Virus record (IMG/VR): IMGVR_UViG_3300020020_000111
Location: 1-34,833 of that record
Direction: 5' to 3' (one strand)
DNA from: a virus
DNA length: 34,833 bases
Shown here: piece after piece, positions 1 to 34,833 of the stretch
How positions within the stretch are numbered: the stretch's first letter is position 1
How the letters are laid out: each line of letters opens with the position of its first letter
Position numbers and translations under genes: made by a program
The notes under the pieces: model-generated
Databases searched by the model: none
What the model was told of the DNA's origin: nothing
What the model saw: the letters and a program-made list of their open reading frames with translations, nothing else

Positions 1-216
1 GTTGGGAAGCGGCGACGCGGGTCTGGGGGCGCGGCGACGGGAGCGGGAGCGCGGGCGGGGTGCGTGGGTAACGATGGGGCGCGCGTGGGGGCGTTTTGGT
101 TACCGATGGGCAACGAAAAGTGGTGGCGGTGGGGCCACATTCCCACAGTTTTCAAATTTCACATCGCGGTAACCGCATACCGCCACACGCCAAGCGCCGA
201 AGCGCCAGCCCCGTAG
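1..216 (+). CDS. possible 3' end of an upstream gene (partial)
   Basis: Frame 1 is open from the first base to a TAG at 214-216, giving up to 71 residues with no visible start; the C-terminal part holds WWRWGHIPTVFKFH. The first ~115 bases are very rich in G, so a long open frame could be chance. I recognise no family. If real, it would end about 110 bases before the first packaging gene, where phages often carry an HNH nuclease or lysis gene, but nothing here shows either. The call is tentative. Confidence 0.2.
   Translation, partial: VGKRRRGSGGAATGAGARAGCVGNDGARVGAFWLPMGNEKWWRWGHIPTVFKFHIAVTAYRHTPSAEAPAP
67..176. repeat. three GGTWACC-type motifs in the leader
   Basis: GGTAACGATGGG at 67-78 is echoed by GGTTACCGATGGG at 98-110, and a third GGTAACC lies at 168-174 inside the interrupted palindrome GCGGTAACCGC (166-176). 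They lie upstream of the putative small terminase gene, where packaging recognition sites (cos or pac) or an operator often occur. The role is inference; the spacings (31 and 70 bases) are not regular. Confidence 0.3.
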
Positions 217-240
217 ATGCTGTCCCATCCGCTACAGCAT
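217..240 (+). other. small hairpin upstream of the packaging genes
   Basis: ATGCTGT (217-223) and ACAGCAT (234-240) form a 7-bp perfect stem with a 10-base loop. No T-run follows, so it is not a typical terminator. The rest of 217-329 shows no gene I can support, and no convincing -35/-10 promoter pair was found. Confidence 0.3.
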
Positions 241-329
241 GCGAAGGCGGCGGAGAGCGAACCACGTGACCCGCTGGATGGCGCCTACCGGTAGACATAG
301 CCTACTTCAACCCAAGAGTCAACCCAGTC

Positions 330-842
330 ATGTCGAACCCAAAGCCTACTTTAGTCTCCAGCAACGAGCCCCCCGTGGAAAATCCATTTCCGCCGGAAAC
401 CCCAATTGCCACGTCCCCAGCGCGCACGGTGCAGGCGATGCGCGGTTCGTGGTTGAGCCGCGACATTAAGGAAGCTATCATTTCCGGCGCAGCGCGCCAT
501 GGCAGCGACGGGCAGGGTACCGGCGGCATGCCGGGTTACCTGGAGATGTGCGCGAAGGACTACCCCAAGGAATATATGGGTCTGCTTGCGCGCCTGGTCC
601 CCTTACAGGTGCGTGGCCAGGCCGCCGGTATGGCGGGGATCAATATTGGCTCGGTCAATATCCATCCTGTAGCCTCAGACAGGTACCTGACAGCGCAGGA
701 AATGCGCTCCATGCTCACCCCGGTTGTCGACCAGCCCGCCCCAGTGACGGACGAGGCGCCTGCGGCCGAACAGCCAGAACCCACCACCCCATTCGAACCA
801 GACGCAGGGGTGGTCACCGACGACACGGACCCGGCCGCCTAA
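330..842 (+). CDS. putative terminase small subunit-like protein
   Basis: A 170-residue protein directly upstream of the large terminase cluster. Residues about 40-90 hold a conserved-looking core (GTGGMPGYLEMCAKDYPK, then YMGLLARLVPLQV) of the kind seen in small phage proteins next to large terminase genes: a glycine-containing lead, a helix, then a 'LLaRllPlq' helix. The last ~55 residues are acidic and Pro/Ala/Thr-rich, probably disordered. Small terminase subunits bind the packaging site and load TerL; here that role is inferred from position and pattern. The ATG at 330 has only a weak upstream AAGAG. The stop is 2 bases before the next GTG start, so translation is probably coupled. It could instead be another packaging-associated protein of unknown role. 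Confidence 0.55.
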   Translation: MSNPKPTLVSSNEPPVENPFPPETPIATSPARTVQAMRGSWLSRDIKEAIISGAARHGSDGQGTGGMPGYLEMCAKDYPKEYMGLLARLVPLQVRGQAAGMAGINIGSVNIHPVASDRYLTAQEMRSMLTPVVDQPAPVTDEAPAAEQPEPTTPFEPDAGVVTDDTDPAA

Positions 843-844
843 CC

Positions 845-1123
845 GTGCCCTTTTTCACGTTCCGCCCCGAGCACGATACCCGGGTGGATGACCTCACGGA
901 CCCGATTGAGTGGGAAGATAACCCGCTCTCCAACGCCGCTGCAGCCACTTCCTATTACCTCTTCCCGAAAGCCTGCCAGACCCCCGAGCACCCCTCCACG
1001 CGCCTCATGGACTACTTCTTTACCAGCTGTCCGTGTTGCATGTTCTACCGTGGCATGGCCGTTGCAGCGATACCATTGATCGTAATTATCATTGCCCTAA
1101 TCGCCACCCTGATCCTGCTATGA
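845..1123 (+). CDS. small single-pass membrane protein between the packaging genes
   Basis: A 92-residue product with a GTG start at 845, chosen because it lies just after the preceding stop (840-842) and removes a long overlap. The N-terminal ~60 residues are polar (FRPEHDTRVDDLTDPIEW), followed by a Cys cluster (SCPCC) and a C-terminal hydrophobic run of about 22 residues (AIPLIVIIIALIATLILL) ending at the stop, so it looks like a tail-anchored membrane protein. The stop overlaps the TerL start (ATGA, 1120-1123). I recognise no family. A holin-like or superinfection-related role is conceivable, but nothing in the sequence shows it. No Shine-Dalgarno is evident; translational coupling is likely. 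Confidence 0.6.
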   Translation: MPFFTFRPEHDTRVDDLTDPIEWEDNPLSNAAAATSYYLFPKACQTPEHPSTRLMDYFFTSCPCCMFYRGMAVAAIPLIVIIIALIATLILL

Positions 1124-2409
1124 CACACACCGACTCCTTCGCCGCCCCCGGCCCGCCGCTGTCGCAGGTTAACACGGTGCTGGGTGAGAAGCACGTCCGC
1201 ACGCTCTGGACCCCGGCGCGCCATAAGGCCCTGTATGGTGGTCGTGGCTCTGCGAAGTCCTGGAGCGTCGCCACCTACCTGGCGGTGCGGGCTGCGGAAG
1301 AGCGCAAGCGCATTGTTTGCGGCCGCCAGTTTCAGAACTCGATTACCGACTCGTCCAAGGAACTGATTGAGCGCCGCATCCTTACGCTCAACTTAGCCTC
1401 CCAGTTCGAGATACAGGAGCGCAGCCTAGTCCACAAGGGCACCGGGAGCCAGTTCATCTTCATCGGGCTGGAGCGCAATATTGAGTCTGTGCGCTCGCTT
1501 GAAGGTGCCGATATCGTGTGGATTGAGGAAGCCCGCACGATCAAGGCGAAGAGCATGGAAGTGCTGCTGCCGACGATCCGTAACGAAGGCAGCGAGATCA
1601 TCTGGACCTGGAACCCTGAGCTGCCCTCCGACCCGGTGGACTTCTACTTCCGGGGCACCGGTGCGAAGCCCGGCACCTGGAGCCCGCCACCGCGCAGTAA
1701 CATTACCTTCGTCGATTATACCGACAACCCGTTCTTCTACCAGACTGAGCTGCCGCACGAGATGGAAACACTCAAGCGGGGTAACCAGGCGCGCTACAAG
1801 CACGTCTGGCTGGGTGAGTACGACACGAAGCACGAGTCCAAGGTCTTTACCAACGTCCGCATCGACCGGATTGACACTGGACAGGTCCCGCCGCGTTATG
1901 GGATGGACTTTGGCTTCGGCACCGACCCGTCCTTCGTGGTTAAGGTCTACGTCAGCGAGCGCCGCCGCCAGGTCTACATCGCCAAGGAAGCCAGCGGCCG
2001 GGTGACGATGGATGAGCTGCCCACTATGGCGCGCTCAGTGATCGAGAACGAGCACGACCAGATACGCGCGGATAGCAGCCAGCCCGGAACGATTGAGTTT
2101 CTCTGCGCCCGTGGGCTGAATGTGGTGCCGGCGAAGAAGGGTCCTGGCTCGGTTAAGAGTGGAATCAACTGGCTCCAGGGCTATGAGATTGTTATCGATC
2201 CGTCCTGTGAGGCGATGCGCGAGGAATCCCGGCTTTATTCGTGGATGACGGATCGCGTTACCGGGCATATTCTCTCGTTCCCAGTTGACGCTAATAACCA
2301 CGGATGGGATGGCGTCCGCTACGCGGTTGAAGACCTTTCGCTTATGGGCTTGACCGAGGACGAGGACGGCTACGACCCCAACGATGGTGTTATCCATATC
2401 AGGTGGTGA
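1120..2409 (+). CDS. terL: terminase large subunit (packaging ATPase/nuclease)
   Basis: 429 residues, a usual TerL length. The N-terminal ATPase shows Walker A GGRGSAKS (residues 40-47) and Walker B DIVWIEEA (131-138), followed by a coupling-type WTWNP motif (162-166). The C-terminal RNase-H-like nuclease shows MDFGFGTDPS with Asp263, IRADSSQP with Asp318 and HGWDGVRYAVED with Asp397, fitting the three metal-binding acids. This is the pattern of the Terminase_3/Terminase_6C type. It translocates DNA into the procapsid through the portal and cuts the concatemer. The start at 1120 was chosen because it gives the ATGA overlap with the preceding stop; an upstream in-frame extension to 1033 would overlap that gene heavily. 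Confidence 0.95.
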   Translation: MTHTDSFAAPGPPLSQVNTVLGEKHVRTLWTPARHKALYGGRGSAKSWSVATYLAVRAAEERKRIVCGRQFQNSITDSSKELIERRILTLNLASQFEIQERSLVHKGTGSQFIFIGLERNIESVRSLEGADIVWIEEARTIKAKSMEVLLPTIRNEGSEIIWTWNPELPSDPVDFYFRGTGAKPGTWSPPPRSNITFVDYTDNPFFYQTELPHEMETLKRGNQARYKHVWLGEYDTKHESKVFTNVRIDRIDTGQVPPRYGMDFGFGTDPSFVVKVYVSERRRQVYIAKEASGRVTMDELPTMARSVIENEHDQIRADSSQPGTIEFLCARGLNVVPAKKGPGSVKSGINWLQGYEIVIDPSCEAMREESRLYSWMTDRVTGHILSFPVDANNHGWDGVRYAVEDLSLMGLTEDEDGYDPNDGVIHIRW

Positions 2410-2412
2410 CAC

Positions 2413-2613
2413 ATGGCAAAGCTCAGTTCACGACGCCGCAAGCGGCTACCCAAGTCCAGTTTTGCAATCCCCAGTAAGCGCAAGTTCCCAATCCACGACC
2501 GCGCCCATGGCGCCAATGCACTGGCGCGGGCGCGCCAGGCCGGACCGGGAACCTACCGCACAGTGCGGGCGAAGGTCTGTACCCGCTACCCTGGTCTGCC
2601 GGCCTGTAAATGA
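2413..2613 (+). CDS. small basic protein, DUF6582-like
   Basis: A 66-residue, strongly basic protein. The segment LPKSSFAIPSKRKFPIHDR, followed by HGANALARARQAGPG and a RAKVCTRYPGLPACK ending, matches the recurrent phage pattern 'LP.saFa.P..rkyPIhd..HarnALaR......r...vr..V..ryP', often found alone or fused to capsid or protease genes (DUF6582-like). The function is unknown; nucleic-acid binding is plausible from charge only. It starts 3 bases after the TerL stop, and its TGA overlaps the next ATG (2610). Confidence 0.75.
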   Translation: MAKLSSRRRKRLPKSSFAIPSKRKFPIHDRAHGANALARARQAGPGTYRTVRAKVCTRYPGLPACK

Positions 2614-2777
2614 AGCGGCTCCAGGAAGTGCTACGCGACGCCTCAGTAGAGAAGCACGAGCGTAGCTGCGCCGCTCACCATGCTCTCTGTACCTGCGAGC
2701 ATGACGACAAGCTGTACCGGCTGCTACGCCAGGCAGCTAACCGAATTGAAGATTTAGAAAACGCAAAAGGAGCTTAA
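2610..2777 (+). CDS. 55-residue Cys/His-cluster protein
   Basis: The ATG overlaps the preceding TGA (ATGA at 2610-2613). The 55-residue product has a central cluster, SCAAHHALCTCEH, with three Cys and three His within 13 residues, flanked by charged helical segments (KRLQEVLRDASVEKHER and LYRLLRQAANRIEDLE). The cluster could bind a metal such as zinc. The tight overlap and the good Shine-Dalgarno for the following gene lying in its last codons (AAAGGAG) argue that it is a real gene in the series. I recognise no family. Confidence 0.6.
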   Translation: MKRLQEVLRDASVEKHERSCAAHHALCTCEHDDKLYRLLRQAANRIEDLENAKGA

Positions 2778-2779
2778 CA

Positions 2780-2977
2780 ATGGGTTGTGGTTGCGGTGGT
2801 AGAAGTTACGCGCCCCGGCGGTCATCCGTGGCTGTCCAGAGGCAGGGTCACGCGCCAGCCACGCAGCAGGCGCGCACGATGCACCCACCGGAGCAGCGCC
2901 AGCAGCAGACCCCGCCGCATATCGTCCAGAGTGCGGCCCTGGCGGCGCGGCGTACCAGCCTGCGGCGCCAGGTCTGA
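2780..2977 (+). CDS. small basic Gly/Gln-rich protein
   Basis: A 65-residue product beginning MGCGCGGRSYAPRRSS and rich in Arg and Gln (HPPEQRQQQTPPH). A clear ribosome binding site AAAGGAG precedes the ATG by 7 bases. It ends one base before the portal ATG. It looks disordered and basic; I recognise no family. The two early Cys add to the run of cysteine-containing small proteins in this part of the window. Confidence 0.6.
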   Translation: MGCGCGGRSYAPRRSSVAVQRQGHAPATQQARTMHPPEQRQQQTPPHIVQSAALAARRTSLRRQV

Positions 2978-2978
2978 T

Positions 2979-4316
2979 ATGGGCTTTCTGGGATTCCTTA
3001 CCAAGGCAAAGCCGGTTCGGTCCGAGGAGGACGAGCCGGATTCCCCCATCTATGTCGGGGGACACCCGGTTCGCCTGATTTCGACCAAGGCGATCATGAC
3101 GGGCGATGTTGCCGTGCGCAAGGTGCCCCAGCTGTTTCGTATCGCCAACTTCGTCAGTTCAGCGGTCCAGTCAGTTCCGTGGTACTGCGTCGAAGATATC
3201 GACCTGATCAAGTCGGAGCGCGCCGCGCCTACAGCGATCAAGATGATCAACAACCTTCTCAAGTCGCCGAATGACACCTTCACGGCGCAGCAGTTCCAGT
3301 ACTGGCTTGCTCTCAACCTGTTACTTTATGCGCGGGTCCACTTCAAGGTGGGGATGGGCTCAGGCGGGCCGAATGGCCTGTATCCGCTCGCTGCCAAGTA
3401 TGTGTCGGGGGTACTGAATGCCCGGGGCACGATTGACAGCTACCAGTACGGCCAGGGTGATAGTAAGGTCAACCTGCCCACGCGCCGCGTGGCAGAAAAG
3501 CGCGGTGTGGGTACCGCCTATGCGTCGGAGATCAGCTTCCCCTCAATCTCAGGCCTGGTTGAATATAACCAGATGCCGGCTGCGATTGAGAGCCTTGCTC
3601 AGCCGCTTATGATTATTGTCGCGCTTATGCAGCGTGCACTTGATACCGCGCAGGGTCACCCCAACGTCAAGTACGTGCTCACCGCAGAGAAGACCCTGAC
3701 CCGGGCGCAGCGTACTGCGTTAGAGCGCCACATGGCGGATGCCGGGCCAGAGGACGAGTACAGCGGCAGCATCCTGTTCCTCTACAATACCACGGTCCAG
3801 GTCCACACGCTAGACAATAAGCTGGGGGATATCCACTCCAAGATTCCGATGGACGATATGACACGCCAGATCGCTGGCGTGTTTGGCGTTCCCATCGCGC
3901 TGCTCGGGCTGGGTAGCTCGGATGCGGCGAAGTACAGCAGCAACTATAATGAGTCCCGTCTATCGTTCTGGCAGGACACCATTGTGCCGACCTACCTCAC
4001 GCCCATCGGGGCGGGAATGACAGCGGCGATCTGCCCCCCGGGGGCGGTGGTCAAGTTCGACCTGGATGCGGTGCCTGCGCTCTGGGAAGGGCGTGCTAAC
4101 CTGGGTGTGAAGCTGACCAAGACCAACTTTATCACCACGACTGAGAAGCGTTCCATCCTGGGATTCGCGCCGGATAAGAGCCTGCCTGAGCTGATTCCGG
4201 TATCTGGGGTGCCGCCGGAAGAGAATGACGACACGGACAACCCACCGCCCAAACCAGAGGGTCAGGAACCTCCTGATGATCTGGATAAGGTCGTACCTAT
4301 CCACGGGAGGCCATGA
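2979..4316 (+). CDS. portal protein (HK97 family)
   Basis: 445 residues from the ATG at 2979, which follows the preceding stop directly; a longer in-frame reading from 2787 would run over the preceding gene. Features fit HK97-type portals: the N-terminal stem (GFLGFLTKAKPV), VSSAVQSVPWYCVED, TAQQFQYWLALNLLLYARVHFKV, the mid-domain PNVKYVLTAEKTLTRAQR, the clip/crown helix AAKYSSNYNESRLSFWQDTI followed by PTYLTPI, and a Pro/Glu-rich tail. Twelve copies would form the ring at one capsid vertex through which TerL pumps DNA and to which the connector binds. The TGA overlaps the protease start (4313). Family confidence is high; the exact subfamily is not determined. Confidence 0.92.
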   Translation: MGFLGFLTKAKPVRSEEDEPDSPIYVGGHPVRLISTKAIMTGDVAVRKVPQLFRIANFVSSAVQSVPWYCVEDIDLIKSERAAPTAIKMINNLLKSPNDTFTAQQFQYWLALNLLLYARVHFKVGMGSGGPNGLYPLAAKYVSGVLNARGTIDSYQYGQGDSKVNLPTRRVAEKRGVGTAYASEISFPSISGLVEYNQMPAAIESLAQPLMIIVALMQRALDTAQGHPNVKYVLTAEKTLTRAQRTALERHMADAGPEDEYSGSILFLYNTTVQVHTLDNKLGDIHSKIPMDDMTRQIAGVFGVPIALLGLGSSDAAKYSSNYNESRLSFWQDTIVPTYLTPIGAGMTAAICPPGAVVKFDLDAVPALWEGRANLGVKLTKTNFITTTEKRSILGFAPDKSLPELIPVSGVPPEENDDTDNPPPKPEGQEPPDDLDKVVPIHGRP

Positions 4317-5086
4317 TGGCTGTACGCGAAGACTTTAAGGTTGGCGACCGAATCGAACTTGACATGTCGTTCGAGGCAAAGACCATCGCGGATGCTCCCG
4401 AAGGGTTCATTTCGGGGATTGCTTCCGCCCCGAGTACGGACCTGTATGGTCATCGGGTACTGGCCAAGGCTTTTGACGAGTCAATCAAGATGAAGGGCCT
4501 GTCGGGTCCGCGCGGCATCAAGCTGCTGGCCTACCACGACTGGCAGAAGGTCGCCGGGGTGATTGGCCGCCTCCAGACGGTGGGGGATAAGCTGGAAATC
4601 GACGCCCAGCTGAACCTCAACGTGTCCTACGTCAAGGACCTGCACGAGGTTACCAAGCAGAACGGCGGCATGAACTTCAGCGTCGGTTTCCGCCTCCAGG
4701 AGTACAAGTTCGTCGATGAGGATGAAGAGAAGAACGACGATGCCTGGCTGGTCGTTGAGAAGGGCGACCTCATGGAAGTTTCAGTCGTACCGTTTCCGGC
4801 TCAGCTTGAAGCTGAGCTGACGTTTGTGAAACAGTTCGACAATCCCGCTACTCTGTCGGAGTTCGAAAAGGCCCTGGTGGCCAAAGGACTTTGTCGGAGC
4901 CGATCAGAGGCGAAGAAGCTCACCCTGGCGGTGAAAGCGTCGTCGCATCTGTTCCACGACAAGGTGACGCCAGAGGCGGTCGCCGCTGTCATCGTCCCGA
5001 CGCATCCCCTGCTGGATGTCGCACTTTTGGCGCCTGTGGCGGAACTCATCGCCAAGGCAAAAGCGACGCTAAGCGGCTCCCGGTGA
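4313..5086 (+). CDS. prohead maturation protease (HK97 family, U35-like)
   Basis: 257 residues (256 if the second of the two adjacent ATGs is used). The protease core shows FISGIASAPSTDLYGHRV, His75 in LLAYHDWQK, Ser123 in GGMNFSVGF and the closing strand DLMEVSVVPFPA with Glu155, matching the Ser/His herpes-like fold of HK97 prohead proteases. After residue ~170 comes FEKALVAKGLCRSRSEAKKL, a SAP-like or capsid-binding extension often seen in this family. It removes the capsid delta domain during maturation. It overlaps the portal stop (ATGATGA) and is followed by the capsid gene, the standard order. Confidence 0.92.
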   Translation: MMAVREDFKVGDRIELDMSFEAKTIADAPEGFISGIASAPSTDLYGHRVLAKAFDESIKMKGLSGPRGIKLLAYHDWQKVAGVIGRLQTVGDKLEIDAQLNLNVSYVKDLHEVTKQNGGMNFSVGFRLQEYKFVDEDEEKNDDAWLVVEKGDLMEVSVVPFPAQLEAELTFVKQFDNPATLSEFEKALVAKGLCRSRSEAKKLTLAVKASSHLFHDKVTPEAVAAVIVPTHPLLDVALLAPVAELIAKAKATLSGSR

Positions 5087-5124
5087 GCTGAGGCGCGCAA
5101 CCCCCAGTCGAGAAGGAAGACACT

Positions 5125-6573
5125 ATGTCGACTTTGAAGGCGCACGCCCGGGCTGCGAAGCAGGGCATCTACAAAGGAGCCTACCTCAAGAAGGAGGCTC
5201 CGGCCGATACCAAGGCAGCGGAAGCCGCCCTGGTTACCCTCACCAAGGAGCTTGGCGACATCACCACGTTGCTGGAGAAGTCCAAGAAGGACGCCGAGAC
5301 CCAGTTCACTGAGCTGACCAACCATTACGGCGGCGTCAAGGCGGAGAACGAGGAACTGAAGAAGACGGTGCAGAAGCACGCCACTGAATACGCCGAGATG
5401 CTGGCGAAGCAGCAGCAGCTTCAGCAGATGGTCGACCTGATCAAGAAGGAAATGGACGTGCCCCTGCTCAAGGGCGGGTCCGAGCTGATCGAACATGACA
5501 AGAAGACAGCGGTGGAACTCCAGCGCCGCATCTTCCTCCACAAGGGCGGTAACAACTTCGAGTTCAAGTCCGACCTGGACAACCTGGTGGACTGCTCGGT
5601 CTACCGCGATGTCGTGCGCAAGCTGATGGTCGTCGGCATCGAGCAGAAGGCCAAGATCGTGCGTGGCTTCAATGAGGCCGAAAAGAAGATGTACGAGCTT
5701 GCCGGCCTTGACTCCGGTATGTTTTCGCCGGAAATGCTCGGCATCGAGATCGACTGTACCGTGGAATGCGCCGAGATGCTTGACCTGTATGGCCAGGCCA
5801 CGGTGGGCAAGTCAACGTTCATGTACCCGCAGGTCATGGACTATGGTGCCATCGGCAAGTACGACTGCGACGCCAAGTGCGATGCGGAATACGGGCCGGA
5901 AGGCAACGTGCAGTTCAAGAACGGCGCGGTGTCGGATTTCCGTGGTGTGTTCTGCCTTCACCGGCGCACGCTCCAGGAAGCCAACTATGACCTTCTGGAC
6001 TTCATGTACCGCGCGGCGGCGCGCTCGCACCGCATCAACCGCAACCGTGCGCTGATCAACGGCGATGGCGTCAACGAGCCGCAGGGCTGGGTGACGGCCA
6101 ACTGCTTCCCGAAGCTGAAGAGTTCGACCACGCTCTTCTCGCACCAGGACTGGCGGATGTTCTTTACTTCCGTCCCGGTGGAGTACGGCGCGGTGACGGC
6201 CGTGATGCACCAGAACACGTTCGCCTATCTGGCATCGCAGCTGGATTCGGTCGGCCGCTTCATCTTCGGCGACGGCCTGATGACCTACAATCCGAACGAT
6301 GTGCGCGAGTCCCTGCGCATTTCGAACTGTCTGCCCGATCCGACTGCCGGCCTGACCAAGGGTACGACAGCGGCCCCGTTCACCACCGGCGACTTCATTG
6401 CCGCCGCTGGCGCGTGGAAGCAGGCGTACTACGCCGTGTCGAAGCGCCCGCTCTGGATCGAGCAGTGGGAGGGCCAGAGCTCGGCCTGGTGCGTCAAGTA
6501 CCAGTTCGGTGCTGAGGACGGCGGCTTCGTTGGCTGCTGCCCGGCCGCCCACATCCTCAGCGTCGGCCCCTGA
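5125..6573 (+). CDS. major capsid protein (HK97 fold)
   Basis: 482 residues with a strong ribosome binding site (AGAAGGAAG) before the ATG. Residues ~30-115 are highly charged and helical (LTKELGDITTLLEKSKK, AEMLAKQQQLQQMVDLIKK), the coiled-coil delta/scaffold domain expected to be cleaved by the adjacent protease. The rest fits a Phage_capsid domain: FMYPQVMDYGAIG, an E-loop region, SHRINRNRALINGDGVNEPQGW (the typical 'inGdG...P.Gi' signature), AVMHQNTFAYLASQLD, and a P-domain ending in WCVKYQFGAEDGGFVG. Eleven Cys are unusual for this family; pairs occur at DCTVEC, DCDAKC and GCC. The downstream hairpin overlaps its stop. Confidence 0.93.
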   Translation: MSTLKAHARAAKQGIYKGAYLKKEAPADTKAAEAALVTLTKELGDITTLLEKSKKDAETQFTELTNHYGGVKAENEELKKTVQKHATEYAEMLAKQQQLQQMVDLIKKEMDVPLLKGGSELIEHDKKTAVELQRRIFLHKGGNNFEFKSDLDNLVDCSVYRDVVRKLMVVGIEQKAKIVRGFNEAEKKMYELAGLDSGMFSPEMLGIEIDCTVECAEMLDLYGQATVGKSTFMYPQVMDYGAIGKYDCDAKCDAEYGPEGNVQFKNGAVSDFRGVFCLHRRTLQEANYDLLDFMYRAAARSHRINRNRALINGDGVNEPQGWVTANCFPKLKSSTTLFSHQDWRMFFTSVPVEYGAVTAVMHQNTFAYLASQLDSVGRFIFGDGLMTYNPNDVRESLRISNCLPDPTAGLTKGTTAAPFTTGDFIAAAGAWKQAYYAVSKRPLWIEQWEGQSSAWCVKYQFGAEDGGFVGCCPAAHILSVGP

Positions 6574-6595
6574 TAGGAACCGGTACCCCCTATCA
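6571..6595 (+). other. hairpin at the capsid gene stop
   Basis: TGATAGG (6571-6577, including the capsid TGA stop) pairs with CCTATCA (6589-6595) around an 11-base loop. No T-run follows. It may protect the capsid mRNA 3' end or tune readthrough into the next gene, whose ribosome binding site (AGAGGAAAC) follows. The role is inferred. Confidence 0.4.
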
Positions 6596-6615
6596 CAACA
6601 AGAGGAAACTTCGTC

Positions 6616-7020
6616 ATGCTGGTTAACTACGGACTGCAGAATCAGGCACAGACGGCATTCGCTGCCGCTGCTGTTGCCTCCGCGCCGGTCGACATTCGCG
6701 GCTATGTTGGTTTCTCGTTCACCGCGAACGTCATCACTGCCATCGCTACAGACGCGGTGTTCAACGTCCAGGCGGCTCCGCCTTCGGATGCTGACCCGTG
6801 TCTGCCGGGGACGTTTGTTGACGTCCCTGAAGTTCCGATCTGCTCCGTTCCGGCCGTGCCGGCACCGCAGTCGACCTTCGCCATTCCGGCCGGTACCCCG
6901 GCTGGGGCGCGCTGTTCGATCTTCATGCCGTGTAAGCCGGATGCGTTCATTCAGGTGTTGCCGGTATCCGGTGACACGGCGAACGTGGAGATTGTCATCG
7001 GACTGCACGGCCCGAAGTAA
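6616..7020 (+). CDS. head-associated protein, unknown (possible decoration protein)
   Basis: 134 residues with a good ribosome binding site (AGAGGAAAC). It is beta-rich, with low charge and many Pro/Ala (PEVPICSVPAVPAPQSTF), a Gly/Val pattern (VDIRGYVGFSF) and four Cys. Its position directly after the major capsid gene is where head decoration or stabilisation proteins often lie, so that role is a reasonable guess from context, not from recognised motifs. It ends with EIVIGLHGPK. Confidence 0.75.
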   Translation: MLVNYGLQNQAQTAFAAAAVASAPVDIRGYVGFSFTANVITAIATDAVFNVQAAPPSDADPCLPGTFVDVPEVPICSVPAVPAPQSTFAIPAGTPAGARCSIFMPCKPDAFIQVLPVSGDTANVEIVIGLHGPK

Positions 7021-7023
7021 GCG

Positions 7024-7440
7024 ATGCGGGTACCGGCAGGACGACGCTTGAGAGTGGGGCCAGGAGACGCAGTTGTTCTCCTGGCCCGTCTACCCGACCC
7101 TTCAGTTCTGGGGCGTCTTTACGTGTTTGCGCGTGAAGGCGGCGAACCTGAGTATTCTCCATACATTCCAGGTCTGGCGGATATGGCAGAGTTTTCGGCA
7201 CCGACAATGAGTTCGCCGCTTTATATGCGGCTGACTGAAGCCCGCCGGGAAGGCAAGATATCGTTCAAGAGTGATATCGACGGCTGGGTGCGTATCTACC
7301 AGGAGGTTGACGGAGACCGGGACACCCGCGTAGCTGTACGCTGGAAGTACCAGGTCTCACCTGATCTACCCTGGACCCATCGCGTCTTACGCTATCTGCG
7401 TGGGTATTTCGACAAGGTTCAGGGGCTTGTATCTACGTGA
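7024..7440 (+). CDS. hypothetical head-region protein
   Basis: 138 residues starting at the ATG 3 bases after the previous stop; the ribosome binding site is weak. It contains VGPGDAVVLLARLPDP near the N-terminus and a beta-looking stretch SFKSDIDGWVRIYQEVDGDR, then a basic C-terminal helix (HRVLRYLRGYFDKVQG). I recognise no family. The GTGA at 7437-7440 overlaps the next gene, suggesting coupled translation within the head-accessory cluster. Confidence 0.65.
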   Translation: MRVPAGRRLRVGPGDAVVLLARLPDPSVLGRLYVFAREGGEPEYSPYIPGLADMAEFSAPTMSSPLYMRLTEARREGKISFKSDIDGWVRIYQEVDGDRDTRVAVRWKYQVSPDLPWTHRVLRYLRGYFDKVQGLVST

Positions 7441-7700
7441 CTGACGACGCCTATGTGGTGATGAACCTGGTATCGGGGAAGGGTCCCGATAGCCAGTGGT
7501 TTGATTTTCGTCCTGGGTTCTTCTCCCCGATTACGCGGGTTGAGTGGGAACTGGACACGATGCATATCGTACTGCCACAGGCGACGGCGGACACGCTGGT
7601 TAGGAACGGGTACGCCCGTTTGATGACTTCGGAAGAGAGGGACAAGTATGCCCTCTCCACGGAGAAAACTGAGCTCAAAGAAGGAGGTGATACGTCATGA
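7437..7700 (+). CDS. small head-region protein, paralogue of the 8568-8882 product
   Basis: 87 residues with a GTG start overlapping the preceding stop. The core SGKGPDSQWFDFRPG, VEWELDTMHIVLPQ and YARLMTSEERDKY lines up with SGKNDKVQWFDYCPG, AEWPLGTMMATVPQ and YARVMTLDEARNY in the protein at 8568-8882, so the two are paralogues. The function is unknown. The two copies flank the Ig-like gene. The last codons contain the Shine-Dalgarno of the next peptide gene (AAGGAGGTGAT), so its own translation would affect access to that site. Confidence 0.75.
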   Translation: MTDDAYVVMNLVSGKGPDSQWFDFRPGFFSPITRVEWELDTMHIVLPQATADTLVRNGYARLMTSEERDKYALSTEKTELKEGGDTS

Positions 7701-7789
7701 TGTATGGTGGGATGAGGCCTCAGTGCCGTCCGGGTTGCGGCCCCAATGCCGCAATCGCGATGGCTGTTCCCCCGTGCTTCGCTTGTTAG
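7697..7789 (+). CDS. 30-residue Cys-rich peptide with near-ideal ribosome binding site
   Basis: The ATG overlaps the preceding TGA (ATGA). The 30-residue product is MMYGGMRPQCRPGCGPN followed by AAIAMAVPPCFAC: four Cys, two near the middle and two at the C-terminus. AAGGAGGTGAT at 7681-7691 is an 11-base match to the complement of the usual 16S rRNA 3' end, 5 bases before the ATG. Such a strong site for so short a gene suggests high expression. The alternative is that the site is a translational landing or regulatory sequence with no functional peptide. No family is recognised. Confidence 0.5.
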   Translation: MMYGGMRPQCRPGCGPNAAIAMAVPPCFAC

Positions 7790-7805
7790 TAGCACGGTGA
7801 TCTTC

Positions 7806-7836
7806 CCCCTGAGGGTAGGTCCTCTGCCCTCAGGGG
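7806..7836 (+). terminator. hairpin, possible weak terminator or attenuator
   Basis: CCCCTGAGGG (7806-7815) and CCCTCAGGGG (7827-7836) form a 10-bp perfect GC-rich stem with an 11-base loop. Only TCCCTTTAA follows, so termination would be inefficient. It lies in the 72-base gap before the Ig-like gene and probably modulates transcription or protects RNA. Confidence 0.5.
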
Positions 7837-7861
7837 TCCCTTTAACGGAGATGGGTTCACC

Positions 7862-8566
7862 ATGTTAGCGATCACCATTGACGACACGCAGCAGGATACC
7901 GCGTGTATCAAGTGTTGCTGTGAACCGCTCCATCTGAAGCCGGGCACAGTGACCAAGGTTCTGGTCAACTACGCGCCATGGGGCGTACCGATTGGCCAGC
8001 TTCACTGTGTGCCGCAGTTCCAGATCGAACAGATGGAAACCTGTCCGGTACTTGCCGGAACCAACATGCCGCCGCACATCATCGCGCAGGATGGCATGGC
8101 ACGCTTCGACACCGGTACCAATGTCACCCTTACGGCAGACCTTAAGACAAAGGTCGCTGACCCGGAGGGCCTAGCCCTTACCTTCAAGGTGTTGCCGCTG
8201 TACGGGCCGAAATTTGGGAAACTGAGCCTGCTTGCGGATGGCTTCTTTACCTACGTGCCGAATCCCCAGTTCATCGGTGAAGAGCGCTTCTACTGCTCCG
8301 CCTCGGATGGCGTCAACAAGTTCACCTTCGAAGTCATGATCGCCGTGGGCATCGACGCAGGGTTGATGAAACCGTCGCCCCACCTGGTCGTCGGCAACCC
8401 CACGGTCAATCCCAAATACTTCACGGTCAGCTTCCCGGTCGCGCTTTCGCCCGCTGCTGATCCGTGTGAGGTCTGGCGACTAACCGTGTTGCAGGCCGCA
8501 ATCGACTGCGCGTGCGAGTGTTACACTCGTACAGATTGTTTTGACGTCAAAGTGGCACAGTGCTGA
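7862..8566 (+). CDS. head-region protein with a cadherin/Ig-like (Big_9-type) domain
   Basis: 234 residues. Residues ~72-160 fit the bacterial Ig/cadherin-like repeat ('DPDGD.LT......P..G.l....dG.ftY.Pn..f.G.d.f.y..sDG'): VADPEGLALTFKVLPLYG, then GKLSLLADGFFTYVPNPQF, then GEERFYCSASDG. The N-terminal part has CIKCCCEPLHLKPGTV and the C-terminus CACEC plus DCF; 13 Cys in all. Ig-like domains are common on phage capsid and tail surfaces, where they bind host or glycan weakly, so a surface decoration or head-fibre role is plausible here between capsid and connector genes. The start at 7862 follows AACGGAGATGG. Its stop is 1 base before the next ATG. Confidence 0.75.
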   Translation: MLAITIDDTQQDTACIKCCCEPLHLKPGTVTKVLVNYAPWGVPIGQLHCVPQFQIEQMETCPVLAGTNMPPHIIAQDGMARFDTGTNVTLTADLKTKVADPEGLALTFKVLPLYGPKFGKLSLLADGFFTYVPNPQFIGEERFYCSASDGVNKFTFEVMIAVGIDAGLMKPSPHLVVGNPTVNPKYFTVSFPVALSPAADPCEVWRLTVLQAAIDCACECYTRTDCFDVKVAQC

Positions 8567-8567
8567 C

Positions 8568-8882
8568 ATGGAAGCTGTTCTTCTGACCGTTCCGCCGGGT
8601 ATTGCGCCGCGTACCAAGGCAGGTGACTGGGGTATCGTTCTCTTCCATAACTCTGGGAAGAACGATAAGGTCCAGTGGTTCGACTACTGCCCCGGCCCTC
8701 ATGTTCCAGCGGTGCGTGCGGAGTGGCCTCTCGGGACGATGATGGCTACGGTACCACAGCTGGTAGCAGAAGTGCTCCTGCGTGACGAGTATGCGCGCGT
8801 CATGACCTTAGACGAGGCGCGCAACTACAATAAGGCGGTGGAACGCCTTTCGGAGAAAACCGTCAAGCTGGATGTTGCATGA
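8568..8882 (+). CDS. small head-region protein, paralogue of the 7437-7700 product
   Basis: 104 residues from the ATG at 8568; a TTG at 8541 in frame is possible but would overlap the Ig-like gene by 26 bases. The shared core with the 87-residue protein upstream is WFDYCPG, AEWPLGTM and YARVMTLDEARNY. The N-terminus (VLLTVPPGIAPRTKAGDWGIVLF) is longer than in the paralogue. The function is unknown. The two copies bracket the Ig-like gene, suggesting duplication within a head-surface or connector cassette. ATGA overlaps the next gene at 8879. Confidence 0.75.
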   Translation: MEAVLLTVPPGIAPRTKAGDWGIVLFHNSGKNDKVQWFDYCPGPHVPAVRAEWPLGTMMATVPQLVAEVLLRDEYARVMTLDEARNYNKAVERLSEKTVKLDVA

Positions 8883-9559
8883 TCACGCCTGATGTCCGCC
8901 CGCAGCCTGTTCCGGATGAGCGGCCCCCGAATGGGGAGTTTGAGAAGTTCGACTGGACTGCGCGCCTGTCAATCGAGATGGTACGCCAGCACACGAAGAC
9001 CGATGACACCCCCGGGGTGAGCGATGAGATGCTGAAGCTGTACCGTCAGGCGTCAATAGAAGCCGCTGAGATGTACACCGGGATGCTTCTGAGCGGTAAG
9101 AAGACCGTGACAGAAACGATTCGGATACCTGAAAACTGGTCGCGGCAGTTTCTTCGTCACCAGTTACGCTACCCGGTCGCCCAGGATGGATTCGCCTACC
9201 TGTATGGCCGGTCGCTGACCTTTAAGATTCCGGTCGCGGCGGGGCAGCAGTCGGTTCGTATTCCGCGTCTTTCACATATCCCCGATTTCACGAATTGCTG
9301 CGACCCCCGTACCACCAGCGATATGATGTTGTTGTACTGGGCTGGTTTCTCTTGCGCGAATGATGTCCCCGCCGGGATCGTGCTGGGGTGCCTTCAGTAT
9401 ATCGCCTGGGTGGTTGAACACCCGGGTGATGAGCTGTTGGCGATGCGCAATAAGATGGACGCCAGTAATGCGAGCGGCGGCGTTCACGGTATGTCCAATA
9501 TCGCCTTGATTTCAGGAGCGCTTGAGACGTGGCGCCAGTATGACCCGGAGGCAATCTGA
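8879..9559 (+). CDS. head-tail connector protein (gp6-like adaptor)
   Basis: 226 residues. Helical segments MLKLYRQASIEAAEMYTGM and GIVLGCLQYIAWVVEHPGDEL fit the gp6-like connector pattern ('l.r.aieaAe.ytGr' with a later helix). These adaptors form a ring beneath the portal. The insert between (LRYPVAQDGFAYLYGRSLTF, SVRIPRLSHIP) is beta-rich and replaces the usual short hairpin, making the protein longer than a minimal gp6. Order after head proteins and before the stopper is consistent. The overlap with the previous stop is 4 bases. Confidence 0.75.
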   Translation: MITPDVRPQPVPDERPPNGEFEKFDWTARLSIEMVRQHTKTDDTPGVSDEMLKLYRQASIEAAEMYTGMLLSGKKTVTETIRIPENWSRQFLRHQLRYPVAQDGFAYLYGRSLTFKIPVAAGQQSVRIPRLSHIPDFTNCCDPRTTSDMMLLYWAGFSCANDVPAGIVLGCLQYIAWVVEHPGDELLAMRNKMDASNASGGVHGMSNIALISGALETWRQYDPEAI

Positions 9560-9560
9560 G

Positions 9561-9779
9561 ATGGCCCTTCATCTCTTCGAAGCGCCTTTCGCCCCAGAGC
9601 ACGTCTGGGCGTTGAACCGCTTTCAGGGATCAGGACAGCCACCATTCCGCTGCCCTGAAGGCGGCGTGCTGGTTGCTAAGATAAACGGGTGGGTCTGCCC
9701 GGAATGTGGGTTCAGGCAGAACTGGGCCTGGAAGGAAATGCTCGTGGACATGTGCGGCGAAGTCGCGGGGAATGCATAG
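9561..9779 (+). CDS. small zinc-ribbon-like head-tail region protein
   Basis: 72 residues from the ATG at 9561, directly after the preceding TGA. The pattern ALNRFQ, FRCPEGG, GWVCPECGFRQNWAW resembles a small phage family with 'F.C.......GW.CP.C.y.QdWa'. Cys31, Cys46 and Cys49 could hold zinc; the fourth ligand is not clear (Cys65 or an outside residue), so metal binding is uncertain. The function is unknown. An in-frame upstream start at 9522 would overlap the connector gene and is rejected. Confidence 0.7.
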   Translation: MALHLFEAPFAPEHVWALNRFQGSGQPPFRCPEGGVLVAKINGWVCPECGFRQNWAWKEMLVDMCGEVAGNA

Positions 9780-9819
9780 TCCAGCGTGGGAAACCTTATC
9801 CTACCTCTAGCGTTTAGTT

Positions 9820-9842
9820 AGACCTGAAATGTGATCAGGTTT
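9820..9842 (+). other. hairpin before the isolated 50-residue gene
   Basis: AGACCTGA (9820-9827) pairs with TCAGGTTT (9835-9842), 8 bp including one G-T, with a 7-base loop, inside an 83-base gap. It could be an attenuator or protective stem. No promoter is recognised in the gap. Confidence 0.35.
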
Positions 9843-9862
9843 CGCAAACTTAGGAGGAAACG

Positions 9863-10015
9863 ATGGCTACCTATCAAGGCAAGCAGGTCAAAATTGTACG
9901 GCCCGCCAAGGACGGCGACCAGGGTTTTGTTGCCAGTTCGGGAGAGCAGGTCATCATCAAGGGTGATGATGGCCGAGAAATGGCCGTGCCGAAGAACCAG
10001 GTGAAGGAAGACTAA
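9863..10015 (+). CDS. 50-residue SH3/KOW-like small protein
   Basis: A strong ribosome binding site (TAGGAGGAAACG) precedes the ATG. The product is GKQVKIVRPAKDGDQGF, then SSGEQVIIKGDDGREMA and VPKNQVKED: alternating beta strands and turns of the small SH3-like or KOW-like barrel type, charged and without Cys. It stands alone between an 83-base hairpin-containing gap and a strong terminator, unlike its tightly overlapped neighbours. High expression is likely, as for a decoration or assembly factor, but its role is unknown. It is the last gene of the head block. Confidence 0.75.
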   Translation: MATYQGKQVKIVRPAKDGDQGFVASSGEQVIIKGDDGREMAVPKNQVKED

Positions 10016-10025
10016 CTAAATCGAA

Positions 10026-10062
10026 CCGGCAGCGAGCTAGCCCTCGCTGCCGGGCGATTTTT
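10026..10062 (+). terminator. strong intrinsic terminator between head and tail blocks
   Basis: CCGGCAGCGAG (10026-10036), a 6-base loop and CTCGCTGCCGG (10043-10053) form an 11-bp perfect stem, followed by GCGATTTTT. This is the clearest rho-independent terminator in the window. The next gene's ATG lies 8 bases after the T-run, so tail genes need readthrough, antitermination or another promoter. Confidence 0.85.
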
Positions 10063-10070
10063 GGGGAAAG

Positions 10071-10499
10071 ATGACACAGCGCCAGACGGTCAAGATATCC
10101 GACCTGAATAGCCGCGTCGCGGTCTGTTCCATGAAGGACGTGGTGGAGCAGAATGGTCAGATGGAACTGCGGCGTAAGGAAATCGCGACGCTGTGGGCCT
10201 GTATCCGCCCGAATACCACGTCGATGTCATTTATTTCACCCTACGGCTACGCGACGATGGAGACAGCTGACCGTCGCACGCACAAGATTTATATCAGGCG
10301 GAAGACATATCTGGACATTACCACTGCCGCCTGGATTTACGAGCAGCGCCGTATCACAGCCCCGCTCTGGTATAAGGTGCTGGGCTTCTACGAAGAGGAT
10401 TGCTGGCTAATCATGCCGGTCCATCTTCAGGAACATTCAGATCAGGCGCAGCCCCCCGTGGGCGACCTACAGCCACAGCCGTCGAAGGTGTTGCTGTGA
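10071..10499 (+). CDS. head-tail joining / head closure protein
   Basis: 142 residues. The layout fits the Phage_H_T_join (SPP1 gp16-like stopper) family: ISDLNSRVAVCSMKDV with a lead strand, ATLWACIRPN, then HKIYIRRKTYLDITTAAWI and WYKVLGFYEED, the typical 'i.iry...d.r..i.y.g..y.i....e'. Such proteins close the head channel and bind the tail terminator. The C-terminus is Gln/Pro-rich. RBS GGGGAAAG lies right after the terminator. GTGA overlap with the next gene at 10496. Confidence 0.75.
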   Translation: MTQRQTVKISDLNSRVAVCSMKDVVEQNGQMELRRKEIATLWACIRPNTTSMSFISPYGYATMETADRRTHKIYIRRKTYLDITTAAWIYEQRRITAPLWYKVLGFYEEDCWLIMPVHLQEHSDQAQPPVGDLQPQPSKVLL

Positions 10500-10876
10500 T
10501 TGAAATCGAATTTCAGCCATGGCATTCCTTTCGCGCGCGTAAGCGCACCGATGTTATCCGTAGCTGGCTGCAGCGCGTTGCTGATGCGAGTGAGGGGGCG
10601 TTCAGGAAGGGTGCTAGTCGCCAATGGCCCGGCGGAAGCGCAAGAGGGTCTGCGCCGGGTGAATGGCCGATGCGACGTACCGGCGGGCTGCTGGGGTCTA
10701 TCCGTACCGTGGTGACGGCCAACTCCATGACGATTGGCACGAACCAGCCCTACTCCATCTTCCTTCGGCAGGGGACCAGCCGGATGGGCGGCCGTAGGAA
10801 GATGAGCGACGACGCCCTTCAGGAGGGCATGCGCGGCGCGCGGCTGGGTAAGTGGGTCGAGTGGAGCAGGGATTAA
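10496..10876 (+). CDS. HK97 gp10-like tail completion protein
   Basis: 126 residues from GTG at 10496, which overlaps the preceding TGA; a longer frame from 10400 would run inside the closure gene. Helical start (RARKRTDVIRSWLQRVAD), then PMRRTGGLLGSIRTVV and PYSIFLRQGTSRMGGRRKM, which match the 'P.rTG.L..Si' and 'yA.flEfGTsrm..rPfl' signatures of HK97 gp10-type tail components. These link the neck to the tail. It is highly basic. The stop precedes the GTG of the next peptide by 1 base. Confidence 0.75.
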   Translation: MIEIEFQPWHSFRARKRTDVIRSWLQRVADASEGAFRKGASRQWPGGSARGSAPGEWPMRRTGGLLGSIRTVVTANSMTIGTNQPYSIFLRQGTSRMGGRRKMSDDALQEGMRGARLGKWVEWSRD

Positions 10877-10877
10877 C

Positions 10878-10949
10878 GTGCCCCGGTTCATGTACTACCT
10901 CCTAGCCCTGGCAATAATCTGCGTGGTTATCGCGATTGTGTGGAACTGA
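10878..10949 (+). CDS. 23-residue single-membrane-helix peptide
   Basis: GTG at 10878 begins a 23-residue product, MPRFMYYLLALA followed by IICVVIAIVWN, almost entirely one hydrophobic helix. Its TGA overlaps the ATG of the zinc-knuckle gene (10947-10951), and it fills the space between two genes exactly, which argues for coding. No clear ribosome binding site is seen; coupling with the preceding gene is likely. It is too short to assign to a family; it may be a membrane microprotein. Confidence 0.45.
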   Translation: MPRFMYYLLALAIICVVIAIVWN

Positions 10950-11158
10950 TGCGCTGTACGTATTGCGGATCACTTCACCACACGTACCGTCTTTGCCCGA
11001 AGACCCATACTGGGTCTGCTATGAGAGTTCATCTTCGCTGTGGGTACTGCGGTAAACGGGATCACGAGATTGAGGCTTGTCCGAAGACGTTTAGTGGGTC
11101 AGCGGCTCGGGTATGGTATCCTGATAGCGTGGCTGATCACTTTGTGAAAGACCGGTGA
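10949..11158 (+). CDS. double CCHC zinc-knuckle protein
   Basis: 69 residues from the ATG at 10949. Two retroviral-type knuckles C-x2-C-x4-H-x4-C are intact: Cys3, Cys6, His11, Cys16 and Cys31, Cys34, His39, Cys44. The unit is duplicated with a 28-residue period: each knuckle is followed by CPKT and then GSAMRV or GSAARV. CCHC knuckles bind single-stranded nucleic acid in other systems. Here, in a tail-joining operon, the target is unknown. The tandem structure suggests internal duplication. The gene overlaps the membrane peptide's stop and ends 1 base before the GTG of the tail terminator-like gene. Confidence 0.8.
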   Translation: MRCTYCGSLHHTYRLCPKTHTGSAMRVHLRCGYCGKRDHEIEACPKTFSGSAARVWYPDSVADHFVKDR

Positions 11159-11159
11159 C

Positions 11160-11717
11160 GTGGACGCAATCACACCCAAAGTTGCGGTTCGGTTCCTACC
11201 AGCGCTGGCTGAGCAGATTGCGCTGTGGTTCCCAGAGGTAGGGGGGCGGTCACTAGCCGTCTCCGAAGTTACAATCACGAAGGAGAACGTCCCAACCCTA
11301 CCACTGGTAATGACGGCCTTCACGAACTCTGTTGCTGAGCCGCCGTCGCGTAGTCAGACTACAATGTTCGACATCATTGATACTTTTGTCGTTGAGTTCT
11401 GGTTGGAACCGGCACGCTACAAGAAGGCGAATGGGGCCGAAACTCCGTTCTGGAGCTACTACCCCTACGAAGAGATCAGGGACACGCTGCTGACGAATAT
11501 CTCTCAGTGGCAGACCCCAAACGGCGAGATCATTAGCTACCGCCGCCTTCAGCTTGGCGCGGACCCGCTCGCGGTTACTCTGACGTTTACCTTCGTGGCG
11601 GTGTTCCGCTGGTGTCCGAGCAAGATCACGAACATTGGTCAGCCGTTCACCTTAACGACCACCCTGAAGCCGGATACAAGCTGTTGTATCCCTGAGGAGC
11701 CGGACCCGTGCCAGTGA
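11160..11717 (+). CDS. tail terminator-like protein
   Basis: 185 residues with a GTG start. N-terminal helix VRFLPALAEQIALWFPEV, then a beta-rich body with IDTFVVEFWLEPARYKK and RRLQLGADPLAVTLTFTF, and a Cys-containing tail (SCCIPEEPDPC). The position, between the gp10-like gene and the DUF2635 gene, is that of the Mu gp37-type tail terminator, and the alpha/beta layout fits. The call rests mainly on context. The ribosome binding site is weak. Confidence 0.55.
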   Translation: MDAITPKVAVRFLPALAEQIALWFPEVGGRSLAVSEVTITKENVPTLPLVMTAFTNSVAEPPSRSQTTMFDIIDTFVVEFWLEPARYKKANGAETPFWSYYPYEEIRDTLLTNISQWQTPNGEIISYRRLQLGADPLAVTLTFTFVAVFRWCPSKITNIGQPFTLTTTLKPDTSCCIPEEPDPCQ

Positions 11718-11755
11718 CAACCAAATTCAAGACCCCGAAGCAGAGGAGTTCTGAT

Positions 11756-12049
11756 ATGCCGATGATCTACGTCAAGACCAAGCCTGACCGGCGAGCCTAC
11801 TTCGAGGGTCGGGTGATTCCGCAGGACAAGTTCGTTCCAGTCGTGGACACGCCGTACATCCGGCGCCTCATCGATCACTGGGGTGATCTTGAAGTGGAGG
11901 GCGGCTCAGGCGGAAAGTCGAGCAAGACCATCCAGTCTGGGAAGCCCGCCGCCGAGCAGCGCCCACCATCCGCACATCCGGCGCAGCCGACCCAGGCCGC
12001 CCCGAACGTCCCTGCGCCAGGGACCGGCGCACCCAAGCCGACGAGCTAA
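11756..12049 (+). CDS. DUF2635-like tail protein (Mu gp38 position)
   Basis: 97 residues from ATG 11756, preferred over the GTGs at 11708/11714 because CAGAGGAG lies at good spacing. Residues 1-45 (YVKTKPDRRAYFEGRVIPQ, then VPVVDTPYIRRLIDHWGDL) follow the DUF2635 pattern 'vkp..gr.v.dp..g.....g..vp...yw.RRl.dGdv', the small protein coded just before the sheath in Mu-like phages. The second half is Pro/Ala-rich and likely disordered, an extension beyond the usual family length. It acts in an unknown way in tail assembly. Confidence 0.75.
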   Translation: MPMIYVKTKPDRRAYFEGRVIPQDKFVPVVDTPYIRRLIDHWGDLEVEGGSGGKSSKTIQSGKPAAEQRPPSAHPAQPTQAAPNVPAPGTGAPKPTS

Positions 12050-12089
12050 TCCACCCCAACCCGCCGAACCGGCGAAAAGGAGCGACCCC

Positions 12090-13631
12090 ATGTCAATTGA
12101 CAGCCTTCGGTCCGGCGCAATCCGGATTTGTTTCTCCGACGCACTCAACGCCTATCCATCCAAGTGTCGCATCCTGATCGAAGGTCAGATGCTCGACACG
12201 GGTGTTGCGGTTAGCGGCGAGCTGATCAAGATTCCATCTCTGCGCGACGTTGATCTTCTGTTCGGCGTGGGCAGCGTGATCGCGGAAGGTCTCAAGACGG
12301 CCTTCCTGTGCTGCCCGCAGCAGGCGATGGAATTTTTCGCGCTGCCGTGGAAGGACGCTGATGTCGGCGCCCTCACCAAGGCGGTCTACGACATTCGCTT
12401 CGAACAGAATGCGACCAGTGATGGCCGCATCGACCTTTACATCGGCGACGGCCGCTGGAATACCAGCACCCGCGTCAAGGAGGGAATGAAAGACGATGAC
12501 ATCGCCATCGCGGTGGAGCAGTCCCTTCTGATGGAGGATGGTCTTCCGTTTACCGTGTCGCGCGGCGACGCGGCAGGCGGTACGGGCAACGTGGTGCGTC
12601 TCATCGCGAAGAATGCCGGCACCGTGGGCAACTGCGTGGCGATCATCCCCAACTGGCACGAGAGGCGCAATTACTTCCCGGCCAACGTCGAGGTTTATAT
12701 CTCCCAGGATACAGTCGGCGCGGGCGCGATGACCGTGGCGCAGGCACCCGACTATCAGTCCATTCTGGGCGAATGCTGCTACTGTTGCATCGGCATGCTC
12801 TATGACGATGAGGTTTGGCAGGATGCGATGATTGAATACATCGCGTCGGCCTGGTCGTGCGACAAGCCCCAGTGCTTCGGTCACGGCTATACCTACAATC
12901 AGGGTACGTTCGGCGAAATCCTGGCGGCCGATACGAACTCTGCAGAGGTTTGCCGCATCGCGCATTGCTGCACCGATCCGAGCATTGGCTGGCTGAAGGT
13001 CGCGGCGTTTGCGGCGCACTCTTGCTGTGCCACGGTCGATCATCCGGAGCTCAGCGTGCAGGGGCCGAACGACGGCATCCTGGCCTGCCTGCGCATTCCG
13101 GAATCCTGCACGCAGTGCTTCACCTTCGAAGAGCAGCAGCTGCTTCAGGCCACTGGCTTTGTGGTTACCGTTCCGCTCCAGGGTGGCACGGGTAGCCTTA
13201 CCCAGCCGATGATCGTTAACGATAGTACAAACAACCGTTACGACGAGAATGGCCGCCTCAACGCCACGTGGTGGAACACCAACTCGCGGCGGCTGGCGGC
13301 GGCGACGGCGGATTCCATGGCCATCGCGCTTGGCCCGGTGCTGGGCCTTGGCCTGTTCACGAAGAACACGACTGTCCCGGCTGGCGTGCGCGGTACCAAC
13401 CCGCGCATGATCCTGGGCCAGGTGCGCGCCTGGGCGAAGGGTCAGATTGGGGTCCTGTTCAGCGAGTTCGATGACATCGACAAGGACATCGTGTTGCGAA
13501 CAGACTTCGAGGTTGCGCCGAAGTGCCAGGGCATTCCTGGCAAGCTGTGGCTGGACTTCACCTACCGGCCACCGGTGCGCATCTCGACGATCACGATCAA
13601 CGCTCAGCCGGCAATGCTGAGTAACTGCTAG
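12090..13631 (+). CDS. contractile tail sheath protein (Mu gpL-like)
   Basis: 513 residues from ATG 12090, with AAAAGGAGCG upstream; a longer frame from 11883 overlaps the DUF2635 gene and is rejected. The layout fits Mu-type sheath proteins: an N-terminal handshake region (FSDALNAYPSKCRILIEGQML), a GIGS-like stretch (DLLFGVGSVIAEGLKTAF), inserted beta domains, and a C-terminal core (RGTNPRMILGQVRAWAKGQ, PGKLWLDFTYRPPVRISTITI). It surrounds the tube and contracts on infection. There are 21 Cys, many paired (ECCYCC, SCDKPQC, HCC, SCC, SCTQC), far more than usual for this family, suggesting disulfides or metal sites. Confidence 0.88.
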   Translation: MSIDSLRSGAIRICFSDALNAYPSKCRILIEGQMLDTGVAVSGELIKIPSLRDVDLLFGVGSVIAEGLKTAFLCCPQQAMEFFALPWKDADVGALTKAVYDIRFEQNATSDGRIDLYIGDGRWNTSTRVKEGMKDDDIAIAVEQSLLMEDGLPFTVSRGDAAGGTGNVVRLIAKNAGTVGNCVAIIPNWHERRNYFPANVEVYISQDTVGAGAMTVAQAPDYQSILGECCYCCIGMLYDDEVWQDAMIEYIASAWSCDKPQCFGHGYTYNQGTFGEILAADTNSAEVCRIAHCCTDPSIGWLKVAAFAAHSCCATVDHPELSVQGPNDGILACLRIPESCTQCFTFEEQQLLQATGFVVTVPLQGGTGSLTQPMIVNDSTNNRYDENGRLNATWWNTNSRRLAAATADSMAIALGPVLGLGLFTKNTTVPAGVRGTNPRMILGQVRAWAKGQIGVLFSEFDDIDKDIVLRTDFEVAPKCQGIPGKLWLDFTYRPPVRISTITINAQPAMLSNC

Positions 13632-13659
13632 AGGTTTGGGTGCTTTCGGGCGCCTGAAC

Positions 13660-13892
13660 TCCGCGCGTCGATCTTTCACCGGCCCCCAGCCGAGGGACCG
13701 GCGCGCGGACGACTTTCTGTTAACGCGTGGAATGCCCCCCGAAGTACGCGCGTTGACTTCGCGCACCGTTCTGGATGCCCTCCTCCGGTGCGCGAATGTA
13801 CAAGCAGAAGCATGAACGCATCCCGCAATCCCTGCACGTGCTTCTGCGTATGTCGGTCCCGCGTCGGGTTCCACCGACGCGGGCTGACCGAC
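13660..13892 (+). ncRNA. array of five adjacent stem-loops, candidate structured RNA
   Basis: The 296-base gap between sheath stop and tube ATG has no gene I can support; most of it folds into five consecutive hairpins. (A) 13660-13670 with 13699-13709, 11 bp, one G-U. (B) 13719-13727 with 13749-13757, 9 bp, one G-U. (C) 13758-13768 with 13786-13796, 11 bp perfect. (D) 13804-13812 with 13839-13847, 9 bp, extendable outward by TAC/GTA and inward by 2. (E) 13858-13867 with 13874-13883, 10 bp perfect, extended by GTCGGT (13852-13857) with ACCGAC (13887-13892). Gaps between hairpins are 9, 0, 7 and 4 bases. No T-run follows, so it is not a terminator array. It could be a structured leader for the tube gene, an RNA-processing region or a separate RNA. 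The strand is presumed from the operon. Confidence 0.55.
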
Positions 13893-13927
13893 GTGATTCC
13901 AGTTAACTCAGCGAAAGGAACAGTCAA

Positions 13928-14374
13928 ATGACCTGTGAAAACCAGGTAGGCGTGAAGAACATCCTCATGACCTTCCTCGACTGCGACACCGGCGCGATCT
14001 ACGGCCCGATCAGTCACAATCTCAGCAGTGAGGACCTGCCCACGTGGCGGCTCTGTCCATACAACAACGATCCGCTGCCGCACGGCTACGTCAAACGGCA
14101 GCCGTCGAACCCAGAGGTCGAGATCAAGGTGATTCGCGACCTGCGAATTCCCTTGTCCATGTACCAGGGGTGTTCAGACGTTACACTCCAGGTGGAGTAT
14201 TACAACGGGCTGGTTTACTCTGCCGCCAAGGGGACCGGGACAGGCGACACCAAGTCGGATACCCACGAAGCAGAAATGACCATCGTGTTCAAGGAGATCG
14301 ATGAGCTTCTGCCGGCGGGTACCCTGGAGACGACAACCAACACGGTCGAACCGACATTCGCGGTGGCCGCGTAG
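13928..14374 (+). CDS. tail tube protein (Mu gpM-like)
   Basis: 148 residues with ribosome binding site AAAGGAACAG before the ATG, following the sheath gene as in Mu. Beta-rich, with EVEIKVIRDLRIPLSMYQG and VTLQVEYYNGLVYSAAKGTG, ending in DTHEAEMTIVFKEIDELLP, which resembles the 'a.v.lrf.gd.iee' closing strand of tube proteins. Stacked hexamers form the inner tube through which DNA passes. Four Cys (residues 3, 19, 43, 78 approximately) are more than expected. The long structured leader precedes this gene only. Confidence 0.8.
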   Translation: MTCENQVGVKNILMTFLDCDTGAIYGPISHNLSSEDLPTWRLCPYNNDPLPHGYVKRQPSNPEVEIKVIRDLRIPLSMYQGCSDVTLQVEYYNGLVYSAAKGTGTGDTKSDTHEAEMTIVFKEIDELLPAGTLETTTNTVEPTFAVAA

Positions 14375-14407
14375 GCGCGACTGGGCGAACTGACGCTCGG
14401 GGAACTG

Positions 14408-14434
14408 GCGAGGCGGACTGACAGCCGCCTTCGC
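14408..14434 (+). terminator. hairpin after the tube gene, possible attenuator
   Basis: GCGAGGCGG (14408-14416) pairs with CCGCCTTCGC (14425-14434) with one bulged T and an 8-base loop, followed by GTCTTTAATTT. This is terminator-like but with a broken T-run. It would lower transcription of downstream genes relative to the abundant tube protein. Confidence 0.5.
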
Positions 14435-14460
14435 GTCTTTAATTTCAGAGAGAGGGCAAA

Positions 14461-15102
14461 ATGGCGGAAGCAGCATCGGTTACCAAGCTACAGGCACCTG
14501 ACAAGATTCCGATCAACCTTGTTCTGGGTGATCGGGTCGTTGACGGGGCTTCGATTCGTCCCCTGTCGTTCCAGACTTTCGCTGACATCATCTCCGAAGC
14601 GCAGGGGATGACGGCACCCAAGACGTTCGAAGGTCGCCTTAAGCGTCTTCGGATGCATCGTCAAGTCAATTACTACATGGGGGCGAACCAGGTTCAGCTT
14701 TCCATCCAGGAAATCCTTCAGCTTCCCATTCCGGATGCGCGGGCGATTTCAGTGAAGTTCGACGCGACTGACGAAGGCAAGCCGGGGAAGATCATCCGCG
14801 AAGGCGACGGCATCAATCAGGCCATCGTGTTCGAGCTGGGAACCCCCATTCCAACCGGGGCGGGTAAGCCGTCGATCAAGGAGCTGGAGTTCAGCGCCAA
14901 GACTTATGGCGATATCGAAGATGTCATGGCGGCTGAAAACTCGATCCAGCAGGCCGCCCAGCTGATCGCGACGATTGCTAAGCCGCTCGGATCGTCCTTG
15001 ACGCTACTGCCGTCATGGGCGCTGAGCGCAATCTCGGTGGCTGATGGGGTGACCATTTCCCAGGTTGTCCTGCCGCGTTTTCTCGGGTCAGCCGACGAGT
15101 GA
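14461..15102 (+). CDS. tail assembly chaperone (Mu gp41 position)
   Basis: 213 residues with ribosome binding site GAGAGAGGG. The N-terminal part has PINLVLGDRVVDGASIRPLSFQTF, which fits the 'L..p...g......l..R.p' start of gp41/gpE-type chaperones; the C-terminal part is helical (SIQQAAQLIATIAKPLG). It lies between tube and tape measure, where chaperones that coat the tape measure are coded. No Cys. An extra middle segment (ISVKFDATDEGKPGKIIREG) makes it longer than most. The stop overlaps a small -1 frame gene (GTGA at 15099). Confidence 0.7.
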   Translation: MAEAASVTKLQAPDKIPINLVLGDRVVDGASIRPLSFQTFADIISEAQGMTAPKTFEGRLKRLRMHRQVNYYMGANQVQLSIQEILQLPIPDARAISVKFDATDEGKPGKIIREGDGINQAIVFELGTPIPTGAGKPSIKELEFSAKTYGDIEDVMAAENSIQQAAQLIATIAKPLGSSLTLLPSWALSAISVADGVTISQVVLPRFLGSADE

Positions 15103-15260
15103 TCGAGCGGGCGGAGGAATATCGCTACTACTCCGCGTCGGCTGGGGACCTGAGACCGCTAGCCATTCGGCAGTTAACGCTGCGGATTGGCAATTTCGAT
15201 AAGGTGCACAGGCAGGAGGTACGTAACCGTATTCTCCTAGCGGGAGGAAAAGTCAAGTAG
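15099..15260 (+). CDS. second tail assembly chaperone-like gene, -1 frame
   Basis: 53 residues from GTG 15099 (RAEEYRYYSASAGDLRPLAIRQ, split here by the C-terminal LTLRIGNFDK). The gene overlaps the preceding stop and lies in the -1 frame relative to it, the geometry of phage chaperone pairs that make a frameshift fusion. The -1 frame is also open upstream of the GTG to at least 15072. I see no canonical X-XXY-YYZ slip site; TTTTC near 15078 is weak. It may therefore be made by reinitiation. Its end carries the tape measure RBS (GGGAGGAAAAG). Confidence 0.6.
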   Translation: MIERAEEYRYYSASAGDLRPLAIRQLTLRIGNFDKVHRQEVRNRILLAGGKVK

Positions 15261-15262
15261 CG

Positions 15263-18200
15263 ATGCCCAGCTTCACCGAAACCGCAACCCTTATCGTCAA
15301 AGACAAATCGACCGCGCAGATCAATAAGATCAACGCGGCGCTGAAGAAGCTATTTGCTACGGCCCGGTCGCTTAAGGGCATCAAGATTGATATCAAGACG
15401 CCCAATTTGAGGAAAGCTATTGCGGACGTCAATAAACTTCAAAGTGCTTTGAGGGGGGTAAAGAGCAAAACAGTTAATGTCAAAGTTACGGGTGTATCTG
15501 CCGCGCGTCGGCAAGTGCAGGCACTTGCCAATGATATAAAGAAATTGAGTGGTGCTAACGTTCGGATGAGAGCGGCTACGGCCAGGGCAGGACGGGCCGA
15601 ATCTCGACAGCGGCTCTACGGTGCAGCTTTGGCGTCCTCTAATCTGAAGAAAGCTCAGCTTGCACGGGTTAAGTTAATCCAGAAGGCTGAAAGGGAGAAC
15701 GCTACATTTACCCAGAGGGCGCAAGCTGCCGCGCAGCGTCAGCAGGCGCGTCAGCAGGCGACGGCTCAGCGTCAGCAGGCGCGTCAGGCGGCTATAATTC
15801 AGAGCCAGGCCGCGCGTCAGGCCGCCCTTCCTGCCCCACCCCGGGGTGTGCGTGTCCCTAATGTCCGCGCACCAGCAGCACAGCCGTGGGGTTATCCTGC
15901 CCCGCGTCCCACGCGTCCCCCCGCTCAGCCCTCAGCCCCAGCACAATCTTCAAGTTTCGCTCGTGGTATTGCGAGTGACATCAGTCAACATATTCGCAGC
16001 GCCATTATCAGCGGCACGGCCCAGGCGGTTAAGGAAGGCACCACGCAGGCCGATATTGGCAAGACTGGTCTTGACCTGAAAGAGTTGTCCAAGGACCGGC
16101 GCAAGCTGGTCGAATCGCAGATCACCGAACTCGGCGCAGAGCAGGCCGCGCGCCCTGGCGGCTCCATGTGGGGACGCGGGCAGATTACCCAGCAGGTCTC
16201 GGAAATGCTGGGCGTGGTTAAGGCGGGCGCGGCCACCGATGAAGCTGACTTTAAGACCCGCGCGGCCCAGGCCAAGTTTATGGCCGACCGTAACCTTGAA
16301 CTTGCTGGCTCTATGGTTAAAATGGGCGTCGCGCAGAGCCAGGCCAGCGAAGAGTCAATCAAATACGGCAAGGCGCTTGAAATTCAGGGCAAGATTTACA
16401 ACAAGACTACCGGCGTGCTTGACCCTGCTGCTGCCGCGAAGCAGTACGATTTAATCCATTCGCTCATCCCGGCCATCGGTAAGGAGATGACCGGGTCTAA
16501 TTATTTACAGCTGCAGAAGTATCTGCGTGCGGGTCGTTTTGGGTTATCCGACGAAGCGACGGCGCTGGCCATGTCTTCGTTTGAGGAAATGGGTACGAGT
16601 GCCGCTGTCGGCATTAACCAGATGATAAAGACCGTAGGTGGTACGGCAAAAAAGACAGCGCTGGCGGAACAGGCGCGGCTAGGTTTGATTGGTACTAAAG
16701 ATGTGGTTACAGGTAAGGTGGGTAAGCAAAAGGTCAAAACTATCGCTGGGGACCTTTCAGAAGCCAATGCCAAGCTGCTACGTGAAAATCCCCAGCAGTG
16801 GGTCGATACCAAGCTCATTCCGGCATTGAAGTCTGATCTGATTAAGAAGGGCGCCAAGCCAGAAGAGGCGGCGGCTAAGGTAACTGACCCAGCCTATGTC
16901 GCGACCCAGATTTCAAAGCTGTTCTCCGACCGCACCGCCGCCGACATGGCAACGTCGATGGTGCTGCGTAGTCAGGAGAACCAACAATTCCTAAAGGACT
17001 GGCGTTCGCGTACCGCGACGATGGAAAGTCAACGCGCGGCTACGTCTGACTCTGTCCTGGGTGTGACCGCCGGATTACAGAACCAGCTACAGGGTGTTTT
17101 TGGGCAAGCCATTGTTGCGGCTGCCCCGATACTGACGCCTGCGATGGGTTACCTGAGTGAAGGTCTACGCAAAGTAGCTGAGACTACAGCTGCCGCTGCG
17201 CAAGGCGACCCTGCAGCAGCAGCTAAGCTGGCGGCAGGAACGCTCACCGCCGCTGCATTGGCGCCAATGATAAAAGCAGCGGCTAGTCCAGCTATGGCGT
17301 TAATCCAGTCTGCAGCTGGACCGCTGGGCACAGCAGCAGCTTTATCCGGCGCTGCTGATCCGGCAACGCGGCCGTTATCACTTGCGGCTCTCGCCTTGCA
17401 AGGGGCAGCTGCTGACTTATCCGGTGCTGCGAAAGTTCAGCTTGCCGCAGCTGGTAAGGGTATCTTAACGCCTGACGGTCTGCCTGATGCGGGCGGAGGC
17501 AAGAAGGGGGGCTGGCGTTCGAGGGTCGGGCGTATGGCGAAGGGCGCCCTATTGGCGGGCGCCGCCGTTGGTGGAACGATTATGGTCGTTGACGCGATCA
17601 ATACGTCTGAAGAGGATCAGAGCCCAGGGAAGCTGCGACAGGCGCGCCAGGACCTTGTCAATACGAAGCAGGAAGTATCGCTTATGCAAGAGGCGATGAC
17701 TGCTGCCAAGGATCAGTCGGCCAAGGACGCGCTTTATTCTAAGCTATCAGAGTTGAACGCTAAGGAAGAAGCGTTGACCGCGACGATTGCGCGTCGCGAG
17801 GCTATTGCACGCGGGGAGAAGCCGCCGGTAGTGCAAGTGGAGCCTACCTCTCAGTTCCGTCGCCCTGTGAAGTGGATACCCGGTCTTCCAGATGAGTTGC
17901 GGTCACTGCGTGAGATCAAGGTGCCGCAGGGCGAGCAGCCAGCATTGAATTGGCCGGATGAGCCGATGCCAGCGCCATCCTGGCTGCCAGACATCAAGCA
18001 GCAGCCGGCATGGCTGCCAGAACTCAAAGCCCCGTTGTCCAGAATGGATGATGTATTTAAGCAGTTGCAAGACCAGACGCCACAGTCTCGACTGGATGAT
18101 GCTTTTCGTCAAGTAGGGGCGATGAAGCCCAGTATGTTGCCGCCCGACGTATCTGCAACAGCTGCAGCCCCTACCCCCGTTGTTGCCGCTCCCTCGGATA

Positions 18201-18463
18201 CGATGATGACGGCGGCGGCGAAGATCGAAACGTCAGCCACTACATTCAGCTCAGTCTTCGATAGCGGCCCGCAGAAACTTGCAGAGGCCGGGACCACGGC
18301 TGGAACTAATGCGGCGACTAGTTTTGGCGGCGGGGCTGCAGGTTGGGGTGCGACGATGGCGGCTGCCTTCAGGGCAGGGGTCGCCGGAATACAGATTGGT
18401 ATTGGTGCTATCCCCGGCGCAGCTGGGGCTAAGCCGACCAACACCGGGACGCAGAGTGAATAA
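15263..18463 (+). CDS. tail tape measure protein
   Basis: 1066 residues, the longest product in the window, in the tape-measure position. The first ~120 residues are basic and helical (QINKINAALKKLFATARSLK), followed by Gln/Ala/Arg repeats (QRQQARQQATAQRQQARQ, residues ~158-176), a Pro-rich linker, long helical stretches, and Ala-rich hydrophobic segments around residues 650-720 and 750-780 (ALLAGAAVGGTIMVVDAI) that could enter the host membrane. A late Trp/Pro repeat (SWLPDIKQQPAWLPELK) and DDVFKQLQ/DDAFRQVG pair follow. No Cys is visible, in contrast with the outer proteins. By the usual 1.5 angstrom per residue rule the tail would be about 160 nm. Parts of the first 600 bases are AT-richer than neighbours. 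Confidence 0.92.
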   Translation: MPSFTETATLIVKDKSTAQINKINAALKKLFATARSLKGIKIDIKTPNLRKAIADVNKLQSALRGVKSKTVNVKVTGVSAARRQVQALANDIKKLSGANVRMRAATARAGRAESRQRLYGAALASSNLKKAQLARVKLIQKAERENATFTQRAQAAAQRQQARQQATAQRQQARQAAIIQSQAARQAALPAPPRGVRVPNVRAPAAQPWGYPAPRPTRPPAQPSAPAQSSSFARGIASDISQHIRSAIISGTAQAVKEGTTQADIGKTGLDLKELSKDRRKLVESQITELGAEQAARPGGSMWGRGQITQQVSEMLGVVKAGAATDEADFKTRAAQAKFMADRNLELAGSMVKMGVAQSQASEESIKYGKALEIQGKIYNKTTGVLDPAAAAKQYDLIHSLIPAIGKEMTGSNYLQLQKYLRAGRFGLSDEATALAMSSFEEMGTSAAVGINQMIKTVGGTAKKTALAEQARLGLIGTKDVVTGKVGKQKVKTIAGDLSEANAKLLRENPQQWVDTKLIPALKSDLIKKGAKPEEAAAKVTDPAYVATQISKLFSDRTAADMATSMVLRSQENQQFLKDWRSRTATMESQRAATSDSVLGVTAGLQNQLQGVFGQAIVAAAPILTPAMGYLSEGLRKVAETTAAAAQGDPAAAAKLAAGTLTAAALAPMIKAAASPAMALIQSAAGPLGTAAALSGAADPATRPLSLAALALQGAAADLSGAAKVQLAAAGKGILTPDGLPDAGGGKKGGWRSRVGRMAKGALLAGAAVGGTIMVVDAINTSEEDQSPGKLRQARQDLVNTKQEVSLMQEAMTAAKDQSAKDALYSKLSELNAKEEALTATIARREAIARGEKPPVVQVEPTSQFRRPVKWIPGLPDELRSLREIKVPQGEQPALNWPDEPMPAPSWLPDIKQQPAWLPELKAPLSRMDDVFKQLQDQTPQSRLDDAFRQVGAMKPSMLPPDVSATAAAPTPVVAAPSDTMMTAAAKIETSATTFSSVFDSGPQKLAEAGTTAGTNAATSFGGGAAGWGATMAAAFRAGVAGIQIGIGAIPGAAGAKPTNTGTQSE
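15737..15790 (+). repeat. short tandem repeats in the tape measure gene
   Basis: CGTCAGCAGGCG occurs at 15737-15748, 15749-15760 and 15770-15781, then a shortened CGTCAGGCG at 15782-15790. They code the RQQA-type repeats. Such repeats can change tape length by slippage; this is inference. Confidence 0.7.
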
Positions 18464-19656
18464 TGTCTAGATCAGTCTGCGCAATTGACAAGGATGTTGT
18501 CCCCGCATCGTTCAAGGGGGTTATGTTCTATTGCACTGAGGCCGATGTCGAAGGCGGGCGTCGCGGCGCTGAGGGTGAGTTTCCATTTGGGGAGGATACG
18601 GCGTATGCTGACCTTGGCCGGAAAATTCGTGTTTTTCACCTCACGGCCTACTTCAGAGAAGACGATCATGTCTGGGACAGCCAGGCCCTCTTTGAAGCCT
18701 GCCAGTCTCCTGGCCCGGGGCTTCTTGTTCACCCGACGCGCGGCACACACATGGCTGCTTGTCGTTCGGTCAAGGTTAAGGACAGCCTGGAGAGTGAAGC
18801 GGGCCAAACGTCTGTTGAGCTGGAGTTCGTTGAAGCAAACATCGGATTTGGCGGTCTCGCAGGCTCGATCTTCGGAATCATCTCTACCGGCCTCTTCGCG
18901 GCGTCGCAGGCGTCCTTTCTGAGGGACTATACTCCGCCTCTGGTACCGCAGCCGTGGGTTAAGGATGTTATCGACACGGCACAGACGCTAGTCAAGGCGA
19001 CAGCGACGGTCGCGACCCATGTGGTTGCTGCTGATGCTCCGGCGAGCGAATGGCGTAAGATTAGCCGGATGAATGAAGTAGCGCAGGATGACGGCCTTGC
19101 CGCTTCGGCCATCAACGTGGATACGGCGATGGTGGATGGGTTCCGCTTGATCTCTTATCATGATCAGGACCCGAACTCCAAGTTTACCCGTTTCCGCAAG
19201 TTGTCGAACGTCGCAGCATCCTCATCGAAGCTACCAGAGGGGCCTGCGGCGGAAAGCGAGGAAGCCGCCCTCAGCCGTCACCGCATCTTAGCCGCCATCG
19301 GTATGGCAGAGGCTGCGATGGGTCGAAGGTATGTGACGATTGATGAGGCGCTGACCGCTATGGACATAGTGCTGGCGGTGCTGGACGACGAAGCCCGAGC
19401 CGCCTACGCGGAATGTGACAATGCGTTGTTCCTGGAAATCAAGAAGTACGCGGTCCAGTTTGGCAAGATGATGAATGATCTTGCCTACCGCCTGCCTGGG
19501 GTGGTGCGGGTGAATTTCTCTGGCGGGGTGCATCCTCTGGTTGCGTCCTACACGATCTACCGGGACGCCAAGCGGCACCGTGAGCTGGAAGAACGCAACA
19601 TCGTTGACGCGAATGGCCGGTTTGGACCTATCGTTACCGGCGTCTCGCCTGTATGA
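18463..19656 (+). CDS. Mu gpN-like baseplate/tail protein (DNA circularization N-terminal domain)
   Basis: 397 residues; ATG overlaps the tape measure TAA (TAATG). The first ~130 residues fit the DNA_circ_N pattern: ASFKGVMFYCTEADVEGGRR, then FPFGEDTAYADLGRKIRVF, then LFEACQSPGPGLLVHPTRG and SVELEFVEA. In Mu-like phages this is the tail/baseplate protein N, thought to sit at the tube-baseplate junction; the DNA-circularization name is historical. The middle is Ala/Val-rich, and the C-terminus carries HRILAAIGMAEAAMGRRY and HPLVASYTIY, as in family members. ATGA overlap with the next gene. Confidence 0.85.
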   Translation: MSRSVCAIDKDVVPASFKGVMFYCTEADVEGGRRGAEGEFPFGEDTAYADLGRKIRVFHLTAYFREDDHVWDSQALFEACQSPGPGLLVHPTRGTHMAACRSVKVKDSLESEAGQTSVELEFVEANIGFGGLAGSIFGIISTGLFAASQASFLRDYTPPLVPQPWVKDVIDTAQTLVKATATVATHVVAADAPASEWRKISRMNEVAQDDGLAASAINVDTAMVDGFRLISYHDQDPNSKFTRFRKLSNVAASSSKLPEGPAAESEEAALSRHRILAAIGMAEAAMGRRYVTIDEALTAMDIVLAVLDDEARAAYAECDNALFLEIKKYAVQFGKMMNDLAYRLPGVVRVNFSGGVHPLVASYTIYRDAKRHRELEERNIVDANGRFGPIVTGVSPV

Positions 19657-21011
19657 AGCCGGTTGTCATAACTATTGGTGGTTCTGAACTGACCACCTGG
19701 ACTGAGATGACCCTGGAGAGGAAGAAGGATGATCTCACGGGCAGTCTCAGCGTTACGATCTTTGCTGGAGCGGTGCCGTCGATACCGATGGTGCAGGCGG
19801 CGAAGGCAGGGGCCGAAATACTCTGTTACATTGCTGGCCAGCTGGCCTTTACTGGAACCGTGGATGCTCGAAAAGGAACTGGGTCTAAGAAGGGCAAAGA
19901 AGGCACGGCGAAGGAAAGCAGCGAATCTAAAGGCGAGGCTAAAGCCAGTGTCAGTATCGGCCCGAATGAGTACACAATCAAGCTTTCGGCGCGTGGCAAG
20001 ACGAAGCGGCTGATTGATTCGTCGCACCAGCATCCGACCACGAACATGATGCAGCCGACGACCAAGGAAGTGGTTGACAAGCTGGTTGAGCCGTGGAAAG
20101 TTCAGGTTGAGTGGAAGGCTGAGACAATCAAGCTCGACAAGCAGCGCTTCCGCGATGGCGCGCGTGTAGTGGACGAGCTTCATCGGGTTGGTCTGGAGAA
20201 TTGCTACTTCATGTATGAGACGCGCGATGGTAAGCTGCGCGTGACGGATGGAGTGGGTAGTGAATCAGGTTCAGGTGACGCGCTAATCCTTGGACAGAAT
20301 ATCCTGACCTTCTCGGCGGAACAGTCGGAAGATGAGGCGAAGTCCAAGATCAAGGTTAAGGGTCAGCGCACAAAGAAGGACAAGTGGGGTAAGAAAGCCC
20401 TGGAGAAGACTTTCAAGACTCAGAAGAACAGTTCGGTCAAGAGCAAGAACGAGCTCACTGTGCAGATGTACGGCGACGCGACCGACAAGGCCCTAGAGCG
20501 TCGCGGCCGGTTTGAGATGAATAAGCGTAACAGCAAGAGCAAGAAGATCACGATTGAAGTGTTCCACGTGCAGACACCATCAGGCCAGCCGTGGGATATT
20601 GGAAATACCCACTACGTCGAAGTCCCCCCTGAGGGGATTTTTGACATGTTCGAGTGCACAGAGTTAACTTATCACGTCAATGCTGAGAAAGAGTTGAAGA
20701 CAACCCTGACCTTATCGCCGCCGCCCTCTGGGGGCGCGGGCGGTGAAGGAGGGGGCGGAGGCGGCTTCGGGCTATCCAGCCTGACCAGTATGATGGGGAT
20801 AGGGTCCGCACGACGGAGCCAGGCCGGAGTCACAATGTCTGCGGAGGCTTATCCTGATCCCTGGGGGCCGCCGATGCTATCTGAGCTTCCTGTAATAAGT
20901 CTGGTCGAAGAAGCCGCCAAGGCGGCGACGGAGCCGAAGAAGGATGAAGAAGAGGAAGAGCAGCCGCCCCCATTAACGCTTCCCTATTGGTTTGGAGATA
21001 AAGATGAGTAA
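19653..21011 (+). CDS. baseplate hub protein (Mu gpP-like, gp27-like)
   Basis: 452 residues. Start KPVVITIGGSELTTWTEMTL, FAGAVPSIP, then NEYTIKLSARGKTKRLIDSS and RFRDGARVVDELHRVGLENC follow the Mu P/late-control D hub architecture (two beta-barrel domains). An inserted charged stretch (KGTGSKKGKEGTAKESSESK) lies near residues 70-90. After residue ~350 there is an unusual extension: Gly-rich (GGAGGEGGGGGGFG), Pro/Leu and an acidic run (DEEEEEQPPP). The hub trimer joins tube to spike. The next gene's start overlaps by 8 bases. Confidence 0.82.
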   Translation: MKPVVITIGGSELTTWTEMTLERKKDDLTGSLSVTIFAGAVPSIPMVQAAKAGAEILCYIAGQLAFTGTVDARKGTGSKKGKEGTAKESSESKGEAKASVSIGPNEYTIKLSARGKTKRLIDSSHQHPTTNMMQPTTKEVVDKLVEPWKVQVEWKAETIKLDKQRFRDGARVVDELHRVGLENCYFMYETRDGKLRVTDGVGSESGSGDALILGQNILTFSAEQSEDEAKSKIKVKGQRTKKDKWGKKALEKTFKTQKNSSVKSKNELTVQMYGDATDKALERRGRFEMNKRNSKSKKITIEVFHVQTPSGQPWDIGNTHYVEVPPEGIFDMFECTELTYHVNAEKELKTTLTLSPPPSGGAGGEGGGGGGFGLSSLTSMMGIGSARRSQAGVTMSAEAYPDPWGPPMLSELPVISLVEEAAKAATEPKKDEEEEEQPPPLTLPYWFGDKDE

Positions 21012-21615
21012 CAGCTACCTGGGTTACCGTCCACGGTCCAGTGATATTCAGGATGGCACAGAGCGCCATGTTTACAGCGAGCTGAAGTACGAAGAGGCGG
21101 GCGCGATCATCAAGGTGAAGGGCACGGATACCGAGGATGAGGAAGCGGCTGTGCTCAACATCGGCGGCGTGGGCTTCAAGCTGAAGAAGGACACCGATAG
21201 CGAGGTGTTCCTGCTGGCGTCGTCATCCGATACGCAGCTGAAGCAGGCTGTATTGACCATCCCGAAGGACAAGCAGCGGCGCTGGCCGGAGGGCGAGGGT
21301 GGTATCCAGCATCCGACTGATCCGGAAGTCTCCATGCATTTTTCCGACAAGCTCACGCACGTCACCAAGAACAAGTTCGCTGTGGGCGAGAAGGGTGAGT
21401 TTGAGGTCAAGGAGGATGCTGTCTACATCCGTGCCAAGAAGGTGATCATTGAAGGTGAGCTGGTCGTTAATAAGCAGGTCAAGACGCCCAGCGTGGTTAG
21501 CGGCAAGGAAGACCCGCCCGGCTTCGAAGGCAACAAGCAGGAGGAAAAGAAATCATCTGGCGGCGGCGGTGGCGGTACGCCAGCTGCTCAGACTGAATTC
21601 GTCGGTATTATCTGA
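21004..21615 (+). CDS. baseplate spike / Mu gp45-like protein
   Basis: 203 residues from ATG 21004, with GGAG 6 bases upstream; a TTG at 20992 is less likely. The central region (AVLTIPKDKQRRWPEGEGG, IQHPTDPEVSMHFSDKL, YIRAKKVIIEGELVVNKQV) matches the Phage_Mu_Gp45 pattern, in which a barrel is followed by a beta-helical spike. The classical 'G..s.PlpGaevvv' OB-fold part is much reduced here. The C-terminus has a poly-Gly linker (KKSSGGGGGGTPAAQ) and ends TEFVGII. It would puncture the outer membrane. No Cys. Confidence 0.75.
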   Translation: MSNSYLGYRPRSSDIQDGTERHVYSELKYEEAGAIIKVKGTDTEDEEAAVLNIGGVGFKLKKDTDSEVFLLASSSDTQLKQAVLTIPKDKQRRWPEGEGGIQHPTDPEVSMHFSDKLTHVTKNKFAVGEKGEFEVKEDAVYIRAKKVIIEGELVVNKQVKTPSVVSGKEDPPGFEGNKQEEKKSSGGGGGGTPAAQTEFVGII

Positions 21616-22199
21616 TGGCCGAAGTTGATGACTGCCTTGCCCAGAACGTCGGGCGACGCCGCATCTTCTGGTCGACCCGGCCGCATGCTTGCGGCGGCTA
21701 CGTCATGTGCGGCGTTGAATGTCAGATTCCCGGGCTGGAGTATGAGGACAAGGAAGGCCCGTACCCCGATAATAGTCTGCCAGGGCATATTAGTGGTGGC
21801 TATCGCACGATCAAGAATGAGGGCTGGCTGCACGGCCTGATTCTCAATATTCTGAATACCCGGGCGCGTACGGATAAGCGCTGCCCAACTCCGGCAGCGG
21901 TGTATGGTCACTGGTCTGAGTCGTACCGGGAGGATGGGCTGTACATCGGTTCGACACTATGGAACGCGGCTGAGAAGTCCTACATCAGGACGGCGGATGC
22001 CGTGAAGGCGATTGGCGCCGCCGTTCGGGCGGACATGGGTAAACTGATAGCTCTCGGTATAGCCGAATCTGTCGAGGTTGAGGCGACCTATCGCGGATCG
22101 AACAGTGTTGAGGTCACTGTTACTGTGACCACTGTAACGGGACGCAGTACGATCAACCTCTCAGGCAGCTTCGTCACCGAGACCTGGGTCTGGCATTAA
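21615..22199 (+). CDS. baseplate protein, Mu gp46-like (gp25/W-like)
   Basis: 194 residues; the ATG shares a base with the preceding TGA. The core GWLHGLILNILNTRARTDKR, then YGHWSESYREDGLYIGSTLW and AADAVKAIGAAVRADM-like helix (TADAVKAIGAAVRADMGKL) fits Phage_Mu_Gp46: 'l..al.isLftdrra...d......rGww.d.y...iGSrLW'. These small wedge proteins initiate baseplate and sheath assembly. The N-terminal ~60 residues carry an extra Cys-containing stretch (HACGGYVMCGVEC) not expected for the family. Confidence 0.8.
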   Translation: MAEVDDCLAQNVGRRRIFWSTRPHACGGYVMCGVECQIPGLEYEDKEGPYPDNSLPGHISGGYRTIKNEGWLHGLILNILNTRARTDKRCPTPAAVYGHWSESYREDGLYIGSTLWNAAEKSYIRTADAVKAIGAAVRADMGKLIALGIAESVEVEATYRGSNSVEVTVTVTTVTGRSTINLSGSFVTETWVWH

Positions 22200-22205
22200 G
22201 CACCC

Positions 22206-23414
22206 ATGACCTGTACCATCCCGCGACCGGACCCGCAGGCGCTCTTCGATCATTTGCGGAATATGTTCTCGTCCACGGTGCTGGGTGGTGGCAAAGTCAT
22301 CCCAGAATCGAACGAGTGGTACGTTGTTACGAATGATTACGCGGCAGCTGAGCAGTTCTACGCTATCGCGGATCAGATGTGGCGTGAGACCAACCCGGAA
22401 ACGGCGTGCTGTGAGAACTTGTACAAGATGGCGGCGCAACATGGCGTCTACCCGCGCCCGCCGTCGCATGCTGAAGGTTATGCTAAGTTAACCGGGACCC
22501 CCGGAACACCGGTTCCGCCGACGCTCGAAATTCAGACCAGTATTGGCACCTTCGTCTCTGTTGGTACTGTCCCGCTTACCCTTTCGTCAGATGGCATCGC
22601 GATCATTCGTATTCGCTCCCTGGTTCCGGGCGGCCAGATGAACGCAAGCGGTAGCGTGACGACAGGGGTACTGACTACACCTGCCCCTGGGATCAACGAT
22701 GAAGTTGCGATCTGTGGCGGTCAGTTCTGCGGCGGCGCTGGAGAGGAATCCTGCGAGGAATTCAGAAAGCGCTACATTGAGCGCCTAGCTTATCAGCCCC
22801 GTGCGACCCAGGCCTGGATCCAGGCGAAGTTTCTAGAGTTTCCGTGTGCCACCCGCGTCTGTGTACGAGAGGGTAGCTGCTGTAAGTGTAGCGCCGAATG
22901 CGGCGACTGTGGGTGTAAGAATTGCGGCAATGGGATGGATTTCTACGTCCTATTTGACGGGGTGTTCCCCTGTGGCATCCCGCCCCTGAACGTGATCCAG
23001 GATATCCAGGAATGGATGTTTGGAAAGCATCAGGGGTACGGAGAGGGTGAAGTTGAGATTGGTGTCTGTGGGCGAGTGTTCTGCCCGATGCCCATCATGG
23101 TCAACGTGGTTATCGATATCGAAGGGTGTCCCACTACGTCACAGAAGCAGATGATTGAAAATTACATACAGGAGCTATTCTTGCGCATTTGCCCGTCGAT
23201 GCCGCTTCGAGTCAAGCAGCTAGAGTTGATTATTGCTTCGGTGATCGGGCCGGAGATCAACGTGCAGGTTCGTTTTGAGCCGGTCGATGGGACCTGGAAC
23301 CGGAACGAAGTCTGGGTGAATGGCTGCGGCGACCTGGAGCCTGAGTGTGATTATCTGCCGTGCCTGAATGACGTGATCTTCCTCGGTCCAGCATCGCTGA
23401 ACCCGCCATGTTAG
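22206..23414 (+). CDS. baseplate J-like protein (Mu gp47-like) with Cys cluster
   Basis: 402 residues. The baseplate J pattern is visible: an N-terminal domain with FYAIADQMWRETNPETACCE, a central beta barrel (GTPVPPTLEIQTSIGTFVSV, then TTPAPGINDEV), EFRKRYIERLAYQPRATQAW (the 'esdeelR.R.l.r......g...ay' signature), and the C-terminal VNVVIDIEGCPTTSQKQMIE region. It forms the wedge arms. Odd feature: near residues 225-241 lies a seven-Cys run (SCCKCSAECGDCGCKNC) where the family has a short variable loop, and there are about 24 Cys in all. Overlap of 7 bases with the next gene. Confidence 0.85.
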   Translation: MTCTIPRPDPQALFDHLRNMFSSTVLGGGKVIPESNEWYVVTNDYAAAEQFYAIADQMWRETNPETACCENLYKMAAQHGVYPRPPSHAEGYAKLTGTPGTPVPPTLEIQTSIGTFVSVGTVPLTLSSDGIAIIRIRSLVPGGQMNASGSVTTGVLTTPAPGINDEVAICGGQFCGGAGEESCEEFRKRYIERLAYQPRATQAWIQAKFLEFPCATRVCVREGSCCKCSAECGDCGCKNCGNGMDFYVLFDGVFPCGIPPLNVIQDIQEWMFGKHQGYGEGEVEIGVCGRVFCPMPIMVNVVIDIEGCPTTSQKQMIENYIQELFLRICPSMPLRVKQLELIIASVIGPEINVQVRFEPVDGTWNRNEVWVNGCGDLEPECDYLPCLNDVIFLGPASLNPPC

Positions 23415-24319
23415 CACCTTCACCGCATGTTCAGATACCGCTGGAGCGGTATACGGCTGACGGGTGCCAACTGGTGGCAACGCCGGAGGATACAGGATGT
23501 TGCCCGCCCCCGCTCTGCGGCAACGATCTTTGCTGCACCTTCGTTGCCTTCATGAATTTGCTGCCCTCTGGTCCGCTCTGGGACTACTGGAAGGCGGCGG
23601 CGATCAGCTACTTCGAGAGTCACGAGGACCCGGCGCGCTGTCCGCTGCTGAACGATCCGAGCTGCCCGTCTCTGGTGTTGCATTCGATCTACACGGTGCT
23701 AAAACTACGCCACGTGGTACATGATGCGCTCTGGCCCGCGTTTCGCGAGAGCAACCCCTATACGGCAGTGACAACGCTGGACGCCTACCTGGCGCGGATG
23801 CACTGGGAAGATTGCTACAAGCAGCATTGTCGCAGCGTGATCTTAGGGGAGATCACCCCATATGAGATTATGGGACCGTGTGGGCCGATCTACTGTGACT
23901 TTGAGTTTCCCCCGGAGCTTGACTGCGCGCTTAAGCGTGGAATTGCGGTTGCTCTGGCTAGGGCTAACATGGGTGTGATCAAGAACCTTTGCGGACTGAA
24001 CTGGATAATTGAGCCGCTGGGGGCTATTCTGAAGCCGGTGTTCCCGCAGCCGCCGCCGGATAATAACCCGTGCTATGAGTTGTGCGTCGACAATCCCCAG
24101 TTCGAGATATGTCAGACGCGCGATTGGCTGGAGGGGTGCGGCTCTGGCGATATATGTGAGACGAATATGCCGCCACCTAAAGTTCCCGCGTACTGGAGTA
24201 CGTGTGACAAGCCTGCTGGGTTGCCCGCTACGATCTGGCCGGGCGTCCTAGCCGCCGAGTGCATCGTGAGATCGATGCTGCCGCAAAACTGCCCGAACAA
24301 CATAACTCGGTGCTGTTGA
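23408..24319 (+). CDS. Mu gp48-like baseplate wedge protein, extremely Cys-rich
   Basis: 303 residues starting 7 bases before the gpJ-like stop. Family features: CCTFVAFMNLLPSGPLWDYW (the 'll..LLP.G.aw' lead of gp48/DUF2313), a helix with LDAYLARMHWEDC, and GVIKNLCGLNWIIEPLG. In Mu, gp48 links wedge and fibres. It has 24 Cys by eye (about 8 %), evenly spread, including CC pairs at TGCC, LCC and the C-terminal RCC. I know no relative with so many. The middle region is longer than in Mu. It is the last baseplate gene before the fibre block. Confidence 0.7.
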   Translation: MLAPSPHVQIPLERYTADGCQLVATPEDTGCCPPPLCGNDLCCTFVAFMNLLPSGPLWDYWKAAAISYFESHEDPARCPLLNDPSCPSLVLHSIYTVLKLRHVVHDALWPAFRESNPYTAVTTLDAYLARMHWEDCYKQHCRSVILGEITPYEIMGPCGPIYCDFEFPPELDCALKRGIAVALARANMGVIKNLCGLNWIIEPLGAILKPVFPQPPPDNNPCYELCVDNPQFEICQTRDWLEGCGSGDICETNMPPPKVPAYWSTCDKPAGLPATIWPGVLAAECIVRSMLPQNCPNNITRCC

Positions 24320-24320
24320 G

Positions 24321-25010
24321 ATGCCCGGCATTCTCCCTGAACTTACGACTGGTGGCGCGGTAGTCTACCGCGACGCAGCGGGCAATCCGACAAATCCGCC
24401 GGAAGTCCACAACGCATATCCGCCTGCGCCTGCGTTCCTTTCAACCTGCGAGTTGACCGCGCTACCATCGAACTGCGATGCGCGGATTGAGGCGAAGCAG
24501 ATCAATGCTATTGTCAGCGAATTACTCTCATTCGCTGAATGCTTAGACCCGGATGGCCAGTGGGATTGTGCCAAGCTCAACAATCTCTGCACAGCGTTCG
24601 CTGCGTGGGCCGCGTTGAACGTCTGTAAGATCATCACGTCAGATAATCCTCCGCAGGCGACGTGCCCGAACCAGCTCTGGTGGGAAACTGATTCTGGTAT
24701 CCTCTGGATATGGTGGGACGACGGTAATACTCAGCAATGGGTCCAGACCAACGCGGGCGGCGGCAAGATCGCGTCAAATATCCACGTTGGGGATAGCCCA
24801 CCGGCGTCCCCAGTTGAGAATGATCTTTGGTGGGAGAGCGATACGGGCACGCTCTACATCTACTATAACGATGGTAATTCAACGCAATGGATCCAGACGT
24901 CAGGCGGCGGCGCGTCATCCTCTGTGGTGATGGATCAGGTCTCAATCGTCGGCTCCGGTGACGCGGTCAATCCGTACAAAGTCGATCTGGTCGATTGTGG
25001 GACTTACTGA
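24321..25010 (+). CDS. fibre-region protein with two LWWESD-type repeats
   Basis: 229 residues. Residues ~50-100 form a helix with Cys (NCDARIEAKQINAIVSELL, then WDCAKLNNLC). Then two copies of a ~35-residue beta unit: NQLWWETDSGILWIWWDDGN and NDLWWESDTGTLYIYYNDGN, each followed by QQW or TQW-Ile/Val-QT. A third copy lies in the protein at 27415. This is a common structural repeat of phage fibre or carbohydrate-facing proteins. Eight Cys. It probably connects the fibres to the baseplate; the function is inferred from position. Confidence 0.7.
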   Translation: MPGILPELTTGGAVVYRDAAGNPTNPPEVHNAYPPAPAFLSTCELTALPSNCDARIEAKQINAIVSELLSFAECLDPDGQWDCAKLNNLCTAFAAWAALNVCKIITSDNPPQATCPNQLWWETDSGILWIWWDDGNTQQWVQTNAGGGKIASNIHVGDSPPASPVENDLWWESDTGTLYIYYNDGNSTQWIQTSGGGASSSVVMDQVSIVGSGDAVNPYKVDLVDCGTY

Positions 25011-25011
25011 T

Positions 25012-25329
25012 ATGGCATACGACTTTCCAGCTAACCCGGCCGTAGGGCAGTCGTACCCGACTGGTGATAAGACCTATGTCTGGAATGGCTATGCCTGGAG
25101 CCTGGACCCAATTCCAGGATTGCCGGGTGGCTCTGAGTACGTGCTCAGGGCTGGTGACACCATGACCGGGCACCTTACCCTGAATCCGGTCAATCCGCTC
25201 CATGCTGCGACGAAGCAGTATATCGATCAGCTGTTATTGCCGCTGACTGGCGGCAACGCGGGCGAGGCTCTGGTAAAAGGACCTGTGGTACCCGCTTGGG
25301 GTACGCCTATTGATTCGGGGAACTTCTAA
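25012..25329 (+). CDS. short tail fibre module protein
   Basis: 105 residues from ATG 25012, the only start not overlapping the preceding gene heavily. It begins with the module shared by the fibre genes, MAYDFPANPAVGQSYPTGD, then YVWNGYAWSLD, followed by the fibre repeat GDTMTGHLTLNPVNPLHAAT with KQYID. The C-terminus is GTPIDSGNF, nearly the same as GSPADGGNF in the next protein. It lacks a shaft and chaperone domain, so it may be a connector, or the remnant of a longer fibre. The stop shares a base with the next ATG. Confidence 0.75.
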   Translation: MAYDFPANPAVGQSYPTGDKTYVWNGYAWSLDPIPGLPGGSEYVLRAGDTMTGHLTLNPVNPLHAATKQYIDQLLLPLTGGNAGEALVKGPVVPAWGTPIDSGNF

Positions 25330-25793
25330 TGGCCTTCGATTTCCCATCCAATCCGGCGCAGGGTGAAGTCTGGACCGATACCGCGACCGGCAAGCAGTAC
25401 ATGTGGAACGGTGTGGCTTGGGCTAAGGGCTATAGCGAGCCACCTGCCGGAGTAAACCACCCGCCTGCTGAGACGATTCCGGTTGAGCCGCCGATTGACG
25501 GAGAAACTTCCGTTGATGCGGTGCTGAGAAGCTTCAGTGCCGATATCTCACAGCTGCAAAACGATAGCGGTCAGAAGGTCGCCAAGGAAGGTGGTGCTGA
25601 AGGCATCATGACCGGTATCCTTACCTTGTCGGAACATCCGACGGCCGCATCTGGTGAGTTTCAGGCGGCGACCAAGGGCTTTGTCGGCAGCATCGCTGGG
25701 CTGCCACCTGGGGGTACGGTCGGACAGGTACTGGCAATAAATCCTGCGGGCGTTCCGCAGTGGGGATCACCCGCCGACGGCGGTAACTTCTAA
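25329..25793 (+). CDS. short tail fibre module protein
   Basis: 154 residues. N-terminal module MAFDFPSNPAQGEVWTDTA, then YMWNGVAWAKG, a Pro-rich linker (NHPPAETIPVEPPIDGE), a helix (DAVLRSFSADISQLQND) and a fibre repeat with ILTLSEHPTAASGEF and QAATKGFV, ending GSPADGGNF. It is similar to the preceding gene product in both ends; the pair looks like a tandem duplication. It has no chaperone domain and is probably part of a fibre or a connector between fibres. Confidence 0.75.
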   Translation: MAFDFPSNPAQGEVWTDTATGKQYMWNGVAWAKGYSEPPAGVNHPPAETIPVEPPIDGETSVDAVLRSFSADISQLQNDSGQKVAKEGGAEGIMTGILTLSEHPTAASGEFQAATKGFVGSIAGLPPGGTVGQVLAINPAGVPQWGSPADGGNF

Positions 25794-25808
25794 CAACAGG
25801 AGACAGCG

Positions 25809-27371
25809 ATGACTCAAGTTATTCAGATCAAGCGTAAGTTTACGGGCGCGGGTGTACCAGCTGCTCTAGCTCCTGGTGAGCTGGCCTATAACTCTACTGG
25901 TGACAAGCTTTATGTCGGTGGCGATCTTGCCACCGTGCGTGGGCTGGTAGGCTCAGAGCGGCAGCTGGAGGTTCACGCAGCATCGCCTGCGCAGACCGTC
26001 GCTGGTGGCGCCAAGACCTTCCCGCTGCCGCAACTGAAAATACCGGGTGGGAATGTTGGCGAGTTTTTGTCGATCTCAAACGCCGATGGTACACTGGCCT
26101 ATGCGCCAATGGTGTCGGCAACCCAGCAGTTCGTCGGCTCACTTGATGCGGCCGCAGGTTCACTCACCTTCACCGTAGCGTCAGGTCATCCCGGCCCCGG
26201 TCTTCCGGCTGCTGCGCCCGCCAACAACGGCCACTACGTTATCGCCGATACCGCAGGCTCGACCGTTCCGGCCAACGTTCCGCCTGGTGCTTACAACATT
26301 GGCGATTGGGTTATTTCCAACGGTACGGCGTGGACCCATCTGTCGTTCGGCGGTATCGAAACCGACATGGCATCCGAAATCGGGGTGGTCGCGCCGGTTA
26401 CCGGCGGCTCCAATGTGCAGGCCGTGCTGGAGACGATGCAGGCGACAGATGCGACCTTCGTGGTTGGTCCTGCGGTTTCAGTTGTTGGCAACATTCCAAC
26501 CTTTGCGGCTACGACCGGCAAGCTGGTTGATGGTGGTATCGCAGCAGCCAGCCTTGCCACGGTCACCTACGTCGACACAGAGAATACCGCGCAGGAAACC
26601 GCGCAGGCGGTCACCGACGGCGCGCAGGATGCGGCGATTGCTGCCAACACCACGGCGATTGCCAACAAGATTACCAAGCCTGCGGCGGCTGCAGCCATTG
26701 GCAATATTGCGACCTTCGCCGATCTCACCGGTGGGGTGGCAGCGGATGGTGGACGTACCATTGCTCAGCTCGATGCAGCGATTGCCGCTAAGGGCGATGT
26801 GGTTGGCCCGGCCGCGTCTGTGGCCGATAATATCGCTGTCTTCAATCTTGCCACCGGCAAGCTGATCAAGGATGGTGGCACCACCATCGCGGCGATCAAC
26901 GCGGCGATTGCGCTGAAGGCTGATGCGGCGACGGCTGGTGACGTTAAGGGTCCGGCGGCTGCGATAGCCAACAACATCGCGGTCTATGACGGTGTCACCG
27001 GCAAGCTAATAAAGGATGGCCTTACTCCGATTGCATCGCTGGCGACCACAGCGGCTCTGACCGCTGAGCAGCTGCTCGATGTCAAGATTGCCGGCTCAAC
27101 TATGACCGGTGCTCTGATCCTGCATGCTGCGCCGGTACTGGCTGACCCGCCGCTGCAGGCCGCGACCAAGGGCTATGTTGACACAGCCATTGCCGCGATC
27201 CCGGGTGCGACGCTGCCGGTGGTTACCGGCCCGGAGCTGACCGGTGATGGTGCGGCGGCGACCCCGATCACCTTCACCGGGATCACAGCCGAGGCCGTCG
27301 TGTTTGGCGGCAACGGCCTTGTTGCTACGCCGCTGACCCTGCTCGTGGTCGATGGCGGCGAGTACGTCTGA
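25809..27371 (+). CDS. tail fibre protein with internal repeats
   Basis: 520 residues; RBS CAGGAGACAG. The N-terminal module TQVIQIKRKFTGAGVPA, then LAPGELAYNSTGDKLYVGG, is shared with the protein at 27415 and is typical of phage fibre bases. The middle carries about four imperfect repeats of ~40-50 residues around GPAVSVVGNIPTFAATTGK, IGNIATFADLTGG, GPAASVADNIAVFNLATGK and GPAAAIANNIAVYDGVTGK. A last HAATKGYVD-like repeat (LQAATKGYVDTAIAAIPG) closes the shaft. It ends in VVDGGEYV without an S74 domain. No enzyme motif is seen. Confidence 0.8.
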   Translation: MTQVIQIKRKFTGAGVPAALAPGELAYNSTGDKLYVGGDLATVRGLVGSERQLEVHAASPAQTVAGGAKTFPLPQLKIPGGNVGEFLSISNADGTLAYAPMVSATQQFVGSLDAAAGSLTFTVASGHPGPGLPAAAPANNGHYVIADTAGSTVPANVPPGAYNIGDWVISNGTAWTHLSFGGIETDMASEIGVVAPVTGGSNVQAVLETMQATDATFVVGPAVSVVGNIPTFAATTGKLVDGGIAAASLATVTYVDTENTAQETAQAVTDGAQDAAIAANTTAIANKITKPAAAAAIGNIATFADLTGGVAADGGRTIAQLDAAIAAKGDVVGPAASVADNIAVFNLATGKLIKDGGTTIAAINAAIALKADAATAGDVKGPAAAIANNIAVYDGVTGKLIKDGLTPIASLATTAALTAEQLLDVKIAGSTMTGALILHAAPVLADPPLQAATKGYVDTAIAAIPGATLPVVTGPELTGDGAAATPITFTGITAEAVVFGGNGLVATPLTLLVVDGGEYV

Positions 27372-27414
27372 GTTCAACGTCACCCTGAAACAATAGGGTT
27401 AGCAGGAGACCAAT

Positions 27415-28854
27415 ATGGTCGCGAAAGTCCAGATCAAGCGCACGTCCACCCCTGACAAGCCGCCGACCGGCCTGGTTCCCGGCGAGCTTGCTGTTGAAAT
27501 GGCGTCACCAACCCGTTTGTGGGTTGGTGTGCCGACGACGCTTGATCCGTCTGGAATGAAGCTGCTCAATGCGGGGGGCGTTATCATTGCTGATGTCGCC
27601 CCCGCTTCCCCCACGCCTGGTACGCTGTGGTGGGAGAGCGACACAGCTATCCTCTGGATTTGGTATCTGGACGCCGACACTGGCCAGTGGGTGCAGGCGG
27701 CAGGCTCGGTCGCAATGGGCGGTGGTGGTCTTGATCAAGCTACGGCCGATGGCCTCTACGTCAATGTAGCCGGAGACACGATGTCCGGAGAACTTCGGAT
27801 CAATGCTTCCAATGCGTACCTGAACCTAGACGGAGATACTGATTGCGGAATATTTTTCAAATTAGGGTCATCGATGCGATGGCTGCTCAGCGGTTACGAT
27901 GACTTCTCCATCAATCGCTACGATACTTCAGGCAACTGGCTCGACCTATCTTTTAGTATCGACCGTACCACAGGGGTCGTTGACTTCTCGCAAACCCCGA
28001 CTGTCCTCGGCGTCCCCATCGGCGGTGGTGGCGGCGACTTCCTGCCACTGACAGGCGGCACGCTGACTGGGTTACTGACTGTCACAAATCCTGGAGATTA
28101 TCCGCAGGTTGTCATAAATTCAGACCCCAATTTCAGTCCGCAGGTTCTTGGTCAAGTCAACGGTATCAATCGCTGGACCCTGGCGCTCGGCGACGGCACG
28201 GCGGAGAACGGGGGTGATGAAGGGTCACAATTTTCTATTTCCAGCTGGAGTGACGCTGGGACGTTCATTGGTACCCCGATTAGCATTCATCGTGGAAGAA
28301 GTGACATCACGCTCGCTGGTAGGTTGTTTGTAAAACCAGAGGCGAATGTTTCCTATGCCACACTCTTGGGGGTGATGAATATCGGGTGGTCTGGGGCCGG
28401 GTCTCATGGTATGTCGATGCGGCCGGTAGTTGACGACACCAATGCGCAATTGTTCGCCAATGCGACTGGGGCGGTCATTGGTAACATCTACTTGACACCA
28501 ACGGCGGTCCAGTTCAATACTGGGTCGGCGGCCGAACTGAAGGAAGACCTCAAGTCGTTCGACGCCGGTAACATCGTGGATAATACCAAGGTCTACGACT
28601 TCAAGTGGCGCGCGACGGATGAGCGCGCTTATGGCGTGATCGCGCAGGAAGCGAACGAGGTCTACCCGCAGGCCGTTACGCACCAGCTTAACGAGGACAA
28701 GACAGAATGGTGGGGCGTGGATTACAGCAAGTACGTTCCCGTCCTGCTACAGGAGCTGAAGGCCCTGCGCACCCGCGTCGCTGAGCAGGCCGCTGACATC
28801 GTAGCCCTCAAGGCTCATACCAAGATGCCGAGCGCCGCCCCGAGAAGGAAGTAA
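27415..28854 (+). CDS. tail fibre with S74 intramolecular chaperone (copy 1)
   Basis: 479 residues. N-terminal VAKVQIKRTSTPDKPPTG, PGELAVEMASPTRLWVG; one LWWESDTAILWIWYLD unit; DQATADGLYVNVAGDTMSG; then two GSxFSI-type beta repeats (INRWTLALGDGTAENGGDEG). The C-terminal S74 domain begins at Ser371 (SAAELKEDLK); the dyad Ser-x4-Lys is intact (Lys376), and GVIAQEANEVYP follows, ending in a coiled coil (LLQELKALRTRVAEQAADI). S74 domains trimerise the fibre and cut themselves off. This copy is closely similar to that in the next gene. Confidence 0.88.
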   Translation: MVAKVQIKRTSTPDKPPTGLVPGELAVEMASPTRLWVGVPTTLDPSGMKLLNAGGVIIADVAPASPTPGTLWWESDTAILWIWYLDADTGQWVQAAGSVAMGGGGLDQATADGLYVNVAGDTMSGELRINASNAYLNLDGDTDCGIFFKLGSSMRWLLSGYDDFSINRYDTSGNWLDLSFSIDRTTGVVDFSQTPTVLGVPIGGGGGDFLPLTGGTLTGLLTVTNPGDYPQVVINSDPNFSPQVLGQVNGINRWTLALGDGTAENGGDEGSQFSISSWSDAGTFIGTPISIHRGRSDITLAGRLFVKPEANVSYATLLGVMNIGWSGAGSHGMSMRPVVDDTNAQLFANATGAVIGNIYLTPTAVQFNTGSAAELKEDLKSFDAGNIVDNTKVYDFKWRATDERAYGVIAQEANEVYPQAVTHQLNEDKTEWWGVDYSKYVPVLLQELKALRTRVAEQAADIVALKAHTKMPSAAPRRK

Positions 28855-28859
28855 CCGTC

Positions 28860-30767
28860 ATGGCAATCAACTTCCCCACCCCCGCGACGGTCGGTGAGAC
28901 GTTCACCGATTCAAGCGGCGTCGTCTTTACCTGGAACGGCTACGGCTGGACTCAGGGCGGTACCGCTGCGCCCCCGGCCCCGGTCGATGCCTATACCAAG
29001 ACCGAGAGCGATGCGAACTTCGTCAACGTCCCCGGCGACACGATGACGGGACAACTCATAATTCAGAACTATCTCCAAATCGATCCGCCTACTGGATTGG
29101 GTGCAATCAATATTAAGACGGCTGATGCAACATCTACTCTCACATTTTGGAACGTGGGTGCCCCAAAGTTTGGGATAGACAGCACACCTTTGATTTTGAG
29201 TATTACCAGATATGATGACGCAGGTGTTGGCCTTGGGGCTGCGTTAATTATCGACCGCGCCACCGGCAATACAACGCTGAGCGGTAATCTGACGGTCCAG
29301 AAGTCATACCCTGAAGTGATCGTCAATAATATCGCAGGTGGCCCGGCGGGTGATTTTGGCTTTAAGAAGGACGGGTTATATCGCTGGCTGCTGCGCGATG
29401 AGCCGATTGGCGATGGTTTTACCATCATTAACTTTGACGACGCAGGAGTAGCGATTGGTGGTGCGCCTCCGTTGACCATCAGTCGCGCCAACAAAATGAT
29501 GACGCTGTCTGGTGACTTGCAAATCATAAAACCAGACCCCATTATACGACTCACCAAGGCTGCCTCTGGGCAAGCGGCGTCTATTTTCGGATGCGGTGCG
29601 AATAACGGCCTGCGCTGGAATATCGAGCTGGGGAATAACGACCTGGAAGATGGTGTAGTTGACGGCACACTTGGTTCGAATTTGGTAATCCACCGCTATA
29701 AGAACGACGGCAACTACATCGGCCAGGTGCTGAATATTAACCGCGCCAGCGGTGCTGCGTCGTTCAATTCTTCTGGCACGTTCGACGTCAAGAATACCAC
29801 GGCAGGCGTCGTCGCCAGCTTCACCAACGATCAGGTCGGCGCCAACGGGTGTATTGCCGTCGGGGGTATGTACGTTTCTTACATGGGCTCTGTCAGCGGC
29901 TATCCCGGCATGTTCAAGGACGCCGGGGTGACTGGGGCGTTCTGGTACGACACCAACAATAGCTTCTTGAGTGTGGCGGGTGGCGGCCGGTTTAGCGCCG
30001 ATGTCAGGATCGAAATGCCGACAGCTGCACTTTACCTGAACGATCTGGGTGGAATTGGAAATTTCATCGTTGCAAGAAAGAATGGTGCGCCTCGTTGGGA
30101 AATGGCCATTGGTAGCGGTACGGAGACTGGCAGCAACTCCGGGTCCGATTTCTCTCTCGCGCGTTATGATGACGCAGCGGTAGGAAAAATAGCGCTAGAT
30201 ATCGCCCGCAACGATGGCGATGTCGGCGTGTACGCCAACCTGTTCCTGAGAACTGCTGGGACTACGATTTCGGTGGGGCCGGGCTCGGATTGGTATCCGG
30301 CCATTCGCATGAACTTCCTTGGCGGCGGAACGCAACAGGGGCTGCTCTCGGCGCCGGCAGTTGATGACGCTACGTCGATGTGGTGCCAGAATGTCGCGAA
30401 GAGTATTGTTGGCGGTATTTCTCAGACGGCGACAGCTGTTGCCTTCAACGTGGCTTCCGCCGCCGAGATGAAGGAAGACTTGAAATCCTTCGACGCCGGT
30501 AACATTATTGACGACACCAAGGTCTATGACTTCGCCTGGAAGTCGACCGGTGAACGTGCCTATGGCGTGGTGGCGCAGGAAGCCCATGCGGTCTATCCGC
30601 AGGCCGTCACCCACACTCTGACCGATCAGAAGTTCGAATGGTGGGGCGTGGACTACTCCAAGTACGTGCCAGTCATCCTCCAGGAGCTAAAGCGCCTGCG
30701 CGAGCGGGTGCGCGAGCTTGAGACGAATACCTCAGGCCCCATCGTTACACCGCAGAGGAAGAACTGA
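28860..30767 (+). CDS. tail fibre with S74 intramolecular chaperone (copy 2)
   Basis: 635 residues. N-terminal MAINFPTPATVGETFTDSS and FTWNGYGWTQGG, then ESDANFVNVPGDTMTGQ. Four or more copies of a ~55-residue beta repeat follow (GLYRWLLRDEPIGDGF, GLRWNIELGNNDLEDG, PRWEMAIGSGTETGSNSG with SDFSLARYDDA). The S74 domain starts at Ser533 (SAAEMKEDLK; Lys538), with GVVAQEAHAVYP and a terminal coiled coil. The last codon's base is shared with the next ATG. Its first 29 bases equal those of the next gene, suggesting duplication or recombination. Confidence 0.88.
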   Translation: MAINFPTPATVGETFTDSSGVVFTWNGYGWTQGGTAAPPAPVDAYTKTESDANFVNVPGDTMTGQLIIQNYLQIDPPTGLGAINIKTADATSTLTFWNVGAPKFGIDSTPLILSITRYDDAGVGLGAALIIDRATGNTTLSGNLTVQKSYPEVIVNNIAGGPAGDFGFKKDGLYRWLLRDEPIGDGFTIINFDDAGVAIGGAPPLTISRANKMMTLSGDLQIIKPDPIIRLTKAASGQAASIFGCGANNGLRWNIELGNNDLEDGVVDGTLGSNLVIHRYKNDGNYIGQVLNINRASGAASFNSSGTFDVKNTTAGVVASFTNDQVGANGCIAVGGMYVSYMGSVSGYPGMFKDAGVTGAFWYDTNNSFLSVAGGGRFSADVRIEMPTAALYLNDLGGIGNFIVARKNGAPRWEMAIGSGTETGSNSGSDFSLARYDDAAVGKIALDIARNDGDVGVYANLFLRTAGTTISVGPGSDWYPAIRMNFLGGGTQQGLLSAPAVDDATSMWCQNVAKSIVGGISQTATAVAFNVASAAEMKEDLKSFDAGNIIDDTKVYDFAWKSTGERAYGVVAQEAHAVYPQAVTHTLTDQKFEWWGVDYSKYVPVILQELKRLRERVRELETNTSGPIVTPQRKN

Positions 30768-32977
30768 TGGCAATCAACTTCCCCACCCCCGCGACTGTCG
30801 GCGAAGAGTTCGTTGATGTCAGTGGTGTGACGTTCGTCTGGAACGGTTATGGCTGGACCCAGAAGGCCGCAGGGGCCGCGCCGCCGCCGGTCGATGCCTA
30901 CACTAAGGCCGAGAGTGACGCCAACTTTGTCAACGTGTCTGGCGACACGATGAGCGGTAATTTGGTGATTGCGAAGGCCTCGCCCTTAATTCAGCTTCAA
31001 AAAACCGGGCTGGCAGAGGCCGCACATATCGTCGGCCTGGGTTCCAATCTGGCACAGCGGTGGAATATTGAGCTGGGCAGCACCGACCCCGAGGGCGGCG
31101 TCGCTGATGGCTCCAGCTTCATCATTCACTGCTACAATAATGACGGCAGCTACGGCGGTCAGATTCTGAATTTTCCTCGAACCACGCGTCTTGGCACCGT
31201 GGCTGGCGATCCGGTCGCGCCGCTCGGCATCGCAACCAAGCAGTATGTCGATGCCAACGCGGGTACCGGAGGACTTGACCAGGCGACAGCTGACGCGCTC
31301 TACGTCAATCTGACCGGCGACACGATGAGTGGTAGTTTGCTAATCAGCACTCCAACGCATTCGCGCCTCACGCTGGACACGCCTCCGGGGACCGTCAACG
31401 TCCTTGGCGGTCAGGTAGGCGGCAAGACCCGCTGGGAGATGTATCTTGGCAATGGCTCGGCGGAAGGTGGCGCCAACTCAGGGAGCGATTTCAGCATCAA
31501 CTCACTTGACGATGCAGGTACGGCTCTTATCGGGACCCCGCTAAGTATTCAACGTTCCAGTGGCATGGTCTCGGTTAGTTCTACATTGGTTGTCAGCGGT
31601 ACTCTCTTTGCCCATGGACTACTGACGGCTGTCACTACTCCAAAGGGCCACCAGATTGGCAACAACGGCGGGGCGCAGGCTTGGGGTCCGGTCACCACGG
31701 TCGATGCCAACTTCCTGTTGTATGGCGGTGGGGAGAACTGGGCCGGTGTCGGCGCAGATGTCAGCGGTAATATGTGGTTCCGCGTCGGGCTTGCCGGATC
31801 ACCGCTCCCGGCTTTGGTACTTAATTCTACTGACAATGCCGTCTATCTTTCCAAAGACCCAACAGCGCCATTGCAGGCTGCGACGAAGCAGTACGTCGAT
31901 GCCAAACCGGTTGGCCTGGATCAGGTCACGGCTGATGGCCTCTACGTGAACATTGCGGGCGACACGATGAGCGGGGGTCTGAGCACTCTCGTTCTCACCA
32001 TTTCGAATGCCTCCTATTCCGACATCAATCTTGTCAATGCCGGAGTTCAACGCAATCTGGTTCGCTCTAATCCAACAGATGGCGACTTCCAAGTTCACCA
32101 GTACGATGCAGCTGGTACCTATCTGGGAGCGCGTCTTCAGCTCCGCAATTCGGATGGCACACTGACAGTAATGGGACCCTCATCGCTTCAGGGGGTCACG
32201 TGTAGCGACATCTACAGCGGCGGTACGTGGACCAACCTCGCGACCTGTAACCTGACACAGGTAAATTGTGCCAACCTCAATGCTAGCGGCACGGTGACGG
32301 CGAGCCAGTTCACTTTGAATAATGGCGAGTACGCTAGTAACCGTGCGGACGGTCAGGCTGTGTTTCGCATGAATGGTGCTGCCGGCATCGTCGTGTTTGA
32401 TTATCGCGGTTGGCTCAACCCCTATTACGGTCACGCCTGCAAGCCGGGTGTCTCGGCGCTCGCGGGTCCCGACACGTTTAATCTCCACTGGACTGGGCAG
32501 ATGGGGTGCTATGTCGGTGATGCCCATCTTGGCAATTTCGCGTATAACTCTGACTATCGCGTCAAGAAGGATATTGTAAACCTCTCTTCGACGTGGGATC
32601 AGGTCAAGGCACTCCGGCCAATCAGCTACACGCAGGCGGAGTACACGCCTCAGATTGAAATTGATCGCAAGCAGCGCGAGGCAGTAGAGCGCAACACGCT
32701 TGGTATCGAGGGGCGACAGGAAGATCGCGATGCACTCACCACGCCGATGTTCGCGGCCGACAGCATTGAGCGCTGGGGCTTCGTTGCCCACGAGCTTCAG
32801 GCGACCCTTCTTCCCAGCGCAGCGACCGGTGTCAAGGATGATCCGATTGCAATCCAGTCGCCGAATCCGTTCACCCTGCTCGCCGCTGTTACCAAGGCGT
32901 TGCAGGAGGCGATGGCGCGGATTGAAGCGCTGGAAGCGCAGCTACCCAATATCGTGACTCCGACGAGAGCCAGATAG
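30767..32977 (+). CDS. tail fibre with S74 intramolecular chaperone (copy 3)
   Basis: 736 residues, the longest fibre. N-terminal MAINFPTPATVGEEFVDVS. Three GDTM-type units (NFVNVSGDTMSGNLV, LYVNLTGDTMSGSLL, LYVNIAGDTMSGGLS), several beta repeats (QRWNIELGSTDPEGGVADG; TRWEMYLGNGSAEGGANSG), two KQYVDA units, and a Cys/Asn/Thr stretch (VTCSDIYSGGTWTNLATC, then NLTQVNCANLN) that looks like a beta-helix rung. The S74 domain begins at Ser595 (SDYRVKKDIV; Lys600) and contains an insert before GFVAHELQATLLP. It ends in a coiled coil (MARIEALEAQLP). Confidence 0.88.
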   Translation: MAINFPTPATVGEEFVDVSGVTFVWNGYGWTQKAAGAAPPPVDAYTKAESDANFVNVSGDTMSGNLVIAKASPLIQLQKTGLAEAAHIVGLGSNLAQRWNIELGSTDPEGGVADGSSFIIHCYNNDGSYGGQILNFPRTTRLGTVAGDPVAPLGIATKQYVDANAGTGGLDQATADALYVNLTGDTMSGSLLISTPTHSRLTLDTPPGTVNVLGGQVGGKTRWEMYLGNGSAEGGANSGSDFSINSLDDAGTALIGTPLSIQRSSGMVSVSSTLVVSGTLFAHGLLTAVTTPKGHQIGNNGGAQAWGPVTTVDANFLLYGGGENWAGVGADVSGNMWFRVGLAGSPLPALVLNSTDNAVYLSKDPTAPLQAATKQYVDAKPVGLDQVTADGLYVNIAGDTMSGGLSTLVLTISNASYSDINLVNAGVQRNLVRSNPTDGDFQVHQYDAAGTYLGARLQLRNSDGTLTVMGPSSLQGVTCSDIYSGGTWTNLATCNLTQVNCANLNASGTVTASQFTLNNGEYASNRADGQAVFRMNGAAGIVVFDYRGWLNPYYGHACKPGVSALAGPDTFNLHWTGQMGCYVGDAHLGNFAYNSDYRVKKDIVNLSSTWDQVKALRPISYTQAEYTPQIEIDRKQREAVERNTLGIEGRQEDRDALTTPMFAADSIERWGFVAHELQATLLPSAATGVKDDPIAIQSPNPFTLLAAVTKALQEAMARIEALEAQLPNIVTPTRAR

Positions 32978-32978
32978 C

Positions 32979-34541
32979 ATGTACGACTTCCCCGCAGGCC
33001 CGCTTGTTGGCCAGAGGTACACCGACCCCGTGAGTGGGGCGGTCTACGTCTGGAACGGCTACGGCTGGCTCAACGACGGTTATGACAAGTACGTGCTTAA
33101 GACCGGCGACGTGATGACCGGTTTCCTGACGCTGAATGCGCATCCTCTTGATCCGTTCCACGCCGCAACCAAGCAGTTCGTCACTGACAGCGTCCCTGCC
33201 TTCGGGACCTATGTCCAGCGTGCCGGTGACACTATGCTTGGGTACCTGAACCTGTCGGCTGATCCGGCCTACCCGATGCACGCCGCAACCAAGCAGTACG
33301 TCGATGCGACGCTTGGGGATTATCTCCCCCTGACAGGAGGCCAGCTGAGCGGCTTCCTCACGCTCCATGCCAATCCATCCGACGTGATGCACGCTGCGAC
33401 CAAGATGTACGTCGATAGCGCGCTGGGTAATCTGCCGGGTGGGGCCGACCTCGACCTTCGCTATGTTATTAAGTCCGGCGACACGATGACTGGCAATCTC
33501 TTCCTGCCCGCAGCGGTCACCGACCCGATGCACGCTGCCCACAAGCAGTACGTTGATCAGGCTATTGCGGCGATCCCTCCCGCAGGTCTCACGCAGGCTC
33601 AGGCTGACGCGCTCTACGTCAATATCACCGGCGACACGATGACGGGCGCGTTGTATCTGCCCGCCGCGAATCCGGCGGCAGCGACAGAAGCAGCTCACAA
33701 GCAGTACGTTGACAGTGCTATCGCCGCGATCCCACCCGCACTCACGCAGGCTACCGCCGATGGGTTGTATGTCAATGTGACTGGCGACACGATGTCAGGC
33801 CCGCTCCAGATCAATAGCAATCTCGGTATCGCTGGTAACACCAGCCTGCAGTTCGCATCGACCGCAGCGCTTACTGCTTATGGCGTCGTCACGGTCTTGT
33901 CTAATCGTGTTCTATTGTCGGGAGGAGGTCCTACGCCCTCTGTGACCTTAGGAGGCGCAGGCCTGTACTCTGATGGTTCTGGCGTCCATATGGGGAATCA
34001 CGACGGGGCTGGCAACCCGGTGACGTCTTTATGGCGCTGCAACGGGACCGGCCAGTGGGCCTACTCGGCTCAGGCCTACAAGCCGGGTGGCGGGGCGTGG
34101 TTTGCGGCTTCCGACGCTCGGATCAAGACCGTTCACAGCGACTACACTAAGGGCCTCGAAGCGATCAAGACACTTAGGCCGGTTCAGTATTCCTACAAGG
34201 GTAATGACACGCTGGAATCCCCGACCCATGTCCCGGTTCTTGACGAGAATAACAATCGGATGCCGGACCCGGAGACAACGCCGGTCGCACCCTACGGTAA
34301 CAGTCAGAACTATAGCGCAGCCAGCACTAATCAAACCTTCATTGGGTTGGTGGCACAGGAGACTGAGGCCACTTTCCCCGAGATGATCACGCAGTCGGCT
34401 GGTTTCATTGACGGTCAACCTGTTAGTGACCTACGGATCATGGACCCTAACGCGCTGACCTACGCCCTGATCAACGCCGTCAAGGAACTCAGCGCCAAGG
34501 TAGAGGCGCTCGAAGCCCAACTCGCCGCACAGAGGAAATAA
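32979..34541 (+). CDS. tail fibre with repeats and S74 chaperone (copy 4)
   Basis: 520 residues. N-terminal YDFPAGPLVGQRYTDPVSG, VYVWNGYGWLND. Five full shaft repeats of ~45-60 residues follow, each with GDxMTG or LSG, a short strand and HAATKQYVD or AAHKQYVD. Then a beta tip (LSGGGPTPSVTLGGAGLYSD) and the S74 domain at Ser378 (SDARIKTVHSDYTKGLE; Lys383) with an insert (DENNNRMPDPETTPVAP) and GLVAQETEATFPEM, then the coiled coil AKVEALEAQLAAQ. Different tips on related bases suggest several receptor-binding fibres. Confidence 0.88.
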   Translation: MYDFPAGPLVGQRYTDPVSGAVYVWNGYGWLNDGYDKYVLKTGDVMTGFLTLNAHPLDPFHAATKQFVTDSVPAFGTYVQRAGDTMLGYLNLSADPAYPMHAATKQYVDATLGDYLPLTGGQLSGFLTLHANPSDVMHAATKMYVDSALGNLPGGADLDLRYVIKSGDTMTGNLFLPAAVTDPMHAAHKQYVDQAIAAIPPAGLTQAQADALYVNITGDTMTGALYLPAANPAAATEAAHKQYVDSAIAAIPPALTQATADGLYVNVTGDTMSGPLQINSNLGIAGNTSLQFASTAALTAYGVVTVLSNRVLLSGGGPTPSVTLGGAGLYSDGSGVHMGNHDGAGNPVTSLWRCNGTGQWAYSAQAYKPGGGAWFAASDARIKTVHSDYTKGLEAIKTLRPVQYSYKGNDTLESPTHVPVLDENNNRMPDPETTPVAPYGNSQNYSAASTNQTFIGLVAQETEATFPEMITQSAGFIDGQPVSDLRIMDPNALTYALINAVKELSAKVEALEAQLAAQRK

Positions 34542-34547
34542 ACAACC

Positions 34548-34833
34548 ATGCCGATGTTCCCGGACTCAGGCGTGCCGCCCAGCGACGCCAAGAATAGTTT
34601 GCCCGATGTGAACACGGCGAACTGTCCTGAGCTATGGTATTCGACCTCGCGCTGCCAGCCGCGCTTCGATCCGGCCGCCGCCAATGCGATGCTGGCCGAA
34701 GATATGAACCTGATCATGAAGGGTGAGTTGCAGTACGACTGCACGCGGCTTGATCATATCGAACGTGCGGTGCGCTACATCGCCCAGCGGGGTCTTGCGC
34801 GCGCCGCCTACCTGACCAACGGGCCGAACAACT
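34548..34833 (+). CDS. fibre-region protein, cut by the window end
   Basis: ATG at 34548 opens a frame that runs out of the window after 95 codons. The start MPMFPDSGVPPSDAKNSL is followed by a Cys-bearing helix (SRCQPRFDPAAANAMLAEDM, then YDCTRLDHIERAV). This helix pair resembles that of the protein at 24321 (NCDARIEAKQINAIVSELL, WDCAKLNNLC), so the two are probably related through this segment. No domain is recognised in the visible part. No strong ribosome binding site is seen (AGGAAATAAACAACC). Confidence 0.75.
   Translation, partial: MPMFPDSGVPPSDAKNSLPDVNTANCPELWYSTSRCQPRFDPAAANAMLAEDMNLIMKGELQYDCTRLDHIERAVRYIAQRGLARAAYLTNGPNN

Follow-up and report, generated by a model that had tools for sequence, protein, structure and literature searches.

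Particles of the Agrobacterium phages Milano and 7-7-1 have been solved by cryo-EM and carry disulfides within and between proteins of the capsid, neck, collar, sheath, tube, and baseplate (PMC10811340, PMC10491603, PMC12796354). Both the stability of the Milano particle and its contraction depend on reductant (PMC10811340), the tail contracting in guanidine plus DTT but not in denaturant alone (PMC10811340, PMC10491603, PMC12796354). Within the Milano sheath, the C47:C182 bond is broken on contraction, and C14:C244 and C216:C327 remain (PMC10811340, PMC10491603, PMC12796354). Because these networks have been solved, the idea of a disulfide-linked particle is already established for the relatives of the phage described here. 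That virus is known only as a 34.8-kb contig (IMGVR_UViG_3300020020_000111), which we analyzed at its full length of 34,833 nucleotides (here referred to as the window) and which represents a fragment. Very probably, the virion genes in the window form an operon of a contractile phage that is a distant relative of Milano and 7-7-1 and whose capsid, collar, neck, sheath, tube, and baseplate wedges appear to be made for covalent disulfide cross-linking within and between chains. The window phage is soil-type and a divergent variant of an already known kind of system.

In tblastn searches, the main relatives among annotated phages were the Agrobacterium phages Milano, OLIVR4, and 7-7-1 and two Synechococcus phages. 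Relatives were also found in Bradyrhizobium lablabi, where the location on a 303-kb contig indicates a probable prophage, in Bradyrhizobium sp. Leo170, and in a Bartonella bin. A synteny comparison showed that gene order runs parallel to that of Milano from the terminase to the short tail fibre, with homologous head, neck, tail, and baseplate genes in the order typical of Milano-type phages (Table 1); even the tiny capsid linker peptide, overlooked in the sequence-only reading, is in place. Solved structures exist for homologues of the capsid, collar, sheath, J, and BW3 proteins, and sequence matches to the solved Milano and 7-7-1 chains were strong for all five (capsid, E = 9e-157; sheath, 1e-125; J, 2e-108; BW3, 2e-52; collar, 1e-30). 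When the window sheath was modeled with AlphaFold (mean pLDDT of 83), the Milano sheath was its best structural match (Z of 51.2; rmsd of 2.1 over 476 residues).

Table 1. Virion genes and selected residues of the window (residue numbers are those of the window protein unless marked Milano)
Feature	Positions	Strand	Cysteines	Basis
Major capsid protein (MCP), homologue of Milano gp9	5125..6573	+	11; all 10 Milano Cys kept	sequence match, alignment
Minor capsid/decoration protein, homologue of Milano gp10	6616..7020	+	bonded Cys kept 4/4	alignment
Small capsid linking peptide, homologue of Milano gp128/LP; stop-to-stop frame, 32 aa	7691..7786	+	bonded Cys kept 4/4	alignment
Collar protein (Ig-like protein), homologue of Milano gp13	7862..8566	+	13; Milano Cys kept 7/7	sequence match, alignment
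Neck 1 protein, homologue of Milano gp14	8879..9559	+	C141 and C159 kept; C120 position deleted	alignment
Tail terminator, homologue of Milano gp18	11160..11717	+	C152 (Milano C156) kept	alignment
Tail sheath, homologue of Milano gp20	12090..13631	+	21	sequence match, model
Sheath K47 (Milano C47, half of contraction lock)	12228..12230	+		alignment
Sheath C182 (extension domain; Milano H171), half of predicted new disulfide	12633..12635	+		co-variation
Sheath R192 (Milano C182, other half of contraction lock)	12663..12665	+		alignment
Sheath C294 (body domain; Milano T281), other half of predicted new disulfide	12969..12971	+		co-variation
Inner tail tube, homologue of Milano gp21	13928..14374	+	C3, C19, C43, and C82 all kept	alignment
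Tape measure, homologue of Milano gp24	15263..18463	+	absent in both phages	translation, homology
Baseplate centre piece (BCP, DNA-circularisation-like), homologue of Milano gp25	18463..19656	+	C318 kept	alignment
Central spike, homologue of Milano gp27	20992..21615	+	none	translation, homology
Baseplate wedge 1 (BW1, GP46 family), homologue of Milano gp28	21615..22199	+	4 bonded Cys kept; C29 and C41 absent	alignment
Baseplate wedge 2 (BW2, gpJ-like, Baseplate_J family), homologue of Milano gp29	22206..23414	+	24	sequence match, alignment
Baseplate wedge 3 (BW3, gp48-like), homologue of Milano gp30	23408..24319	+	24; C173 at 23924-23926, C244 at 24137-24139	sequence match, co-variation
Short tail fibre, homologue of Milano gp31	24321..25010	+	C52 (Milano C38, baseplate anchor) kept	alignment

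Several further features accompany these genes. Two related small proteins, encoded at 7437-7700 and 8541-8882, flank the collar gene, and since both match Milano gp12, a duplication is suggested. An open stretch at 15100-15261 leads from the chaperone stop into the tape measure gene; as Milano has a frameshifted chaperone product at the equivalent place, a similar frameshift is likely in the window. Seven Cys-poor fibre-like genes form a run at 24958-34541; several of them have a common N-terminal module marked by a WNGYGW-type motif, and three carry a Peptidase_S74 chaperone domain. A second short-tail-fibre-like N-terminal domain, at 34548-34833, is cut by the window end and has cysteines where Milano gp31 has C29, C38, and C67.

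The sequence-only reading had drawn attention to cysteine, and translation reproduced its counts exactly, both for the rich proteins (11 of 482 residues in the capsid, 13 of 234 in the Ig-like protein, 21 of 513 in the sheath, 24 of 402 in the gpJ-like protein, and 24 of 303 in the gp48-like protein) and for those with none (0 of 1,066 in the tape measure, 0 of 213 in the large chaperone, and 0 of 207 in the spike, or 203 residues from a later ATG). Its premise that phage virion proteins are usually Cys-poor also holds in the ordinary contractile phages Mu, P2, and phiNP. Across the MCP, sheath, tube, and three baseplate wedge proteins, cysteine makes up 89 of 2,042 residues (4.36%) in the window and 3.41% in Milano, compared to 0.81% in Mu, 0.99% in P2, and 0.71% in phiNP. 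These six outer head and tail proteins of the window are thus at about five times the level of the ordinary phages, far above chance, and structural proteins of the window are enriched in cysteine relative to its other proteins. Counting cysteines in homologues, as had been proposed, showed the pattern of Cys-rich and Cys-free proteins to be family-wide, with median contents of 7.2% in BW3, 5.5% in BW2, 5.2% in the collar, 3.6% in the sheath, and 2.3% in the MCP, and 0.0% in the tape measure, chaperone, and spike (mostly 45 to 83 homologues per family; 26 for TerL and 29 for STF). The low content of the tape measure is itself ordinary (0 of 690 residues in Mu and 1 of 815 in P2).

The description of these data as a Cys-rich exterior around a Cys-free interior was roughly right but drew the line in the wrong place. 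The inner tail tube has cysteines at four positions that hardly vary (3, 19, 43, and 82), so the interior is not Cys-free. The highly exposed tail fibres at 24958-34541 contain only 0 to 0.8% cysteine, and the large chaperone acts in assembly and lies outside the particle. With a Cys-bearing tube and Cys-poor exposed fibres, exterior versus interior is therefore not the dividing axis. The cross-linked parts are those held in fixed lattice contacts, namely the capsid, collar, sheath, tube, and baseplate wedges, and outside this set are the sliding tape measure, the assembly chaperone, the central spike, and the fibres.

To compare the window with the solved particles, we mapped 43 bonds published in the Milano and 7-7-1 papers onto alignments. 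For 37 of the 43, the window has both cysteines; the other six are not conserved as such, although in a probable 38th case BCP C5 appears to be replaced by the neighboring C6, which the alignment puts together with it. The published bonding cysteines are complete in the tube, capsid, decoration, linker, and collar proteins. The window keeps 78 of the 91 cysteines that Milano has in the outer proteins (86%), compared to 39% for all residues, while in the other proteins the figures are 5 of 17 (29%) and 32%, indicating that cysteine conservation is specific to the cross-linked parts.

Disulfides predict that cysteines should be gained and lost in pairs. We built a tree from the Cys-free columns of twelve virion proteins in 91 contigs, placed the changes of each Cys column on its branches, and compared these placements for pairs of columns within a protein with at least three changes each. 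Perfect co-variation, with all changes on the same branches, was seen for 8 of 344 Cys pairs and for 11 of 208,553 pairs of the other nineteen residues summed, a contrast between residues that is large even though parsimony placement and tree error make single counts uncertain. A near-perfect partner was found for one third of such Cys columns and for at most 2% of those of any other residue. The best pair, BW3 C173-C244, has both cysteines in 23 sequences, neither in 33, and a single one in none, with 11 shared changes. The published inter-protein bonds BCP C318-BW2 C3 and BW1 C22-BW3 C75 were each lost as a pair twice and never singly. Further co-varying sheath pairs are C75/C313, C233/C312, C293/C343, and C74/C232, and several more lie in BW2, BW3, and the collar. 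This paired behavior fits disulfides, and co-changing Cys columns offer a way to name disulfide partners from sequence alone. Among the 131 cysteines of the 13 outer proteins, 60 are at published bonds, 32 more belong to co-varying sets, and 39, mostly nearly invariant, fall in neither class; some of the latter may already have known partners among Milano intra-chain bonds beyond the 43 mapped here.

Co-variation also bears on the capsid, for which the Milano and 7-7-1 papers report different pairings (302-455 and 186-456 in Milano; 302-460 and 186-459 in 7-7-1). Positions 460 and 459 of 7-7-1 align with Milano 456 and 455, respectively. Three sequences have lost both C302 and C456 but retain 186 and 455, which favors the 7-7-1 pairing over the Milano table and would join C327 to C472 in the window (sites C327, C471, and C472).

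In the sheath, the window keeps the cysteines of both Milano bonds that survive contraction (here C14:C257 and C229:C340). In contrast, both cysteines of the C47:C182 lock are found only in Milano, 7-7-1, and OLIVR4, and the window and 75 other homologues have neither. With K47 and R192 at these positions, the window is therefore not placed in the Agrobacterium-phage subtype. What is new is that the bond blocking contraction in Milano is not general among its relatives. A second pair, C182/C294, is always present or absent as a unit (both in 16 sequences, either one alone in none, and neither in 63), occurring in the window and 15 relatives that include both Bradyrhizobium sequences. On the sheath tree, the two columns change together about five times, and well-supported branches force at least three of these changes; on the concatenated tree the count is four, and neither column ever changes alone. 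By homology, C182/C294 joins the extension domain to the body domain, the same combination as in the Milano lock, so it may replace that lock, and the two pairs (in 16 and 3 sequences) never co-occur. On the other hand, the bond could be intra-chain, and about 60 homologues have neither pair, so that the family can do without a lock. We regard an inter-subunit C182/C294 bond replacing the Milano lock as a tentative refinement with rather less than an even chance of being correct; the pair is a candidate replacement lock or may be merely an internal staple. Somewhat more doubtful is a general scheme in which the sheath redox lock is a swappable, lineage-specific part, with C47:C182 in Agrobacterium phages, C182:C294 in the clade of the window, and none in most relatives, so that many would fire through baseplate gating alone. 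How such phages are triggered to fire is now a testable question.

Selection for disulfides or metal ligation had been offered jointly as the cause of the cysteine excess. The first half is supported by the solved homologous networks, the selective retention of cysteines, and the co-variation of Cys pairs. That the virion cysteines serve mainly as metal ligands, in zinc or iron-sulfur sites, could draw on some CxxC and clustered motifs (e.g., BW2 C225-C240) and on a set of three BW2 cysteines (170, 228, and 237) gained and lost nearly together, but most co-varying sets are pairs, many match known bonds, and the same positions are joined by disulfides in the Milano and 7-7-1 structures, making general metal ligation very improbable. 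We give virtually no credence to a functionless excess that simply follows from base composition or host codon usage, since neighboring genes in the same operon lack cysteine, the excess is family-wide and limited to lattice proteins, Cys positions are conserved much more strongly than the remainder of each protein, and ordinary contractile phages contain only 0.7 to 1.0% cysteine. The suggested hot, oxidizing, or metal-rich habitat found no support: the named hosts of the relatives are Agrobacterium, Bradyrhizobium, and Synechococcus (plus the Bartonella bin), none suggesting a hot or metal-rich setting. A 72-residue protein encoded at 10940-11158 contains two tandem CX2CX4HX4C zinc-knuckle motifs (CTYCGSLHHTYRLC and CGYCGKRDHEIEAC), which, unlike the virion cysteines, probably form a metal site; it had no Pfam match, and the first set of related loci examined contained no homologue of it.

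Under the favored disulfide reading, assembly in the host cytoplasm would probably involve reduced subunits, whose placed Cys pairs would probably oxidize after release. By analogy with the DTT that Milano needed in vitro, the baseplate would require at least partial reduction before firing. Thioredoxin and glutaredoxin families had no match in 21 related phage records, in which positive controls did match; the window, as a 34.8-kb fragment, could lack redox-enzyme genes merely through incompleteness.

Compared to known systems, the window shares gene order and homologous virion proteins with Milano (MK637516; structures 8FOP, 8FOY, 8FQC, 8FWG, and 8FXR), 7-7-1, and OLIVR4 (genus Schmittlotzvirus); further features in common are a Cys-free tape measure, a collar built from an Ig-like protein, and a capsid linker peptide. 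It differs in the identity of most virion proteins, which at about 30 to 50% makes membership in Schmittlotzvirus unlikely, in lacking the sheath lock and the BW1 cysteines C29 and C41, in additional Cys pairs in the sheath, collar, BW2, and BW3, and in the run of fibre genes that follows the short tail fibre in place of lysis genes. A tail-spike homologue was not found within the window. The Synechococcus phages Ssp-JY38 and Yong-L2-223 (56% identity in the sheath and 47% in J) have the same Cys-rich families and share the sheath pairs C74/C232, C233/C312, and C293/C343 but lack C182/C294, and no structure was found for them. Escherichia phage Mu resembles the window in sheath fold (Z of 39.6 to the window model) and tail gene order; its corresponding proteins, however, contain the low cysteine level given above, and its sheath is only about 19% identical and therefore has no comparable Cys set. 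These comparisons extend disulfide-laced particles, a curiosity of Agrobacterium phages, to a wide group that includes Bradyrhizobium prophages and cyanophages.

Follow-up and report, generated by a model that had tools for sequence, protein, structure and literature searches.

Phage late mRNAs carry intercistronic hairpins that work in processing or stability, the RNase III sites of T7 being an example. Tandem stem-loops are also found in the sponge RNAs of the CsrB/RsmZ type, which are multi-hairpin RNAs, and in REP/BIME elements, which are clusters of palindromic repeats. In LoaP-type antitermination, a leader hairpin is required and the terminator is read through, with LoaP recognising a hairpin of the UNCG type (PMC12691694). 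As for the genes of contractile tails, the tube protein gp21 of Agrobacterium phage Milano has its disulfide positions at the counterparts of Cys3, 19, 43, and 82 of the tube protein described below (PMC10811340).

Here, we describe six tiled hairpins spanning 13633-13895 in the gap between the tail sheath and tail tube genes of a soil phage, known from a virus record of 34.8 kb; the whole of this stretch, 34,833 nucleotides, is called the window. The array looks like an unclassified RNA insert, a singleton so far, rather than a conserved switch of the tube gene. The features of the locus, with the evidence for each (energies in kcal/mol), are as follows:

12090 to 13631, + strand: tail sheath gene, Cys-rich and Milano-like (PHROG 165, E 8e-37; 42.6% identity to Milano)
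13632 to 13908, + strand: inserted block, from the sheath stop codon to the tube leader (comparison of 63 related junctions; fold and shuffles)
13633 to 13660, + strand: hairpin H1, 12 pairs including several G-U, UUCG loop (fold; -15.4 sense, -5.3 antisense)
13661 to 13708, + strand: hairpin H2 (fold; -29.3)
13719 to 13757, + strand: hairpin H3, 11 pairs, C-rich 17-nt loop (fold; -15.1)
13758 to 13796, + strand: hairpin H4, 11 perfect pairs (fold; -22.2)
13804 to 13847, + strand: hairpin H5, 11 pairs, one of them G-U (fold; -19.5)
13849 to 13895, + strand: hairpin H6, 10 perfect pairs, a 3-nt bulge and 9 more pairs, 6-nt loop GUUCCA (fold; -33.0)
13909 to 13927, + strand: leader of the tube gene with the Shine-Dalgarno sequence AAAGGA (sequence; alignment by eye with the leaders of relatives)
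13928 to 14374, + strand: tail tube gene (Pfam PF10618; 48% identity to the Milano tube)

The neighbours of the array are thus the sheath and tube genes, as a preliminary description made from the letters had claimed. The phage belongs with the Milano-like contractile phages, having a Cys-rich sheath and a tube homologous to Milano gp20/gp21, and it has 55.6% identity in the sheath and 60% in the tube to the Synechococcus phages Ssp-JY38 and Yong-L2-223. A tube 80% identical is encoded in one bacterial genome, that of Bradyrhizobium lablabi. The DNA of related contigs, where it can be aligned, is only about 70% identical. The four tube cysteines named above are invariant in 10 of 10 aligned sequences (the window and nine relatives), and a disulfide-locked tube seems, from this alignment, to be general across the phage group.

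The fold of the gap recovered all five hairpins of the preliminary description within a few bases of where it had put them, and it added one that had been missed, H1, which starts one base past the sheath stop codon, so that the total had been understated. The stems have 9-12 contiguous pairs, with H6 divided by its bulge, and the earlier figure of up to 16 was wrong.

This folding is far stronger than the composition of the gap would give. The minimum free energy of the array is -146.3 kcal/mol against a mean of -110.8 (sd 5.35) in dinucleotide shuffles, which gives z = -6.63, with none of 200 shuffles equalling it, and the claim that such tiled stems lie beyond chance therefore holds. Among 141 sampled windows of 296 nt from the contig (mean z -0.85, sd 1.36), the array is the most structured. 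Its z is -5.7 when 8,203 windows of 240 nt are scored across related phage DNA (1.08 Mb, this contig included), and only 29 of them (0.35%) fall below -5; where stronger windows were read, most proved to be long single inverted repeats or low-complexity GC palindromes. Scans by local energy or by raw hairpin score discriminated poorly in GC-rich coding DNA.

Other structured stretches were seen along the way. The second most structured of the contig, at 6697-7240 (z about -4.4), overlaps genes. Long GC-rich palindromic tracts of low complexity (CGGCCGGGACGGCCGGG..., GCGCGGCCGCACAGC...), with z down to -11.5, are present in the related contigs L145 (17230-17620 and 19700-20000) and L156 (620-1300; contig 3300020020_000160), and very long inverted repeats that fold as single long stems are present in L139 (980-1330), L151 (2300-2620), L173 (6450-6780), and L156 (100-400), some of them apparently located between divergent genes.

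The fold also has a strand preference. The sense fold of the array is more stable than the antisense fold by 16.4 kcal/mol, while in composition shuffles the difference is +5.0 +/- 5.3, with none among 200 reaching so low a value. Once base skew is corrected for, the bias has a z of -2.6, and of 227 other windows in the contig, only one is as biased towards the sense strand. There are 14 G-U pairs in the sense strand against 7 in the antisense strand, and H1 barely folds as antisense. Since the fold favours the + strand, which is that of the tail operon, the array behaves like an RNA rather than like palindromes of the DNA, and its structure, if it matters, matters as RNA of that strand. To this extent, the claim of a structured RNA stands: the fold is real and lies on the sense strand.

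As to the class of this RNA, the preliminary description had set aside tRNAs and a terminator array, rightly in both cases: ARAGORN found no tRNA or tmRNA gene, and no terminator-like site, that is, no stem followed by a T-run, was found at 13630-13930. Neither was a promoter-like site found in or beside the array, and with no such signals of its own, it is probably transcribed only within the operon mRNA. Reading of the array gave no credible open reading frame, none having an evident ribosome site. A CsrA sponge was rejected given that GGA is not enriched (4 observed, 3.8 expected), and a REP/BIME or CRISPR-like cluster was rejected given that there is no repeated unit, only weak two-copy matches.

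More decisive is the comparison with related phages. The array is absent from all 63 readable sheath-tube junctions of relatives, 42 of which have gaps of only 21-74 nt, while the other 21 have gaps of 205-1462 nt with cargo. This cargo comprises HNH endonucleases (PHROG 374, E down to 3e-67) in L025 (77-625) and, on the opposite strand, in L021 (3420-4000), another HNH endonuclease, by resemblance, in L040, a NUMOD4-HNH homing endonuclease (Pfam) in L034/L035 (L034:156-781), and otherwise Pro/Gly-rich 'PDQGLPG' repeat proteins, short Pro-rich peptides, and a small basic protein. The junctions of L048 (3070-4000) and L002 (3796-4000) are further examples of the site. The leader TCAGCGAAAGGA, directly before the tube gene, is common to L002 and to the window, where it follows the inserted block, and hence the array sits where cargo sits. 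Given that the junctions of relatives hold either nothing or unrelated cargo, the site is an insertion or cargo hot spot in the tail operon, and, as far as the sequences go, the array looks like one acquisition in one phage.

A conserved sheath-tube leader of the phage group is thereby ruled out. The preliminary description had proposed a structured leader controlling the tube gene and had named a lack of conserved stems in related phages as a refutation; none was found at these 63 junctions. Opening the tube start site is predicted to cost the same in either context, 16.6 kcal/mol when the array is present and 16.2 when it is left out. No direct translational effect is predicted from such an unchanged cost, and sequestration or switching of the start site was rejected. 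The H6 loop could pair through GUUCC with the GGAAC of the Shine-Dalgarno region, and we mention this only as an idea, since a random 6-nt loop does so in 2.5% of cases and there are several loops. Nothing points to the role in packaging that had also been proposed, while its other suggestions, a processing or stability element or an independent RNA, stay among the candidates.

Searches for homologues elsewhere, in sets that may lack the records closest to the window, agree with a singleton so far, although they do not prove uniqueness. In Rfam, there were no matches at the gathering score across the whole window, and the best sub-threshold match of the array was DsrA (E = 0.53; 18 bits against a threshold of 60). 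No homologue was found in 45 related records or in phage and plasmid records, where the plasmid matches were short and mostly inside unrelated genes, and BLAST against 147 genomes of the genus Bradyrhizobium and 397 of the order (Rhizobiales) gave only short matches at chance level. For H4, stem-pattern searches of viral contigs returned a single palindrome, in L106, an unrelated contig of 119 kb, and for H6, they returned 14, all unrelated. A covariance model of H3-H5 built from the single sequence found, in 1.26 Mb of related DNA, the window itself and then weak chance-like matches, and in 61 genomes of the genus of B. lablabi, one weak match.

We tentatively favour, with a probability of roughly 45%, a cis-acting role for the array between the two cistrons, in processing, stability, or uncoupling. 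The block of about 277 nt, probably transcribed within the late tail mRNA, folds into six consecutive hairpins, and this rigid tract, beginning one base past the sheath stop codon, would hinder ribosomes from running on from sheath to tube and would slow exonucleases, in such a way that the sheath and tube messages would be decoupled and each separately stabilised or processed. Several points weigh against this cis role: the array is known from one copy only, and so there is no covariation or conservation to speak for selected stems; a classical RNase III site would have longer stems than these, which are of 9-12 bp; and the unchanged accessibility of the tube start site predicts no direct effect on translation. 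Moreover, because the relatives manage without the array, any role that it has in the balance of the tail genes is dispensable.

Instead of acting in cis, the array may be cargo itself, a non-coding RNA gene in the hot spot whose RNA would be excised from the late mRNA and act in trans, with the host or other phages as its target. Self-contained cargo at the same site in 21 of the 63 relatives agrees with this, as does the strong sense-strand fold, and no role in the tail genes is required because relatives lack the array; nevertheless, the array lacks both a promoter-like and a terminator-like site and has no homologue in any set searched, and we consider the explanation unlikely. Its fullest form, in our opinion quite unlikely, is a non-coding RNA 'moron': a hot spot that usually takes up protein cargo would have taken up a novel class of RNA gene, whose product would be freed from the late tail mRNA and would work in trans on the host or a rival phage.

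A functionless or selfish insert, that is, palindrome-rich mobile or decayed DNA settled in a tolerant gap, would account for a singleton at such a site and for hairpins that differ from each other in sequence and have no conserved copies. Against it, neither a repeated unit nor other copies were found, and decay or palindromes at the DNA level should not favour the sense RNA, yet the sense strand is favoured, so that we regard this origin as rather improbable.

We think it very doubtful that the array is an antitermination or polymerase-modifying site in the long late operon, similar to put or to a LoaP leader and bound by polymerase or by a NusG-like protein. The suggestion arises from several related phages in which a NusG-like gene is present and tandem hairpins form a leader of the terminase gene, and from the UUCG loop of H1, which is of the type that LoaP recognises (PMC12691694). 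UUCG loops, however, are common, no terminator lies directly downstream of the array, and there is no NusG-like gene within the 34.8 kb at hand. Nor is the array convincingly similar to the leaders of relatives: its local alignments are within or near the shuffle range (with L121, 8 of 200 shuffles were as good; with L158 and L132, there was no similarity), which rejects a duplicate of the NusG-linked leader, and the motif GTAGTGGA...TTCACAC of those leaders is absent from the array by reading. The strongest terminator-like site of the operon is upstream of the array, at 10026-10053; this 11-bp GC-rich hairpin, midway through the late operon, has a T-rich tail on either strand and resembles a bidirectional terminator. 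Finally, a chance fold with no history of selection is highly improbable, for although GC-rich DNA generally folds well and the array has 62% GC, no shuffle of 200 folded as strongly, the array is the extreme of the sampled contig windows, and its strand bias was likewise reached in 0 of 200.

The search of relatives for similar folds also revealed the NusG-linked hairpin leaders of related phages. They form a different tandem-hairpin array, seen in L121 (11049-11870, with hairpins at 11570-11780; contig 3300017965_000002), and the same type occurs in L158 (10160-10390, minus strand), L177/L202 (L177:1900-2200), L132 (15060-15330), and L142 (900-1180); a pattern search found it in 11 contigs. 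It is flanked by a probable small terminase gene and by a NusG-like gene (PHROG 6386 'transcription antiterminator', E 2e-6; in Pfam, only a sub-threshold KOW match), and an intrinsic terminator, complete with T-run, closes it. One of its hairpins keeps GTAGTGGA-N3..5-TTCACAC while the two arms of its outer stem differ together, GCGG/CCGC against GCGA/TCGC, a compensatory change. This layout resembles LoaP-type antitermination (PMC12691694), and we propose the leader as a candidate phage antitermination RNA; it is more promising than the sheath-tube array as a possible new family of phage RNA.

If the sheath-tube array is functional, a cargo hot spot of a phage tail operon can carry structured RNA besides protein genes, and the locus offers a compact test of tandem hairpins tuning the sheath:tube ratio. 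If it is not, it cautions that a striking fold in a single genome is not the same as a conserved regulator.

Compared with the known systems, the array shares tandem hairpins with CsrB/RsmZ but has no GGA enrichment and no promoter or terminator of its own, and it shares with REP/BIME the clustering of stem-loops in an intergenic gap but has a strand-biased fold and no repeated unit or other copies found. In common with the leaders of LoaP and NusG paralogues, it consists of RNA hairpins in an operon, with the UNCG-type loop of H1; it lies, in contrast, in mid-operon, with no terminator after it and no partner gene in hand. The junction cargo of relatives shares the insertion site and the operon of the array, with protein genes there and no credible open reading frame here. 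From T7 RNase III-type sites, it differs in being six short, almost gapless hairpins with no duplex of about 20 bp, while having in common with them that hairpins lie between co-transcribed phage genes as sense-strand RNA.
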